DNA of 64,000 bases from Sulfuritalea sp. (GTDB taxonomy: Bacteria; Pseudomonadota; Gammaproteobacteria; Burkholderiales; Rhodocyclaceae): the NCBI GenBank assembly GCA_030651305.1, contig JAUSCI010000046.1, positions 1 to 64,000 on the forward strand, read 5' to 3'. This document shows, piece after piece, positions 1 to 64,000 of the stretch (the stretch's first letter is position 1; the number at the start of each line of letters is the position of its first letter). Under the pieces are notes generated by a model, which did not search any database, had not been told where the DNA came from, and saw nothing but the letters and a program-made list of their open reading frames with translations. The translations under genes and the position numbers were made by a program.

Positions 1-2318
1 CTGATGGAAACGCTGTAGAAATTGCGCACGCGGTTGTGCACGAAATACTCGGCAATGTCGCCCATGACTTTCAGGCTGAACTCGGTCGAGAAGATGCAGG
101 TGTTCTGGCCCTGGTCTTCCTTGAGGATGTCGGCCTGCACCGTGCCGCGCACGGAAGACAGCGTCCATTCGCGAATCTTTTCGGCTTCGTCCTCGGTCGC
201 CTCGCGACCGTTCTGGGTTCGGAACTTCTCGACCTGCTGGTCGACGGCGGCATTGAGGAACATGGCGAGGATCATCGGCGCCGGGCCGTTGATGGTCATC
301 GATACCGAGGTCGCCGGGTCGCACAGGTCGAAGCCCGAGTAGAGCACCTTGAGGTCGTCCAAGGTGGCAATCGAAACACCGGAATTGCCGACCTTGCCGT
401 AGATGTCCGGGCGGCGGTCGGGATCGCAACCGTACAGCGTGACCGAGTCGAAGGCCGTCGACAAACGCTTGGCCGGCATGCCTTCGGAAACCTTGAGGAA
501 GCGCTTGTTGGTGCGGAAGGCATCGCCCTCGCCGGCGAACATGCGCGTCGGATCTTCGTTCTCCCGCTTGAAAGCAAACACGCCGGCGGTGTAGGGGAAG
601 GAACCGGGCACGTTCTCGCGCATGAGGAACTTGAGCAGCTCGCCTTCGTCGTCGAAACGCGGCAGCGCCACCTTGCGTATCCTGGTGCCGGACATGGTCT
701 CGAAAATCAGGTTGGTGCGGATTTCCTTGTCGCGGATCTTCACCACGTACTCGTCGCCGGCATAGGCCTTCTTCATGTCCGGCCACATCGCCAGCAGCTT
801 GCGCGCATGGGGCGTGAGCTGGCCGTCCTTCCAGGCGATCAGCTCGTCGAAGTCCCCGGCCTTCTTGCCACAGCCCTCGAAGATCGCCTTGGCGGTTTTC
901 AGCGACTGCCGTTCGCGCGCCAGTGTGGATTGCTCGGCGACCTGGCGGTGGTAGCCGCGCAGGGCGTCGGCAATGTCGGCCAGGTAGCGCACGCGATCCG
1001 CCGGGACAATGGCGCGGCCGGCGGAGGAGTGCTTGACGCTCACCGCCGGCAGCACGCCCTTCCTGAACTTGAGTCCACGCTCTGCCAGGCGCGGCACCAG
1101 CGCCTGATACAAGGCAGTGACGCCGTCGTCATTGAAGCGCGCCGCCATGGTGCCGAATACCGGCATCTCCTCGGGGCTCTCGCCGAATCTCTCGCGATTG
1201 CGCTGGTACTGCTTGCGCACGTCGCGCAGCGCGTCTTCCGCGCCCTTGCGGTCGAACTTGTTGATCACCACGAAATCGGCGAAATCCAGCATGTCGATCT
1301 TTTCCAGTTGCGAGGCGGCGCCGAACTCGGGCGTCATGACGTAGAGCGAAACATCGACCAGCGGCACGATCGCCGCATCGCCCTGACCGATGCCCGAGGT
1401 TTCCACCACGATGAAGTCGAAGCCGGCCACCTTGCAGGCGGCGATGACGTCGGGCAGCGCCTTGGAGACTTCGCTTCCCGTGTCGCGGGTGGCCAGCGAG
1501 CGCATGTAGATGTTGGGATGCTGGATCGCATTCATGCGGATGCGGTCGCCCAGCAGCGCGCCGCCGGTGCGTTTGCGCGAAGGGTCGATGGAAATCACCG
1601 CGATCTTCTGGCTGTCGTCCTGGTCGAGGCGGAAGCGGCGGATCAGTTCGTCGGTCAGCGAGCTTTTTCCCGCGCCACCCGTGCCGGTGATGCCAAGAGT
1701 CGGCGCTGGTGATACGGCGGCCTTTTCCATCAGCGCCTGTCTAGCCTTGGCAGGCCAGGCGCCGTTCTCCAGCGCGGTGATGATCTGCGCCAGGTTGCGC
1801 AGGCGCTCGCCGCGATCCTCGACCTGCAGTGCCTGGAGGTCATGCGGCGCGCGTTTGCTGAGGTCCACATCGCAACGCACCACCATGTCGTTGATCATGC
1901 CCTGCAGACCCATCGACTGACCGTCCTGCACCGAGTACAGATGCGCCACGCCGTAGGCATGCAGCTCGGTCGCTTCGGCCGGTACGATCACCCCGCCGCC
2001 GCCGCCGAAGACCTTGATGTTCTCGCCGCCGCGCTCCTTGAGCAAGTCGAGCATGTACTTGAAGAACTCGAGGTGGCCGCCTTGATAGGACGACACGGCG
2101 ATGCCCTGCGCGTCTTCCTGCAGGGCCGCGTTGACGATTTCCTCGACCGAGCGGTTGTGGCCGAGATGAATCACCTCGACGCCGGAAGCTTGCAGGATGC
2201 GCCGCATGATGTTGATCGAGGCGTCATGGCCATCGAACAAGGAGGTGGCAGTGACGAAACGCACCTTGTGCTTCGGCTTGTAGGGCACCAGCTTGGCGGC
2301 AATGCTTAGATCGGTCAT
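1..2318 (-). CDS. icmF: Fused isobutyryl-CoA mutase IcmF, 3' end outside the window
   Basis: Coenzyme B12-dependent acyl-CoA mutase with its own G-protein chaperone; it interconverts isobutyryl-CoA and butyryl-CoA or a related branched pair. The visible 772 residues run in the family order. An N-terminal B12 domain carries DGHDAS near residue 28. A MeaB-like GTPase follows, with P-loop GTGGAGKSS near residues 212-220 and NKFD near 351. The start of the mutase barrel carries FPYTAGVF and MFAGEGDAFRTN. Known homologues are about 1,090 residues, so roughly the last 300 are missing beyond the edge. The ATG is preceded by GGGAG, and the gene is divergent from an AraC-type regulator 100 bp away. 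The Phe in GVF favours isobutyryl-CoA over pivalyl-CoA mutase, but the other specificity residue lies outside the window. Confidence 0.9.
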   Translation of the reverse strand, partial: MTDLSIAAKLVPYKPKHKVRFVTATSLFDGHDASINIMRRILQASGVEVIHLGHNRSVEEIVNAALQEDAQGIAVSSYQGGHLEFFKYMLDLLKERGGENIKVFGGGGGVIVPAEATELHAYGVAHLYSVQDGQSMGLQGMINDMVVRCDVDLSKRAPHDLQALQVEDRGERLRNLAQIITALENGAWPAKARQALMEKAAVSPAPTLGITGTGGAGKSSLTDELIRRFRLDQDDSQKIAVISIDPSRKRTGGALLGDRIRMNAIQHPNIYMRSLATRDTGSEVSKALPDVIAACKVAGFDFIVVETSGIGQGDAAIVPLVDVSLYVMTPEFGAASQLEKIDMLDFADFVVINKFDRKGAEDALRDVRKQYQRNRERFGESPEEMPVFGTMAARFNDDGVTALYQALVPRLAERGLKFRKGVLPAVSVKHSSAGRAIVPADRVRYLADIADALRGYHRQVAEQSTLARERQSLKTAKAIFEGCGKKAGDFDELIAWKDGQLTPHARKLLAMWPDMKKAYAGDEYVVKIRDKEIRTNLIFETMSGTRIRKVALPRFDDEGELLKFLMRENVPGSFPYTAGVFAFKRENEDPTRMFAGEGDAFRTNKRFLKVSEGMPAKRLSTAFDSVTLYGCDPDRRPDIYGKVGNSGVSIATLDDLKVLYSGFDLCDPATSVSMTINGPAPMILAMFLNAAVDQQVEKFRTQNGREATEDEAEKIREWTLSSVRGTVQADILKEDQGQNTCIFSTEFSLKVMGDIAEYFVHNRVRNFYSVSI

Positions 2319-2418
2319 GGCAGCGGCTCCCGGAAATGCGACAGTGTTTGCATCATAGGCAATGCGCGGGGACACCGCCATGACACAAAACGACGAGAAC
2401 TATGCATAATCTGCCATT

Positions 2419-3495
2419 ATGGTTACGCGATCTACCTCTTCCCGGAAATCCGCCGGAAGTCCCTCCACAGTCGCCATCGGCTTTGTCAGCGGCATTCTGT
2501 CAGGCGTTGCGCGGGCCGGACTGGCGCCCGAGCGCCTGCTCGAACGTGCAGAAATTGCCACCCATCTACTGCATGACCGCAGCGCCCGCATTCCGGTGGC
2601 GCGCTACGCCACGCTCTATCGCCTGATCAACGAGGGCCTCGACGACGAAGGTTTCGCGCTTTTCTCGCGGCCTCTGCGTCGCGGCAGCTTCGAGTTCCTC
2701 TGCCGCGCCGCGCTCTCGGCGGCAACGCTGGAACAGGCGCTGGAGCGCATCGCGCGCTTTCTCCACGTGGTGCTCGATGACCTCGAAGTGGAAGTCGAAA
2801 AAAGCGGGCGCGCCGCCGTTCTCGTCATCAGCGAGGAACAGGCGCTGCCGGTCAGCCCGGTCGGGCGCGTGTTCGCCTACGAATGGCTGCTGCGCATGAT
2901 CCACGGCCTGGCGGCGTGGCTGGTGGCGCATCCGCTGCCGCTCGACGAAGTTTGCTTCCCTTATCCGCCGCCCTTGCACGCCGCCGACTACGAACTGGTC
3001 TTCGCCCCGCGCTATACCTTCGACGCACCGCGCCTGGAGGCGCGCTTCCCCGCCGAGTGGCTGGCGCTGCCGGTGCGCCGCGACGAAGCCGCGCTGCGAG
3101 CCTTCCTCGTCGACGCGCCGGCCAGCATCACCACGCTCTACCGCCGCGACCGCGCCCTCAGCTTGCGTGTTCGCGAGCATTTGCGCGCCGCCCTGCCGGA
3201 ACACCTGGCGCTGCCGGCGATTGCCCGCCGCCTGTTCCTTTCGCCGCGCACGCTGCACCGCCGGCTGGAAGACGAGGGCACCAGCTTTCGCGCCATCAAG
3301 GACAGCCTGCGCCGCGACCTCGCCACCGACTGGCTGACCAAGACCGCACGCCCCTTGAGCCGCATCGGAGCCGACCTCGGCTTCGCCGACGCCGCCGCCT
3401 TCTATCGCGCCTTCGCCGGCTGGACCGGCAGCGGCCCACGCGAGTACCGCAAGCGCTTCGGACACTCAAGCGCGCCAGCAGCGCATCCGGCCTGA
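2419..3495 (+). CDS. AraC family transcriptional regulator with arabinose_bd-type N-terminal domain
   Basis: A 358-residue regulator of the OruR/ArgR-like AraC group. Residues about 25-220 form the ligand or effector domain of the PF12625 type. Residues about 250-346 form the double helix-turn-helix, visible in IARRLFLSPRTLHRRL and in the second-helix signature IGADLGFADAAAFYRAFAGWTG, which ends in the typical GPREYRKRF. The gene is divergently transcribed from icmF across 100 bp, so control of icmF and its acyl-CoA pathway is a reasonable inference. No operator is evident in the shared gap. The family assignment is firm, but the effector is unknown. Confidence 0.85.
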   Translation: MVTRSTSSRKSAGSPSTVAIGFVSGILSGVARAGLAPERLLERAEIATHLLHDRSARIPVARYATLYRLINEGLDDEGFALFSRPLRRGSFEFLCRAALSAATLEQALERIARFLHVVLDDLEVEVEKSGRAAVLVISEEQALPVSPVGRVFAYEWLLRMIHGLAAWLVAHPLPLDEVCFPYPPPLHAADYELVFAPRYTFDAPRLEARFPAEWLALPVRRDEAALRAFLVDAPASITTLYRRDRALSLRVREHLRAALPEHLALPAIARRLFLSPRTLHRRLEDEGTSFRAIKDSLRRDLATDWLTKTARPLSRIGADLGFADAAAFYRAFAGWTGSGPREYRKRFGHSSAPAAHPA

Positions 3496-3531
3496 GCGCC
3501 GGACTTGCAGGCCGGCAACGTCAACGCCGCT

Positions 3532-3891
3532 TCACTTGTTGTTGCGTTCGCGAACTATGGGCGGAACAAATTTGACGGAGAACTTCCAGCCCTCTGCCGT
3601 GTCGCGCAAAACCAGCGTCTTCGAACTCGCCGCCTCTTCGAACATCGGCTCCGCGCCGATCATTTCGATCGCACCCAGTCCCTTGATGACACAGGCGCCC
3701 GGCAGCGTGACAAAGGCCGATTCGGCGGCCACCAGAACGAACTGGCCCTCCTTCGACTGCGAACAGGACAAGCCCCGCGGCACCGACTTGGCATCGAGCC
3801 GCCATGCATCGCGCAAGGCGTCGAGCGCCTTGAGCAGCTCGTCCGTGATCTTGATGGCAAGAACAACTTCACGCGACTTCACATGGCTCAT
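3532..3891 (-). CDS. Hypothetical protein
   Basis: 119 residues starting MSHVKSREVV. The ORF is open further upstream, but this ATG overlaps the stop of the upstream small membrane gene by 4 bp (ATGA), which sets the start. The protein is soluble with no signal peptide. It has an amphipathic N-terminal segment (ITDELLKALDALRDAW) and then a mostly beta-rich region with one internal cysteine pair too far apart to be a motif. I do not recognise the family. Co-transcription with the 81-residue membrane protein is likely. Confidence 0.55.
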   Translation of the reverse strand: MSHVKSREVVLAIKITDELLKALDALRDAWRLDAKSVPRGLSCSQSKEGQFVLVAAESAFVTLPGACVIKGLGAIEMIGAEPMFEEAASSKTLVLRDTAEGWKFSVKFVPPIVRERNNK

Positions 3892-4133
3892 TCTTTGGCC
3901 TCTTGCGCGGGCGGCAGCAGCCAGATCAGCAGCAACGGAATCACGGGAATCGACAGCGCGAACAACAGCCAGAGTCCACGCGAACGCCCCTTCCCCTTGG
4001 CAATGATCGCGGTTGGAATGGCCGCCAGAACCGTGAGGCCCGTCAACAGGGTCGCGCCCCACAGCAACGACTCCATGTCCGCGGCATTGATTCCGAGTTG
4101 ATTCAGCAGGGCGATGGTGTTTGCATCAAGCAT
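3888..4133 (-). CDS. Small two-TM membrane protein
   Basis: 81 residues starting MLDANTIALL. Two hydrophobic segments are visible, LLWGATLLTGLTVLAAIPTA at about residues 20-42 and LWLLFALSIPVIPLLLIWLL at about 53-74, joined by a short basic loop (KGKGRSRG). This predicts two transmembrane helices in a hairpin. The stop overlaps the start of the 119-residue gene by 4 bp, so the two are probably translated together. I do not recognise a family and no function can be given. Confidence 0.55.
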   Translation of the reverse strand: MLDANTIALLNQLGINAADMESLLWGATLLTGLTVLAAIPTAIIAKGKGRSRGLWLLFALSIPVIPLLLIWLLPPAQEAKE

Positions 4134-4314
4134 GATCGGAGTTTCTCTGCATGTTGCCCGCCAGCCTCTCTGGCCTCTGTGCGGCGCCTTGTTTCTCCCG
4201 ACGCAAGACCCGAACGCATGGCGGAACAATAGCAGGAAACCCGAAAGTCGGCGCTCCGGATTGCCAGTGCGCTATGATTTCCGCTGAAATGATGCGCAAC
4301 AGGGAGAACCGGGC

Positions 4315-4593
4315 ATGACCAACAGGATTATCGTCGCGGCGTCGGAGGTGCGGGTGAGCGACCACATCTACAACGGTACCGGAACCAACGCCCATCCCAC
4401 CTTTGCCTGGGAAACCGTCACCGAAGTGCGTCCCGAGGACGGCCTGATCCTGTTGATCACCGGAAATCTGAAGGGGCCGCACGGTGAATTCTGGCTCGAA
4501 GCCGACGAACGGATCGAGATAATCCGCTATCCCGAAGCGGCCGCAACGGCAGCTCCGCCGGCGAAAGCCAACGGCAGACACGGGCACTCATGA
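4315..4593 (+). CDS. Hypothetical protein
   Basis: 92 residues, preceded by a good ribosome binding site (AGGGAG, 8 bp from the ATG). The first 70 residues look like a small beta-sheet domain, with alternating hydrophobic strands in IIVAASEVRV and DGLILLITG. The C-terminus is an Ala/Pro/His-rich tail (ATAAPPAKANGRHGHS). It stands alone between a minus-strand pair and the bufferin-like operon and reads away from both. I do not recognise the family. Confidence 0.5.
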   Translation: MTNRIIVAASEVRVSDHIYNGTGTNAHPTFAWETVTEVRPEDGLILLITGNLKGPHGEFWLEADERIEIIRYPEAAATAAPPAKANGRHGHS

Positions 4594-4699
4594 AGGGCCG
4601 GCCAGTGGCCAAGCCAGGTGCTTTGATGGCCCTGGCATCGCGGTTTGCTTAACGGTGACCGGACGCCACATCGCGCGCGCGTACGACGCTACCCGCGAC

Positions 4700-5227
4700 T
4701 CAAGCGTCGCCTCGCGCCGGGTAGTTCTTCAGAATCACGAAATCGAGGCTCTGCAGAATCTCGTTGAAATGCGGACGTCCGAAGGGCATGGTCGAGGTGG
4801 TACCCCAATAGAGGGATCCGTCCGGGCACACGACGAACAGCCCCGGTTCATTGAACAGGTCCGGTTCCATCACACCAGTGGACGTGGGCCCCTTGGAGCG
4901 CGAGATATACAGTCCCCACTTGCGCGCTTCCTCAATCGAGAGGCCGTACCCTATGCGCAGGTTTGGAAGCGCCCAACCCGATTTGGCTTGCTCGGCGCGG
5001 TCTTGTGTATCGGAACTGGCTGCGAACACCGATACGCCGCGCTTTTCAAGTTCAGGAAGCACGCCTTCCAACTCGGATAAATATCGCCGGCAGATGGGGC
5101 AATGAAGGCCCCGGTAGAACACGAGCATGGTGAACTGCTGCGGCTTTTCCGCTGAAAGCGAGAAATGTCCGCCGCCGACGACGTCAATTTCCAGGCCGGG
5201 AACGAGTTTGTTTGGAATCAGCGACAT
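4700..5227 (-). CDS. Peroxiredoxin-like (AhpC/TSA fold) protein
   Basis: 175 residues of the thioredoxin-fold peroxiredoxin-like family. The active-site motif FYRGLHCPIC places Cys43 and Cys46 at the start of the first helix, as expected for a thiol peroxidase or thiol-disulfide reductase. No signal peptide is visible, so it is probably cytoplasmic. The start is the ATG at 5227, preceded by GGAGAA; the ORF is open further upstream but without homologous sequence. It is the last gene of the minus-strand bufferin-type operon, 76 bp after the DUF2652 gene. Co-transcription would fit a thiol or redox role under copper stress, but that is inference. Confidence 0.75.
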   Translation of the reverse strand: MSLIPNKLVPGLEIDVVGGGHFSLSAEKPQQFTMLVFYRGLHCPICRRYLSELEGVLPELEKRGVSVFAASSDTQDRAEQAKSGWALPNLRIGYGLSIEEARKWGLYISRSKGPTSTGVMEPDLFNEPGLFVVCPDGSLYWGTTSTMPFGRPHFNEILQSLDFVILKNYPARGDA

Positions 5228-5303
5228 TGGGATTCTCCATGTATCTGGAATGGGAAAAAGTTTTCTGGACAAGCCCTGTATGTCGCGCAAGGCAGAGGTT
5301 TTC

Positions 5304-5930
5304 TTACGCGCAGTCAGGCACGGGGAGCTGGCCCGCGGCGGCCAGCGCGGGTGACAACACCACGGTCTCAATGCGCCCAAGAGCATCGTAGGTTTCCTCA
5401 CTTCTTTCGCTCTGATAGCCGGGGAGATCCCCCGCCAGGCGGTGAAACGAAGATGTCATCAATATGTATTCAGGCTTTGAGACGCCATTCTTCAGCAAGC
5501 GATGCACCAGGATCACATCCTCGCCCGTCAGTTCCTCGAACTGCCGTATTTTCTTGATCGCGACAACGCCGTGATGCAGGACAGCCTTGAGCTTGAGATC
5601 GAGAATGTGCTGGCACGCGTCGCACGGGCAACTGGCCCGGCTGCCCGAGAGCTCCCGTGCTTTGGCATGGAAGGCGGAAAAGAACGCCGTGACTTGCCGG
5701 GCGATGTCACCGGCAGCAGTAGCGTCGGCATCCCCCGTTACTGCAAACAGGAGCGCCGCGTCGCCTTCCAGCTTGTTGAGTGTCAGCGGCACAGCGGCGC
5801 GGTCGATGACCGCTTCGATCAATTGCGAGATGATCTCCTGGGCGTGAAGCAGGGCGGTCTTGTGCAACTTTATGAATCTCGTATAGCCGCCGATGTCGGC
5901 GATTACGAGGGCGACATGCGTCAGTTCCAT
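5304..5930 (-). CDS. DUF2652 class III nucleotidyl cyclase-like protein
   Basis: 208 residues starting MELTHVALVI. It resembles class III adenylate/guanylate cyclase homology domains. ADIGGYTRF (Asp12) and LEGDAALLF (Asp57) occupy the positions of the two metal-binding aspartates, and LHHGVVAI matches the later conserved strand. An insertion carries CPCDAC at residues 101-106, a CxCxxC motif that could bind metal. Catalytic activity is uncertain because the other cyclase residues are not obvious. Its start overlaps the end of the DoxX gene by 10 bp, so it belongs to the bufferin-type operon. A membrane-independent signalling or metal-sensing role is inference only. Confidence 0.65.
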   Translation of the reverse strand: MELTHVALVIADIGGYTRFIKLHKTALLHAQEIISQLIEAVIDRAAVPLTLNKLEGDAALLFAVTGDADATAAGDIARQVTAFFSAFHAKARELSGSRASCPCDACQHILDLKLKAVLHHGVVAIKKIRQFEELTGEDVILVHRLLKNGVSKPEYILMTSSFHRLAGDLPGYQSERSEETYDALGRIETVVLSPALAAAGQLPVPDCA

Positions 5931-6457
5931 GGTTTGGCGTGCCGAAATTGTTGACGGGCGATCAGGTGATCCAGGGAAAATAATCCCGGCCCCCTGGCGA
6001 TGAGAAACAGCAGCACGGTGGCCCACACGCCGTGGGTCGGATAGGCGTCGGGATAGACCAGAAGCTGAATCGTCAGGGTCATGACCAGCAAGGCGACGGC
6101 GGAAAAGCGGGTCGCCAGACCGACGAGGATCAGCAGCGGAAACAGATGCTCGGCAAATGCCGCCATGGGTGCGGCGAGTTCCGGCGGCACCAGAGGCAGG
6201 TGGTACTCGTCGCGGAATAGCGCAACGACGGAATCGGACAGCCGCGGCACGCCGAACTGAAATTCGCCGCTGACGATGTCGATGGCAAAGCCCTGAACCT
6301 TGGTCTGTCCGGATTTCCAGAACACCGCCGCGATGGAAAAACGACCGATCAGCGCGATCAGGGAATCCGGGATGCGGGCAAGAAGGCCGATCAGTGCCCC
6401 GATCAGGCTTTCCAGCCAGGAAGCGTTGGCGCGGCTCGGCGCGGTGGCGGTGGTCAT
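5921..6457 (-). CDS. DoxX family membrane protein of bufferin operon
   Basis: 178 residues with four hydrophobic segments typical of DoxX/DoxD proteins, including the early ALIGRFSIAAVFWKSGQTK region, then PLLILVGLATRFSAVALLVM and WATVLLFLIARGPGLFSLD. DoxX proteins of this type sit in many DUF692/DUF2063 operons, where an electron-transfer or quinone-linked role is suspected. The start overlaps the end of the DUF2063 gene by 4 bp (ATGA at 6454-6457), showing translational coupling. It is the fourth gene after the precursor. Confidence 0.82.
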   Translation of the reverse strand: MTTATAPSRANASWLESLIGALIGLLARIPDSLIALIGRFSIAAVFWKSGQTKVQGFAIDIVSGEFQFGVPRLSDSVVALFRDEYHLPLVPPELAAPMAAFAEHLFPLLILVGLATRFSAVALLVMTLTIQLLVYPDAYPTHGVWATVLLFLIARGPGLFSLDHLIARQQFRHAKPWN

Positions 6458-7245
6458 GATGGCGCGCTCCTCGGGATAGTCATGGTCGTTATCGCGCCGC
6501 CACGAATCAGCAGCCCCAGCGTGGCGGCGAGGTCGAATGCGGCATCGGTGGCCAGAGCTTGCTCGGCCGCGTGGCCGAAGGCGACGCCTTGCTGCAGGCC
6601 CGTGATGAACACAGCCGCACCATCCGCGATGCGGGAGATTTCGACGTCGAGTCCGGCGCGCAGCACCAGCGCCGCCTCGGCGGCGTCGGGATCGACCGAA
6701 CTCAGCGCGCGCGCGGCATCGGCCGCCTGGTGCGCCGCCCACAAGGAAACCACCGCATGACGGGAACGGAGAACGCCGAGCGACGGATGCAAGGCGATTC
6801 GCGCCGAGGGCAGCGCTGCGGCGTCCCCCAGCAAGTGTACGATTTCTACGGGCACCAGCGGCACGGCATCGGCGGCGTGGTAGGCCGACACGCGCAACAT
6901 TTCGAGCCGCGCCACGTCCGCCAGACAGGGAACAGCGGCCGCCGGAGTGAACGCCTCGATGAAATCCGCCAATCCGTCGCCGTAGAACGCCAGCACGCGC
7001 GAACGCGGCGGATTTGCCTGAACAAACAGGCGAGCCATGGCGCGGAAAAATTCCTCGCCGACCAGTTCCTGCGTCACCGGATAGGTATCCGCCAGAGCAT
7101 CGATCAGCGAGACCATGACATTGTTGCGATAGATCGCGAAGCGGCGCCCCGGATCGGAGCCGTTCCACGCCGTCAAGCCCGGCGGGCAGCCTGGCTCCGT
7201 GGCCAGCAAGGCGCCGGCAAAGACCTGCTGATCGCTCACGCGCAT
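6454..7245 (-). CDS. bufC: BufC-like DUF2063 partner protein
   Basis: 263 residues of the DUF2063 putative DNA-binding domain family. The family N-terminus is recognisable as FAGALL...[23 protein letters not shown]. In bufferin and related RiPP operons this protein is the partner of the DUF692 enzyme and helps present the precursor. Its real role is modification, although databases often call it DNA-binding. The start at 7245 overlaps the end of bufB by 10 bp. An alternative ATG at 7284 would add 13 residues but gives a longer overlap. The gene is coupled to doxX downstream. Confidence 0.8.
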
Positions 7246-8168
7246 ACCCGGCACCAGGAGTTTGCGGCGACTGGCGCGCCACATGCGTTTGCACCTGCGG
7301 CGCGCATCAATCCCTCGGCTTGGTGCGCCTCGGCGAGCAACACGGGAAAGGCGGGAATGTCGTTGTCGCGCTCGATCAGTGTCGGCAGCGGCCCCAGCCG
7401 ATCCAGCGCGTAACGGTAGAGGTCCCACACCGCCTGTGCCACCGGCGCGCCGTGGCTGTCTATCAGCAACGGATCGCCCGCCGCGTCCACGTCACGCGCA
7501 AACCCCGCCAGATGAATCTGCCCCACCGCATCCAGCGGCAAAGCATCGATGTAGGCGCAAGGGTCGCGGTGATGATTGACGCAGGCGACGTAGACATTAT
7601 TCACGTCGAGCAACAGGCCGCAGCCGGTGCGGCGCACGACTTCGGCGATGAACTCGGTTTCCGTCATCGTCGAGGCGGCGAACTCGACATAGGTCGCCGG
7701 ATTCTCCAGCAGCATGCGGCGCCGGAGACGGCTCTGTACCTGATCGACATGCTCGCAGACGCGGGCCAGGGTAGCGGCGTGATACGGGACCGGCAGCAAG
7801 TCGTTGAGGAAGATCTCGCCGTGGCTGGCCCAGGCGAGATGCTCGGAGAAGGACTCGGGCTGGTAGCGATCGAGCAGCTTCGCCAACCGGTCGAGATGAT
7901 CCACATCGAGCAGCGACTCGCCGCCGATGGACAGGCTGACGCCGTGAATCGACAGCGGATAGCGTTCGCGGATGCGGCCGAGGTAGTGATGGAAAGGACC
8001 TCCGTCCACCATGTAGTTTTCGGCGTGAATCTCGAAAAAACCGATATCCGGTCCGGTGGCAAGAATTCCCCGGAAATGTTCCGGTTTGAGACCGACGCCG
8101 CCCCGGGCGGGCAGGCTGCGGACGACGGCGCCGACAACGATCGATGCGGAAGAGACGGGTGCGTTCAT
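7236..8168 (-). CDS. bufB: BufB-like DUF692 multinuclear non-heme iron oxygenase
   Basis: 310-residue TIM-barrel enzyme of the MNIO family (DUF692), which uses an iron cluster to convert peptide cysteines into modified heterocycles. The expected metal and substrate ligands are visible in order: [52 protein letters not shown] and IERDND. The start is the ATG at 8168, 29 bp after the stop of the bufferin precursor; an in-frame extension further upstream overlaps that gene and is unlikely. The known relative MbnB makes methanobactin. Substrate assignment here rests on the adjacent four-cysteine precursor. Confidence 0.9.
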
Positions 8169-8197
8169 TGTCGGCGCTCCGCGCTGGCCAGCGGCTG

Positions 8198-8506
8198 TCA
8201 GGCCTTCTTTTCCTTGAACTCGGCGAGTTGTCCCTTGCCGGTCGGCGATGTCTTCGAAACCATCTTTTCGCAGCTTCCCTTGGGTACGGCCGTCCAGGCA
8301 TTGCCCTGGTAATCCACTTTCGAGGTTCCGGCGCAGCTTGTTCCGGCGCCTGCCTTGCAATCGTTCTTGCCCTTGAGGGCCACGCCGTAACAGTGCTCCT
8401 TTTCCATGGCCATCTTCTCGTCCGCGGCAGCGACAGGCGCGGCGGCAACGGTCAGGGCGGCGCCAAGGGCCAGGGCGAGGGAGGCAGCAGTCAGTGTCTT
8501 GTTCAT
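8198..8506 (-). CDS. bufA: BufA1-like bufferin precursor (DUF2282)
   Basis: 102-residue secreted precursor. An N-terminal Ala-rich signal peptide ends near APVAAADE (residues 24-30). The mature part has four cysteines at about positions 39, 50, 58 and 79, in the DUF2282 pattern [18 protein letters not shown] and GSCE. Bufferins of this family are ribosomally made copper-binding peptides whose central cysteines are modified by the DUF692 enzyme and which protect the periplasm from copper. The gene has a strong ribosome binding site (AAGGAG) and is first in a minus-strand operon with bufB, bufC and doxX. Copper island genes lie 2 kb away, consistent with a copper role. Confidence 0.88.
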
Positions 8507-8586
8507 GGTAAATCTCCTTAAATCAAGTTGGGTTGGATGCGTCGCTTCCTTGCAGGCGCTCGAAGATTTCGACCCTGCTGTACCAA

Positions 8587-8613
8587 TAGTCGGCGCCACG
8601 AGAAATTCCTTAC
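8587..8613 (-). promoter_or_regulatory. Possible ECF-sigma promoter of the buf operon
   Basis: Read on the minus strand, GTAAGG (8613-8608) is followed after 15 bp by CGACTA (8592-8587), about 80 bp ahead of the bufA ATG. GTAA-type -35 and CGA-type -10 elements are usual for ECF sigma factors that control similar operons in other proteobacteria. No ECF sigma gene is in the window, so this is suggestive only. Confidence 0.35.
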
Positions 8614-8709
8614 ACCATGAATGATTGAAAATTGAGTTAAATCGTCGGACCAGGCGCAGTACGTGAAGTGCAGTCTTGTAGCGTATCCGCAGGGGTGATA
8701 TGATTGGTC

Positions 8710-9021
8710 ATGGCTGCAATCAAGCCCCAAAAGGCACTGGATGTCTCAACCCGGTTGGCAAAGAGGCGCGGGAATGGAATTCTCCGGCGAGAGGTTTGGG
8801 TGGACGGCAAGGGCAGGGTAGTCCGTTACAACCTGGCATATATCAACCACGACATTTTTCAGGGCGACAACGGACGCGTGGTTGGATATGACAATGCCCA
8901 CGGAGTTCATCACCGACATTACAAGGGCAAGACGGAGGCTGTGGAGTTCCCGAGTTTCGAGGACATTGAAGAACGTTTCGAAGCAGACTGGGCGGTATTC
9001 AGCAGAAAGGGCAAGAAATGA
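8710..9021 (+). CDS. tumE: TumE-like toxin of a toxin-antitoxin pair (DUF6516)
   Basis: About 103 residues of the TumE/DUF6516 toxin family, recognisable from VWVDGKGRVVRYNLAYINHDI followed by DNAHGVHHRHY and the C-terminal FPSFEDIEERFEADW. The ATG at 8710 is used here. A TTG at 8704 lies at a better distance (8 bp) from AGGGG and may be the real start, adding two residues. The gene overlaps tumA by 4 bp (ATGA), with the toxin first as in known tumE-tumA pairs. The module sits between the bufferin operon and a second toxin-antitoxin pair. Confidence 0.78.
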   Translation: MAAIKPQKALDVSTRLAKRRGNGILRREVWVDGKGRVVRYNLAYINHDIFQGDNGRVVGYDNAHGVHHRHYKGKTEAVEFPSFEDIEERFEADWAVFSRKGKK

Positions 9022-9380
9022 GAACTGTGATCAAGGTAGAGGGGCCGGCAGACTTTTTCAAGCGTGGAAAGCTTGTCGCCAAACTTGCTGATCAGGGCAA
9101 GACAATTCCTCGAGAGCACATAATCGCCTTTGAAGATCCGGAAGATATGGCGCGCCTGATCACCACCGCAAAATTGGCGCTTTTCAGAGAGGTGCGTCAG
9201 AGTGCCGGGTCGATCACCGAACTTGCAGAGCGATTGCATCGTGATCGCAGTGCGGTAAAGAGAGATATTGATGACCTCGAAAAAGCAGGACTCATCGAAG
9301 TTCAGGATATGCCGCTACCCGGGCATGGCCGGAAAAAAGAAGTCCGTGCGGTCGCAGAGCAGGTACTGCTGGCGATTTGA
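9018..9380 (+). CDS. tumA: TumA-like antitoxin, winged-helix DNA-binding protein
   Basis: 120 residues of the TumA (HVO_A0114-type putative DNA-binding) family. A winged helix-turn-helix is visible at residues about 50-110: ALFREVRQ, SITELAERLHRDRSAVKRDIDDLEKAGLI, then a wing with PLPGHGRKKEV. It neutralises TumE and probably represses the operon. The start codon overlaps the tumE stop. The adjacent gap to the convergent ccdB gene is only 73 bp and shows no clear terminator. Confidence 0.78.
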   Translation: MRTVIKVEGPADFFKRGKLVAKLADQGKTIPREHIIAFEDPEDMARLITTAKLALFREVRQSAGSITELAERLHRDRSAVKRDIDDLEKAGLIEVQDMPLPGHGRKKEVRAVAEQVLLAI

Positions 9381-9453
9381 GGTATGGCCGCCGCGCCGTC
9401 AGCGCCGACTTCCGCACACACGTGTCGATCTTGCGACAACCGTCCAGCCGGAA

Positions 9454-9765
9454 TCAGTATTCGCCGATCACCTTGTCCACCGCGGGTTTGATCCTGGCCC
9501 GATCGGCCGGACTCAGCATGCCGACGGGAAGCTTGAGCCGGGCGGTGTCGATGGCGAAGATTTCGTCGGTGGAGAGTACGAACAGCCCTTGTCCGGGAAC
9601 TTCGACCAGCGGCGCCATGATTTCAACCGGCTGGGCGCCTGCGCGCAGCGGAATGACGACGGTTGCCCCGGTTCGGCTGGTGATGTGATCGTTCTGGATG
9701 GCGACAAGGTAGGGAATCTCGGCCGTCTTCGTGCCGGGATTGGGGTAGATATGGAACTGCGCCAA
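9454..9765 (-). CDS. ccdB: CcdB family gyrase-poison toxin
   Basis: 103 residues, the usual CcdB length. The family pattern is visible throughout: AQFHIYPNP at the N-terminus, EIPYLVAIQND, GATVVIPL, and the C-terminal AIKP-like region RARIKPAVDKVIGEY, which resembles the gyrase-contacting helix. CcdB traps DNA gyrase on DNA. The only reasonable start is a TTG at 9765, 3 bp after the ccdA stop. It follows ccdA in the canonical antitoxin-first order. The terminal Trp-Gly-Ile of plasmid F CcdB is not present here. Confidence 0.82.
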   Translation of the reverse strand: MAQFHIYPNPGTKTAEIPYLVAIQNDHITSRTGATVVIPLRAGAQPVEIMAPLVEVPGQGLFVLSTDEIFAIDTARLKLPVGMLSPADRARIKPAVDKVIGEY

Positions 9766-9768
9766 GCG

Positions 9769-10020
9769 TCAGATCCGGTCGAACTCTGCGCCCGCCAGCC
9801 CCGTGGCGGCGATATCCCGGCCGTGGGCCGCCAGCGCATCGGCGTTGTGTTCCGCCCAGGTCCGGTTCTCCAGTTCTTCGAGCATCCGGGCAAACAACTG
9901 CTCGGCCTGCGCCGAAAGATTGACCTGCTGCTTGTAGGGTTCGAGGCGATCCAGCAAGTCCTGGTTGATCGACAGCGACAGACGGCCTTTCCGGGCGGCG
10001 GGGTCGTAATGGGTTTGCAT
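9769..10020 (-). CDS. ccdA: CcdA family antitoxin
   Basis: 83 residues. The N-terminal half (GRLSLSINQDLLDRLEPYKQQVNLSAQAE) fits a ribbon-helix-helix DNA-binding domain. The C-terminal half (FARMLEELENRTWAEHNADALAA) is the disordered toxin-binding tail typical of CcdA. It neutralises CcdB and autoregulates. It starts at an ATG preceded by GCAGGAG and is 3 bp from ccdB. A good promoter containing a palindrome lies directly upstream. Confidence 0.82.
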   Translation of the reverse strand: MQTHYDPAARKGRLSLSINQDLLDRLEPYKQQVNLSAQAEQLFARMLEELENRTWAEHNADALAAHGRDIAATGLAGAEFDRI

Positions 10021-10052
10021 TGAGTGGCTCCTGCGGTCTGCTGATGCGCACG

Positions 10053-10082
10053 ATCATACGTATTGGCGGCATCGGGTGTCAA
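10053..10082 (-). promoter_or_regulatory. ccdAB promoter with overlapping palindrome
   Basis: On the minus strand, TTGACA (10082-10077) and TATGAT (10058-10053) are separated by 18 bp, a near-consensus sigma-70 promoter 33 bp from the ccdA start. The perfect 8-bp palindrome ATACGTAT (10056-10063) overlaps the -10 box and is a likely operator for the ribbon-helix-helix CcdA. Confidence 0.55.
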
Positions 10083-10470
10083 TGGCTGTCAAAACCTATG
10101 ACGCGCGCCCGTGTTCGGCTTCCCCTCCTTTGCAGGCAAGGGCGATGTAGCGCGGCACTGGTCGCGCGCCAGTGCCATAGGCGATCATGGTGCGGATCGT
10201 CATGCCTAGTGCTTCTGCCGCAGGATTTGTCGAATTACCGATCTAAGCCGATGATCAAGCTCGTTCAACCAACGACTACCGCCGGAAAATTACGTTTGGC
10301 TGGTATTTGTCCTAACCGTCCGCAGCATGCACTTTCAATATCCATCACGAATTCCGGATAGCCGAAAACTGAAGATGCAAAAATTTCACTCGCGGCAAGA
10401 TCGGTCCGCGTCGACAGTTTTTGCGGTCCGCAACACATCACGGCGTGCGCGACCGGAACCGCCCTCCGGT
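10083..10470. other. Gene-free stretch with two inverted repeats
   Basis: No supported gene between the ccdAB promoter and the end of cusA. It contains a perfect inverted repeat with arms GGCACTGG (10154-10161) and CCAGTGCC (10169-10176), and a 6-bp hairpin ACCGGA/TCCGGT (10452-10470) directly after the cusA stop. Neither is followed by a T-run, so neither is a convincing terminator. Confidence 0.5.
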
Positions 10471-13400
10471 TCAACCCTCAAGCCGGTGTCGCAAGCGCCA
10501 TTCCTTGACCAGCGCATAGATTGCCGGAATCACCGCCAGCGTCAGAATTGTCGAGGAGATCATTCCGCCCACCATCGGCGCGGCGATGCGGCTCATGACT
10601 TCCGAACCGGTGCCAGTGCCCCACATGATCGGCAAGAGGCCGGCCATGATCGCCACTACCGTCATCATCTTCGGCCGCACGCGCTCGACCGCACCTTCCA
10701 TCACTGCCGCATAAAGGTCCTCGGCGCCGGGCCGCCGTCCCGCCAGCGCCGACTTCTTCTTCTCCGCTTCCCAGGCATGGTCGAGGTAGATCAGCATCAC
10801 CACGCCGGTCTCCGCCGCGACCCCGGCCAGCGCGATGAAGCCCACCGCCACCGCCACGGACAGGTTGTAGTCGAGCAGCCACATCAGCCAGACGCCGCCG
10901 ACCAGCGCGAAGGGCACTGACAGCATGACGATGAAGGTTTCGGTCAGGCGCCGGAAGTTGAGATAGAGCAGCAGGAAGATGGTCAACAGGGTGACCGGGA
11001 TGACCACCTTCATCTTCTGGATGGCCCGTTCCATGTACTCGAACTGGCCGCTCCAGGCGATGTAATAGCCGGGCGGGAATTTGATCTTTTCCGCCACCGC
11101 CTTCTTCGCGTCGGCGACGTAGCCGCCGATGTCACGGTCGCGAATGTCGACGTAGATGTAGGCCGATAGCAGCGCGTTCTCGGTGCGGATGCCGGGCGCG
11201 CCCTTGGCAATCTCCACCTTCGCCACCTGCCCGAGCGGGATCATCGCGCCATCCATGGTCGGCACCAGCACCTCGCGCGCGATCTGCTGCGGGTCGGAGC
11301 GCAGTTCGCGCGGATAGCGGACCTGCACGCCGAAACGTTCGCGGCCCTCGACGGTGGTAGTCACCATTTCGCCGCCCAGCGCCGTGCCGATCACGTCCTG
11401 CAGGTCGCCGACGGCCAGCCCGTAGCGGGCAAGCTGCTCGCGGTCCGGTTCGATGTTGAGGTAGAAGCCGCCGGTGATGCGTTCGGCGAAGGCCGATGTC
11501 GTTCCCGGCACGGTCTTCACCACGGCCTCGATCTCCTTGGCCAGCTTTTCCATCTCGTTCAAGTCCTTGCCGAAAACCTTGATGCCGATCGGCGTGCGGA
11601 TGCCGGTTGACAGCATGTCGATGCGCGCCTTGATCGGCATGGTCCAGGAGTTGGCGACACCGGGAAATTGCAGCGCCTTGTCCAGCTCGGCGATCAGCTT
11701 GTCAGTGGTCATGCCAGGCCGCCATTCGGCTTCCGGCTTGAGATTGATCACAGTCTCGAACATCTCTGTCGGCGCCGGGTCGGTCGCCGTGTTGGCGCGA
11801 CCGGCCTTGCCGTAGACCGATGCCACCTCAGGAAAGCTCTTGATAATCTTGTTTTGCGTCTGCAACAGCTCGGCCGCCTTGGTGATCGACATGCCGGGCA
11901 AGGACGTCGGCATATAGAACAGCGTGCCTTCGTTGAGCGTCGGCATGAATTCGCTGCCCAGTTTTGAGGCCGGGTAGAAGCTGACCGCTATGGCCGCCAG
12001 TGCGAGGAGGATGGTCGTGCGCTTCCAGCGCATCACCCAGGTGATGATCGGCCGATAGGTCCAGATCAGAAACCGGTTCACCGGGTTCTTCGCCTCGGGC
12101 AGGATCTTGCCGCGGATGAACAGCATCATCAGCACAGGCACCAGCGTCACCGACAGCATGGCCGCGCCGGCCATGGCGAAGGTCTTGGTATAGGCCAGCG
12201 GCGAGAACAGGCGGCCTTCCTGCGCCTCCAGCGTAAATACCGGCAGGAAGGAGACGGTGATGATCAGCAGCGAAAAAAACAGCGCCGGCCCGACCTCGCG
12301 GCAAGCCGCGACGATGGCGGCAGCTCTCGCTGCTGCCATCGTTTGGCCTTGTTGCCCCCCCCTCTCCCCCTGCCCCTCCCCCGCCGGGGGGGAGGGGGGT
12401 ATGGGTGGAGGCGCTTGCTCCAGCCGCTCCAGGTGCTTGTGCGCGTTCTCGATCATGACAATCGCCGCATCGATCATGGCACCGATGGCGATGGCGATGC
12501 CGCCGAGGCTCATCAGGTTCGAGTTCATGCCCAGCAGATGCATGGCGATGAAGGCAATCAGGATGCCGACCGGCAGCATCAGGATCGCCACCAGCGCGCT
12601 GCGCAGGTGGAGCAGGAAGACGAAGCAGACCAGCGCGACGATGATCGATTCCTCGGCCAGGGTTCGCTTCAGGGTGTCGATGGCGCGATGGATCAGTTCG
12701 GACCGGTCGTAAACCGGCTCGATGCTGACGCCCGGCGGCAATCCGGGCGCCACCTCGGCGATCTTCTCCTTGATGTTGTGAATCACTTCCAGGGCATTCT
12801 GGCCATAGCGCGCCATGACAATGCCCGACACCACTTCGCCCTCGCCGTTGAGCTCGGTCAGGCCGCGCCTCTCGTCGGGCGCCAGTTCGACGCGGGCAAC
12901 GTCGCGAATCAGCACCGGCGTGCCCTTGTCGCTCTTGACGACGAGCATTTCGATGTCGCCCTTGCCGCGCAGGTAGCCTTTGCCGCGCACCATGTACTCG
13001 GTCTCGGCCATCTCGATGGCGCGGCCGCCAACGTCGCGATTGGAATCGCGGATCGCCTGCGCCACCTTCATCAGCGGAATGCCGTAGGCGCGCAGCTTGA
13101 CCGGATCGACCGTGACCTGATAGGTCTGGACGAAGCCGCCGATGGAAGCGACTTCGGCGACGCCGTGGGCCTTGGTCAACTGGTAGCGCAGGTACCAGTC
13201 CTGGATGCTGCGCAGTTCCGCCAGGGTCTTGTCTTTCGCCAGCAGCGCGTACTGGTAGACCCAGCCGACGCCCGTGGCGTCGGGACCGATCTGCGGCGTG
13301 ATGCCTTTCGGCATGCGACCCGCAGCGAAGTTGAGGTACTCGAGGACGCGCGAGCGCGCCCAGTAGATGTCCGTGCCGTCTTCGAAAATGATGTAGACGA

Positions 13401-13674
13401 AGGACGCGCCGAAGAAGGAGAAGCCGCGCACCACCCTGGACTTCGGCACCGAGAGCATGGCCGTGGTGAGCGGATAGGTGACCTGGTCCTCGACCACCTG
13501 CGGCGCCTGCCCCGGATATTCGGTATAGACGATGACCTGCACGTCCGAAAGATCGGGTAGTGCGTCGATCGGCGTGCGCAGCACCGCGTAGATGCCGGCG
13601 AGGACGACGAACAGGGTGGCGAGCAGGACCAGGAAGCGGTTTCGTGCCGACCAGTCGATGACGTTGCTGAGCAT
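10471..13674 (-). CDS. cusA: CusA copper/silver RND efflux pump
   Basis: 1,067-residue inner-membrane RND transporter that drives Cu(I)/Ag(I) out through CusBC using the proton gradient. The TM4 signature AIGAMIDAAIVMIENAHK is the Cu/Ag (HME4) type. The methionines expected for the copper path are present in SLPGMS, RIDMLSTGI and GEMV. Residues about 418-443, just after TM4, are a Pro/Gly-rich insertion (PPSPPAGEGQGERG) encoded by a palindromic GC-rich repeat and homopolymer tracts. This loop is absent from typical CusA, and the reading frame stays open. It is the last gene of the cusFCBA operon, 13 bp after cusB. Confidence 0.93.
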   Translation of the reverse strand: MLSNVIDWSARNRFLVLLATLFVVLAGIYAVLRTPIDALPDLSDVQVIVYTEYPGQAPQVVEDQVTYPLTTAMLSVPKSRVVRGFSFFGASFVYIIFEDGTDIYWARSRVLEYLNFAAGRMPKGITPQIGPDATGVGWVYQYALLAKDKTLAELRSIQDWYLRYQLTKAHGVAEVASIGGFVQTYQVTVDPVKLRAYGIPLMKVAQAIRDSNRDVGGRAIEMAETEYMVRGKGYLRGKGDIEMLVVKSDKGTPVLIRDVARVELAPDERRGLTELNGEGEVVSGIVMARYGQNALEVIHNIKEKIAEVAPGLPPGVSIEPVYDRSELIHRAIDTLKRTLAEESIIVALVCFVFLLHLRSALVAILMLPVGILIAFIAMHLLGMNSNLMSLGGIAIAIGAMIDAAIVMIENAHKHLERLEQAPPPIPPSPPAGEGQGERGGQQGQTMAAARAAAIVAACREVGPALFFSLLIITVSFLPVFTLEAQEGRLFSPLAYTKTFAMAGAAMLSVTLVPVLMMLFIRGKILPEAKNPVNRFLIWTYRPIITWVMRWKRTTILLALAAIAVSFYPASKLGSEFMPTLNEGTLFYMPTSLPGMSITKAAELLQTQNKIIKSFPEVASVYGKAGRANTATDPAPTEMFETVINLKPEAEWRPGMTTDKLIAELDKALQFPGVANSWTMPIKARIDMLSTGIRTPIGIKVFGKDLNEMEKLAKEIEAVVKTVPGTTSAFAERITGGFYLNIEPDREQLARYGLAVGDLQDVIGTALGGEMVTTTVEGRERFGVQVRYPRELRSDPQQIAREVLVPTMDGAMIPLGQVAKVEIAKGAPGIRTENALLSAYIYVDIRDRDIGGYVADAKKAVAEKIKFPPGYYIAWSGQFEYMERAIQKMKVVIPVTLLTIFLLLYLNFRRLTETFIVMLSVPFALVGGVWLMWLLDYNLSVAVAVGFIALAGVAAETGVVMLIYLDHAWEAEKKKSALAGRRPGAEDLYAAVMEGAVERVRPKMMTVVAIMAGLLPIMWGTGTGSEVMSRIAAPMVGGMISSTILTLAVIPAIYALVKEWRLRHRLEG
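12355..12399. repeat. GC-rich palindromic repeat with homopolymer tracts inside cusA
   Basis: The arms CCCCTCCCCC (12373-12382) and GGGGGAGGGG (12388-12397) form a perfect 10-bp inverted repeat around a 5-bp loop. It is preceded by a C8 run (12355-12362). The segment resembles the C/G-tract palindromic elements scattered in many proteobacterial genomes and is translated as part of CusA. Confidence 0.7.
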
Positions 13675-13687
13675 GGCTTTCCCCGTT

Positions 13688-15298
13688 TCAGTGGCCTTGG
13701 TGGGCCGAGGAACGCGCAGCGCCGGTGCCTTCCAGCTTGACGATCACCCACTCGCCGGGCTTGCGCTCGACGAAGCTGAACTCGATCGTCGCGCCGGGCT
13801 TGAGGCTGCCGAGCAGCGAGGAATTGGCCAGCGTGAAATCCATGGTCATGCCGGGCCACTTCAGGCTCGCCACCGGACCGTGCGTGATCGAAACCGTGCC
13901 GGACTTGGCGTCGATCGCGTCGAGTTTGCCGGTCGCCTGGTGGCTGGTTCCCTGCGCGGCAGGCGCCGCCTGCGCCGGTTCAGGTCCGGCCTTGGGCGCC
14001 GCGGGGCCGAAACCGCTGACCGCCGCCTTCAGATTGCTCTCAGCGTCGATGAGGAAGTTGGCGGTCACCACCACGAGTTCACCGTCCTTGACGCCCTCGA
14101 TGACTTCGGCATAGCTGTCGCTGCGGGCGCCGAGCTTGACCTCGCGCGGTTCGAAGCGACCTGCCCCGGCCTGGATCAGGACAATGCGGCGGGTGCCGCT
14201 GTCGATCACGGCCGAGACGGGCACCGTGACCACGGGCCCTTTCGCCGCGACGGCGAGTTCCATCTGGGCGAACATGCCGGGCTTGAGCAACTGCCCGGGA
14301 TTGGCAAGTTCGACGCGGACCGGAATGGTCCGGGTTTCGGCTTTCAGTGTCGGATAGACATAGGTGATGGCTCCCTGGAATACCTTGTCCGGGTAGGCAT
14401 TGATTTTCACCGTGGCGCCAGCGCCGACTTTCACCAGTCCGATGTCCTGCTCGAAAACGTCGGCGACAACCCACACGGCCGACAGATCGGCGATCTGGTA
14501 GAGAGCCTCGCCCGGCATGAAACGCATGCCTTGCACGGCCTTCTTCTCGGTGACGATGCCGGACACCGGCGAGCGGAACGTCAGCGTGCGCTTCGTCTCG
14601 CCGGACTTTGCCAACGCCTTGACTTGCTCTTCGGAGATGTCCCAGTTCTTGAGCCGCATCAGGCTCGACTCGGCGAGCTGGCGCATGCCGGCCTGGGCTT
14701 CGCCTCCCGCCTCCTTGAGCGACTGCACGCCCTGGGCGGCGATCGCATATTCGCGCTGGGCGGAGACCAGTTCCGGGCTGTAGACCTCGAACAGCGCCTG
14801 CCCCTTGCTCACCGGCTGGCCGGTGACATTGACGTGCAGGCGTTCGACATAGCCCTCGAACTTGGGCGAGATGGTGTAGATGCGTCGCTCGTCCGGCTCG
14901 ATGCGGCCAGCAGCGCGGACGATACGGTCCAGCGCGCGCAGGTTGGCCGCTTCGGTCCTGACGCCGAGTTTCTGCACCTTCTCGGTGCTGATCCTGACCT
15001 GGTTCGCGGCCCCCGGCTCCTCGTCCGGCGCGCCCTCGTAAACCGCGATGTAATCCATGCCCATCGGGTCTTTCTTCGGCGTCGGCGAAGTATCGGGTAG
15101 CCCCATCGGGTTGCGATAGTAGAGTAGCTTGCGCTCCTTGCTTGCTGCGGCGGCAGGAGCGGCCGTTGCCGTGGTGCTCGCCGTGTCACCAGCGCCAGCG
15201 CGCTGCGTCCCTTCGGGAACTCTTGCCTTGCCCAACCAGTAGCCGGCGCCGGCGGCCAGCAGCACAGTCGCTACCACCGCCATGTATCGATGCTTCAT
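13688..15298 (-). CDS. cusB: CusB periplasmic adaptor with C-terminal CusF domain
   Basis: 536 residues. The N-terminal anchor (MAVVATVLLAAGAGYWLG) is followed by a heavy-metal-binding domain (YYRNPMGLPDTSPTPKKDPMGMDY, residues about 55-80), the barrel-sandwich and hairpin adaptor region, and a C-terminal CusF-like domain (about residues 445-525). The last contains SITHGPVASLKWPGMTMDF with the full H/W/M/M copper set. It links CusA to the outer-membrane channel and can hand over Cu(I). The start is the ATG at 15298, which overlaps the stop of the upstream TolC-type gene by 4 bp. The fused CusF domain is seen in a subset of CusB proteins. Confidence 0.92.
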   Translation of the reverse strand: MKHRYMAVVATVLLAAGAGYWLGKARVPEGTQRAGAGDTASTTATAAPAAAASKERKLLYYRNPMGLPDTSPTPKKDPMGMDYIAVYEGAPDEEPGAANQVRISTEKVQKLGVRTEAANLRALDRIVRAAGRIEPDERRIYTISPKFEGYVERLHVNVTGQPVSKGQALFEVYSPELVSAQREYAIAAQGVQSLKEAGGEAQAGMRQLAESSLMRLKNWDISEEQVKALAKSGETKRTLTFRSPVSGIVTEKKAVQGMRFMPGEALYQIADLSAVWVVADVFEQDIGLVKVGAGATVKINAYPDKVFQGAITYVYPTLKAETRTIPVRVELANPGQLLKPGMFAQMELAVAAKGPVVTVPVSAVIDSGTRRIVLIQAGAGRFEPREVKLGARSDSYAEVIEGVKDGELVVVTANFLIDAESNLKAAVSGFGPAAPKAGPEPAQAAPAAQGTSHQATGKLDAIDAKSGTVSITHGPVASLKWPGMTMDFTLANSSLLGSLKPGATIEFSFVERKPGEWVIVKLEGTGAARSSAHQGH

Positions 15299-16572
15299 AG
15301 ATCTTCCCCGATCAGTCGTTCGATGTCCGCCAGGCGGATCTGTTGTTCGACTTGCGCCTTGATGACGTCCTGTTTGGCCTTGCGAATCTGCCGTTGCGCG
15401 TCGAGCAGTGTGGCGAAATCCACCTTGCCGGTTTCGTAACCGGCCAGCGCCGCCCGGAAGGTGAGTTCGGCCTGCGGCAACAGGCTGGTTTGCGCCAGTA
15501 TTCCCACGCGCCGCGCGGCATCGATGCCGGCGAGGTTCTCTGACAGATCGGCCAGCAACTGGTTGGCGGTGGCTTCCTTGCGGGCGCGGGTCGCGTCGAT
15601 CATCTTCTCGGCTTCGCGTTCCTGGCTGCGCCGACTTTCCTGTTGCAGCGGAATGTTGAATTCGAACATCAGCTCCCATTCATTCACGCGATTGCGCATC
15701 TGGATCGGCGAGACGCCGATGGTGAAGTCCGGGTAGCGGTTGCGATAGGTCAGGTCGCGGTTTTTCTCCGCCGAACGAATCCTGGCGTCGTCGGCAAAGA
15801 GCTGCGGATTCTTCCCGCGCAAACGATCTTCCAGCGTCGCGTAATCCAGCTTCGTGGCGGCCGGCGTTGGCCGCAAGCGCTCCGGTTCGGCCAGCGGCGC
15901 CTGCGCCGGACGCGCCAGCACGGCGTTGAGACGGGAGCGCGCGTGGTGATGCTCGGTCTCCATCTGGATCAGTTCGCCTCTCATCGCGGTGCGCTCCACC
16001 TGAACGCGGATAGCATCCTGTTGCGGCACCAGTCCGCCGGCATAGCGCGCATGGGTAATGCCCTCTATGCGGTCGATCAGCTCAATGACTTCCCGGGTCA
16101 GCCGGATGAGCTTGGCAAAAGCGAAATACTGGGCGTAGGAGATCTTGATACGAGCCGCCTGTTCCGTCCAGGTGACGCCGGCCTTGCCCTTCGCCACATC
16201 GACCTCGGCTTCCGCCGCTTCGCGCTTGAGATCGCGCTTACCCCAAAACGGCAGGGGCTGGATCAGCGTGTATTTGGTGCTGCCGACGCGACTTGGCAGC
16301 AAGTTGAAGCTGGTGCCGGACTCGGCGCCGAAGTTGCTCACATTCTGCAACTCAGTGCGCAGCATCGGGTCGGGCAGCGCGCCGGCCGGATGGACGCGCT
16401 CCCCGGCCGCTTCGGCTTCCAGACGCATCGCGGCGTATTCCGGATTTCGTGCCTTGGCGTAGTCGAGCAGGCCTTCGACGCTGGCGCCGATCAGCGGCTG
16501 CGCCGGCTCGGCATGCGCAGCCGCAACAACGGCAGCCAGAGCCGCCGCCAGCAGCACAATGCGGGAGGCCAC
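15295..16572 (-). CDS. cusC: CusC-like outer membrane efflux channel (TolC family)
   Basis: 425 residues with a signal peptide (LLAAALAAVVAAAHAEP) and the two long-helix outer membrane efflux repeats of the TolC fold. These are visible as heptad-like Ala/Arg/Glu-rich stretches near residues 60-200 and 270-420, ending in QVEQQIRLADIERLIGEDL. It forms the exit duct for the Cus complex. No lipobox cysteine is present, unlike E. coli CusC. It is coupled to cusB by ATGA and lies 4 bp after cusF. Confidence 0.88.
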   Translation of the reverse strand: MASRIVLLAAALAAVVAAAHAEPAQPLIGASVEGLLDYAKARNPEYAAMRLEAEAAGERVHPAGALPDPMLRTELQNVSNFGAESGTSFNLLPSRVGSTKYTLIQPLPFWGKRDLKREAAEAEVDVAKGKAGVTWTEQAARIKISYAQYFAFAKLIRLTREVIELIDRIEGITHARYAGGLVPQQDAIRVQVERTAMRGELIQMETEHHHARSRLNAVLARPAQAPLAEPERLRPTPAATKLDYATLEDRLRGKNPQLFADDARIRSAEKNRDLTYRNRYPDFTIGVSPIQMRNRVNEWELMFEFNIPLQQESRRSQEREAEKMIDATRARKEATANQLLADLSENLAGIDAARRVGILAQTSLLPQAELTFRAALAGYETGKVDFATLLDAQRQIRKAKQDVIKAQVEQQIRLADIERLIGEDL

Positions 16573-16576
16573 GGCC

Positions 16577-16879
16577 CTATTTCGCCGCTTCGATACTGAC
16601 CACCGTCAGCTCGCCCTTGGCTTCCTCCGCGCGGAAGCGAATCTTGTCGCCCTCCCTCCACTTTTTCAGCAGCGCCGGGTTCTTGGCCTTGAAGCTCATG
16701 GTCATGGCGCCCATGTTGAGATTGGCAATCTCTCCGTGCTTGATCGTGATGGTGCCGGACGCCCGATCCAGCTTCCTGATGACACCCTCGGTCAGCGCTG
16801 CCGCCTCGGGTGCCGCGATTGCTGGCGCACCAGGGAGCAGCAGCGTTGCGCAGAGGGCGAGAAATGCGTAGCGATTCAT
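16577..16879 (-). CDS. cusF: CusF-like periplasmic copper chaperone 1
   Basis: 100 residues with a signal peptide (ALCATLLLPGAPAIAAP) and the small OB-fold CusF domain. The copper site reads KHGEIANLNMGAMTMSF. His and the two Met ligands are present, but the Trp that caps copper in E. coli CusF is replaced by Met. It carries Cu(I) to CusB. The start is fixed by a strong GGAGG site; the GTG upstream is not needed. First gene of cusFCBA, with a CopR/CusR-like half-palindrome about 130 bp upstream overlapping the end of copA. Confidence 0.9.
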   Translation of the reverse strand: MNRYAFLALCATLLLPGAPAIAAPEAAALTEGVIRKLDRASGTITIKHGEIANLNMGAMTMSFKAKNPALLKKWREGDKIRFRAEEAKGELTVVSIEAAK

Positions 16880-17006
16880 GCGTGATACCTCCTTCACTCA
16901 TCATTGACGTAAGTGGATCCTGCTTCGAACCCGCGCATGATAATGCCCATGCTCGTCGGACCAGGCAAAGTCTAACCATTCTGCGGTGTCGAAAACATGA
17001 CTGGCA

Positions 17007-17019
17007 GATTACATTCCTG

Positions 17020-17023
<4 letters not shown>
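17007..17023. promoter_or_regulatory. Imperfect CusR/CopR-like box upstream of cusFCBA
   Basis: GATTACA (17007-17013), TTCC, then TGTCAG (17018-17023) matches one full half and part of the other half of the perfect palindrome in the cusR promoter region. It lies at the end of copA, 128 bp ahead of cusF on the minus strand, a fitting place for an activator site. Confidence 0.5.
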
Positions 17024-19304
<2,281 letters not shown>

Positions 19305-19308
<4 letters not shown>

Positions 19309-19757
19309 TGGATTTGCCTCCGCACCAGCCATGCAACGAGGGGTGGAATCAGCAACCATTGCAGCAGCGGCGCCAGCCCGGTGCCCAGCAGCGGCAGCCG
19401 GGGCATTGCTGCGGCATACTCCCAGCGTCCGCCGACCTGGGTGGCCCAATATTCCAGCGCTAGCGTGACGATGAGGCCGATGGCGACAAAGGCGCCGATG
19501 GTGGCGCCGGAAGGCCGCCGCATCCAGCCGCGCGTGCGGGCCAATGCAGCGACCAGCCAGAAGGCGAGCAAGGCGATCACGGCATCGCCGAGCGCGGCAC
19601 GAGTGCACAGGATGACGCCCTCCCAGTGCGAAAGCGACGGCATGCCCTTGAACAGGGGAATTTGCCACAGCTCCCAGGGCAGGTTAAGCAGGAAGGCGAA
19701 CAAGGCTACGTTTATCTCCGGCAGGTTCGTCGCGCCGTTTCGCCGCGAGCGGAACAT
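19305..19757 (-). CDS. Four-helix membrane protein of the copper island
   Basis: 150 residues with about four hydrophobic segments: [54 protein letters not shown] and [19 protein letters not shown] recognise no named family. It starts at an ATG at 19757 and ends overlapping the copA start, so it is translated together with the copper ATPase and probably assists metal handling or assembly. The Trp/Pro-rich first helix ([10 protein letters not shown]) is distinctive. Confidence 0.7.
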
Positions 19758-19811
19758 CAGGGCGGCGGGCGCAGATGCTTCAGCGAGGAGACCATCGCAA
19801 ACCGTTTGCCC

Positions 19812-20330
19812 TTACTTCATCGGCATCGGTGCGGGGGCTGCGCCATCCTGACGACGCATCATCTGCTCCATCATTCCCTGCATCATGTCCATGCGTTTTT
19901 CCATTTGCTGCATGCGGTCCGGCGCGCTGGGCGTCGCAAGATCCCCTGCCTTCATTTCCATGCCGGGTTTGCCCATCATTTCGCTGTGCATCATGCCCAT
20001 GCCGCCCTTGCCCATCATGCCGCCCGCCATCATCGGACAGTCCATCATCCCGGCCTTCATCTCGTGTGCCATTTTCATGTTCTCCTGCATGGTCTGCATG
20101 TGCTCGGCCATAGCCTTGTGCCGCGCTTCGTCGGTCTTCGCCTTGGCGATGCGGTCGAGCTGTGCCGGCATCTTCTTGACGTTGTCCTGCATTTTCTTCA
20201 CCTGAGGCGCCGGCTGGGCGGGTGCGCTTTTCGCTTCCGCCGCCTTTTCCGGGTGGTGGGCATCCGCGGCGAAAACCGGAGCGGCATACGCCAGCGAGGC
20301 GGCAATGGCTGTCATGGCAAACTTGTTCAT
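19812..20330 (-). CDS. Methionine-rich periplasmic protein, likely copper binding
   Basis: 172 residues with a signal peptide (AMTAIAASLAYAAPVFAAD). A helical Lys/Gln/Met region follows, then a remarkable Met cluster at about residues 90-125 (GMMDCPMMAGGMMGKGGMGMM). The C-terminus has further paired Met residues (MQQMEKRMDMMQGMMEQMM). Methionine-rich arrays of this kind bind Cu(I)/Ag(I) in periplasmic proteins such as PcoA/CopA relatives. Only one cysteine is present. The ATG at 20330 has a GGAG-type site. It lies between the second cusF and the copA pair, all on the same strand. Confidence 0.75.
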   Translation of the reverse strand: MNKFAMTAIAASLAYAAPVFAADAHHPEKAAEAKSAPAQPAPQVKKMQDNVKKMPAQLDRIAKAKTDEARHKAMAEHMQTMQENMKMAHEMKAGMMDCPMMAGGMMGKGGMGMMHSEMMGKPGMEMKAGDLATPSAPDRMQQMEKRMDMMQGMMEQMMRRQDGAAPAPMPMK

Positions 20331-20549
20331 GGTGGTTCTCCTTGGTAAGGTCTTCTTCTCGTCCGGTGGCAAAGGACACATGGAAGTTGAGCAGGATGGT
20401 TGGTAGCGCTTTGCTGGTCGGTTCGCTGCCGAACATACGGCTTTCCCTTTGGGCAAGCCCTCAGTCACCGTTGCCGGAACCACTGCAAGCCTTCCGTCAA
20501 TCCGCAGGGCGGGACGACGAATTTTGGGCGACACAATGTGCGCCCGAAT

Positions 20550-20900
20550 CTACTTTCCCGCTTCGATGCTGATAACGGTGAGTACACCCTTGTTGTCCGC
20601 CGCACGAAAGCGGATTTTGTCGCCCTCCTTCCAAGGCTTCAGGATGTCCGGCGACCTCGCCTTGAAACTCATGGTCATGGGGGGCATGCCCAGATTGGCG
20701 ATTTCGCCATGCGCAATGGTCACCCGACCTTTGGACAGGTCGATTTTCTTGACCACACCTTCGGCCATTTGCGCCCCCGCGGGCGCTTGGATTTGCATGG
20801 CCGCATGGCCAGAGTGACTCTCGTGATCGCTGGCAGCAATTCCGGGCGCGGAAAAAGTGAGGGCGAGGGCAATCGATGCGTTGGCAATTACAATTTTCAT
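20550..20900 (-). CDS. CusF-like periplasmic copper chaperone 2
   Basis: 116 residues with a signal peptide and a His-rich mature start (SDHESHSGHAAM). The CusF domain carries AHGEIANLGMPPMTMSF: His and both Met ligands are present, with Met again in place of the capping Trp. It is the second free CusF in the island and is clearly paralogous to the one at 16577-16879, sharing the EGVVKKID/EGVIRKLD start and the EGDKIRFRA end. It follows the polyferredoxin gene by 43 bp and probably delivers copper to export partners. Confidence 0.87.
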   Translation of the reverse strand: MKIVIANASIALALTFSAPGIAASDHESHSGHAAMQIQAPAGAQMAEGVVKKIDLSKGRVTIAHGEIANLGMPPMTMSFKARSPDILKPWKEGDKIRFRAADNKGVLTVISIEAGK

Positions 20901-20943
20901 GAGGTTTCTCCAGTTGTGTTTGGGATCGAGCATCTACGAACTA

Positions 20944-22677
20944 TCAGAATCGCATTTCCATTTCGTGCGCCATCAACCACAGGTTCATCGCCGTGATCGC
21001 GCCGGCGAATGCCAGCATCGGCAACAGGCGCCAGCCCCTCAGTGCAGTACCGCCGTCGAGCTTGTCCCGGCTGCGGTGGCGAATGATCTGAACCGCCAAC
21101 CAGAAGCCGAGCACCACCAGCCCCGACTGCGCCGTGAACATGAGTGCATCCGGAAATAGCGGATTCATCATCTGGGCGTGCCGTTGGAGGGATGAAAGGG
21201 GGGCGACTCCGGTGCCAAGCGGATTGAGCAGCATGGCGAACACATTCACGCTTTCGCGCGACAGGTGATCGAGGTTGTGGGCCAGGTGATAGACGAATGC
21301 GAGCGGCAACGCGCTGAAGGAAAATGCCGTAAACAGGTCCTTGTAGGATGCCTTTCGGTGATCGCCCAAATAGGTCAGTCCGACAGCCGAGCCGAAGATA
21401 AGCACCGGCAGACCGAAACTGGCGAACATTGCCAAGGTGAAACTCACCAAGGACTTGCCGGTCTCGCCGATGGTGTTGGCTATCGCCAGCACCCATTCGC
21501 CCCAGAAAGGCATCATGGTGAGACCGTGAAAGGTGGTGATCCCGAGCAGCAGCAGCATGAACCATGCAGCGTCCATCTGCGGCCTGGCCTGGTCCTGATC
21601 GATGGCCTCGCTGCCCAGCGGGCGCAAGCGCCATGAGACATTCTGATGCGGGCAGCTTTGCATGCAATTGCCGCATGACAGGCAGTTGGTGTTCTGGCTT
21701 AGACGACCGACGACCAGACTGGTCGGGCATGGCTCGATGTCCTTGGAACCGTGGTAGCACTCGAGCGTGGTGCAGGTGGCGCAGATGTCCTGGCTCACGG
21801 GCCGCACGGATATCGGCGCGAGACGCGCATACATGCCCAGCGTTCGTCCCACCGGGCAGGCGTAGCGGCAAAATGCCTTGCGATCGAAAACCAGCAAGTA
21901 GCCTATGGAAAGGACCAGCATCGCCACCGCCATCAACGCGGTGGCGACCGGCTTGGACGTGACGCCGATGCCAACTTCCAGCCATGCCATCCCAACGAAC
22001 AGCATGAGCGCCAACCAGATGTTTTGCATATAGCGTGGAACCTTGCGGCGCAGTCCCGGATGGGGAGTCGACCGCCGCCACAGGCGCAGCCGCACGATCC
22101 AGCTGGACAGCGTATCCCACGGACAAATGGCGCACCAGGCCGTGCCGAGAAACAGCACGGATACCACCACCAGCGGCCACCACAGGTTCCAGACGAAGGT
22201 GGTGGTCAGACTGCGCTCAGGGTAGGGCGTGCCGAACAGTCCCGCGTAGATGACGAGAAGAAAGCCCGCCACCGAGACCATCTTGACGGCAACCAGCGGA
22301 TAGGGGCTACCGTTGAAGAAACGAACGAATCGACCGACCAGCGGCACTGTCGCCAGATTGAAACTGCGGGGCGGCGCTTCCGACGGCAACCCGGAAATCA
22401 GGGCCCACAACGCAATCGCGAAAACGGCGATCGACGTGCCAATGATCCATGGCTCGGGTACACCGGGATGCAGCATGACGTTGCCTTCGTCATGACCGTC
22501 GCTGGCCTGGTCCGAACTGACGGCGGCCTCGTCGCCGACGATTGGCCCCGCAGTCGTAGCACTGCTGGCCGGGTGCTTTGCGCCTGCCACCGGAACCGCC
22601 TCGTCACCGTGCGCATACACCTGACTGCCCCATCCCAGCGCGAACAGCAGCATCGTGGCGAAAAGGAATAGCTTCAT
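20944..22677 (-). CDS. Membrane-bound polyferredoxin (NosR/NapH-like 4Fe-4S protein)
   Basis: About 577 residues. A signal peptide (MKLFLFATMLLFALGWGSQVYA) precedes a short His/Asp-rich periplasmic segment and many transmembrane helices. CAICPWDT and CRYACPVG are the CxxCP motifs typical of NapH/NosR-type electron-transfer proteins. CATCTTLEC...CP and CLSCGNCMQSCP form two 4Fe-4S sites. It likely passes electrons across the membrane. The start is uncertain: ATG 22677 gives a clean signal peptide, ATG 22686 adds three residues, and the frame is open to 22863. Its place inside a copper operon suggests redox handling of Cu or a cuproenzyme, which is inference. Confidence 0.72.
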   Translation of the reverse strand: MKLFLFATMLLFALGWGSQVYAHGDEAVPVAGAKHPASSATTAGPIVGDEAAVSSDQASDGHDEGNVMLHPGVPEPWIIGTSIAVFAIALWALISGLPSEAPPRSFNLATVPLVGRFVRFFNGSPYPLVAVKMVSVAGFLLVIYAGLFGTPYPERSLTTTFVWNLWWPLVVVSVLFLGTAWCAICPWDTLSSWIVRLRLWRRSTPHPGLRRKVPRYMQNIWLALMLFVGMAWLEVGIGVTSKPVATALMAVAMLVLSIGYLLVFDRKAFCRYACPVGRTLGMYARLAPISVRPVSQDICATCTTLECYHGSKDIEPCPTSLVVGRLSQNTNCLSCGNCMQSCPHQNVSWRLRPLGSEAIDQDQARPQMDAAWFMLLLLGITTFHGLTMMPFWGEWVLAIANTIGETGKSLVSFTLAMFASFGLPVLIFGSAVGLTYLGDHRKASYKDLFTAFSFSALPLAFVYHLAHNLDHLSRESVNVFAMLLNPLGTGVAPLSSLQRHAQMMNPLFPDALMFTAQSGLVVLGFWLAVQIIRHRSRDKLDGGTALRGWRLLPMLAFAGAITAMNLWLMAHEMEMRF

Positions 22678-22957
22678 GACTTCCATCGGCTGCCGCGACG
22701 ACACCGAAGCTCCCGGCGGCGACATCTTGCGTCCGGTTTCGGCGGGGCTCAATTCGAATGAGGACTCACGCCCGGACAACCACCCTCCGCGGGTGAAGAA
22801 GCCAGTGACTTTTGTTGCGATCCCGGCGCCTGTTGGCCAAGGCCGGACGATGTGCGTGCTCATTGGAAGTGTGCTCCTGACGATTGATGACGTTCGGTTG
22901 GGGTCGCGACCGGCATTCTGCCTTTCCAGCGCGGATCGAGGGCGCGGTCGACGCAGT

Positions 22958-23380
22958 TCATTGAGCGGACTTCGTCAGCGGCGCAAAGCGCGTCTGTTCC
23001 GCCGCCTTGCCGTTCAAGGTGATCGACACCACCACCTTCATATCTGCGGCGGACGAGTATTTGGCAAAGCCCTTCATGCGATTGTCGCCATCCGGTTTCA
23101 GCGTCGACATCGCTTTGAGTTTGCCGGCCAGAATCGTGGCACTGCCGGTCGCGCCCGCAGTCGGCACTTTGTCCTTGTCATGGACGGTGACATACACAAT
23201 GACCGGGTTCTCCTTCATGTCCTGGCTGTCCTTCACCATCACCAGTTCGTAGTCGTAGGCGCCGGCCTGGCGCAACTGGCCTCCGTTGGGACCGGACGCG
23301 TTAGGGTTGTCGCCATGCGCGAACAGGGCTGGGCTGGCGAGTACGCCAGTCGCGAGGATCAGGGCATGGAGTGGCTTCAT
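22958..23380 (-). CDS. Periplasmic protein linked to the second metal RND system
   Basis: 140 residues with a signal peptide (LHALILATGVLASPALFAHGD). The mature part starts with GPNGGQLRQAG and is beta-rich with no cysteines. Proteins with this HGDN...GPNGGQ start are found beside heavy-metal RND genes, but I know no assigned function. It follows czcA-like by 23 bp on the same strand and is followed by a 280-bp gap with no clear gene, promoter or terminator. Confidence 0.65.
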   Translation of the reverse strand: MKPLHALILATGVLASPALFAHGDNPNASGPNGGQLRQAGAYDYELVMVKDSQDMKENPVIVYVTVHDKDKVPTAGATGSATILAGKLKAMSTLKPDGDNRMKGFAKYSSAADMKVVVSITLNGKAAEQTRFAPLTKSAQ

Positions 23381-23403
23381 TGCGGATTTTCCTTCGCGAA
23401 ATG

Positions 23404-26400
23404 TCAGAAACTTTCGGTGTTCCGTGCTGCCAGCAAGCCCTGTAACGGTTTCTCACCCCACAGCCAGAACATCAGCGGGGTCAGCAGGGAATCGAGCAGC
23501 GTCGAACTGACGAGGCCGCCGAAGATCACCACCGCCACCGGGTGCAGCACTTCCTTGCCCGGGGCGTCGGCGGCCAGCATCAGTGGCAGCAGCGCGAAGG
23601 CGGCGACCAAGGCGGTCATCAGCACCGGTGTCAGGCGCTCCAGCGAGCCGCGCACGATCATCTGCTGGCCGAAAGTTTCGCCCTCGAAAGCGCACAGGTT
23701 GATGTAGTGGCTGATCTTGAGGATGCCGTTGCGCGTGGCAATGCCGGTCAGCGTGATGAAGCCGACCAGGGTCGCGACGGACAGCGGCTGGCCGGAGATC
23801 CACAGGGCGATCACGCTGCCGATCAGCGCCAGCGGAATATTGCCCATGATGATGAAGGTCAGCGCCGCTGAACGGTAGCGACTGTAGAGCACCATGAAGA
23901 TCATGGTCAGCGATACGGCGGCGAGCAAGGCGATCAGTCGCGATGCCTGCTCCTGCGCCTGGAACTGCCCTTCCAGCGCGGTAAAGTAGCCCTCGGGCAT
24001 GGGCCTTGCGGTGAGTTCGGCGCGGATGTCGGCGATCACCTTCGACATGTCGCGGCCATCGGTGTTGGCCGAGAGCACGATGCGGCGACGCGAATTCTCG
24101 CGGCTGACCTGGTTCGGGCCGTCGCTCTCTTCCACGCTGGCGATCTTCGATAGCGGCACGAAGCCGCCCGGCGTTTCGATCAACAAGTCGGCCAGCGTCT
24201 GCGGGCTGCGGGCGCCCTCGGGCAGGCGCACCAGCAGGTCGAAGCGGCGGTTGCCCTCGACGATCTGAGTAATCCGCTCGCCCTCGATCATCTGCTGCAG
24301 GCCGCGCAGCATGGCACCGGGCGCCACGCCATAGCGCGCCGCCTTTTCGTAGTCGAGGTGGATCTTCACCTGCGGAATCAGCACCTGCTTCTCAATCTGC
24401 AAGTCCGTGATGCCGGGAATCTGCGCCAGTCGGCCGCGCACGTCGGCGGCGAGGCCGCGCAGCGTGTCGAGATCGTCGCCATAGACTTTCAGCGCAATCT
24501 GGGCGCGCACGCCGGAGAGCAGGTGATCAAGCCGGTGCGAGATCGGCTGACCGACGCTGGTGACCGCCGGCAAGGCGGCCAGGCGTTGGCGGATGTCGGC
24601 GATGATCTGTTCGCGGTTGCGGCCGGAGGCCTTGAGGTCGACTTCCATCTCGGTGTAATGCACGCCCTCGGCATGTTCGTCGAGTTCGGCGCGGCCGGTG
24701 CGGCGTCCCATCTGCGTCACCTCGGGCACCTGCGCCACGAGCTGTTCCGCCAGCGTGCCGATGCGATTCGACTCGGTCAGCGACGTGCCCGGGTTGAGCA
24801 GGACATTCACCGTCAGCGTGCCTTCGTTGAAGGGCGGCAGGAATGAACGCGGGAAGAAGGGCACGCTCGCCGCCACGATCACCACCAACGCCAGTGCTGC
24901 GGCAAGCAGGCTGCGGGCGTGGCCAAAAGACCAGTGCAACAGCTTGCCGTCCCAGCGCTTGAGCCAGATTACCAACGGACTGTCGCCGGAAGAAAAAGGA
25001 GAAAAAGGGGCCAGGCTCGATTTTTTCGAATTCCAAAAATCGAGCCTGGCCCCTTTTTCTTGCAGAAGGTAGTAGGCCATCACGGGAGTCAGCGTCACCG
25101 AGACGATCATGCTGGCCAGAATCGAAACAATATAGGCCACGCCCAGGGGGGTGAACAATCGGCCTTCGATACCGGGCAGAACAAACAGCGGCACGAACAC
25201 CAGCACGATGATCACGGTGGCATAGACGATGGCCGAGCGCACTTCCAGGGTGGCTGCGGCGATGACGTCGGCTACCGGTCGCGGCACCGCCATCGCCTGA
25301 TTCAACTTGAGACGGCGCAGCACATTCTCGACGCCTACTACCGCGTCATCCACCAGTTCGCCGATGGCGATCGCCAGTCCGCCGAGCGTCATGGTGTTGA
25401 TCGACAGGCCGAAGTAATGGAAGACCAGGGCCGTTGCCAGGAGCGACACCGGGATCGCCATCAGCGAGATGACCGTGGTGCGCACGTTGAGCAGGAACAG
25501 GAAGAGGATCATCGCCACCAGGATCGCGCCGTCACGCAGCGCTTCCTTGACATTACCCACCGAATGTTCGATGAAGTCAGCCTGCTTGAAGAGGAAGGAC
25601 GGCGGTTCAATTCCCTTGGGCAGGCTCTTACTCAGCTCGGCGATGGCCTTTTCAACGTCGTGGGTCAGGGTCACGCTGTCGGCCGCCGGTTGCTTCTGCA
25701 CCGACAGAATTACCGCCGGCTTGCCCTTGTAGCTGCCGTCGCCGCGCTTGATGGCCGGCGCCAGCTTTACGTCGGCCAACTGCTTGAGCAGGATCGGCTG
25801 GCCGCTCTTGACGGTGACCACCAGGTTCTGCAAATCCTCGATGCGGGAGCTGCGACCGATCTGGCGGATCAGGTATTCGCGGCCCTGGGCTTCTAGAAAG
25901 CCGCCGCTGGTATTGGCGCCGAAATCGCGCAGCGCGCCCTCCAGTTTCTCGCGCTCGATGCCCAGCGCCTGAAGCTGGGCGGGTTTGATCTCGATGCGAT
26001 ACTGCCGCACTTCGCCGCCGATGGGGATCACCTGGGCGACACCGGGAATTGTCAGCAGACGCGGCCGCATCACCCAGTCGGCATACTCGCGCACCGCCAT
26101 CGGGCTGATCTTCGCCGGATCGGCCGGAATCGCGATGAGCAGGATTTCGCCCATGATCGAGGAAATCGGCCCCAGTTGCGGCACGATGCCAGGTGGCAAC
26201 TGCTCGCGCACCAGATTCAATCGCTCGGCGATCTGCTGCCGGTTGCGGTAGATGTCGGTACCCCACTCGAATTCGACATAGATGATCGACAAGCCGATGC
26301 CCGACACCGAGCGTACACGCGTCACACCAGGCATGCCGTTCATGCCGGATTCGATCGGGAAGCTCACCAGCTGCTCGACTTCTTCGGGCGCCATGCCGCC

Positions 26401-26559
26401 GGCCTCGGTCATCAGGGTTACCGTCGGCTTGTTGAGGTCGGGGAAGACATCAACCGGCATCTGCCGCAGCGTCAGCGCGCCGTAGATGATCAGCAGCAGC
26501 GAGACGCCGAGAACCAGCAGGCGTTGCCTGAGGGCGGTGTGGATGATGAAGTCGAACAT
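23404..26559 (-). CDS. CzcA-family heavy-metal RND pump, metal uncertain
   Basis: 1,051-residue RND transporter. The TM4 signature AIGELVDDAVVGVENVLRRL differs from both the Zn/Co/Cd type (VDGAVV) and the Cu/Ag type (AMIDAAIVMIEN). The copper-path methionines of CusA are missing: the matching stretches read LLNPGTSLTE and HRLDHLLSGVRAQIAL. It therefore belongs to a less characterised HME subgroup. Residues about 500-520 are encoded by a 61-bp perfect palindromic repeat lying in frame in the central cytoplasmic loop. The start ATG 26559 is 1 bp after the adaptor gene stop. Confidence 0.87.
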   Translation of the reverse strand: MFDFIIHTALRQRLLVLGVSLLLIIYGALTLRQMPVDVFPDLNKPTVTLMTEAGGMAPEEVEQLVSFPIESGMNGMPGVTRVRSVSGIGLSIIYVEFEWGTDIYRNRQQIAERLNLVREQLPPGIVPQLGPISSIMGEILLIAIPADPAKISPMAVREYADWVMRPRLLTIPGVAQVIPIGGEVRQYRIEIKPAQLQALGIEREKLEGALRDFGANTSGGFLEAQGREYLIRQIGRSSRIEDLQNLVVTVKSGQPILLKQLADVKLAPAIKRGDGSYKGKPAVILSVQKQPAADSVTLTHDVEKAIAELSKSLPKGIEPPSFLFKQADFIEHSVGNVKEALRDGAILVAMILFLFLLNVRTTVISLMAIPVSLLATALVFHYFGLSINTMTLGGLAIAIGELVDDAVVGVENVLRRLKLNQAMAVPRPVADVIAAATLEVRSAIVYATVIIVLVFVPLFVLPGIEGRLFTPLGVAYIVSILASMIVSVTLTPVMAYYLLQEKGARLDFWNSKKSSLAPFSPFSSGDSPLVIWLKRWDGKLLHWSFGHARSLLAAALALVVIVAASVPFFPRSFLPPFNEGTLTVNVLLNPGTSLTESNRIGTLAEQLVAQVPEVTQMGRRTGRAELDEHAEGVHYTEMEVDLKASGRNREQIIADIRQRLAALPAVTSVGQPISHRLDHLLSGVRAQIALKVYGDDLDTLRGLAADVRGRLAQIPGITDLQIEKQVLIPQVKIHLDYEKAARYGVAPGAMLRGLQQMIEGERITQIVEGNRRFDLLVRLPEGARSPQTLADLLIETPGGFVPLSKIASVEESDGPNQVSRENSRRRIVLSANTDGRDMSKVIADIRAELTARPMPEGYFTALEGQFQAQEQASRLIALLAAVSLTMIFMVLYSRYRSAALTFIIMGNIPLALIGSVIALWISGQPLSVATLVGFITLTGIATRNGILKISHYINLCAFEGETFGQQMIVRGSLERLTPVLMTALVAAFALLPLMLAADAPGKEVLHPVAVVIFGGLVSSTLLDSLLTPLMFWLWGEKPLQGLLAARNTESF
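25000..25060. repeat. 61-bp palindromic repeat inserted in frame in the RND gene
   Basis: Perfect 26-bp arms at 25000-25025 and 25035-25060 (inner part GGGGCCAGGCTCGATTTTT) flank a 9-bp loop TCGAATTCC. The size and structure fit a REP-like or RAYT-mobilised palindrome. It is translated as part of the pump, with no stop in the coding frame. Confidence 0.85.
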
Positions 26560-26560
26560 T

Positions 26561-27697
26561 TCAGCGCACTTGGGACAGCAATCCGGCGCCTTCGACGACG
26601 ACGCGGTCACCATCGTACAGGCCGTCGGCGATGGCCACGTTGCCGGCGTCCAGCGACTGGACGCTCACCTTGCGCGCGACAAAGCGCTCGGCCTCGGCGT
26701 GGATCCACACCGCCGTCTCGCCAGCGCCGACTTTGGTCAGCGCGGCGCGCGGCACCGCTGCGCCCTTGATGTTTTGCGCCGTCCGCACAATGACCTTGAC
26801 CGGCTGGCCTACAGCGACCACCGCGTTGGGTCCGGCAATGCGGAACAACAATGGCAGGGCCTGCTCGCGCAACTGGCGGCCACCGCCGACAAACTTGAGT
26901 TCCAGCGCGGTTTGCTCGGCCAGCGCGCTGGCGGAAATCAGCTTCGCTGCGATGCCGGGATCGTAGGCCAGTGCCTCGACGGCAAGACGGTCCGGATCGA
27001 CGATTTCGAACAGCACCTCGCGGGCGTCGACGATCTGCCCGGCGACCAGATGGTGCGAGGCGCTGATCACGCCCGTCGCCGTTGCCAGTAGCGGCTCGGC
27101 GGTATTGATGCTGGCACCGACGAAGGCGCGGCGCTTCTGCAGCGCGTCGCGCTCGATGCGTGCTGATTCGATTTCCTTCCGCGGCACAGCGCCTTCAAGC
27201 TGCTCCAGGCGCTTCACGCGCCCGTCGGCGATGGCCTGCTGGGCTTCCAGTTCGGCCAACTGCGCCTTCTGGTTGCCGCGTTCGATGGCGCCGCTGACAG
27301 GCCGCAAGTAGGCCAGCACCTCGCCTTTGATGACCTTGCGTCCCTGCACCGGCATGCCTTTGGGTCCGGGCATGACGGTGCCGGAGAACACCGCCTGGAC
27401 GCGCCCGCTAGTGTTGGGGTCGGGAATGACCTTGCCGTTGAGTTCGACCGTTGCAGCGAGATCGCCGAGTCGTGCCGGCTGCGTGCGCAGACCCAACTGA
27501 CGCTGCACGGATTTGGGGACGAACAGGCTGCCGTCGGCCTGGCGCTGCAACGCAGCCGGCGCGCCGCTGGTTGGCGTGGCGGCGAAAGGTTTCCTGGCGT
27601 CCTCGCTGTGATCTTCGCCGCCATGTGCCAGCGCGCCGGAGGTCGTGAATGCCAAGGATGTTGCAGCAACGAAGAGCCGCAGGTCAAATGCTTTCAT
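26561..27697 (-). CDS. CzcB-family RND periplasmic adaptor
   Basis: 378 residues with a signal peptide (LRLFVAATSLAFTTSGALAHGGEDHSED, followed by a His/Asp-rich mature start). The biotinyl-lipoyl and beta-barrel adaptor domains of the HlyD type are visible as TVELNGKVIPDPN, GTVMPGP, VISASHHLVAGQIVDAREVLFEIVDPD and the C-terminal VQSLDAGNVAIADGLYDGDRVVVEGAGLL. It joins the RND pump at 23404-26559 to the TolC-type channel. The start overlaps the stop of the 180-residue gene by 4 bp. Unlike cusB here, it has no heavy-metal-binding or CusF domain. Confidence 0.85.
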   Translation of the reverse strand: MKAFDLRLFVAATSLAFTTSGALAHGGEDHSEDARKPFAATPTSGAPAALQRQADGSLFVPKSVQRQLGLRTQPARLGDLAATVELNGKVIPDPNTSGRVQAVFSGTVMPGPKGMPVQGRKVIKGEVLAYLRPVSGAIERGNQKAQLAELEAQQAIADGRVKRLEQLEGAVPRKEIESARIERDALQKRRAFVGASINTAEPLLATATGVISASHHLVAGQIVDAREVLFEIVDPDRLAVEALAYDPGIAAKLISASALAEQTALELKFVGGGRQLREQALPLLFRIAGPNAVVAVGQPVKVIVRTAQNIKGAAVPRAALTKVGAGETAVWIHAEAERFVARKVSVQSLDAGNVAIADGLYDGDRVVVEGAGLLSQVR

Positions 27698-28236
27698 GCC
27701 AAACTCCCATGGCTTTTCTCTCGGTTATGACGAGCGACCAGCCGGATGCCGCTGACCATTATCACGAGGCCGACAACGCCCCAGAAGGTCCGCTTGCCCC
27801 GGTCTCGCGCGGGATCCTCGGCGACAACCGGGAGTGCGGCGTCCAGCATTACGGAAAGCAGGTCTGCGGTGTCGCCGGCTTCGATGCTGATCGTCAGTGG
27901 ATGCCTGCCCGGAGGCAAGGGCGCCGTGAGATCCATCATGTAGGTGCCGACCCTGGTCTCGACAGCCAGACCCTTCAGTCCGGCGCCTTCGACCTCCACC
28001 TTGGCTTTCGCCACGGGTTCGTTGCTGGCGAAGCGATCGACATACACCACCAGGTGCTTGTCCTCAAGGCCGACCACGACTTCGAAGTACTCGGTGGCCG
28101 CCGCCGCTCGCGGTGCGTTCACCGTGACCGGGACGGGGGCTGGCGTTCCGTGGCTATGTCCATCGCTACTGTCGCCGCCGGCCCAGACGGGCAAGGCAAT
28201 GAGCGCGACCAGACAAGACATTCTCAGGTGCTTCAC
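27694..28236 (-). CDS. Membrane-anchored periplasmic protein inside the RND operon
   Basis: 180 residues beginning at a GTG whose codon overlaps the stop of the TolC-type gene (GTGA, 28233-28236); an ATG five codons later is an alternative. It has a signal peptide, a His-rich mature start (GGDSSDGHSHG) and an immunoglobulin-like beta domain. Near the C-terminus a single TM helix (FWGVVGLVIMVSGIRLVA) is followed by a basic tail. It lies between the channel and adaptor genes, with overlaps on both sides, so it must be made with the pump. I do not recognise a named family. Confidence 0.65.
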   Translation of the reverse strand: MKHLRMSCLVALIALPVWAGGDSSDGHSHGTPAPVPVTVNAPRAAAATEYFEVVVGLEDKHLVVYVDRFASNEPVAKAKVEVEGAGLKGLAVETRVGTYMMDLTAPLPPGRHPLTISIEAGDTADLLSVMLDAALPVVAEDPARDRGKRTFWGVVGLVIMVSGIRLVARHNREKSHGSLA

Positions 28237-29489
28237 GGCAATACTCCCAGGGCTTGATTCAAACGCGATATTGCTGCGGCGCGGGCAACACGCTGGCGAC
28301 CGAGAAAGGATTCGGCGTCAAAGGCCGCGGCGCGGATGCGCAGCAGCGTCGCCAGATCGGATTCGCCGAGTGAAAATGCTTTTTCGCTCAGACGCAAATT
28401 TTCGGTAGAAAGCTCACGGCGCTCTTGCGCCATAGACAACTGCCGCTCCGCCGAAGCCAGGGCACGCTGGGCGCGCTCGGCTTCGAGCTGGACGCGCGTC
28501 TGGGCACGCAGCATTTCGGCGTCAGCCTGATTGGCCTCGGCCTGTGCCGCAGAAGTTTCACGGCGCACTTGCGCTCCAGAAGAGAGTGGTATCTTCAGCC
28601 GTATGCCCACCGTATTGGCGTAGGGCTCGGCGAAATCACCCCTCTCGCGCACCACGCGCAATGACAGTTCCGGCGCGGCACGCCGCGATTCGTCGACGAC
28701 CGTCACCCTGGCGCGGGCGCTGCGCGCGGCGGCGGCGGCGGCCACCAGCAGGGGATGGGCCTCGGGGATTGCCAGGGTACCGCCCGTGGTTCGTTGCTGC
28801 GTCGGCCCCTCTTCGGTCATGTCCTGCGGTGCGATCGTCCCGGTCAACGTGCGCAAGGTCTGTTCCGCCTGGAGCAGCGTCGCCTCGGTCTCGATCAACT
28901 CGGCACCGGCGGCATGCACTTCGGTCTGCGCCAGATTGGCATCAATGCGGGACAGTTCACCGACCTTGTAGCGGCGCCGCACATCGGCTTCCAGCGCCCG
29001 GGCGGTATCGAGGCGCCGGGCGGCGAGCGCCTTGGCATTGCGCGCCGCAGCCAGGGCCCACCAGGCGTCGCGCAGTTCGCCGGCGAGTTCCGAGCGCAAA
29101 GCAACGCGCTTTGCGCTCGCTTCATCGATGCGGCTTGCCGCCTCGGCCTCGCGTGCCGCCTTCTGTCCCGGCAACCACAAGGGCGTGGCCAGTTCGACTT
29201 CGTATTCCTGCTTGCCCAGATTGCGATTGAGCCGGTCATTGCGGCTGCCGATGCTGACCGAACCGGGTTCCGGGGTCAGGCTGGCAGCGACGTCTTGATT
29301 CGCGCGTGCCTCGGCCTCGCGGGCGTCCAGGGCAACCGCTTGTGGATCCAACCGCCAGACCTGTTCAAGAGCCTGGGCCAGGCCGCCACGCGCGGGCTGA
29401 GCGTCGGCGGCGTAGCCCGACAGGCCGAAAACCAGGCCAGCGGCGCCGATGAGCATCTGCCCTTGCCAGCGAAACGAGGTCATGCCCAT
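28233..29489 (-). CDS. TolC-family outer membrane channel (CzcC-like)
   Basis: 418 residues. Signal peptide IGAAGLVFGLSGYAADAQ, then two outer-membrane-efflux repeats with long Ala/Glu/Arg-rich helices, such as AREAEARANQDVAASLTPEPG and QADAEMLRAQTRVQLEAERAQRALASAERQ. It is the outer membrane exit duct for the second metal RND pump and is only distantly similar to the CusC-like channel in this window. No lipobox cysteine is present. It starts 3 bp after the DUF411 gene stop; two ATGs (29489 and 29483) are possible. Confidence 0.82.
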   Translation of the reverse strand: MGMTSFRWQGQMLIGAAGLVFGLSGYAADAQPARGGLAQALEQVWRLDPQAVALDAREAEARANQDVAASLTPEPGSVSIGSRNDRLNRNLGKQEYEVELATPLWLPGQKAAREAEAASRIDEASAKRVALRSELAGELRDAWWALAAARNAKALAARRLDTARALEADVRRRYKVGELSRIDANLAQTEVHAAGAELIETEATLLQAEQTLRTLTGTIAPQDMTEEGPTQQRTTGGTLAIPEAHPLLVAAAAAARSARARVTVVDESRRAAPELSLRVVRERGDFAEPYANTVGIRLKIPLSSGAQVRRETSAAQAEANQADAEMLRAQTRVQLEAERAQRALASAERQLSMAQERRELSTENLRLSEKAFSLGESDLATLLRIRAAAFDAESFLGRQRVARAAAISRLNQALGVLP

Positions 29490-29492
29490 GGT

Positions 29493-29924
29493 TCAGTGGC
29501 TGACAAAAACGCTGGTTGAGCCATCGCGGGCCACCAGCAGCGTGTCATAGGCCATCTTCGGACCGTCCATTCCGGGCGAACCGGTCACCATCGACGGCAC
29601 CGCGAGCCCCAGCACCTGCGGCTTCTCCTTGAGCAGGCGGCGGATATCCGCCGCCGGGACATGCCCCTCGATCACATAGCCGCCGACTTTCGCGGTATGG
29701 CAGGAAGTCAGGCGGTCGGGCATGCCGAGTTTCCTGCGTTCCGCGGCCACATCGCTGACATCGTGGGATGTAACCTCGAATCCGTACTGGCGCATGTGGC
29801 CGACCCAGCCACTGCAGCAGCCGCAACTGGCGCTCTTGAAAACTTCGACGCGAGGTGTGCCCCGGGCGATTGCCACGGTGGCCGAGAGCAGGACAAAAGC
29901 AAGAACGATACGGATTGGCTTCAT
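29493..29924 (-). CDS. DUF411 periplasmic metal-binding protein
   Basis: 143 residues with a signal peptide (IVLAFVLLSATVAIARGTP) and the DUF411 domain. The domain is marked by VFKSASCGCCSGWVGHMRQYGFEV, SCHTAKVGGYVIEGHVPA and a final region GLAVPSMVTGSPGMD. The CGCC and the SCHT and PxxMxxGxPGM elements are typical, and the family is common in copper and silver resistance loci. It is first in the minus-strand operon and shares its promoter region with cusR, so it is probably induced with it. Confidence 0.85.
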   Translation of the reverse strand: MKPIRIVLAFVLLSATVAIARGTPRVEVFKSASCGCCSGWVGHMRQYGFEVTSHDVSDVAAERRKLGMPDRLTSCHTAKVGGYVIEGHVPAADIRRLLKEKPQVLGLAVPSMVTGSPGMDGPKMAYDTLLVARDGSTSVFVSH

Positions 29925-29994
29925 GGCGGAACTTCCTCTGTCAAGTGCTTATGAGCATTCTGCAAACGGCTTCCCCACCGGAAGCTGACGGCCC

Positions 29995-30012
29995 GATTAC
30001 ATTTCTGTAATC
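29995..30012. promoter_or_regulatory. Perfect CusR/CopR-type palindrome in the divergent promoter
   Basis: GATTACA-TTTC-TGTAATC is a perfect 7-bp inverted repeat with a 4-bp spacer. It sits in the 148 bp between the DUF411-RND operon (minus) and cusRS (plus). Its position suits a response-regulator dimer controlling both directions. Copies with weaker symmetry occur at 17007 and 32187. Confidence 0.65.
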
Positions 30013-30072
30013 TTTGCGGAGCAACGAATCCGCAAGCGCACAATCGCAACATCGGCATGAGCGGGAAATGCA

Positions 30073-30753
30073 ATGAAAATTCTGGTGGTTGAAGACGAAC
30101 CGAAAACCGGCGACTACCTCAGGCAGGGGATGGTCGAGGCAGGATTCGTCGTCGACCTGGCGAGGGACGGAGTGGATGGTCTGCATCTGGGGCAGACCGG
30201 CGACTACGACCTGGCGATTCTCGATGTGATGCTGCCGAAACTGGATGGCTGGCAGGTGCTGGCCGGACTGCGCCGCGCCGGACGCGAGATGCCGGTGCTG
30301 TTCCTTACCGCCCGCGACCAGGTCGAGGATCGCGTCAAGGGTCTGGAACTCGGCGCCGACGATTACCTGGTCAAGCCCTTCGCCTTCGCCGAACTGCTGG
30401 CCCGCGTGCGCACACTGCTGCGACGCGGCAGTCGCAGCCAGGAGTCGCAGCAGATGCGCGCGGCGGACCTGGAACTGGATTTGCTGCGGCGGCGCGCCTC
30501 GCGCGGCGGCCGCCACATCGACCTCACCGCCAAGGAGTTCGCGCTGCTGGAACTCCTGCTGCGCCGCCAGGGCGAAGTACTGCCGCGGTCCTTGATCGCC
30601 TCTCAGGTGTGGGACATGAACTTCGACAGCGATACCAATGTCATCGAGGTGGCGATGCGCCGGCTGCGCGCCAAGATCGACGACGGCTTCGAACCGAAAC
30701 TCATCCGCACCGTGCGCGGCATGGGCTATGTTCTGGAGGACGATGCGGGATGA
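30073..30753 (+). CDS. cusR: Heavy-metal response regulator (CusR/CopR family)
   Basis: 226-residue OmpR-type regulator. The receiver domain carries the acidic pair ED near residues 7-8, phospho-acceptor Asp51 in [13 protein letters not shown], and Lys in [11 protein letters not shown]. The C-terminal winged helix ends with [37 protein letters not shown]. It activates metal efflux genes when phosphorylated by the kinase encoded next. The stop overlaps the kinase start by 4 bp. A perfect palindrome lies 61 bp upstream. Confidence 0.92.
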
Positions 30754-32147
30754 GTCACCGCGGACAGTCGATTACCCTGCGCCTGACCCTGCTGTTCGCC
30801 GCCGTGTCGACGACGGTGCTGCTGGCGCTGGGTTTTCTGATAGGCAATGCCGTCGAACAGCACTTCGTCGAACAGGACATGGAGCTGATGACCGGCAAGC
30901 TGCACCTGGTGGGTCACCTGCTGGAAAAGATGCAAACGACCGCCGAATTCGACGCACTGCCGGCACAGCTCGGCGATTCGCTGATCGGCCATCACGGTCT
31001 CGCCATGCTGGTGCGCGGCCCCGGCGACCGAACGCTGTTCGCCACTGCCGATGCGGTGTTTCCACCCGTCCTGCTGGCGCGTGGCACGATCCGCAATCCG
31101 CCGCGGGTACAGGTTTGGCAACAGGACGGGACGCAAGGATCGCAACCTTGGCGGGGCATCGCCTCACTCCTGCCCACGGGTGTCGCCGATCTGCCGCCGC
31201 TGCTGGTCGCGGTCGCGGTCGATATCACCCACCATGAACACTTCATGACTTCGTTCAGGCGCACGCTGTGGCTGTTCGTCACCATTGCCGCTGCCTTGGC
31301 CGGACTGCTCGGATGGGCGGCGGTACGGCGCGGACTGGCCCCCCTGCAAGCCATCCGCCAGGGTGCGGCGGGCGTCACGGCGAGCCGGCTCGACTATCGT
31401 CTGGCGCTCGATTCGGTTCCGGTCGAATTGGCCGAACTCGCGGAAACCCTGAACGACATGCTGGCCCGCCTCGAAGATTCTTTCCAGCGGCTGAAGGATT
31501 TTTCTTCGGACCTGGCCCACGAACTGCGCACGCCGATCAGCAACTTGATGACGGAAACGCAGGTGGCGCTGACCAGGACGCGCAGCGTCGACGAGTACCG
31601 CGAGGTGCTGGCCTCCAACACGGAAGAATACGAACGCCTGGCGCGCATGATCGGCGACATGCTGTTCCTGGCGCAAGCCGACAACGGCCTGATCGTGCCC
31701 AATCGCGAACCAGTCGATCTGGCGGCGCAAGTGCGCGAACTGTTCGATTTCTTCGATGCGCTGGCTGAAGAAAAGGCGCTGCATCTTTCACTGGAGGGCG
31801 CCGGGCAGGTCTCGGGCGACAAGCTGATGCTGCGCCGGGCGCTGGCCAACCTGCTGTCCAACGCCATCCGCCACGCGCCAACGGGTGGCAGCGTCCGGGT
31901 CCGCATCGAGACGGCAGGCAACGGCGCGAACGTGACGATCGAAAATACCGGCGAGCCGATCCCGCAGGAACATCTGTCACGCATATTCGACCGCTTCTAC
32001 CGCGCCGACCCGTCGCGACACAGAAGCACCGAAGGCGCCGGGCTGGGCCTGGCCATCACCCGTTCCATCATCCGCACCCACGGCGGAGAAATTTCTGTTC
32101 GCTCCGGGGTCGATGGCGTCTGCTTCGAAGTCCGGCTCGCCTGCTGA
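30750..32147 (+). CDS. cusS: Heavy-metal sensor histidine kinase (CusS/CopS family)
   Basis: 465 residues. TM1 ([21 protein letters not shown]), a periplasmic sensor of about 130 residues, TM2 ([20 protein letters not shown]), HAMP, then the kinase: H-box [17 protein letters not shown]-box [13 protein letters not shown], and G-boxes ENTGEPIP and GAGLGLAI. It senses periplasmic Cu(I)/Ag(I) and phosphorylates CusR. The start overlaps cusR by ATGA, and the long in-frame extension upstream is an overlap artefact. The periplasmic domain has few His or Met pairs, so metal specificity cannot be read from it. Confidence 0.9.
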
Positions 32148-32186
32148 TTCCGCCGGCGCGGTCAGCAATAATCGTCACGCAAAGCC

Positions 32187-32199
32187 TTACAAAATGTAA
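32187..32199. repeat. TTACA-AAA-TGTAA inverted repeat downstream of cusS
   Basis: A 5-bp perfect inverted repeat with a 3-bp spacer, similar to the cusR palindrome but one base shorter. It lies 40 bp after cusS and after the end of a minus-strand small gene, so it has no obvious promoter to control. Confidence 0.35.
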
Positions 32200-32290
32200 T
32201 CCACGAGTCATGTTGTCGACGGCAAGCAAGCCTGCCCCGGCACAAGTTGCGCTGTAACTCCCGTTTACCGCCGGCCCACGCCTGGGGCGA

Positions 32291-32542
32291 CTAGATGCCG
32301 TATTTGCGATACAGGCTGATCCGTTTCTGGTCAAGACAGAATTCGCCGTAGGAAAATCTGCGAGCCATCGGGCAGTCGAGTTGCATGGGCATGCTGACGA
32401 ATATCGAGCTCTCGCGTCCCCCCGTATCCAGTTCAACCGCACACAACGGAGCCGCCAGGATTTCGCCCGGCGTGCGCGGACAGGAACAGGCGTCGATCGC
32501 GATTTCCTCCTCGCTCATCTGATGCTTCCGGGCATATTCCAT
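32291..32542 (-). CDS. Hypothetical protein
   Basis: 83 residues with four cysteines (CSCPRTP, APLCAVEL, QLDCPM, EFCLD) and no signal peptide or TM helix. I do not recognise it. The start ATG at 32542 is 2 bp after the stop of the upstream winged-helix gene, with no ribosome binding site of its own, which suggests translational coupling. The pair sits in DNA that is visibly more AT-rich than its neighbours. Confidence 0.45.
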   Translation of the reverse strand: MEYARKHQMSEEEIAIDACSCPRTPGEILAAPLCAVELDTGGRESSIFVSMPMQLDCPMARRFSYGEFCLDQKRISLYRKYGI

Positions 32543-32544
32543 GA

Positions 32545-32859
32545 CTATCGAATAGACTGCGCCATGTACTGCTTGTAGGCGGCCAAGGTTCTGGCGGTCA
32601 ATGAATACGCGACGCGCCTGCCATCGACACGCTGGGTCGCCTTTCTTATTGTTCGATTCCGCAAGAACTTCTTCAGCCTTCTTTGCACCGTCGAGGGTGG
32701 CGCCAGCTTAAGCAAACCCAACTGCTTGAATCCGAGCGGGCATCGCGCTTCGTCGGCAGCTCCTATCGCTATCAGAATGTCGTTATCGACGAACGACGTG
32801 ACAAACGGCAAGAGCTTGGCGCGGGCAATCGAGAGGGTTCGCAATCTTTCGAAAGACAT
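32545..32859 (-). CDS. Small winged-helix-like putative regulator
   Basis: 104 residues. The central part fits a winged helix: DILIAIGAADEARCPLGFKQLGLLKLAPPSTVQRRLKKFLRNRTI, then the basic wing KATQRVDGRRVAYSLT, followed by a C-terminal helix. The arrangement resembles MarR-like or transcriptional-regulator mini-domains but I cannot name a family. It is followed closely by the 83-residue gene. Codon use and AT content differ from the flanking operons, which hints at acquisition by transfer. Confidence 0.5.
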   Translation of the reverse strand: MSFERLRTLSIARAKLLPFVTSFVDNDILIAIGAADEARCPLGFKQLGLLKLAPPSTVQRRLKKFLRNRTIRKATQRVDGRRVAYSLTARTLAAYKQYMAQSIR

Positions 32860-33031
32860 ACTTTCTTGGTGAGGTATTTATTCGTGTGGACTTTCTTCTC
32901 CTGCCAAAGATAGTACTGCCCGGAAGCACCCCCGCAAGAACAATTTGCATTCAGATTGAACACTATCGAATGCCATTCGTATTTTGGTCAGAAGACAAAT
33001 TACAGCCCGCCTTCGCGATCCCCAACACCGG

Positions 33032-35083
33032 TCATTCGTCCTCGTCCTTGAGCTGGAAGTTTGCCGCCAGCTTCTGCTGCACTTGCGGAGGCACTTGCGC
33101 ATAGTGCGCAAACTCGATGTTGTAGGCGCCCTGGCCGGCGGTCATCGACTTCAGTCGCGAAGCGTAGTCCGTGATCTCGGCCAGCGGGACTTCGCCGGTG
33201 ATCGACGCCGTGCCGCCGGAACGCGGATTGGTACCGGTAATGTGGCCGCGCCGGCTCGACAGATCGCCGGTGAGGTCGCCGATCGCCGCCTCGGGTGCGA
33301 CGATTTCGATGCCGACGATGGGCTCCAGCACAATGGCCGATGCAGCGCGGATGGCTTCCACCGTAGCCTTGCGGCCGGCGCTGAAAAAAGCCACGTCCTT
33401 GCCGTCCACCGCATGGGTCTTGCCGTCATAGACGATGACCCGGAGGTCCTCCACCGGATGTCCGGCCACCACCCCATCGGTCAGCGCCTGGCGCACGCCT
33501 TTTTCCACTGCCGCCATGAATACCCCCGGGATCACGCCGCCCTTGACGATATCCACGAACTCGAAACCGCCACCGCGCGGTAGCGGCTCGATCTTCAGAT
33601 ACACCTCGCCGAACTGTCCGGCACCGCCCGACTGTTTCTTGTGCCGGCAATGGCCCTCGGCGCCGACGGTGATGGTCTCGCGATAAGGAATCAGCGGCAG
33701 CCGGGTGTCCAGTTCGAGCTTGTACTGGGTCGCCATTTTTTCCAGCTTGTAGCGCAGGTGCATTTCGCCCAGGCCGCGGATGACCGTCTCGTGCGTGGTC
33801 GGATGGCGCTCGACCTCGAAGCAGGGATCTTCCAGTTCCAGCTTGTGCAGGATGTCGAACAAACGCTGCTCGTCGACCTTGCGCCTGGTTTCGACGGCGA
33901 GACCCTGCATCGGCCGGGGAAATTCCAGCGGCCGCAGATGGATGTTGTCTTCGTCATGCGAGTCATGCAGCACCGCGTCGAAATCGATCTCCTCGACTTT
34001 GGCCACGGCGCCGATATCCCCCGGCATCAGCTCATCGACTTCAATGTATTCCTTGCCCTGCAACTGGTACAGATGGGCTACCTTGAATGGCTTCCTGCCG
34101 TCGCCGACAAACAACTGGGCGTCCTTTTTCACGGTGCCCTGATGCACGCGAAACACGCAAACCCTGCCCATGTAAGGATCGACGATGACCTTGAAGACGT
34201 GGGCAAGCACATGCAGCGCCGGATCGGGCTGGGCATCGAAGGCAACACCCGCCTGCACCGATTCGCCGCGGTAGAAAGGCGGCGCATTGCCCTCGGTGGG
34301 ATTCGGCGCCAGCGAGGCCAGGACATGCAGCAGTTCCGCAATGCCGGCGCCGGTGCGGGCCGAGGCAAACAGGATGGGCACCAGATGGCCAGAGCGCAAA
34401 GCCTTCTCGAACGGCGCATGCAGTTCCGTCGCGTCGGGATCCTTGCCTTCCTCCAGATAGCGGGCGAGCAGTGATTCGTCTTCCTCCACCAACTGGTCGA
34501 TCAGCTCGCGATGGGCGTGGGCGATCGAATCGAAGTCAGCATCGCCGGCAGCGTGCTCGAGCACTTCGACCACTTCCCGGCGATCATGCGCCGGCAGGTC
34601 GAGCAGCAGGCATTCCGTGCCGAAGCGCTCGCGGATTTCGCCCACCAGTCCCGGCAGATCGACGTTCTCGGGGTCGATCTTGTTGATCAGGATCATCCGC
34701 GCCAGGCCCCGTGCCTGGGCCGCGTGCATCATGCGTTCGGTGGCCAGTTCGATGCCGGTCTGGGCGTTGATCACCACCACGGCGGTATCGACGCCCGCCA
34801 GTGCGGCGGTGGCCTGGCCCGAAAAATCCGGGTAGCCCGGGGTGTCGATGAGATGAACGTGCACCCCTTCCCAGGCGAAATTGACCAGCGCCGAATTCAG
34901 TGAATGGCCGGCCGCCTTTTCCTGCGCGTCGAAATCGCAAACGGTGCTGCCCTTCTCGACACTGCCTTTTGCGGTTATCGCGCCGGACTTGAACAGCAGG
35001 GCTTCGGCCAGCGTGGTCTTGCCGGCTCCGCCGTGGCCAACGAGCGCAACAGCGCGGATTGCTTCAGTAGTGTATTTCGCCAT
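33032..35083 (-). CDS. Elongation factor G paralogue (EF-G-like GTPase)
   Basis: 683 residues with EF-G domain architecture. G1 is GHGGAGKTT (residues about 14-22), G3 DTPG and G4 NKID; the later domains end with GQGAYNIEFAHYAQVPP. In place of the RGITI switch-I signature of canonical EF-G it has KAAGHSLNSA, as in the EF-G-like paralogues often called EF-G2. It probably does not replace FusA in bulk translation. The start is the ATG at 35083 (MAKYTTEAIRAVALVG). Its neighbours give no clue to its role. Confidence 0.85.
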   Translation of the reverse strand: MAKYTTEAIRAVALVGHGGAGKTTLAEALLFKSGAITAKGSVEKGSTVCDFDAQEKAAGHSLNSALVNFAWEGVHVHLIDTPGYPDFSGQATAALAGVDTAVVVINAQTGIELATERMMHAAQARGLARMILINKIDPENVDLPGLVGEIRERFGTECLLLDLPAHDRREVVEVLEHAAGDADFDSIAHAHRELIDQLVEEDESLLARYLEEGKDPDATELHAPFEKALRSGHLVPILFASARTGAGIAELLHVLASLAPNPTEGNAPPFYRGESVQAGVAFDAQPDPALHVLAHVFKVIVDPYMGRVCVFRVHQGTVKKDAQLFVGDGRKPFKVAHLYQLQGKEYIEVDELMPGDIGAVAKVEEIDFDAVLHDSHDEDNIHLRPLEFPRPMQGLAVETRRKVDEQRLFDILHKLELEDPCFEVERHPTTHETVIRGLGEMHLRYKLEKMATQYKLELDTRLPLIPYRETITVGAEGHCRHKKQSGGAGQFGEVYLKIEPLPRGGGFEFVDIVKGGVIPGVFMAAVEKGVRQALTDGVVAGHPVEDLRVIVYDGKTHAVDGKDVAFFSAGRKATVEAIRAASAIVLEPIVGIEIVAPEAAIGDLTGDLSSRRGHITGTNPRSGGTASITGEVPLAEITDYASRLKSMTAGQGAYNIEFAHYAQVPPQVQQKLAANFQLKDEDE

Positions 35084-35158
35084 GATGCGAACTCCCCTAT
35101 ATCGTTTGTCTTGCGTCAAATTTTACCCGCAAGTCCCCGCCAGGGAGACCTCGAATGC

Positions 35159-37057
35159 TCATTCCAGTGCCCGGGCGATGAAGTGGCGCGGCACCTGCGT
35201 CCGCGGCACACGGCCGGCAAACCAGCCGCGCACGTCCTGATCCAGGCCAAGTCCATGCATGTAGTTGTAGAGCGCCTTGTTCAGTGCGATGCCGAGTACC
35301 CCATGATCGACGCCGGTCGGATCGACGAAACCGACATCGTTCTTCGCAAACGAGGTCGCCGGCAAAGCGTTCAGCGTGATGCCGTAGCGTTGCGGATGCT
35401 GGCCGACCGGGGAATGCACGGTGCAGGCGAAGCGGTGGAAAAATCCCGATTGGATGCAACCCGCGGCGAACAGCTGGCGCACGTATTCGAGCGCGTCGAC
35501 GGTGTCCTGCACGGTCTGCGTCGGGAAGCCGTACATCAGGTAGGCGTGCACCATAATGCCGGCCTCGCTGAAGGCATGCGTCACGCGCGCCACCTGTTCG
35601 ACCGAGACGCCCTTCTGCATCAGCGTGAGCAGGCGGTCAGACGCCACTTCGAGCCCGCCGGAGACGGCGATGCAACCGCTGTCGGCAAGCTCGGCGCACA
35701 GCTCCGGGGTGAAGGATTTCTCGAAACGGATATTGCCCCACCACGAAATCGCGCGCTTGCGCCTCCGCAGTTCCACGGCAAACGCCTTGAGCGCCTTGGG
35801 CGGCGCCGCCTCGTCGACGAAATGGAAGCCGGTCTGTCCGGTTTCGGCGATGACGGCCTCGATGCGGTCGACCAGGGTTGTCGCGGCGACCGCGTCATAG
35901 CGCGAAATGTAGTCCAGCGAGACATCGCAAAAGCTGCACTTCTTCCAGTAGCAGCCGTGCGCCACGGTCAGCTTGTTCCAGCGCCCGTCGGACCACAACC
36001 GATGCATGGGATTGAGCATGTCGAGGATCGACAGGTAGCGGTCGAGCGGCAGGCCGTCCCAAGTGGGAGTGCCCGCTTCGGCGAAGGGAATGTCCGGCTG
36101 GGCGGCATCGATATAGCGCACGCCGGCGGCTGTACGAACGTAAGTGCGCACCAACTGGTCCTGCGGCCGTTCGCCATTGAGGTGTTCGAGCAGAACCAGC
36201 AGCGGACGCTCGCCGTCGTCCAGCGTGACGTAGTCGAAATAGTCGAACACGCGCGGTTCTGTAAGCTCGCGCAATTCGGTATTGACGAAGCCGCCGCCCA
36301 GCACGGTGACGATAGCGGGGTCGTGCAGCTTGATCGCCTGCGCGATGCGAAACGCGCCGTACACATTGCCGGGAAAGGGCGCCGACACCAGCACCACGCG
36401 TGGCGCATGCCGCTCCAGTGTCGCCAGCGTCAGTTCGCGCAGCGTGCGATCGACCAGGTTGAGCGGCGCTGCCAGCGCCCTGGCCAGCGGGTCGAAGCTG
36501 GCCTGGCTCTGCGCCAGGGACTCCGCATAGCGGACGAACTCGAAGCGCGGATCGACTGCCTCGCGCAGCACGTCGGCAACATCGTTGAGGTAGAGCGTGG
36601 CAAAGTGCCGCGCCCGGTCCTGCACTCCGAGCGCGCCAAAGGCCCAGGCCAGCGGATCGCCACCCGCCGGATCGATATAGGCATCGAGCGGCACGAAGCG
36701 CGGCCCTTCGGGCAGGAAGTGGCGGCCGCCGATGCGATGCCCGATGGACGGATCGCGCCCCTGCAGGAAGGCCACCACCACCTCGATCGTGGCGAGATAG
36801 CGGGCGAAATCCCCGTCGAAGGCCTGTACCAGCGGCGTCCGTTGCCGCGCTGGCAAAGCCGCGATGCACTCGCGGATGGCCAGCAGCCCGTCGTGCGAAA
36901 ACAGGCGCAGCACCAGGGCCAGGGCGAGATCCTCCTGCACCGCGGCGACGCCGCGCGAACGCAGGAAACCGGTCAGGTAAGCCGTCGACGGATAGGGAGT
37001 GTTGAGCTGCGTCATCGGCGGGATCACAGACATGACGCGCATGGGCTTGGCGGTCAT
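35159..37057 (-). CDS. B12-binding-domain radical SAM protein
   Basis: 632 residues. The N-terminal half contains a cobalamin-binding-like Rossmann segment (VVLVSAPFPGNVYGAFRIAQAI...VTVLGGGFVN). The radical SAM barrel follows, with cluster motif GCYWKKCSFC near residues 380-390, spaced CX4CX2C instead of the usual CX3CX2C. FHFVDEAAPP and GLEVASDRLL are later barrel motifs. Such enzymes methylate or rearrange unreactive carbons, and the substrate here is unknown. The ATG at 37057 lies 1 bp after the stop of an SRAP remnant. The EF-G paralogue follows after 75 bp. Confidence 0.83.
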   Translation of the reverse strand: MTAKPMRVMSVIPPMTQLNTPYPSTAYLTGFLRSRGVAAVQEDLALALVLRLFSHDGLLAIRECIAALPARQRTPLVQAFDGDFARYLATIEVVVAFLQGRDPSIGHRIGGRHFLPEGPRFVPLDAYIDPAGGDPLAWAFGALGVQDRARHFATLYLNDVADVLREAVDPRFEFVRYAESLAQSQASFDPLARALAAPLNLVDRTLRELTLATLERHAPRVVLVSAPFPGNVYGAFRIAQAIKLHDPAIVTVLGGGFVNTELRELTEPRVFDYFDYVTLDDGERPLLVLLEHLNGERPQDQLVRTYVRTAAGVRYIDAAQPDIPFAEAGTPTWDGLPLDRYLSILDMLNPMHRLWSDGRWNKLTVAHGCYWKKCSFCDVSLDYISRYDAVAATTLVDRIEAVIAETGQTGFHFVDEAAPPKALKAFAVELRRRKRAISWWGNIRFEKSFTPELCAELADSGCIAVSGGLEVASDRLLTLMQKGVSVEQVARVTHAFSEAGIMVHAYLMYGFPTQTVQDTVDALEYVRQLFAAGCIQSGFFHRFACTVHSPVGQHPQRYGITLNALPATSFAKNDVGFVDPTGVDHGVLGIALNKALYNYMHGLGLDQDVRGWFAGRVPRTQVPRHFIARALE

Positions 37058-37058
37058 C

Positions 37059-37190
37059 TCAAACCCGCTCCAGCAGATCCGGCCCTTCGTTCCTCGCGCT
37101 GCCGACCCGAGCCCGGGCAGCACGATCAGGCAGGTCGAGGTATTTCCTGAGCCGGGAATGGGGGCCGTAGAGCGCGTAGCGTCCGCACAT
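37059..37190 (-). pseudogene. SRAP (YedK/HMCES-like) gene remnant with internal deletion
   Basis: A 43-codon ORF begins MCGRYALYGP, the hallmark N-terminus of SOS-response-associated peptidases with catalytic Cys2. After about 22 residues it jumps to ARVGSARNEGPDLLERV, which resembles the C-terminal end of the same family (RVxxxRNxxPxLIEP). About 170-190 central residues, including the remaining active-site residues, are missing, while the frame is kept. The stop TGA is followed after one base by the ATG of the radical SAM gene, so it may now act as a short upstream ORF. Confidence 0.7.
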
Positions 37191-37421
37191 GACGAGGGCA
37201 GAGTCGAATGAAAACGGAAGGGTAACCGAAATCCGAACCTTGCCCACTGACGCTTTCGACCCTAAGCAGTCCGTCGCATCTTGACGCGCTGCCGGTTGAA
37301 TCCGCACATCGCGCTCTTCGCGCTCGGCCACGACTGGCCATACAAAGTCTTACAAATCTTCACATGACATAGCGCGGTCAAGAGAGTCGAATGAACATCG
37401 ATCAACGAAGAAAGGACTGCC

Positions 37422-37583
37422 ATGACTCGCATCATCACAGTGATATTCATCACCGCCCTGCTCGGCGGTTGCATGGTCGTCCCTTTGGACTATGGCTATA
37501 GGGGCAGCGGTTACCAGCGATGGGACAATCACCATAATCGTGGCGACCATTCGCGGAACTCGCGTTACCAGGATCGTCGCTAG
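37422..37583 (+). CDS. Small lipoprotein
   Basis: 53 residues, preceded by AAAGGA 6 bp from the ATG. The signal sequence MTRIITVIFITALLGGC ends in a clear lipobox (LLGGC, Cys17). The mature part is short, polar and rich in Tyr, Arg, His and Asn (DYGYRGSGYQRWDNHHNRGDH). I recognise no family, though small Gly/Tyr/His lipoproteins of this type are common in envelope regions. About 65 bp upstream lies TCTTACAAATC, a loose half-site like the CusR box. Confidence 0.6.
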   Translation: MTRIITVIFITALLGGCMVVPLDYGYRGSGYQRWDNHHNRGDHSRNSRYQDRR

Positions 37584-38009
37584 GACGGTCCGGTGGGCTT
37601 ACGGGGGTCGGGGCCGTTACCTGCCCGCGTAAACGGAATCCCCGTCACGCAAAAGCGAAGGGGCGCCGTTCCGGACTCTGTCTGCCGGGGATTCCGCTTC
37701 GCGGGCCGGCAAGCGCCGACTCTTCAACAAGCCACGATTTACTCAGGGCTACGCCTGATTCCTCATGACGCGCGGAGTCGCGGCCTGACCGATTCGGAGG
37801 TCGGAAACCACTCCTTTGCGACGCAATGCGTTGCCGCAAGAATCTTCCCTATGCGCGCTAACGCACAGAGAAACCTTGTTTCGAAGCAAATGATTACGAA
37901 AATCAGTATGGCGTTCTGGTGCTACGGCCTTAGGCTTTCGTGACTCGTTGCGAAATGTCGCCGCAGATTTTTCCGCTGGGCTCTTTGAACTGTTTCGAGG
38001 CGTACACCT
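37584..38009. other. Gene-free stretch containing repeat copy A
   Basis: 426 bp without a supported gene. It contains the first copy of the dispersed repeat (37671-37726) and an inverted pair CGGAATCCCC / GGGGATTCC at about 37634 and 37687. The last 100 bp are AT-richer and may hold the promoter of the FecR-type gene, but I see no convincing -35/-10 pair. Confidence 0.5.
37671..37726. repeat. Intergenic repeat, copy A
   Basis: Two blocks are shared exactly with copy B. The 25-bp block 37671-37695 (starting CCGGACTCTGTCTGCC) and the 27-bp block 37700-37726 (containing GGCCGGCAAGCGCCGACT) are separated here by only 4 bp. It lies about 280 bp ahead of the FecR-type gene. Confidence 0.85.
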
Positions 38010-40634
38010 ATGTCAGCCACCTCCACGCACATGCCATCTTCCCGCCCGCGGCTCTGGGTCTTGCTGGTCGGCCTCACCGCGCTGGCCCTGAGCGGATGGT
38101 CTGCGGCGGAGCCGCCTTCGCGCGTGGCGCGCCTGAGCTATATCAGCGGCATAGTGAGCTTCTCGCCGGCGGGCCAACCCGAGTGGGTGCAAGCCATGGT
38201 CAACCGGCCGCTGACCACCGGCGACCGCTTATGGGTGGACGCGAATTCGCGCGCCGAGTTGCAGGTCGGCGGCGCGGCGATCCGCCTCGGCGCAGGCACC
38301 AGCGTGACCCTGCTCAATCTCGACGACCGCATCGCGCAGGTCCAGCTTTCCCAAGGCACGCTGAAAGTGCGGGTGCGCCGGATGGGACCGAACCAGGTCT
38401 TCGAGGTGGATACGGCCAATCTCGCCTTTACCTCGCGCCGTGCCGGCGAATACCGCATCGATGTGGATCCGAACGACGACGCGACGGCAGTGATGGTGCA
38501 CAGTGGCCGGGCCGAAGTGTATGGTCAGGGCGCGTCGTATGCAGTCACTCGGCAGCAAGGATATCGCTTCTACGGCACCGGCCTGTCCGACTACGATTTC
38601 CTGGCAGTACCGCGCGACGACGATCTGGACCGCTGGGCGCGCGAACGCGACCGCCGCGGCGACAATTCGATGTCCGCACGTTATGTTTCGCCCGAAGTGG
38701 TCGGCTATGAGGACCTCGATGCCAATGGCACTTGGCGTGCCGACCCGAACTACGGCAACGTGTGGACGCCGACTCGCGTGGCTGCCGGCTGGACGCCTTA
38801 CCACGACGGCCATTGGGCCTGGATCGACCCGTGGGGATGGACCTGGGTGGACGACGCGCCCTGGGGCTTCGCCGTGTCGCACTACGGCCGCTGGGCCAAC
38901 ATCAGGGGCTCGTGGGGCTGGGTTCCGGGTCCGCCGCGCGAGCGGGCGGTGTATGCGCCGGCGCTGGTGGCATTTGTCGGCGGCAATCAGGTCTCGCTGG
39001 CCGTCGGCAGCGCCATCGCAGCCGTCGTCGGCTGGTTTCCGCTGGCGCCGCGCGAGGTCTATCAGCCCTCCTATCCGGTGAGCCGCAACTATTTCGACCA
39101 CATCAACCGCAGCAATGCAGTGATCGCCCCCACCACCATCACCAAGGTCTACAACACCACCAACATCACCCGCAACACCACCATCGTCAACAACACCACC
39201 AACATCAACGTAAGCAAGGTGGTGTATGCCAACCAGCAGGTGAGGGGCGCCGTCGTCGCCGTACCGGCGCAGGTATTCGTGCGGTCGCAGCCAGTGGCCA
39301 AGGCTGCGGTGCGGGTATCGAAAGAAGCGGCAGCAAGCGCGCCGGTAGTCCATGTCGCCGCCGTGGCGCCGGTGCAGCAAAGCATGCACGGCGGCGCTCC
39401 CAACGCTGGCGCCAGGCCGCCGGCCCGCGAGCGAGTCGTCGTCGCCCGCACTGCGCCACCACCGCCAGCGGTCGCCTTTGCCGCCCAGCAGCCGCAAATG
39501 GCCGCCAAGCCGGGTACGCCGATCGACGAAACACAGCGCAAGCAATTGAAACCCGCTGCCCCTGCAACACCGGCGCCCACGGTCAGCGTGGTGGCCGCTG
39601 CCCCGGCGCTGGCGCCGACCGCGCCGCCGCCAGTGACCGCTCCGGCCGCCAAGTCGCCGGATGCACGCAAAGCCGCTGCGGCCAGGAGTGAAGTCGGCAA
39701 GCCGGATGTCGACAAAACCGATGCGGGCAAGGGCGAGGCAGTCAAGGCCGATGCCATGAAAGCCGATGCTGCCAAAGCTGAAGCCGCCAAAGCTGCGATG
39801 GCAAAGACCGAAGCATCACAGGCCGATGCGGCCAAGGCCGAAGCAAACAGAGCGGACGCCGTGAAAACCGAAGCCGCCAAGGCCGCGACCGCAAGAGCCG
39901 AGGCGTCGCGGGCCGAGGCAGCGAAGGCCGAAGCAACCAGAGCCGATGCCGCGAAGGCCGAAGCCGGCAGGGCTGCGACCGCAAGAGCCAAAGCATCGCG
40001 GGCCGATGCAGCGAAAGCTGCGACGGCAAAGACCGAAGCATCACGGGCCGATGCGGCCAAGGCCGAAGCAGCCAGAGCCGACGCCGTTAAGGTCGAAGCC
40101 GCCAAGACTGCCACCGCAAAGGCCGAAGCATCGCGGGACGAAGCCGCCAAGGTTGAAGCAACCAGAGCCGATGCCGCGAAGGCCGAAGCCGGCAGGGCCG
40201 CGACCGCAAGAGTCGAAGCATCGCGGGCCGATGCAGCGAAGGCTGAAGCAACGAGAGCTGACGCCGTTAAGGCCGAAGCCGCCAAGGCTGCGACCGCAAG
40301 AGCCGAGGCATCGCGAGCGGAGGTAGCGAAGGCCGAAGTCGCCAAGGCGGCGAGCGCACGAGCTGAGGCATCGCGGACTGAAACCGCGAAGGCCGATGCA
40401 GTCAGAGCCGAAGCCGCCAGGGCTGCAACCGCAAGAGCTGAAGCAGTGCGGGCTGAAGCAGCGAAGGCCGAAGCCGTCAGAGCCGAAGCCGCCAAGGCGA
40501 ATGCGGCCAGAGCCAACGCCGGAAAAGCGGAAGCCGCGAAGGCTGCGACGGCAAAGGCCGAAGCAGCGCGGGCCGAGCCAGCGAAGGCAGAGGACGAGAA
40601 GAAGAAGGCCGAGGAAGAAGCGCGGAAACACTAG
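38010..40634 (+). CDS. FecR/DUF6600 protein with a long alanine-rich pentapeptide tail
   Basis: 874 residues. A signal-like segment (LWVLLVGLTALALSGWSAAEP) precedes a FecR-type domain (about residues 45-190, GDRLWVDANSRAELQVGGAAIRLG). A DUF6600 region of Trp/Tyr-rich motifs follows at about 230-310 (YHDGHWAWIDPWGWTWVDDAPWG). Then come an Asn/Thr-rich linker (about 370-405) and a Pro/Ala linker. From residue about 579 there are 56 tandem (K/R)A(E/D)Ax pentapeptides. The tail should be one long charged helix, similar in composition to TolA domain II. It is probably an envelope-spanning or anchoring protein. No sigma or anti-sigma partner is adjacent. Repeat copies flank the gene. Confidence 0.75.
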   Translation: MSATSTHMPSSRPRLWVLLVGLTALALSGWSAAEPPSRVARLSYISGIVSFSPAGQPEWVQAMVNRPLTTGDRLWVDANSRAELQVGGAAIRLGAGTSVTLLNLDDRIAQVQLSQGTLKVRVRRMGPNQVFEVDTANLAFTSRRAGEYRIDVDPNDDATAVMVHSGRAEVYGQGASYAVTRQQGYRFYGTGLSDYDFLAVPRDDDLDRWARERDRRGDNSMSARYVSPEVVGYEDLDANGTWRADPNYGNVWTPTRVAAGWTPYHDGHWAWIDPWGWTWVDDAPWGFAVSHYGRWANIRGSWGWVPGPPRERAVYAPALVAFVGGNQVSLAVGSAIAAVVGWFPLAPREVYQPSYPVSRNYFDHINRSNAVIAPTTITKVYNTTNITRNTTIVNNTTNINVSKVVYANQQVRGAVVAVPAQVFVRSQPVAKAAVRVSKEAAASAPVVHVAAVAPVQQSMHGGAPNAGARPPARERVVVARTAPPPPAVAFAAQQPQMAAKPGTPIDETQRKQLKPAAPATPAPTVSVVAAAPALAPTAPPPVTAPAAKSPDARKAAAARSEVGKPDVDKTDAGKGEAVKADAMKADAAKAEAAKAAMAKTEASQADAAKAEANRADAVKTEAAKAATARAEASRAEAAKAEATRADAAKAEAGRAATARAKASRADAAKAATAKTEASRADAAKAEAARADAVKVEAAKTATAKAEASRDEAAKVEATRADAAKAEAGRAATARVEASRADAAKAEATRADAVKAEAAKAATARAEASRAEVAKAEVAKAASARAEASRTETAKADAVRAEAARAATARAEAVRAEAAKAEAVRAEAAKANAARANAGKAEAAKAATAKAEAARAEPAKAEDEKKKAEEEARKH
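39744..40583 (+). repeat. 56 tandem 15-bp units encoding (K/R)A(E/D)Ax pentapeptides
   Basis: 840 bp read exactly as 56 pentapeptides such as KAEAA, RADAA, RAATA and RAEAS. A higher-order period of six units (30 residues) is visible, where KAEAG-RAATA-R.(K/E)AS blocks recur. The units are diverged at the DNA level, so this is an old minisatellite, not a recent expansion. Confidence 0.9.
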
Positions 40635-40968
40635 TCCGGTGCCGGGAAATCCCTTCCCTGAATTCTGAACTCGCCGTACCGGACTCTGTCTGCCGGGGAT
40701 TCCACTTTATGTCCCGGAGGGACGGTATCCCCTGGTGGGACGCGGGCCGGCAAGCGCCGACTCTTCAGCGCCCTCGGCAATGACACGGGGCGGCCAACGC
40801 ATTTCACCTGCTGCCTGAGCGCGGCCTTGCTCAGGAGAATCGAGGAGGACTTCGCCTGCAGGGTCAGCCTTGCCCCAATAGCGCCGCTCATCCAGCTCGT
40901 ATGGTTGGCGGCATGGAACGATACGAGGTATTCTGATAGGCAAGCAGTGATTGCGAAAGGAGAATCAG
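40635..40968. other. Gene-free stretch containing repeat copy B
   Basis: 334 bp without a supported gene between the FecR-type gene and the next small gene. It contains repeat copy B (40679-40767). The final 15 bp hold the strong AAAGGAG ribosome binding site of the next gene. Confidence 0.5.
40679..40767. repeat. Intergenic repeat, copy B (longer)
   Basis: The same two blocks as copy A (40679-40703 and 40741-40767) are identical but are separated by 37 bp. That spacer carries two small hairpins, GTCCCGGAGGGAC and TCCCCTGGTGGGA. Same orientation as copy A and directly after the FecR-type gene. Confidence 0.85.
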
Positions 40969-41355
40969 ATGTCGAGACTACTCAAATCCTTTTTCATCGC
41001 GGCCGTCCTTGCCGCGGTGGCTATCTCGCCGGCCTGGGCGGACCGTTATGGCCACCACCGCGGAGGTGGGGGGTTTTGGTGGGGTCCCGGATTGTTGTTT
41101 GGTACCGCCCTCTACTTGGCGGCCACTGCGCCGCCTCCCACCTATTACCCGGCACCGGTCTATACCGTTCCGGTCTACACCTCGCCGACTTACGTACAAC
41201 AGCCGGCAGTCATCGCGCAAACGGCTCCTGCGCCGGCACCCGTTCCCCAGCAAAACTGGTGGTACTACTGCGCGCAAGCGGCCGGCTACTATCCCTACGT
41301 AAGGACCTGCCCGTCAGGCTGGACGCAAGTTTCACCGGTGCCACCGGGCCAGTAG
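40969..41355 (+). CDS. Secreted Tyr/Pro-rich small protein
   Basis: 128 residues with a signal peptide (SFFIAAVLAAVAISPAWAD). A His/Gly segment (RYGHHRGGGGFWWG) is followed by a Pro/Tyr/Thr-rich repeat region and a conserved-looking end, WWYYCAQAAGYYPYVRTCPSGWTQVSP, with two cysteines likely to form a disulfide. This C-terminal pattern occurs in small envelope proteins of betaproteobacteria, but I know no function. The ATG at 40969 has a strong AAAGGAG site; the ATG at 40951 is less likely. Confidence 0.68.
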   Translation: MSRLLKSFFIAAVLAAVAISPAWADRYGHHRGGGGFWWGPGLLFGTALYLAATAPPPTYYPAPVYTVPVYTSPTYVQQPAVIAQTAPAPAPVPQQNWWYYCAQAAGYYPYVRTCPSGWTQVSPVPPGQ

Positions 41356-41440
41356 GCGATCAATTCATACACCTGCATTTGACGGTCGCCGAAATGGCGG
41401 CCCCATGCCAACGAGCACGTTTGCGAAAACCCGAGGAAAA

Positions 41441-41659
41441 ATGAAATTTCCGCACGGCCTCGGCTATGCCATCCTGATCATCGTCGCGATTCTCGCCTTG
41501 ACGCTCTACGCGCGCCAGCAAGGCTCATCGATTGTTGCCGGAACCGCAGTCAAGACGCAGCCCCGGGAACCGATCGCGGAGGAAGCCGCCTCCAGCGGCA
41601 AGAGCGACGACGGCAGCAAGGCAGAGGACTCGAAAAATGCAGAGGACGCGCCAAAATAG
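41441..41659 (+). CDS. Small single-TM protein with acidic tail
   Basis: 72 residues starting MKFPHGLGYAILIIVAILALTLYARQ, one N-terminal TM helix, then a charged Ser/Glu/Asp/Lys tail (SSGKSDDGSKAEDSKNAEDAPK). The start is set by GAGGAAAA right before the ATG; an in-frame ATG at 41405 lacks such a site. I recognise no family. It is convergent with glmS across 55 bp, where GCCGGT/ACCGGC could form a weak hairpin. Confidence 0.5.
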   Translation: MKFPHGLGYAILIIVAILALTLYARQQGSSIVAGTAVKTQPREPIAEEAASSGKSDDGSKAEDSKNAEDAPK

Positions 41660-41714
41660 GCATCGTTGAGCGTCTGCCGGTACCAAAACCACAGGCACCG
41701 GCGCCCGCACTGCG

Positions 41715-43544
41715 TCACTCCACGGTGACACTCTTGGCGAGGTTCCTCGGCTTGTCTACGTCCGTGCCCTTCACCAGCGCGGCGTGATAGGACAGCAGTT
41801 GCAGCGGCACGACATGCAGCACCGGCGACAGCAGGCCATAGTGCTCGGGCAGGCGCAGCACGTGCACCCCATCGTCGTGATCCACGGCGGAGTCGGCATC
41901 GGCGAAGACATAGAGCTCGCCGCCGCGGGCAGCGACTTCCTTGAGGTTGGACTTGAGCTTTTCCAGCAAGGCGTCGTTGGGCGCGATGCTGATGACCGGC
42001 ATGGTCCTGTCTACCAGCGCCAGCGGTCCGTGCTTGAGTTCACCGGCAGGATAGCCCTCGGCATGGATATAGGAAATTTCCTTGAGCTTCAGTGCGCCTT
42101 CCAGCGCGATCGGGTAATGGTGGCCGCGACCGAGGAATAGCGCGTGCTGCTTGTCGGCGAAGCGCTTTGCCCAGATCTTGATTTCAGGTTCCAGCGCCAG
42201 CACTTTCTGCACCGCCACCGGCAGGTGGCGCAGGGCGGTCAGGTGCGCGGCTTCCTGCTCGGGCGTCAGGCGTCCGGCCTGCTTGGCCAGCGTCACCGCG
42301 AGCAGGAACAGGGCAGCCAGCTGGGTAGTGAACGCCTTGGTCGAAGCGACGCCGATCTCGGGTCCGGCGCGGGTCAGGAAGCGTAGCGCGCATTCGCGCA
42401 CGATGGCCGATTCGGGCACGTTGCAGATCGCCAGCGTACGGCCCATGCCCAGCGCTTTGGCATGTTTGACGGAGGCCAGCGTGTCGGCGGTTTCGCCGGA
42501 CTGCGAAATCGCCACGACGAGTTGCTGCGGATCGGGCACCGAGACGCGATAGCGATACTCGCTGGCGATTTCGACGCTGCAACTTATTCCCGCCACTTGC
42601 TCGATCCAGTAGCGCGCCACCAGGCCGGCGTGATAGCTGGTGCCGCAGGCGAGAATCAGCACCGAATGCACGTCGTGCAGCATTTCCGGCGCCGCCACGC
42701 CGAACAGGTTGGGGGTAAGGGTTTGCGCGCCGCCGATCATTTCCAGCGTGGCGGCCAGCGCCTGCGGCTGTTCGAAAATTTCCTTCTGCATGTAGTGCTG
42801 CCAGTCACCCAGCTCGACGTCGTTCGCCGAGAGCGTGCTGTCATGCACCGGGCGATCCGCCGGCACATTCAGCGCCGTACCGCCAGCGCCGACTATTCGC
42901 ATCGCATTGCGTTTGAGTTCGGCGACATCACCGTCCTCAAGATAGATCATGCGCCGCGTGACCTGCAACAGGGCAGAAGCGTCGGACGCGGCATAGTTGC
43001 CATCCTCGCCGAGTCCCAGCAGCAGCGGCGCACCATGGCGGGCGACGACGATGCAGTCATCTTCCTCGCGCACCACGGCGATAGCATAGGCACCGATCAG
43101 GCGCGCCGTCGTCCGGCGCACGGCATCGAACAGACCGGGCGTCGACTTCAGCGTGTGCTGGATAAGGTGGGCGATGACTTCGGTATCGGTGTCCGAAACG
43201 AAGATATAGCCTTCGGCGATCAGTTCCCGCCTGATCTCGGCGTAGTTTTCGACAATGCCGTTATGAACCACGGCAAGGCCGCCGGAGACATGCGGATGGG
43301 CGTTGCGTTCGTTCGGCACGCCATGCGTAGCCCAGCGGGTATGGGCAATACCGTGATGGGCGACCAGACCTTCGGCCTGCGCCGCCAGCTCGGCAACGCG
43401 ACCGACGCTGCGCAGCCGCGTCAGGCCTGGATTGAGCAGCGCCAGCCCGGCCGAATCGTAGCCGCGATACTCCAGCCTTGTCAGGCCTTCGATGAGCACG
43501 GGAACAATGTTGCGGGAAGCGACCGCCGCGACAATGCCGCACAT
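41715..43544 (-). CDS. glmS: Glutamine-fructose-6-phosphate aminotransferase GlmS
   Basis: 609 residues, the full family length. It makes glucosamine-6-phosphate from fructose-6-phosphate and glutamine. Catalytic Cys2 (MCGIVAAV), HTRWATHG and HNGIVENY mark the glutaminase. Two SIS domains follow ([35 protein letters not shown]), and the end [13 protein letters not shown] is intact. It starts 3 bp after glmU and is probably co-transcribed with it and gltBD. No glmS ribozyme is expected or seen in this group. Confidence 0.97.
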
Positions 43545-43547
43545 GAT

Positions 43548-44909
43548 TCAGTCCGCTTTCTTCTTGGTGGGCCGCTTCCAGCCGGGGATGGACATCTGCT
43601 TGGCGCGCGAAACCGTCAACTGGTCCGGCGGCGCATCGCGGGTCAGCGTGGTGCCGGCGCCTAGCGTGGCGCCGCGGCCGACGGTGACCGGCGCCACTAG
43701 TTGGCTGTCGGAGCCGATGAAGACATCGTCCTCGATCACGGTGCGGAACTTGTTGGCGCCGTCATAGTTGCAGGTGATGGTGCCGGCGCCGATGTTCACG
43801 CGGCTGCCAACGGTGGCATCGCCGACATAGGCAAGGTGATTCGCCTTCGAATGATCGGCGATGGACGAGTTCTTGACTTCGACGAAATTGCCGATATGCA
43901 CATCGCGACCGAGTTCGGTGCCGGGTCGCAGCCGGGCGTAGGGACCGACGATGCTGTCCGGCCCGACGACGGCATCTTCGATGTGGCAGAAGGGCGCAAT
44001 GCGCGCACCGCTGCCGATGCGACAGTTCTTCAGCACGCAATTGGCGCCAATGGAAACGCGGTCAGCAAGCTCGACGCAGCCTTCGAAAACGCAATTGACG
44101 TCGATGCTGACATCGCGTCCGCAGCTGAGTTCGCCGCGCACGTCGACACGCGCCGGATCGGCCAGCGTCACGCCGGCTTCCATCAGCGCTTCGGCAAGAT
44201 TGCGCTGGTGCACGCGCTCCAGTGCAGCGAGTTGCAATTTGCAGTTAACGCCCTCGGTTTCCCACGCGGCATCCGGATGCGCGGTCACCACCGGCATGCC
44301 TTCGGCGACCGCCAAGGCCACGATGTCGGTCAGGTAGTACTCGCCTTGCGCGTTGCGATTTCCGAGAGTCGGCAGCCAGCGTGCCAGCGCCGCGGTGGGA
44401 GCTACCAGAATGCCGGTGTTGATTTCGCGGATTGCCCGCTCGGCATCGTCCGCGTCCTTCTCCTCGACAATGCGCTTGACGCAACCGTCGACTCTGACGA
44501 TGCGGCCATATCCGTGCGGGTTATCCAGATGCGCGGTGAGCAGCGCAAGCGAGCCGGTGCCGGCTGCCTCGATCAGACGTTGTAAGGTCGCGCCGCGAAT
44601 CAGGGGCACGTCCCCGTAAAGCACAAGAGTCGGCGCTGGCAATGCGGCGGTTGGCATGGCCTGCAACACCGCATGACCGGTGCCGAGTTGCGGTTCCTGC
44701 AGGGCCCAGGCGATGTCGCGGGCATTCAGCGCGGTGCGGACCTGTTCGCCGCCGTGGCCGTACACCACGCAAATCTTCTCCGCGCCAATCTTTCGCGCGG
44801 TGTCGAGGACATGGCCCAGCAGAGGCTTCCCCGCCAGCGGATGCAGCACCTTGGGCAAGTCGGAGTGCATGCGCTTGCCCTGCCCGGCGGCGAGAATGAC
44901 GACGTTCAT
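43548..44909 (-). CDS. glmU: Bifunctional GlcNAc-1-P uridylyltransferase / GlcN-1-P acetyltransferase GlmU
   Basis: 453 residues. The N-terminal pyrophosphorylase carries [24 protein letters not shown] and YGDVPLI. The C-terminal left-handed beta-helix acetyltransferase carries the hexapeptide repeats and [20 protein letters not shown] and [13 protein letters not shown]. It makes UDP-GlcNAc for peptidoglycan and LPS. It begins 8 bp after gltD and is followed 3 bp later by glmS, which supplies its substrate route. The recurrent AGCGCCGACT 10-mer falls inside it at 44628. Confidence 0.97.
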
Positions 44910-44916
44910 GCGTGAA

Positions 44917-46380
44917 TCAGCGCGGCAGCGTAGTGCAACCCATCAGAAATTGATCGACGGTACGGGCACATTGGCGGCCTTCGCGAATGGCCCAGACCAC
45001 CAGCGACTGGCCGCGCCGCATGTCGCCGGCAGCGAACACGCCCGGCACATTGGTGCTGTAGGCTTCGTTACCCTCCGTATCCGCCCGGGCATTGCCGCGT
45101 GCATCCGTGTTCACGTCGAAGGCATCGAGCACGCCGCCCACCGGACTGAGGAAGCCCATGGCGAGAAAGGCGAAATCAGCGACAATCTCGAAGTCGGAAC
45201 CGGGTACTTCGCTCATCTTGCCGTCGGTCCAGGCCAGGCGCACGGCCTTGATGGCCTTGAGGCGACCGTCCTCGCCGACGAAGGCCTTGGTGGCGATCGA
45301 CCAGTCGCGCTGGCAGCCTTCGTCTTGCGAGGAAGACGTGCGCATGCGCAGCGGCCAGTAGGGCCAGGTCAGCGCGCCGTTTTCCTGCTCGGGCGGGCGC
45401 GGCAACAGTTCGATCTGGGTGATGCTGGCGGCACCGTGGCGGTTGGAGGTGCCGACGCAATCCGAACCGGTATCACCGCCGCCAATGACGACGACATGCT
45501 TGCCATGGACGTTGATCGGATTCCTCGGGCCGCCGGAGATTTCCTTGTTTTGCGGAATCAGGAACTCCAGCGCGAAATGCACGCCGTCGAGCTCGCGGCC
45601 GGGAACCGGCAGATCGCGCGGATATTCGGCACCGCCGGCGAGCACCACGGCATCGAAATCCTTTTTCAACTGCCTCGCGCTGACGGTCTTTTTCGCGTCG
45701 TTGATCACGCCCTTGGGCAAGTCGGCCGCGGTCACCATGGTGCCGGTGACGAATTTGACGCCCTCGGCTTTCATCTGCGCCATGCGCCAGTCGATCAGGC
45801 GCTTGTCCAGCTTGAAATCGGGAATGCCGTAGCGCAGCAGGCCGCCGATGCGGTCGTTCTTCTCGAACACCGTCACGGCGTGCCCGGCACGCGCCAGCTG
45901 CTGCGCCGCGGCCAAGCCCGCCGGGCCGGAGCCGACAATCGCGATCTTCCTGCCGGTCTTGTGAGCCGCCGGTTGCGGCAGCACCCAGCCGTTTTCGCCG
46001 GCCTTGTCGATGATGGCGTGCTCGATGGACTTGATGCCGACCGGGGTTTGCGGAATATTCAGGGTGCAGGCCGCCTCGCAGGGCGCGGGACAGATGCGGC
46101 TGGTAAATTCCGGAAAATTGTTGGTCGAATGCAGGGTTTCGATGGCTTCGCGCCACCGGCCCCGATAGACAAGGTCGTTCCAGTCCGGTATCAGGTTGTT
46201 CACCGGACAGCCGTTGTTGCAATACGGGATGCCGCAATCCATGCAACGCGCACCCTGGATTCGCGCCTGGTCATCCGTCAGATGGGCAATGAACTCGCGG
46301 TAGTGATGGACGCGCGTCTCCGCTGCTTCGTAGCTCTCTGAAAGACGCTGGAATTCAAGGAATCCGGTGGGCTTGCCCAT
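44917..46380 (-). CDS. gltD: Glutamate synthase small subunit GltD
   Basis: 487 residues, full length. The N-terminal 4Fe-4S region shows [19 protein letters not shown] and [15 protein letters not shown]-binding [19 protein letters not shown] and NADPH-binding [14 protein letters not shown] follow. It supplies electrons from NADPH to GltB for conversion of glutamine and 2-oxoglutarate to two glutamates. Its ATG shares one base with the gltB stop, so the two subunits are translationally coupled. Confidence 0.97.
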
Positions 46381-49300
46381 TACGCTGCTTCCTTTAGTCT
46401 GGCCGCCGCCATCTCGTTCAGGGCGCGACGATATTCATTCGGGAATATCTTGACGAACCTGGCGCGGGCATGAACCCAATCGGCAAGGATCGCTTTGGCA
46501 CGCTCGCTGCCGGACAGCCGGGCATGCTGCTCTATCATGCGCTTGAGCTGCGCCTCGTCGGTCTGATCGCGATGCCGCAGGCCGTCATCGGGCTGCTCCG
46601 CATCCGCCAGTATCTTTTCCAGGGTGACCATGGCCAGGTTGCAGCGTCGCGCAAACATGCCGTCTTCATCATAGACATAGGCGATGCCACCCGACATGCC
46701 GGCCGCAAAGTTGCGGCCGGTGAGGCCGAGTACCGCCACGGTGCCGCCGGTCATGTATTCACAACCGTGATCACCGGTGCCTTCAACCACTGCGGTGGCG
46801 CCCGAATTGCGGACGCAGAAGCGCTCGCCCGCCACCCCGCGGAAGAATGCCTCGCCTCCCGTGGCGCCGTAGAGCACCGTGTTACCGACGATGATGTTCT
46901 CGCTGGGCAAGCCGCGGAAGGCTTGCGGCGGGCGCACGATCATGCGGCCGCCGGAAAGCCCCTTGCCGACATAATCGTTGGCTTCGCCGGTCAGATCGAG
47001 CGTGATGCCGTGGGCGAGGAAGGCGCCGAAACTCTGCCCCGCCGTGCCGGTAAACTTGATGGTGATGGTGTCGTCGGGCAGGCCCTCGTGACCCTTTCGT
47101 TTGGCCACTTCGTGCGACAGCAACGTACCCACGGTGCGGTTCTGGTTTCTGATCGGCGACTCGATCACCACCTTGGCGCCACGCTCCAGGGCATGCGCGG
47201 CCTTGGCGATCAGGCTGTGATCCAGGGCGCTCTTCAAGCCATGATCCTGTGCTTCGCAATGGTGACAGGCGACACCGGCCACTTCCGGCCGCCGGTAGAA
47301 GATTCGCGAGAAATCGAGTCCCCGGGCCTTCCAGTGATCGACGCCCTTCTTCATGTCGAGCAGATCCGAGCGGCCAATCAGGTCGTCGAATTTGCGGATG
47401 CCGATCCGGGCCATCAGTTCGCGGACTTCTTCGGCGACGAAAAAGAAGTAATTGACGACGTGCTCGGGCTGGCCCGAGAAACGCGCGCGCAACACCGGGT
47501 CCTGCGTCGCGACACCGGCCGGACAGGTATTGAGGTGACACTTGCGCATCATTATGCAGCCTTCGACAACCAGCGGCGCGGTGGCGAAGCCGAACTCGTC
47601 GGCGCCGAGCAACGCACCAATCACCACGTCGCGACCGGTCTTCATCTGACCATCGGCCTGGACCCGGACGCGACCGCGCAGGCGGTTGAGCACCAAGGTC
47701 TGCTGGGTTTCGGCCAGGCCCAGTTCCCACGGCGTGCCAGCGTGCTTGATTGAGGAGATGGGGGAGGCGCCGGTGCCGCCATCGTGGCCGGCGATCACCA
47801 CGTGATCCGCCTTGGCCTTGACCACGCCGGCGGCCACCGTGCCGACGCCGATTTCCGAGACCAGCTTGACCGAGATGCTGGCCTGCGGGCTGGAGTTCTT
47901 CAGGTCGTGAATCAGCTGCGCCAGATCCTCGATCGAGTAGATATCGTGGTGCGGCGGCGGCGATATGAGTTGCACGCCCGGCACCGAGTGGCGCAGGAAG
48001 CCGATGTACTCGGAGACCTTGTGCCCCGGTAATTGGCCGCCTTCACCGGGCTTGGCGCCTTGTGCCATCTTGATCTGGAGCTGGTCGGCGTTGGCCAGGT
48101 ACTCCGCCGTGACGCCGAAGCGCCCGGAAGCCACCTGCTTGATCGCCGAACGCAAGCTGTCGCCCGCCTTGAGCGCGATGTCGCGCGCGACACGGCTCTT
48201 ACCGATCATGCTGGCCAGCGTGCTGCCCGCGGTCACCGGCTTGTAGCGCATGCGGTCTTCGCCGCCCTCGCCGGTGTTCGACTTGCCGCCGATACGATTC
48301 ATGGCGATCGCCAGCGTGGTATGCGCTTCGGTCGAAATGCTGCCCAGCGACATCGCGCCGGTGGCGAAACGCTTGACGATATCCTTGGCCGACTCCACTT
48401 CATCGAGAGCAAGCGCCGGACCGACCGACTTGATCTCGAACAGGCCGCGCAGGGTCATGTGGCGCTGCCCCTGATCATTGATCAACCTGGCATATTCCTG
48501 GTAGGTCTCGTACTTGCCCGAGCGAGTCGCGTGCTGCAGCTTGGCGATCGCATCCGGTGTCCACATGTGCTCTTCGCCACGTACCCGATAGGCATATTCG
48601 CCACCGCAGTCGAGCATTCCGGCAAGCACAGGATCGGCGCTGTAGGCAGCGGCATGAGTGCGCAGGGTTTCCTCGGCAACCTCCCTCAGCCCGATTCCTT
48701 CGACCTTGGTCGGCGTGCCGGCAAAGTAGCGATTGACGAAATCGGAAGAAAGGCCCACCGCCTCGAAAATCTGCGCGCCGCAGTAGGACTGGTAAGTGGA
48801 GATGCCCATCTTGGACATCACCTTCATCAGCCCCTTGTTGATGGCCTTGATGTAGTTCTTCTGGGCGTCGTACGCTTCCAGTTTGCCCGGCAGCTGGTCG
48901 GCAATCCCGGCAATGCTCTCGAAGGCCAGCCAGGGGTGAATGGCCTCGGCGCCGTAGCCGGCAAGCGTGGCGAAATGATGCACCTCGCGCGCGGCACCGG
49001 TCTCGACCACCATGCCGCAGGAGGTGCGCAAGCCGATCCGCACCAGAAACTGATGCACGGCGGAACATGCCAGCAGGGCCGGAATCGGCGCGCGCTCATG
49101 GCTCACGCCGCGGTCGGAAAGAATGACGACGTTATAGCCCGCGCCCACCGCCCGCTCGACGCGGGTGCAGACCTGATACAGGGACCGGCTCAGGCCCGCC
49201 GAGCCTTCCGCCGCCGGCGTGGTGATATCGACCACGATGGAACGAAAGGTGCCTTTGGTCAGTTGGTCGATCTTCTTCAGCTTGGCCATGTCAGCCGAGG

Positions 49301-51008
49301 AAAGGATGGGCTGATGCACTTCCAGCCGTGGTGTCGGCTCGGTCTCGTCCACGCCCAGAAGATTGGGATTGGGGCTGACCAGCGAAATCAGCGACATGAC
49401 GATTTCCTCGCGGATCGGATCGATCGGCGGATTCGTCACCTGTGCAAACAGCTGCTTGAAGTAGTTGAACAGGGGCTTCGGTCTGTCCGACAGCACTGGC
49501 AGCGCAGTGTCGTTGCCCATGGAGCCCGTGGCTTCTTCACCCAGCGCCGCCATCGGTTCGAGGATGAACTTGAAGTCTTCCTGGGTATAGCCGAATGCCT
49601 GCTGCACTTTCAGCAGGGGCCCGGTCAGTCTATCCTGCGACACAACCGCGGGCAGGTCGTCCACGAAGTAGCGCGACTTGCTTATCCATTGCCGATACGG
49701 CTTGGCAGTGGACATGGCGTGCTTGAGTTCGGTGTCGTCGATGATGCGCCCCTGCTCAAGGTCGATCAGCAGCATCTTGCCGGGCTGCAGACGCCACTTC
49801 TTGACAATGCGCTCCTGCGCAATCGGCAGCACGCCGGTCTCGGAGGACATCACCACCAGGTCGTCGTCGGTGATCAGATAGCGCGCCGGGCGCAAGCCGT
49901 TGCGGTCGAGCGTGGCGCCGATCTGGCGGCCATCGGTGAAGGCCACCGCGGCCGGGCCGTCCCAGGGCTCCATCAGAGCCATGTGATATTCATAGAAGGC
50001 ACGGCGTTCTTCGTCCATCAGCGGGTTGCCGGCCCAGGCTTCGGGAATCAGCATCATCATGGCGTGCGCCAGGCTGTAGCCGCCCATGACCAGCAGTTCC
50101 AGCGCATTGTCAAAGGAAGCGGAATCCGACTGACCGTCATAAATCAGGGGCCAGATCTTCTCCAGATCTTCGCCCAGTACCGGCGATGAAATTCCGTGCT
50201 CACGGGCCCGTATCCAATTGACGTTGCCGCGCAATGCATTGATCTCGCCGTTGTGGGCAATCATGCGGAAAGGATGGGCCAGATCCCAGGTCGGGAAGGT
50301 ATTGGTGGAGAAACGCTGATGCGACATCGCCAGCGCCGAGACCACTCGCCGGTCCTGCAGGTCAAGATAGTAGGTGCCAACCTGGTTGGCCAGCAGCATG
50401 CCCTTGTACACAACCGTGCGCCCCGACATCGACGGCACATAGAACATCTTGCCATCGGGTAGTTTGAGGGCCTGGATAGTGTGTCCGGTAGCCTTGCGCA
50501 GGATGTAGAGTTTTCTCTCCAGCGCGTCCGCATCGGTAATGCCGCTGCCGGCGCCGATGAATACCTGCCGCACCACGGGCTCGATTTCTTTCGCCGCCTG
50601 AGCCAGCCCGTCGTTATCCACGGGAACGTCTCGCCAGCCAAGAAGTACCTGCCCTTCATAGCGAATGGCGCGTTCGATCACCGCCTCGCAAGCACGCCGA
50701 CTGGAGTCGTTGCGCGGCAGAAAAACCATGCCGACACCGTACTTGCCCGGCTCCGGCAGGGTGACATCCTGGCGGGCCATTTCGGCGCGGAAAAATGCGT
50801 CGGGAATCTGGATCAGAATGCCTGCACCGTCGCCCAGCAGCGGATCATAGCCCGTGGCGCCGCGATGCTCGAGGTTGCACAGAATCCGCAGGCCCTGCTC
50901 GATGATGGCATGGCTCTTCTGGTTCTTGATATGGGCAACGAAACCGACGCCACAGGCGTCATGTTCATTGGCCGGGTCGTATAGACCCTGGCGCTGGGGG
51001 AGGACCAT
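46380..51008 (-). CDS. gltB: Glutamate synthase large subunit GltB
   Basis: 1,542 residues. A short propeptide ends before Cys19 (HDACGVGF), the N-terminal nucleophile of the amidotransferase. The FMN-binding synthase domain is followed by the 3Fe-4S cysteines in [16 protein letters not shown] and the C-terminal beta-helix (GxGxSGG repeats, LSGGRMIV). The start at 51008 has GAGGAA 8 bp ahead; an in-frame ATG 108 bp upstream lies before the terminator hairpin and is not the start. Promoter and conditional-looking terminator lie directly upstream. It is coupled to gltD. Confidence 0.97.
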
Positions 51009-51036
51009 CTTTTCTTTCCTCGGAAATGCGAGCGGC

Positions 51037-51067
51037 AAAAAAGCCGGGGCGGTGCCGCTCCCCGGCC
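51037..51067 (-). terminator. Intrinsic terminator 28 bp ahead of gltB
   Basis: On the minus strand GGCCGGGG (51067-51060) pairs with CCCCGGC (51049-51043) around a 10-nt loop, followed by six T (51042-51037). It lies between dgt and gltB, but downstream of a good promoter, so it could either end dgt transcripts or attenuate gltB. Confidence 0.8.
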
Positions 51068-51103
51068 TTGAATGGTCCGCCGAACATGGCGGACGGACCG
51101 CTA

Positions 51104-51132
51104 AATATACCGCCAAAAGCGGTCGAATTCAA
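51104..51132 (-). promoter_or_regulatory. Sigma-70 promoter of gltBD
   Basis: On the minus strand TTGAAT (51132-51127) and TATATT (51109-51104) are 17 bp apart. Transcription would start near 51097, giving a leader of about 88 nt. The leader holds a 7-bp hairpin (GTCCGCC/GGCGGAC, 51075-51094) and then the intrinsic terminator. Confidence 0.6.
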
Positions 51133-51157
51133 TACGCTGCATTGCAGCATTCGCACT

Positions 51158-52282
51158 TCATAATTCGCCGACGGAGAACAGGCGGCGATGCTCCTTCATC
51201 GAGTAGCGGTCTGTCATCCCGGCGATATAGTCCGCCGTCGCCCGCGCGACACTGTCGGTGGCAGCCATTTCCTGATACTGGGGCGGCAACAGGCGCGGAT
51301 CGGCGACGAAGGCGTTGAACAAATCGTGAATGATCCGGTGCGCCTTGGCCGTCATGCGCAACACCTGATAGTGCTGGTACAGATGATCGCGCAGGAAGCC
51401 CTTGAGCGCCCGGTTTTCGGCCTGCATGGTGTCGGTGAAGGCAATCAGCGCGGACGCCGTGTGCACCTCCGCCAGCGTACGCGGTGCGGCAGCCTCTATT
51501 CTGCGCGCCGATTCGGCCAGCAAATCGGTTACCAGGGCGTCGATCATGCGGCGGATGGTTTCGTGCACGCGGCGGCGATCCGACAGTTGCGGAAATTCGG
51601 CATCCGCTGCGGCAGCATGGTGGGCAAAGAGGCTTACTTCCCCGAGTTGATCAAGGGAGAGCAGTCCGGAACGCAGTCCGTCATCCACGTCGTGGTTGTT
51701 GTAGGCAATTTCATCGGCCAGATTGCAGATTTGCGCCTCCAGTGACGGTCGGCGACCCTCGATAAAGCGCTGGCCAAGGTCTCCGAGCGTGCGGGCGCGC
51801 GCCGGCGAACAATGTTTTAGGATGCCCTCGCGAGTCTCGAACATCAGGTTGAGGCCGTCAAACGCCCCGTAGCGCTCCTCCAGTCGATCGACGATGCGCA
51901 GACTCTGCAGATTGTGCTCGAAGCCGCCATGCGCCTGCATGCACTCGTTGAGGGCGTCCTGCCCGGCGTGGCCGAAAGGCGTGTGACCGAGGTCGTGGGC
52001 GAGCGCAATGGCCTCCGCCAAGTCGTCATTGAGATGCAGGGCGCGCGCGATCGAGCGCGCGATCTGGGCTACCTCGATGCTGTGCGTGAGCCGGGTGCGA
52101 AACAGGTCACCTTCGTGGTTGACGAAAACCTGCGTCTTGTATTCAAGGCGACGAAAAGCGGTGGAATGCACGATGCGATCACGATCGCGCTGAAACTCGC
52201 TGCGCGCCTTGGGGCGCGGCTCAGCAAAGGCGCGCCCGCGGCTGGCGCTGTCGCTGACTGCATAGGGCGCCAAATCACTCAC
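51158..52282 (-). CDS. dgt: Deoxyguanosinetriphosphate triphosphohydrolase-like protein
   Basis: HD-superfamily dNTPase of about 374 residues. It has the metal motif H ([10 protein letters not shown]), HD ([15 protein letters not shown]) and a later D ([13 protein letters not shown]). It hydrolyses dGTP or other dNTPs to the nucleoside and triphosphate. The frame is open to an ATG at 52333, which would overlap aroB by 59 bp. The GTG at 52282 overlaps only 8 bp and gives the usual N-terminus (LAPYAVSD), so I prefer it. It lies last in the pil-aro-dgt run, before the gltB terminator. Confidence 0.88.
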
Positions 52283-53369
52283 GACAGCAAGACTCGATGG
52301 CGGCGGCGATTTCCTCGCGCGGTGCATCGGCATAGGTCACGGCCTCGCCGAGTCCCTTGAGCAGGACCAGGCGCAAGCTTCCGGCGACCACTTTCTTGTC
52401 GTGGGACATCAGTTCTAGATAGCGATCGACGCCGAGCTCGGGCCCCTTGACCGGCAAACCGGCGCGCCGCAACAGCGCGCGGACACGTCCGACATCGGTC
52501 GCGGACAACCAGCCCAGACGGTGCGAGAGTTCGACGGCCATCATGGTGCCGGCGGCAACAGCTTCGCCATGCAGCCATTCGCCATAACCCATGCCGGTTT
52601 CTATGGCATGGCCGAACGTGTGGCCGAGATTGAGCAGCGCACGGCCGCCTTCCCTTGCGGTCTCGTATTCGTCGGCCGCCACTACCTCGGCTTTGTTGGC
52701 GCAAGAGCGTTCAATGGCTTCCGCCAGCAGTTCGCCGTCACGCGCCAGAAGCCCGTTCATGTTGGTTTCCAGCCAGCCGAGAAACGGCAGGTCACGAATC
52801 AAACCATACTTGATGACCTCCGCCATCCCTGCCGACAACTCCCGATCCGGCAGTGTCTTCAGCGTATCGGTATCGGCCAGCACCAGCTTCGGCTGCCAGA
52901 AGGCACCGACCATGTTCTTGCCGCGTGGACGATTGATGCCGGTCTTGCCGCCCACCGAAGAATCGACCTGCGACAGCAGCGTAGTGGGAATCTGGATAAA
53001 TGGCACGCCGCGCTGATAGGTGGCCGCGGCAAAGCCCGCGAGATCGCCGATGACGCCACCGCCCAGGGCAACGACAGTCGTACTCCGGTCGCAACGGCTC
53101 GCCAGCAGGGCGTCGTAAATCAGGTTGAGCGACTCCCAGTTCTTGTGCGCTTCGCCGTCGGGAAGGATGATCGGCGTAACGCCAGCGCCGACTTTCTCCA
53201 GCGCCGTGGCCAGTACGTCAAGATACAAGGGAGCAACGGTGGTGTTGGTGACCAGAGCGACCCGCGGCGTGCGCAGAAATGGCAGGATCAGGTCGGCGCG
53301 GGCAAGCAGGCTGCCGCCGATCAGAATCGGGTAGCTGCGCTCGGCAAGTTCAAGGTTCAGGCGGCGCAT
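52275..53369 (-). CDS. aroB: 3-dehydroquinate synthase AroB
   Basis: 364 residues, full length; the second step of the shikimate pathway. NAD-binding and metal motifs are visible: [39 protein letters not shown], and metal-site [12 protein letters not shown]. The start overlaps the end of aroK by 13 bp, the normal aroKB arrangement in betaproteobacteria. A copy of the AGCGCCGACT 10-mer lies at 53184. Confidence 0.96.
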
Positions 53370-53884
53370 TGCTTCTGCAACTCCCGTTCGACCTGCTTCA
53401 TGAGGTGGTTAATGCTGCCGCCCACGCTGTTGATCACGATATCGGCCACCTCGCGGTACAAGGGATCGCGCTCTGCGAACAGTTCCTCGATCTTCTTCAT
53501 GGGATCCGCAACCTGCAGCAGGGGCCGGTTGGGATCAAGCCGGGTGCGCTCGAAGAGCAGGCGTGGCGCCACGTGAAGATAGACAACAGTCCCTCCCTGC
53601 TTGAGTGCGGCGCGATTCTCGGAGCGAAGCACCGCGCCACCGCCGGTTGCGACGACAAGGTTTGATTCATTGGCCAGTTCGGCGATCACTCTTGACTCGC
53701 GATCGCGAAATCCCAGCTCACCCTCGATGTCGAAAATCAGCGGAATCCGGACGCCGGTGCGTGCCTCGATTTCGTGATCGGCATCGACAAAGGAACGTTG
53801 CATGCGCCGCGCCAGGTGGCGACCGACTGTGGTCTTGCCGGCGCCCGGCATGCCGACCAGGTAGATGTTGTTTTTCGCAGTCAC
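53357..53884 (-). CDS. aroK: Shikimate kinase AroK
   Basis: 175 residues starting at a GTG (53884). The P-loop [15 protein letters not shown], the shikimate-binding DADHEIE with F..R further on, GGGAVLR and the lid [14 protein letters not shown] are all present. It phosphorylates shikimate in aromatic amino acid synthesis. It follows pilQ by 72 bp, where a hairpin is found, and overlaps aroB. Confidence 0.95.
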
Positions 53885-53911
53885 GATCGAATTGTAGCAG
53901 CGGCAAACGAC

Positions 53912-53933
53912 AGGGCCGGCATGAGCCGGCCCT
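53912..53933. terminator. Hairpin between pilQ and aroK
   Basis: Perfect 9-bp inverted repeat AGGGCCGGC/GCCGGCCCT around ATGA. On the minus strand it is followed only by GTCGTTTG, so termination would be weak. It may reduce pilus-operon readthrough into aroKB or stabilise the upstream mRNA end. Confidence 0.45.
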
Positions 53934-53956
53934 TGCTGCAGAAGAATGATTTTCGC

Positions 53957-56194
53957 TTAACGCTGCGTCAGTGCATCACTGACAATGCGCGGCGTAATGA
54001 AAACCAGCAACTCGCTGCGCGACTGACTCTTCGTCGTGGTCTTGAACAGAAAGCCGACATAGGGCAGGTCACCGAAGAAGGGAACGCGATCCTGAGTCTG
54101 CAGCTCCGATTCCCGGGAGAAGCCTCCAATCACTACCGTGCCGCCATTTTCGACAATCACATTGGTGGTAATGGTGTTGGTGTCCAGGCTGCCGGTCGTC
54201 GCATTGGTGATGGTGCTCTTGGCAATGCTCAATTCAAGTCCGATGCGGTTGTCCGGATTGACCGAGGGTGTCACTCCCAAAGTAAGCGGTGCTGAGAATG
54301 TCTGGTAGATCGGCAAGCCCGTCGTTGCATTCACCCCGGTGAGAATGGTCACCTGCTGGGTGTTGTTGATCGTTGCCGCCTTGCGGTTCAGCGTGACGAT
54401 TCTGGGAGATGAAATCGTCTTGTTGCGCGAGTCGTTCTCCGCCGCCTGCAACTCCAGCGAAATCAGCTTGGTAGCGGCGCTGTTGAACAACATCAGTCCG
54501 AAATTGGCTGCCCCGGCCAAAGTGTAGCTGGGCCTAAAAATCTGGGTGGTCGTAGTAAGTGAAGGTGTAATACCCCCCCCGTAGATGTCTATATTGTTGC
54601 CAGTATTCAACGGGGCAACGGAAAGCACGCCACGGGTGGTATTGGTGCCTGGAATCTGGTAGCCCCCCTGCTGAAAACTGAATGCATTCAGCCTGACACC
54701 GAGCGAACTGGCGAAGCCGGTAGACGCTTCCACAATGCGTGCTTCGATCATCACCTGCTTGGGCGGGACGTCCACGTTCCGGATGACTTCGCGAATGGCT
54801 TCAACCACGGCGGCGGTATCGCGGACAAATATCTGATTCGTGGCGTCGTGTGCCGATATGCCGCCACGCGAGGTAAGCATCCCTTTGCTCGTGCCGCCTG
54901 CTGCCGCAGGAGCACCAGCCGCCGGCGCCGGTGCGCCCGCCGCCGGAGGCGCGCTTGCGGCTGCGCCCGCCGCTGCGGGAGCAGCTGAAGCAAAGCTGCT
55001 ATTCACCAGCGCAATGACATCCGCTGTCTTAACATAGTTAAGCTTGAAGGTTTCCGCCACAAGCGGCGCAATATCGCTCGATCGAGTCACTTCATCCGCC
55101 GTGTCCTGATCCCGTTTCTGCAGCACGGCCCTGTCGCCGAACAAGATCACGTCATTGCGTACCCGCATTCCGGCGTTAACCTGCGCCATGATGATTTCCA
55201 GCGCCTGATCGTACGGAATGTTGTCAAGGTTCGCGGTGACTGTCCTGCCATTCAGCGAAGGATCAATCAGCACATTCTTGCCCGAGATGTCGGCCAGAGT
55301 GCGCAATACCATCGAGGCATCGGCACCGAAGAAGTTGATGGAAATCTTTTGCCCCTGCTGTCCGGTCTGAACCAGCTTGTTGGCGTCATCCACCGGGATC
55401 GGCTTGACCTCAATGGTCAGTTGGTTGTTTGCCACCTGGGCCTGATGAAACCAGCGACCGCGCGCGGCAATGTCGAGACGTGTCAGATTGCCGAGCGCGC
55501 GCGAAACAATCGTCGTTACCGGAGTCGCAAAATCATTGACGTCGCGCCGGTTCTGCAGGCGCGCAGGCAGCTCGACGTCGCGCAACTCGACGGTAATTCC
55601 CGTGCCCGTGCGACGAATGTCGATGGGCACCGTGCCATCGGTCAGATCCACGATGATCGTGGCCTGGCCATCTTCACCGCGGCGGAAGACGATATCGCGG
55701 ATCGCGGCACTGTCTGCCGCAGGTATCGGCTTTCCGGCCCCGGATGCCGATGATGTCAACAGGGTGGGGCTATAGACGCTCGGCGCCGGCTCCTGGCTTG
55801 CCTGTACGCCCTGTGCCTGCAGTTTTATGTAGAGAGCATCGCCGGCAATCTCGGTGGAGAATTTGGTCGGCCGGTACAGGTTCAGCACCAGTCGCGTCAA
55901 TTTGTCGGTCTGAACCAGATTCAGGCTCTTGAGATCGCCGGTCGCAACCTGCTGCGCGGACTGGCCCGACTGGTTGTCGGTATCGGGAAAGTCGATCACC
56001 ACGCGCGGCGGCTCGACGACGCTCCAGTTTCCAGGCATTGTCTTCAAGGGAGCGGACATCTGCACCTTGAGGAGGACCTGATCGCCGTCACGCCGAACCT
56101 GGATCTGCTTGATGGAATTTTCCGCGGCAATCGCTGCGCCGGACAGACCAAACCAGAATCCCGCCAGGGCAGCAGCAATGTAAAATTTTCTCAT
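53957..56194 (-). CDS. pilQ: Type IV pilus secretin PilQ
   Basis: 745 residues. Signal peptide (AAALAGFWFGLSGAAIAAE), an N-terminal AMIN-type domain, and the STN/N0 region (ISINFFGADASMVLRTLADISGKNVLIDP). An N1 domain follows, interrupted by an Ala/Pro-rich loop (about residues 395-430), then the C-terminal secretin domain ending PFFGDLPYVGFLFKTTTKSQSRSELLVFITPRIV. It forms the outer membrane pore for the pilus. The start is set by GGAGG, and its ATG shares one base with the pilP stop. A G8 run on the coding strand lies near codons 538-540. Confidence 0.96.
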   Translation of the reverse strand: MRKFYIAAALAGFWFGLSGAAIAAENSIKQIQVRRDGDQVLLKVQMSAPLKTMPGNWSVVEPPRVVIDFPDTDNQSGQSAQQVATGDLKSLNLVQTDKLTRLVLNLYRPTKFSTEIAGDALYIKLQAQGVQASQEPAPSVYSPTLLTSSASGAGKPIPAADSAAIRDIVFRRGEDGQATIIVDLTDGTVPIDIRRTGTGITVELRDVELPARLQNRRDVNDFATPVTTIVSRALGNLTRLDIAARGRWFHQAQVANNQLTIEVKPIPVDDANKLVQTGQQGQKISINFFGADASMVLRTLADISGKNVLIDPSLNGRTVTANLDNIPYDQALEIIMAQVNAGMRVRNDVILFGDRAVLQKRDQDTADEVTRSSDIAPLVAETFKLNYVKTADVIALVNSSFASAAPAAAGAAASAPPAAGAPAPAAGAPAAAGGTSKGMLTSRGGISAHDATNQIFVRDTAAVVEAIREVIRNVDVPPKQVMIEARIVEASTGFASSLGVRLNAFSFQQGGYQIPGTNTTRGVLSVAPLNTGNNIDIYGGGITPSLTTTTQIFRPSYTLAGAANFGLMLFNSAATKLISLELQAAENDSRNKTISSPRIVTLNRKAATINNTQQVTILTGVNATTGLPIYQTFSAPLTLGVTPSVNPDNRIGLELSIAKSTITNATTGSLDTNTITTNVIVENGGTVVIGGFSRESELQTQDRVPFFGDLPYVGFLFKTTTKSQSRSELLVFITPRIVSDALTQR
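54573..54580 (-). repeat. G8 homopolymer in the pilQ coding strand
   Basis: Eight consecutive G on the coding strand encode part of YGGGI. A run of this length is prone to slippage, and a one-base change would truncate the secretin. Confidence 0.8.
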
Positions 56195-56715
56195 CAACGT
56201 CCTCCTTCTCTCGGCACCATGAGCACCTTTTCCTGCTCTACCCATGCGCCGTTCGCATCCTTGACGGTTTCAAGCACTGTAATGCCCTCTCGGGTAATTG
56301 CCGTGATCTTGCCGAAACTGCGGCCCATGTACTCGCCGACACGGACATGCTTCGGTTTGTTCGGCGGCGGAGTCTGAATCAGGGCATAGGGCACGGTGCC
56401 CGCCATGATGATGCCAACCACTTTGAGATCCTCGATCGGGAAAATTTCCAGCGGCTGTTGCGGTCGCGTACGATCCGGCGTTGACTTGTCTGCAACGGCC
56501 TCCAGTGTCACGATCTTGCCCGGAGCGAAGGGTGGCGTCAGCCCCTCAGTTTCATAGGCAACTACCGGGAAGGCGGCTATCTCAGGCAGCGGCGACACTT
56601 TGCCCCGCATACCCTTCGTTTCCTCGCGCATCCACTGCCGGAGGTCCTGATGATCTTCGGTGGCACAGCCCAACAACAACAGCGGGCACAGGAATAGAAG
56701 TCTGCGAAACTTCAT
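56194..56715 (-). CDS. pilP: Type IV pilus inner membrane lipoprotein PilP
   Basis: 173 residues with a lipobox (LLFLCPLLLLGCATED, Cys17). The PilP beta domain is visible in LEIFPIEDLKVVGIIMAGTVPYALIQTP and HVRVGEYMGRSFGKITAITREGITVLET. It links the PilMNO platform to the PilQ secretin. Overlaps pilO by 4 bp and pilQ by one base. Confidence 0.95.
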   Translation of the reverse strand: MKFRRLLFLCPLLLLGCATEDHQDLRQWMREETKGMRGKVSPLPEIAAFPVVAYETEGLTPPFAPGKIVTLEAVADKSTPDRTRPQQPLEIFPIEDLKVVGIIMAGTVPYALIQTPPPNKPKHVRVGEYMGRSFGKITAITREGITVLETVKDANGAWVEQEKVLMVPREGGR

Positions 56716-57461
56716 TTCTTGGCTCCCTTGGCCGTCTTCTTCTGCATGGCGAGCTCGCCTTCGTCAAGATAGCGAAACGTCTTGGCCGTGGTTCTCAATG
56801 CCAGTGTCGAATTGGGGTTTGTGCTCAAATTGATATCGTTCAAGGTAACGATACGCGGCAGCTTGGCAAGATCTCCCGTAAACGCGCCAATATCATGGTA
56901 GCTGCCGATGAGACTCAGAGTAATTGGTACCTCGGCATAGAATTCCCTGGGAGACTCGCCGCCCGGCTTGAAGAGTTCAACCGACAGACCCCGAGCCTGG
57001 GCTGCCTTGTTGATGTCGACCAGCATGTCGCCCATCTCCGCCTTGTTCGGCAACTGTTTTAGCAGCGCACCAAACGAGCGGTCAATCTCGGCCAACTGGC
57101 GCCGATATTCATCCAGATTCACCGCCTGCCTCTTCTTGTTCAGCCAGTCCTCCTTGTGCTTGGCCTCCTGATTCCGCTTTGCGTCCAATTCTTCCAGCTG
57201 GACGCTCCAGCCAATGGCACCAAAGCCCCATGCGGCGGCCAGCAAAGCCAGGAAGAGGCTGAGAAGTATGACGATGCGCGGAGCCAGCGGCCACAATCCC
57301 GGATCCTTGGGATCCAGGGTCTTGAAGTCCATCGCAAGCCGCTGAAAATCAATGAGTGGCGCCTTGGGCTGAGCCGGCTCCGCCTTGGCCGCCTGCTTGG
57401 CTGCCAGCCGTTCGGCAGCCGACTTCCGCTTGAACAGCGAGGACAGATCGGGCAGCTTCAT
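56712..57461 (-). CDS. pilO: Type IV pilus assembly protein PilO
   Basis: 249 residues with a cytoplasmic Lys/Ala-rich N-terminus, one TM helix (IVILLSLFLALLAAAWGFGAIG), a coiled coil (KRNQEAKHKEDWLNKKRQAVNLDEYRRQLAEIDRSF) and the periplasmic ferredoxin-like PilO fold. It pairs with PilN to form the alignment subcomplex. It overlaps both neighbours by 4 bp. The extended basic tail (KKTAKGAKK) is unremarkable. Confidence 0.95.
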   Translation of the reverse strand: MKLPDLSSLFKRKSAAERLAAKQAAKAEPAQPKAPLIDFQRLAMDFKTLDPKDPGLWPLAPRIVILLSLFLALLAAAWGFGAIGWSVQLEELDAKRNQEAKHKEDWLNKKRQAVNLDEYRRQLAEIDRSFGALLKQLPNKAEMGDMLVDINKAAQARGLSVELFKPGGESPREFYAEVPITLSLIGSYHDIGAFTGDLAKLPRIVTLNDINLSTNPNSTLALRTTAKTFRYLDEGELAMQKKTAKGAKK

Positions 57462-58045
57462 CGTTTCTTCCCCTGCACTGGCGCCGGCTTCGCCTCTGCC
57501 TTGGTCTGGCGGGTGATGGCGGTCGTAATGCTGAAGGCGTTCAAGCGACGATTGGCGACCACCTCGGCCTTGGTTTCGACCAAAGTCGCGTTCTCCAGCA
57601 GAGGCGACTCGTCGAGATTGTTCATCAGTGTGGTGATGCGCGCATTCGACTGCGCGTAACCGTTGATCGCGATTCTTGGTCCGCTTTGCACGAGAGTACG
57701 CAAATAGATACCTTCCGGCACCTGCTTTGCAAGTTCGTTGAACAGATGCACCGTTTCCGTGCGGTTGGCCTGCAGAGCCTCGATCACCCGTTTGCGGGAC
57801 AGGAGCGCGTTGGTCTGTTCCTGGATCTTCTTGATTTCGTCAATTTCCTTGTCCAGGCTGGAAATTTCACGCTTGAGAAATTCATTTTTTTCGTTCTGCG
57901 CGGCAATCTCGCGATTGACCAACGAGAAGCCGAGAAACCAGATCACCGCGCCCAGTACGGACACCAATCCCATCAGGACATAGAACTGCTGGCGCCGCCC
58001 CTTGCGCTTAGCCTCGCGATGAGGAAGCAGATTGATCCGGATCAT
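57458..58045 (-). CDS. pilN: Type IV pilus assembly protein PilN
   Basis: 195 residues starting MIRINLLPHREAKRK, the invariant cytoplasmic PilM-binding motif INLLPHR. One TM helix (LVSVLGAVIWFLGFSLV), a coiled coil and the PilN periplasmic domain follow. The ATG at 58045 overlaps the pilM stop by ATGA. The ORF extends a further ten codons upstream, but this motif fixes the start. Confidence 0.96.
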   Translation of the reverse strand: MIRINLLPHREAKRKGRRQQFYVLMGLVSVLGAVIWFLGFSLVNREIAAQNEKNEFLKREISSLDKEIDEIKKIQEQTNALLSRKRVIEALQANRTETVHLFNELAKQVPEGIYLRTLVQSGPRIAINGYAQSNARITTLMNNLDESPLLENATLVETKAEVVANRRLNAFSITTAITRQTKAEAKPAPVQGKKR

Positions 58046-59133
58046 TGATCGAACTTTCTCAGAGCCAGCCCGCAAGCCACCATGAGAGAGGGTGCGTCAG
58101 CAGCCAACTGTTTGGCGCGAATGCGCGGCGAGATTGCCATGCCGGCAAACGGATCTGCCAGGATGGTATTGACGTTGGTACGCTGGCCGACGAGTTCGGC
58201 AACGCCCGGAACCAGCGCCGATCCACCCGCAAGAATGATGTGATGTACTTCGTTGTTCGGAGTCGAGGTAAAGAAGAATTGCAGTGCGCGCGCGACTTCC
58301 TGCGCCATGTTCTCAATGAAGGGATGCAGAATTTCCGCTTCGTAGTTGTCCGGCGGCGTGCCCGATCGCTTCAGGTTCTCGGCTTCGTCCGGACCCATGC
58401 CGTAGGCGCGCATGATCTCGGCGGTCAGTTGTGATCCGCCGAAAGCCTGCTCGCGCACATAGAGTTGCTGGTCATCCTTCATGATGGTGACCTTCATCGC
58501 GGAAGCACCCACGTCCACCAGCGCTATGATCTGGCCCACCCCATCGCTGGGAAGCTGCTTGGTCACCAGTTCATATGCGGCCTGGGCCGCGAAGGCCTCA
58601 ACATCCATCACTACGGGTCTCAACTCAGCCACTTCGGCCGCCGCGACTCGGTCTTCGACCTTCTCCTTGCGCGAGGCCGCCAGCATTACTTCAACGTCGT
58701 CAGGGCTCCCCGGCGCCGGGCCGATCACCTGAAAGTCAAGATTGACCTCTTCCAGCGCAAATGGAATGTACTGATTGGCTTCGGACTCGACCTGGATTTC
58801 CATCTCCTGCTCGCGCAAACTCGCCGGCAAGGTGATTTTCTTGGTGATGACCGCGGCCGTCGGCAGCGCCATTGCGACGTAGCGCGTGGTGGTACCAAGT
58901 CGTTTCCAGCAACGCTGAAGGGTATCGGCGACCGCTTCAACTGAAGTCAGATTGCCGTCCACCACGGCATCCTTCGGCAAGAGCTCGATGGCGTAGCGCT
59001 CAACCCGCGGCTGCCCCTTGCCGGCATCAACCAACTCGACCATCTTGACGGCGGTCGAACTGATATCCACACCGATCAGCGGACGCAGCTTAGGGTTGAA
59101 GATCGACTTCAGGGCCGAGACATCTATCTGCAA
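58042..59133 (-). CDS. pilM: Type IV pilus assembly ATPase-like PilM
   Basis: 363 residues of the actin/FtsA-like fold, with IGVDISSTAVKMVEL at residues about 20-34, AVWD-type ALVDVGASAMKVTIM and a later nucleotide loop IILAGGSALVPGVAEL. It sits on the cytoplasmic face and binds PilN. It starts at a TTG (59133), with AAAGGA 8 bp ahead; no in-frame ATG gives a complete N-terminus. First gene of pilMNOPQ and divergent from mrcA. Confidence 0.94.
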   Translation of the reverse strand: MQIDVSALKSIFNPKLRPLIGVDISSTAVKMVELVDAGKGQPRVERYAIELLPKDAVVDGNLTSVEAVADTLQRCWKRLGTTTRYVAMALPTAAVITKKITLPASLREQEMEIQVESEANQYIPFALEEVNLDFQVIGPAPGSPDDVEVMLAASRKEKVEDRVAAAEVAELRPVVMDVEAFAAQAAYELVTKQLPSDGVGQIIALVDVGASAMKVTIMKDDQQLYVREQAFGGSQLTAEIMRAYGMGPDEAENLKRSGTPPDNYEAEILHPFIENMAQEVARALQFFFTSTPNNEVHHIILAGGSALVPGVAELVGQRTNVNTILADPFAGMAISPRIRAKQLAADAPSLMVACGLALRKFDQ

Positions 59134-59178
59134 AGGTTTTTTCCTTTAAAAATATTGCCTTACGATCTATACAGATAA

Positions 59179-59217
59179 TTTACTTTAGATGCTAGCAGCA
59201 ACTATATCGACTGTAAA
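59179..59217. promoter_or_regulatory. Overlapping divergent promoters of pilM and mrcA
   Basis: In the AT-rich 169-bp gap, the minus strand has TTTACA (59217-59212) and TAGCAT (59194-59189) with 17 bp spacing. The plus strand has TTTACT (59179-59184) and TATATC (59203-59208) with 18 bp spacing. The two share DNA, so the promoters may compete. Confidence 0.35.
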
Positions 59218-59302
59218 GCAAAATTAATAGCGACGACCTGGCGCAGCGTGTCTCCGGCGCCACAGCTATAATTCCACGCGCCGCCTTCAAACCTGTCCAT
59301 TC

Positions 59303-61663
59303 GTGCCCATTCCCGCCCTACCCGCCCCCGCCCGCTGGGCGTTGTATTTCCTGCTCCTGATCGGCGGTGCAATGCTAAGCATTGCCGCGCTGGCCGGCAT
59401 CGTGCTCATTCTCGTCTATCCGCAGCTTCCCTCGCTGGAAGTGCTGACCGAGTATCAACCGAAAATTCCCCTGCGCATCTACTCCAGCGACGGCCATTTG
59501 ATTGGCGAGTTTGGCGAGGAAAGGCGCAACTTCGCACACATCAATGACGTCCCCAGCGTAATGAAGCAGGCCATTCTCGCGGCCGAAGACGAGCGCTTCT
59601 ACCAGCATCCCGGCGTCGATACGCTCGGCGTACTGCGCGCAGCGTATTCCAATTTCGTCGGCGGTGGCAAGCGCCAGGGAGCGTCGACCATCACCATGCA
59701 GGTAGCTCGCAACTTTTTCCTTTCCAGCGAAAAAACGCTGACTCGAAAACTCTACGAGATGTTACTGGCTTTCAAAATAGAGAACAATCTTGGCAAGGAT
59801 CAGATTCTCGAGATCTACGTCAACCAGATTTACCTCGGGCAACGCGCCTACGGCTTCTCGGCGGCCGCGCAAATCTACTATGGCAAGGCGCTCAAGGATG
59901 TCAGCATAGCGGAAGCAGCCATGCTCGCGGGCCTGCCGAAGGCGCCTTCGGCCTACAACCCGGTGGCCAATCCGAAACGGGCGCAGTTGCGTCAACGCTA
60001 CGTCCTGCGCCGGATGAACGAACTTAACTTCATCGACGAAGCGCAGATGAAGTCCGCGCAGACGGAGCCCCTGCACGTCAAGCGCAACGTAAACGACTTC
60101 GGTGTCCGCGCCGAGTATGTCGCCGAAATGGCGCGCCAGATCGCTGCCGAAAGCTTTCCCGACGACGTCTATAGCCGCGGCCTGCGAGTGATCACCACCA
60201 TCAACCAAGGCGAGCAGCAAGCCGCCTACCTGGCGGTACGCCGCGGCGTCATCGATTATGACCGTCGCCACGGCTATCGCGGACCCGAAGCCTACGTCGA
60301 CGTCACAGACGTCACCTCGGATCAGGACGAGGAGCTCGAAGACCTGCTGGCCGAATATGAAGACAGCGACGATCTGCTGCCTGCCATCGTTCTGGAGGCA
60401 ACGCCGAAGCTGGTACGCGCCTATCTGCGCGCCGGCGAGTTGCTCAGTATCGGCGGCGACGGATTGAAGTTTGCCGCGCGCATGCTGGACGAAAAGGCTG
60501 CGCCCAACAAGCGGGTGCGACGCGGCGCGGTGATCCGCGTGCAGAAATCAGACAAAGGCTGGCAGATAGTCCAGTTGCCCGATGTCGAAGCCGCATTCGT
60601 CGCCGCCAGCCCGATCGATGGTGCGATCCGGGCACTGGTCGGCGGCTTCGATTTCAATCGCAGCAAGTTCAACCATGTCACCCAGGCTTGGCGTCAGCCG
60701 GGTTCCAGCTTCAAGCCCTTCATCTACTCCGCCGGTCTGGAGAAAGGTTACACGCCGGCCTCCGTGATTCCTGATGAGCCTGTTTCGATTTCCGCCGAAG
60801 AAACAGGCTCACAGGCCTGGGAGCCGAAGAACTATGACGGCAAGTATGAAGGTCCGATGAGCCTGCGTACCGCACTGGCGAAATCCAAGAACATGGTTTC
60901 GATCCGCCTGCTGCGTTCCATCGGCACACATTACGCCCAGGACTATGTGACGCGCTTCGGCTTCGATGCGGACAAGCATCCGCCCTATCTCACGCTGGCA
61001 CTTGGCGCCGGGTCGGTGACACCATGGCAGCAGCTCGCCGCCTATTCGATTTTCGCCAACGGCGGCTACCGCATCGAACCCTACATCGTGCGTCAAATTC
61101 TGGATGACAAGGGCGCGGTACTGGCCGCCACCCAGCCCGCGTTGGCCGGCGACGAATCGCTGCGTGCGATCGATCCCCGCAACGCCTGGCTGATGGACAG
61201 CATGATGCACGACGTGGTCAGGCGCGGCACCGCGACACGTGCCGCTGCCGCGCTCAAACGCGGCGACCTGGCCGGCAAGACCGGTACCACCAACGACTAC
61301 ATCGACGCCTGGTTCTGCGGCTACCAGCCGACCGTGGTTGGCATCGCCTGGATCGGCTTCGATCAGCCCAGGCGAATGGGCAACGGCGAGACTGGCAGCG
61401 CAGCGGCGCTGCCGATGTGGATCAGCTTCATGGAACATACATTGAAAGGTGTGCCCGAGAGCTGGCAGGAAACGCCGGAGGGCCTGGTATCGGTCGTCGC
61501 CAACGACCCTTCGGGCAGGACCAGCAAGGAACTGATCTACAAGGAACTTCTGCCACCGCCGGCGGTGGACGACGAACAGCAGGAAGCAATATCGGCACCG
61601 GCTCCGGTGCAGGATGCAAAACCAAGAGCTGTCGAGAAACCCGTCACCGAAAAGAAGAACTAG
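59303..61663 (+). CDS. mrcA: Penicillin-binding protein 1A (MrcA/PonA)
   Basis: 786-residue bifunctional peptidoglycan synthase, starting at a GTG. One N-terminal TM helix; glycosyltransferase domain with EDERFYQHPGVD and GASTITMQVARN (residues about 90-145); an inserted acidic OB-like region (about 330-400); transpeptidase with SxxK in PGSSFKPFIY, SKN and KTGTTND. It polymerises and crosslinks peptidoglycan. Divergent from pilM as in many proteobacteria. Its end overlaps the convergent cyaY gene by 4 bp. Confidence 0.95.
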   Translation: MPIPALPAPARWALYFLLLIGGAMLSIAALAGIVLILVYPQLPSLEVLTEYQPKIPLRIYSSDGHLIGEFGEERRNFAHINDVPSVMKQAILAAEDERFYQHPGVDTLGVLRAAYSNFVGGGKRQGASTITMQVARNFFLSSEKTLTRKLYEMLLAFKIENNLGKDQILEIYVNQIYLGQRAYGFSAAAQIYYGKALKDVSIAEAAMLAGLPKAPSAYNPVANPKRAQLRQRYVLRRMNELNFIDEAQMKSAQTEPLHVKRNVNDFGVRAEYVAEMARQIAAESFPDDVYSRGLRVITTINQGEQQAAYLAVRRGVIDYDRRHGYRGPEAYVDVTDVTSDQDEELEDLLAEYEDSDDLLPAIVLEATPKLVRAYLRAGELLSIGGDGLKFAARMLDEKAAPNKRVRRGAVIRVQKSDKGWQIVQLPDVEAAFVAASPIDGAIRALVGGFDFNRSKFNHVTQAWRQPGSSFKPFIYSAGLEKGYTPASVIPDEPVSISAEETGSQAWEPKNYDGKYEGPMSLRTALAKSKNMVSIRLLRSIGTHYAQDYVTRFGFDADKHPPYLTLALGAGSVTPWQQLAAYSIFANGGYRIEPYIVRQILDDKGAVLAATQPALAGDESLRAIDPRNAWLMDSMMHDVVRRGTATRAAAALKRGDLAGKTGTTNDYIDAWFCGYQPTVVGIAWIGFDQPRRMGNGETGSAAALPMWISFMEHTLKGVPESWQETPEGLVSVVANDPSGRTSKELIYKELLPPPAVDDEQQEAISAPAPVQDAKPRAVEKPVTEKKN

Positions 61664-61986
61664 AGTGCGATCCTGACGCCGGCCTGTTCGGACAACGTAC
61701 GCGACACGGCGGCCAGCAGTTCCTCGCCATCGCGCGTGCCGAGCCACCTGCCGCCCTCGGGGCGAAAGTGATAGCCGCCCGATTTCGCCGCCAGCCAGAT
61801 CTCGCGTGCGGCAAGGTGACGATTCAGGATGATTTTCGAGCCGTTGTCGAACTCGATTTCGATCACGCCGCCGGCTTTGGTCTCGAAATCAAAATCGGCA
61901 ACACCGCTCATCGCAGCCGCATCCAGCGCCGCCTCGATGCGCGCCAGTTCAGCATCGGCCGCTGTCATGAATTCCCGCTCATCCAT
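61660..61986 (-). CDS. cyaY: Frataxin-like iron-sulfur protein CyaY
   Basis: 108 residues, the normal CyaY length. The acidic first helix (DAELARIEAALDAAA) precedes the beta-sheet with GGVIEIEFDNGSKIILNRHLAAREIWLAAKSGGYHFRP. It modulates iron supply to the Isc machinery. The ATG at 61986 retains the family start (EFMTAADAELARIE); a second ATG at 61968 is less likely. It lies between mrcA and the divergent lptM. Confidence 0.93.
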   Translation of the reverse strand: MDEREFMTAADAELARIEAALDAAAMSGVADFDFETKAGGVIEIEFDNGSKIILNRHLAAREIWLAAKSGGYHFRPEGGRWLGTRDGEELLAAVSRTLSEQAGVRIAL

Positions 61987-62027
61987 CGCGTGTTACCATC
62001 CTTTATCCGAATAGACTCTCATCCGCC

Positions 62028-62234
62028 ATGCGTCTGATTTCATCGTTTCTCGCCGCGCTGCTTACCCTGAATATCCTCGCCGCGTGCGGCACCAAGACCC
62101 CGCTTTCACTGCCGCCCCCGGCGCCGGCCGCGGTTACATGCCCGCAAAGCGGAAGCCCATGTACGCAAAGCGCGCCAGCGCCGACTCCTGCCGTCGATAA
62201 TAGCAACAAAGCGGCGGCAGAGCGGCGCCAATGA
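62028..62234 (+). CDS. lptM: LptM-like small lipoprotein
   Basis: 68 residues. Signal peptide ending in the lipobox ILAAC (Cys20), followed directly by GTKTPLSLP, which matches the GxKgPLyLP signature of LptM (YifL), a lipoprotein that helps mature the LptD-LptE translocon. The tail is Pro/Ala-rich with two further cysteines. It is divergent from cyaY, as expected, but the usual downstream lysA-dapF pair is replaced here by an RND operon. The 10-mer AGCGCCGACT lies inside at 62177. Confidence 0.85.
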   Translation: MRLISSFLAALLTLNILAACGTKTPLSLPPPAPAAVTCPQSGSPCTQSAPAPTPAVDNSNKAAAERRQ

Positions 62235-62325
62235 GTCTGGCCGTCATGCACCGCGACGGCCCCCGCATCGAGGCTGTCGCATCGCAGGAACATATCGGCT
62301 CTGCCCGGAGAAAGTCCGCTCGCCC

Positions 62326-63531
62326 ATGACCAAGACGCGCACTATCCTGCTCATTGCCGCCGTGCTTGCCGCGGGCAGCGGGGCGACTTGGTACTTCACC
62401 AGAATCGAAACGCCCGCGGCCGGCAAGAAAGGTCAGGCGTCGCCGGCGGTCCCCGTCAAGCTGGCCAAGGCAGTCGTCCAGGACATGCCGCTGCGACTTG
62501 AAATCACCGGACGCACCGAGGCCTACGAAACGGTCACCCTCAAATCGCGGGTCGACGGTCAGGTGCAGGGCGTTGCTTTCACCGAAGGCCAGCATGTGCG
62601 CCACGGCGACATCCTGCTGCGGCTCGACCCGGCCGACTTTCAGGCCAGGCTCAACCAGGCCGCAGCCAATCAGGCGAAAAGCCAGGCCCAGTTGACCAAG
62701 GCACGCGCTGACGTCGAGCGCTACATCGCGCTGCGTGCCAAGGGATTTGTTTCCGAAGAAAAGGTCAGCGAGATGCGCACCGCGGCGGCGGCCGCAGAAT
62801 CCACCGCCATGGCCGATGCTGCTGCCGTCGAACTGGCGCGCCTGCAGTTGTCCTACGCGACTGTCAAGGCGCCGTTTGCCGGCGTGGTCGGCGCCAAGCT
62901 GGTATTTCCTGGCACAGCGGTGAAAGTCAACGACACCGCGCTGGCGGTGGTCAACCGCGTGCGGCCCCTCTATGTAGGCTTTGCCGTCCCGGAAAAATAC
63001 CTGCCGCAACTGCAAGCGGGCATACGCTCGGGCAAGAAATCCATGAAAGCGGCGATTTCCCTGCCTGGCAACGGCGACGCATGGGAAGGCGATGTGCGCT
63101 TTCTCGATAACGGCGTCGACATTGCAACCGGCACCATCCAGCTCAAGGCCGTCGTGCCCAATGAAGACGAGAAGCTCGCGCCCGGCCAGTTCGTTACCGT
63201 CAGCCTGGTGCTGGATACACTGAGGGACACCGTCGTCGTTCCTGCCGAAGCCGTGCAGCAGGGGCCTGGCGGCAGCTTCCTGTTTGTTGCAAAGGAAGAC
63301 AGCACGGTCGAGATACGCAAGATCCGCGTCGGCTCGCTACAGAAGCAGTTCGCGGTCATCGCCGACGGCCTTGCCGGCGGCGAAACCGTCGTCACCGAAG
63401 GGCACTTGCGCCTGACGCCAGGCGCGCGCATACGGTCGGCCGACGCTGCCGAGGGAATACCGGCCAAGCCCGACGACCCAGGCAAACCCGGCGCGTACGA
63501 AACGGTCAATAAATCCGGCAAGCCGGACTAG
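62326..63531 (+). CDS. RND efflux periplasmic adaptor (MdtA/MexE-like)
   Basis: 401 residues. N-terminal anchor (TILLIAAVLAAGSGATWYF), then HlyD/MFP domains: GRTEAYETVTLKSRVDGQVQGVAFTEGQHV, an Ala/Gln-rich hairpin (residues about 110-170), RLQLSYATVKAPFAGVVGA and the C-terminal barrel. It couples an inner-membrane RND pump to an outer-membrane channel. The lack of His/Met metal motifs and the MdtB-like pump downstream suggest organic substrates such as drugs or solvents. Confidence 0.9.
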   Translation: MTKTRTILLIAAVLAAGSGATWYFTRIETPAAGKKGQASPAVPVKLAKAVVQDMPLRLEITGRTEAYETVTLKSRVDGQVQGVAFTEGQHVRHGDILLRLDPADFQARLNQAAANQAKSQAQLTKARADVERYIALRAKGFVSEEKVSEMRTAAAAAESTAMADAAAVELARLQLSYATVKAPFAGVVGAKLVFPGTAVKVNDTALAVVNRVRPLYVGFAVPEKYLPQLQAGIRSGKKSMKAAISLPGNGDAWEGDVRFLDNGVDIATGTIQLKAVVPNEDEKLAPGQFVTVSLVLDTLRDTVVVPAEAVQQGPGGSFLFVAKEDSTVEIRKIRVGSLQKQFAVIADGLAGGETVVTEGHLRLTPGARIRSADAAEGIPAKPDDPGKPGAYETVNKSGKPD

Positions 63532-63540
63532 AGGCCCACC

Positions 63541-64000
63541 ATGCAGTTGTCCGAGCTCTGCATCCGCCGCCCGGTGATGACCACGCTGCTGATGGCGGCC
63601 TTCCTCATCTTCGGCATCATTGCCTACCGCGCGCTGCCGGTGTCCGAACTGCCGAGCATAGATTTCCCGACCATCTCGGTCACCGCCCAGTTGCCCGGCG
63701 CATCGCCGGAGACCATGGCGGCCTCCGTCGCCACCCCGCTCGAAGGCCAGTTCTCGACCATTTCCGGCCTCGACTCGATGACCTCGACCAGCGCCCAGGG
63801 CGTATCGACCATCACGCTCCAGTTCTCGCTCGAGCGCGACATCGATGCCGCCGCGCAGGACGTGCAATCGGCCATTGCCGCCGCGCAGCGCAAGCTGCCG
63901 CCGGACATGCCGACGCCGCCGTCGTTTCGCAAGGTCAATCCGGCGGACTTCGCGATTTTCTACATCGCCATGAACTCAACGACGTTGCCCACCTGGGTGG
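63541..64000 (+). CDS. RND multidrug transporter, MdtB-like, 3' end outside the window
   Basis: The first 153 residues of a hydrophobe/amphiphile-type RND pump. It begins LSELCIRRPVMTTLLMAAFLIFGIIAYRALPVSELPSIDFPTISV (TM1 and start of PN1), then ATPLEGQFSTISGLDSMTSTSAQG and QFSLERDIDAAAQDVQSAI. This start matches MdtB/MdtC and MuxB proteins. It lies 9 bp after the adaptor gene. About 870 residues lie beyond the edge. Confidence 0.9.
   Translation, partial: MQLSELCIRRPVMTTLLMAAFLIFGIIAYRALPVSELPSIDFPTISVTAQLPGASPETMAASVATPLEGQFSTISGLDSMTSTSAQGVSTITLQFSLERDIDAAAQDVQSAIAAAQRKLPPDMPTPPSFRKVNPADFAIFYIAMNSTTLPTWV

What the first reader, a model, noticed from the sequence alone, without database searches (positions are those of the whole stretch)
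1698..62186. A 10-mer, AGCGCCGACT, recurs 12 times in unrelated contexts
Exact copies start at 1698, 4246, 9401, 10745, 14420, 26723, 37712, 40753, 42885, 44628, 53184 and 62177 (plus strand nine, minus strand three). Six share the longer CGCCAGCGCCGACT. By hand, at about 63% GC, well under one copy is expected in 64 kb of both strands. Copies fall in icmF, cusA, cusB, the czcB-like gene, glmS, glmU, aroB, lptM and in intergenic DNA, in at least three reading frames (VGAG, KSALAG, APT). Protein conservation therefore does not explain them. This looks like a DNA-level signal: an uptake sequence, a Chi-like or architecture site, or a dispersed repeat core.
Basis: partly seen in the sequence, partly recalled or inferred. 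Interest (0 to 1): 0.75.

Follow-up and report, generated by a model that had tools for sequence, protein, structure and literature searches.

The report
Likely genome-wide DNA tag with dialects
A 25-letter DNA tag is scattered hundreds of times through the genomes of some genera of one bacterial family, in different "dialects" in different genera, and it looks like the tags by which two other bacterial families recognise their own DNA during uptake; nobody has yet tested it here.

Summary
AGCGCCGACT occurs 12 times in the window (expected 0.32) and 469 times in the genome (reversed control 35). It is the core of a 25-bp two-part element, CGCCGT-NN-CGCCAGCGCCGACT-NTY, about once per 5.5-6 kb. 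Ten of the 12 window copies are full elements. It lies on both strands, in and between genes, in six frames, without strand bias. In 178 ortholog comparisons it never behaves as a 25-bp insertion.

Ten of 68 sampled genera of the family show a clear excess; 386 genomes of 50 other families show none. Sister genera carry other versions (AGCGTCGACT, CGGCTGACTTTC, GACTGACTTT) between shared arms. The eight carrier genera that could be placed fall in one rpoB clade with some losses.

Best explanation: a DNA uptake sequence of the Neisseria/Haemophilus kind in a third family. Uptake is inferred, not shown. Competence genes comEC and dprA are present, but equally in genera without the element; no receptor was identified.

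The parts
1695..1719 (-). 25-bp element, 1 mismatch (core at 1698)
   Evidence: aligned gap-free in G069 and G117, with gaps in G001
9389..9413 (+). 25-bp element, 3 mismatches (core at 9401)
   Evidence: no aligned relative
10733..10757 (+). 25-bp element, 1 mismatch, inside the CusA/CzcA-family ORF 10471-13674(-)
   Evidence: not seen at this place in the three relatives that align (small gaps, alignment uncertain)
14408..14432 (+). 25-bp element, 1 mismatch, inside the CusB-like adaptor ORF 13688-15679(-)
   Evidence: the three aligned relatives lack it without a 25-bp length change (gap-free in G001)
26711..26735 (+). 25-bp element, 1 mismatch, inside the RND-adaptor-like ORF 26561-27697(-)
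   Evidence: present in the three relatives that align
37700..37724 (+). element with a variant left arm, 4 mismatches
   Evidence: shares GCGGGCCGGCAAGCGCCGACTCTTCA with the copy at 40741
40741..40765 (+). element with a variant left arm, 4 mismatches
42873..42897 (+). 25-bp element without mismatch, inside glmS (41715-43544, -)
   Evidence: the place aligns in all five same-genus genomes and in L009
44625..44649 (-). 25-bp element, 2 mismatches, inside glmU (43548-44909, -)
53172..53196 (+). 25-bp element, 1 mismatch, inside aroB (52275-53369, -)
   Evidence: substituted away in G181 (7 mismatches)
4246..4255 (-). core 10-mer only, arms not conserved (chance or decayed copy)
   Evidence: context
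62177..62186 (+). core 10-mer with CGCC before it but no left arm
   Evidence: context

Best explanation
The element is a self-DNA uptake signal, a DUS/USS-like watermark. I infer that a surface DNA receptor of the competence system, most likely a minor type IV pilin, binds the two-part motif GCCGT-NY-C...-YGACTTT better than other DNA. Fragments that carry it would be taken up and recombined more often, so alleles that happen to match spread by repeated transformation. That would keep about one near-perfect copy per 5-6 kb wherever the sequence tolerates it. When the receptor changes, the middle of the motif changes with it across the genome, giving genus dialects. When the preference or the competence is lost, the motif decays. 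Shown: copy number, element structure, frame- and strand-independence, dialects, clade distribution, substitution-type turnover, presence of comEC, dprA and minor pilins. Inferred: the receptor, preferential uptake, the drive.
For: (1) Abundance: 469 exact cores; 78 elements with at most 4 mismatches in 445 kb against a mean of 0.27 (max 3) for 200 rearrangements of the consensus letters; bimodal mismatch counts. (2) Six reading frames in this genome (five of six in G069), in and between genes, far above the codon null. (3) No strand preference against GC skew: 27:34 and 36:30. (4) Turnover by substitution: of 178 ordered ortholog comparisons, 136 keep the element, 14 lack it with no gap, and in all 28 gapped ones the partner is equal or longer (0 to +33 bases); none is short by about 25 bp. 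(5) Dialects found de novo: G045 AGTCGACGCT 11 vs 0.15 expected; g10 GACTGACTTT 24 vs 0.06 and g66 GAAAGTCAG 16 vs 0.67. In g8 the middle is mixed: 24 of the 54 places listed read AGCACC, 18 AGCGCC, 12 other (counted by eye). (6) Similar density in seven sampled sets: one per 6.0, 5.5, 6.4, 4.4, 5.8, 5.4 and 6.4 kb (3 or 4 mismatches allowed by set). (7) All 12 rows labelled as carriers (8 genera; G247 among them has lost the element) lie in one rpoB clade of 15 (98/95) with three genera that lack it; no excess in 386 genomes of 50 other families. (8) Two inverted pairs in G069 are near-perfect palindromes; the one folded gives -61 kcal/mol, z -11.4. Uptake sequences in terminators are reported for the two known families (PMC13020248, passages). 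(9) comEC above cut-off in all 23 genomes of carrier genera searched; dprA in 26 of 27 (G001 missed).
Against: No uptake has been measured. comEC (72 of 73 genomes above cut-off) and dprA (78 of 80) are as common in genera without the element, so no gene yet tracks it. GspH-type minor pilins were found in 32 of 36 genomes; three of the four misses are carriers (G045, G046, G010). The motif is longer (about 23-25 nt against 9-12) and sparser than DUS. Close pairs are near the chance number (own 1 vs 1.46 expected, and that pair is direct; G069 3 vs 1.87; g66 1 vs 0.48; four sets 0). Density is not the same everywhere: G023 has only 67-86 copies in 2.7 Mb and no dominant word in 140 kb, and G046 has 309 in 3.0 Mb. 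Scarcity in low-GC DNA may partly reflect the motif's own GC content.
Confidence: 0.74

Rival explanations
1. Chromosome-organising site: a nucleoid or segregation protein binds the 25-bp element about every 5-6 kb, and the protein and its site co-evolve into genus dialects.
For: Similar density across sampled sets and a long two-part site suit a dedicated DNA-binding protein; it lies in and between genes.
Against: No strand bias. Three genera inside the clade lack it and single genomes have nearly or wholly lost it (G242 76 copies, G247 1), which is odd for an architecture site. I recall no such protein with 600-800 sites of 25 bp; I did not search for one.
Confidence: 0.11
2. Recombination hotspot of the Chi type, read by RecBCD or AddAB.
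For: Density is close to that of E. coli Chi, and the reverse strand holds GCTGGCG, close to Chi GCTGGTGG (both recalled).
Against: No strand bias (27:34 and 36:30), whereas Chi is biased (recalled). Over 20 conserved positions instead of about 8. Dialects change the Chi-like core. 58 of 68 sampled genera show no clear excess. Recombinase genes were not searched.
Confidence: 0.06
3. Small non-autonomous mobile or dispersed repeat.
For: Copies are near-identical over about 25 bp.
Against: None of 178 ordered ortholog comparisons shows a partner short by about 25 bp. Copies lie inside genes in six frames. No common sequence beyond the element.
Confidence: 0.02
4. Compositional or codon-usage artefact.
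For: GC-rich genome (about 61-63%); some frames are preferred (opposite strand, phase 2: 27 of 56 genic sites).
Against: 48 vs 2.0 after synonymous shuffles; 619 vs 2 for the reversed 23-mer in the same genome.
Confidence: 0.01

Closest known systems
DNA uptake sequence (DUS) of Neisseriaceae, read by the minor pilin ComP
   Same: Hundreds to thousands of copies, lineage dialects around conserved positions, no obvious frame preference noted for one species, some family members without an obvious one (PMC3630211, one section and passages); found in terminators (PMC13020248, passages).
   Different: About 23-25 nt and two-part rather than 10-12 nt; about one per 5-6 kb, whereas N. meningitidis has about 1900 in about 2.2 Mb (size recalled); the CTG core of DUS is not its invariant part; receptor and uptake unknown. 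Many copies begin GCCGTCT like GCCGTCTGAA, which may be chance.
Uptake signal sequence (USS) of Pasteurellaceae
   Same: Genome-wide motif with two dialect types (PMC12616744, passages).
   Different: Cores AAGTGCGGT and ACAAGCGGT are unrelated to this one; USS is denser (recalled).
Chi sites (GCTGGTGG and kin)
   Same: Non-palindromic, similar density (recalled).
   Different: Longer, no strand bias, dialects, patchy within one family.
REP/RPE-type short repeats
   Same: Short, dispersed.
   Different: Those insert and are palindromic or mostly intergenic (recalled); here gain and loss is by substitution.

Membership tests
DNA uptake sequence / uptake signal sequence (as a kind) | Over-represented genome-wide, both strands, coding and intergenic | tested here: met
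DNA uptake sequence / uptake signal sequence (as a kind) | Lineage dialects of one architecture | tested here: met
DNA uptake sequence / uptake signal sequence (as a kind) | Arises by substitution, not insertion | tested here: met
   0 of 178 ordered comparisons with about 25 bp missing
DNA uptake sequence / uptake signal sequence (as a kind) | Inverted pairs used in terminators | tested here: inconclusive
   few pairs, near chance number; two near-perfect palindromes in G069, one folded
DNA uptake sequence / uptake signal sequence (as a kind) | Host has competence machinery | tested here: met
   comEC and dprA found, but also in genera without the element, so not discriminating; other competence genes not searched
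DNA uptake sequence / uptake signal sequence (as a kind) | Competent cells take up motif-bearing DNA preferentially | not testable with these tools
   needs an uptake assay
DNA uptake sequence / uptake signal sequence (as a kind) | Specific receptor (ComP or equivalent) | tested here: inconclusive
   minor pilins in carriers and non-carriers; no candidate tracks the motif
Neisseriaceae DUS (homologous) | Invariant CTG core, 10-12-mer of the GCCGTCTGAA type | tested here: not met
   element consensus; DUS core
Chi site | Strand bias with replication | tested here: not met
Chi site | Read by the host RecBCD/AddAB | not tested
   recombinase genes were not searched; an exonuclease assay would be needed
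Mobile short repeat | Presence/absence gaps of element length in relatives | tested here: not met

The most novel reading that the evidence does not exclude
A third bacterial family evolved a self-DNA uptake watermark on its own: a 23-25-bp two-part motif, spread by transformation drive, with four clear dialects and a mixed fifth in ten genera, and several losses. That gives a natural series for watching a receptor and a genome-wide motif change together.
Probability: 0.7. Interest if true: 0.9.

Novelty: new variant of a known kind. Interest (0 to 1): 0.85.

Why it matters
[quoted passage not shown] A third, independent case with dialects and losses would make the origin of uptake specificity testable by comparison, would predict natural competence in these genera, and would give a tag for spotting foreign DNA and contamination in their assemblies.

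Tried and rejected
Chi, strand-biased sites, codon bias and mobile repeat were tested and set aside. comEC and dprA as genes that might track the motif: present almost everywhere, so uninformative. GspH-type minor pilins: no group tracks the motif (one search picked pilin-like ORFs by a simple text pattern from loci of 30 genomes). The first two rpoB trees used wrongly chosen reading frames and are discarded; one search is the one used. rpoB was not found in G008, G038, G003 and G013, and was split in G025, so these are not in the tree; the carrier genera g8 and g38 are therefore unplaced. Samples of 11-60 kb from eight other genera (g14, g18, g22, g24, g41, g52, g53, g56) gave no dialect; for the remaining non-carrier genera only pattern searches were made, so a dialect with other arms is not excluded. 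G242 and G247 gave no clear dialect in about 47 and 56 kb (one G242 contig of 2686 bases was all N). The genome-contig scan with GlmS gave one close named relative, L009, a Rhodocyclales MAG; most other rows were distant.

Literature: searches returned no paper. Searches (23 papers with the 10-mer, 20 listed; 16; 2; 3; 3) returned papers whose listings show no Rhodocyclales uptake sequence. I saw one section and passages of PMC3630211, and passages of PMC12616744, PMC13020248 and PMC10257627 (the last, only names Rhodocyclaceae as enriched under an antibiotic). Most subscription papers and bioRxiv are not held.
Full report
CHECK OF THE OBSERVATION. AGCGCCGACT is present 12 times at the stated places, nine + and three - (expected 0.32 from 100 dinucleotide shuffles). 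Six copies extend to CGCCAGCGCCGACT. In the whole genome (3.896 Mb, 82 contigs) it occurs 469 times against 35 for the reversed pattern.

ANATOMY. In 445 kb of this genome (window plus 20 stretches), 65 copies with full flanks show conservation over 25 bp: CGCCGT-NN-CGCCAGCGCCGACT-NTY, with two loose positions after the first block and a pyrimidine-rich tail. Mismatch counts to this consensus are bimodal: 16, 34, 13, 9 and 6 at 0 to 4 mismatches, then background; the reversed control has none at 4 or fewer and 6 at 5. At 4 or fewer mismatches the real count is 78; 200 rearrangements of the letters give a mean of 0.27 and a maximum of 3. Position tables for 78 own and 91 G069 elements agree. 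Ten of the 12 window copies are such elements.

NOT A PROTEIN OR CODON EFFECT. With a simple gene caller of my own (283 genes, coding fraction 0.75, so some genes are missed), 56 of 78 elements lie inside genes, in all six frames with some preferred; in G069, 57 of 91 do, in five of six frames. Synonymous-codon shuffles leave a mean of 2.0 (max 7) of 48 genic cores, and 1.94 (max 7) of 45 in G069. There is no preference for the G-rich strand, 27:34 and 36:30, counted only in pieces with clear skew. Density is lowest in the lowest-GC fifth of 5-kb pieces (own 1.06 per 10 kb vs 3.11 in the top fifth; G069 0.63 vs 2.0-2.63 in the others), as expected if foreign DNA lacks it, though the motif's own GC content contributes.

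TURNOVER. Five genomes of the same genus and L009 (a Rhodocyclales MAG, GlmS 93% identical) were aligned to the window and to each other. Elements with at most 3 mismatches and 60 bp aligned on both sides gave 178 ordered, non-independent comparisons: 136 keep the element (at most 4 mismatches, gap-free), 14 lack it without any gap, and 28 have gaps in which the partner is always of equal or greater length (0 to +33); none is short by about 25 bp. In the 150 gap-free ones mean identity is 0.868 in the element and 0.826 in the flanks. The element therefore comes and goes by substitution.

DISTRIBUTION. With the 23-mer at up to 3 mismatches in 395 genomes of the family (68 genera): own genus 22 of 23 genomes with 377-766 copies (exception G242, 76); g19 18 of 19 with 409-783 (exception G247, 1); g46 4 of 4 (309-560); g64 9 of 9 (291-485); g8 825 and g38 774 (one genome each); G045 163; G023 67; the other 336 genomes have 36 or fewer. 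In the order, 386 genomes of 50 other families show no excess with a generic pattern (at most 14; control up to 14); a very different dialect would be missed.

DIALECTS. Intermediate genera proved to carry variants. De novo word counts gave AGTCGACGCT in G045 (11 vs 0.15 expected), read by eye as GCCGTATCCCCAGCGTCGACTTTTG; GACTGACTTT in g10 (24 vs 0.06 in 280 kb of three genomes; G208 favours GGCTGACTTT); and GAAAGTCAG in g66 (16 vs 0.67 in 119 kb), read by eye as GGCGTNCCGCCACGGCTGACTTTCG. The g8 genome is mixed: of 54 listed places 24 read AGCACC, 18 AGCGCC and 12 other (counted by eye). A generic pattern confirms g66 (405-523 in 4 of 4 genomes), g45 (251), g10 (66, 103, 73) and g23 (86). 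An arms-only exact pattern over 73 genomes of 68 genera shows clear excess only in g1, g8, g10, g19, g23, g38, g45, g46, g64 and g66 (52-571 in the main genomes; G242 15, G247 3, G084 2); G016 (11) and G056 (9) have a few, on few contigs; the rest have 0-7. So ten genera share the arms GCCGT-NY-C and YGACTTT with a changeable middle. Sampled densities are one per 6.0 (own), 5.5 (G069), 6.4 (four same-genus genomes), 4.4 (G038), 5.8 (g45), 5.4 (g66) and 6.4 kb (g10). G023, with 67-86 copies in 2.7 Mb, is an exception.

PHYLOGENY. In an rpoB tree of 25 genomes, all 12 rows labelled as carriers, from 8 of the 10 carrier genera (G242 and G247, which have nearly or wholly lost the element, among them), lie in one clade of 15 (98/95) together with G017, G027 and G022, which lack it; the fewest changes are 3. 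One gain with later losses is the simplest reading.

MACHINERY. comEC is above cut-off in 72 of 73 genomes and dprA in 78 of 80, with or without the element. GspH-type minor pilins were found in 32 of 36 genomes (misses G045, G046, G010 and G017), often beside other pilin-like ORFs, in both groups. No receptor can be named.

HAIRPINS. Pairs closer than 120 bp are few. In G069 three inverted pairs occur (1.87 pairs of any kind expected), two of them nearly perfect palindromes; one folds at -61 kcal/mol (z -11.4). Uptake sequences in terminators are reported for Neisseriaceae and Pasteurellaceae (PMC13020248, passages).

INTERPRETATION. Dialects, similar density, substitution turnover, both strands, all frames and one clade with losses together match DNA uptake sequences (PMC3630211, one section and passages) better than any rival. 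The motif is longer and sparser than DUS or USS, and uptake itself is unproven. A 2025 paper calls Neisseriaceae and Pasteurellaceae the only families known to do this (PMC12616744, passages). My searches for a Rhodocyclales case found none (listings only, except the four papers named).

None of these changes the odds.

Noticed in passing
L145 around 4781-4796 (G069, inside the glmU element; same place as L139:13866); also L148:14659, L230:4474: A hairpin-like sequence CCCCAAGGGGACTTCCTTCGGGG sits inside the element in the G069 ortholog of glmU; its core recurs at two other places among the fetched loci and may be a REP-like insert.
   Followed up: partly
window 37700-37724 and 40741-40765; L179:17744-17762: Two elements, and one in G242, share a longer left context (GCGGGCCGGCAAGCGCCGACT) unlike the normal left arm; possibly a terminator-like or older repeat class.
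   Followed up: no
G056 contigs C66, C104, C557; G016 contigs C118, C162, C220, C362: In two genera without general excess, copies cluster on a few contigs (in G016 partly of the g45 dialect), suggesting contamination or recent transfer.
   Followed up: no
G018:C1:1807609, 4957513, 5002088: Three perfect main-dialect copies in a single-contig genome of a non-carrier genus, possibly imported DNA.
   Followed up: no
G208 loci L204-L206, L227-L230: Other strong repeats: GGGGAGAGGG runs and GTCATTCCCG-type words, unrelated to the element.
   Followed up: no
L176-L179 (G242): The top words in this genome that has nearly lost the element are CAGAGGCGCA-type (7 vs 0.17 expected), perhaps a local repeat.
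   Followed up: no
L215 (G083): A CRISPR-like repeat family around GTGGTTTCCCCC appears among the top words.
   Followed up: no
G242 and G247: Two genomes inside carrier genera have nearly or wholly lost the element (76 and 1 copies) although comEC and dprA remain.
   Followed up: partly
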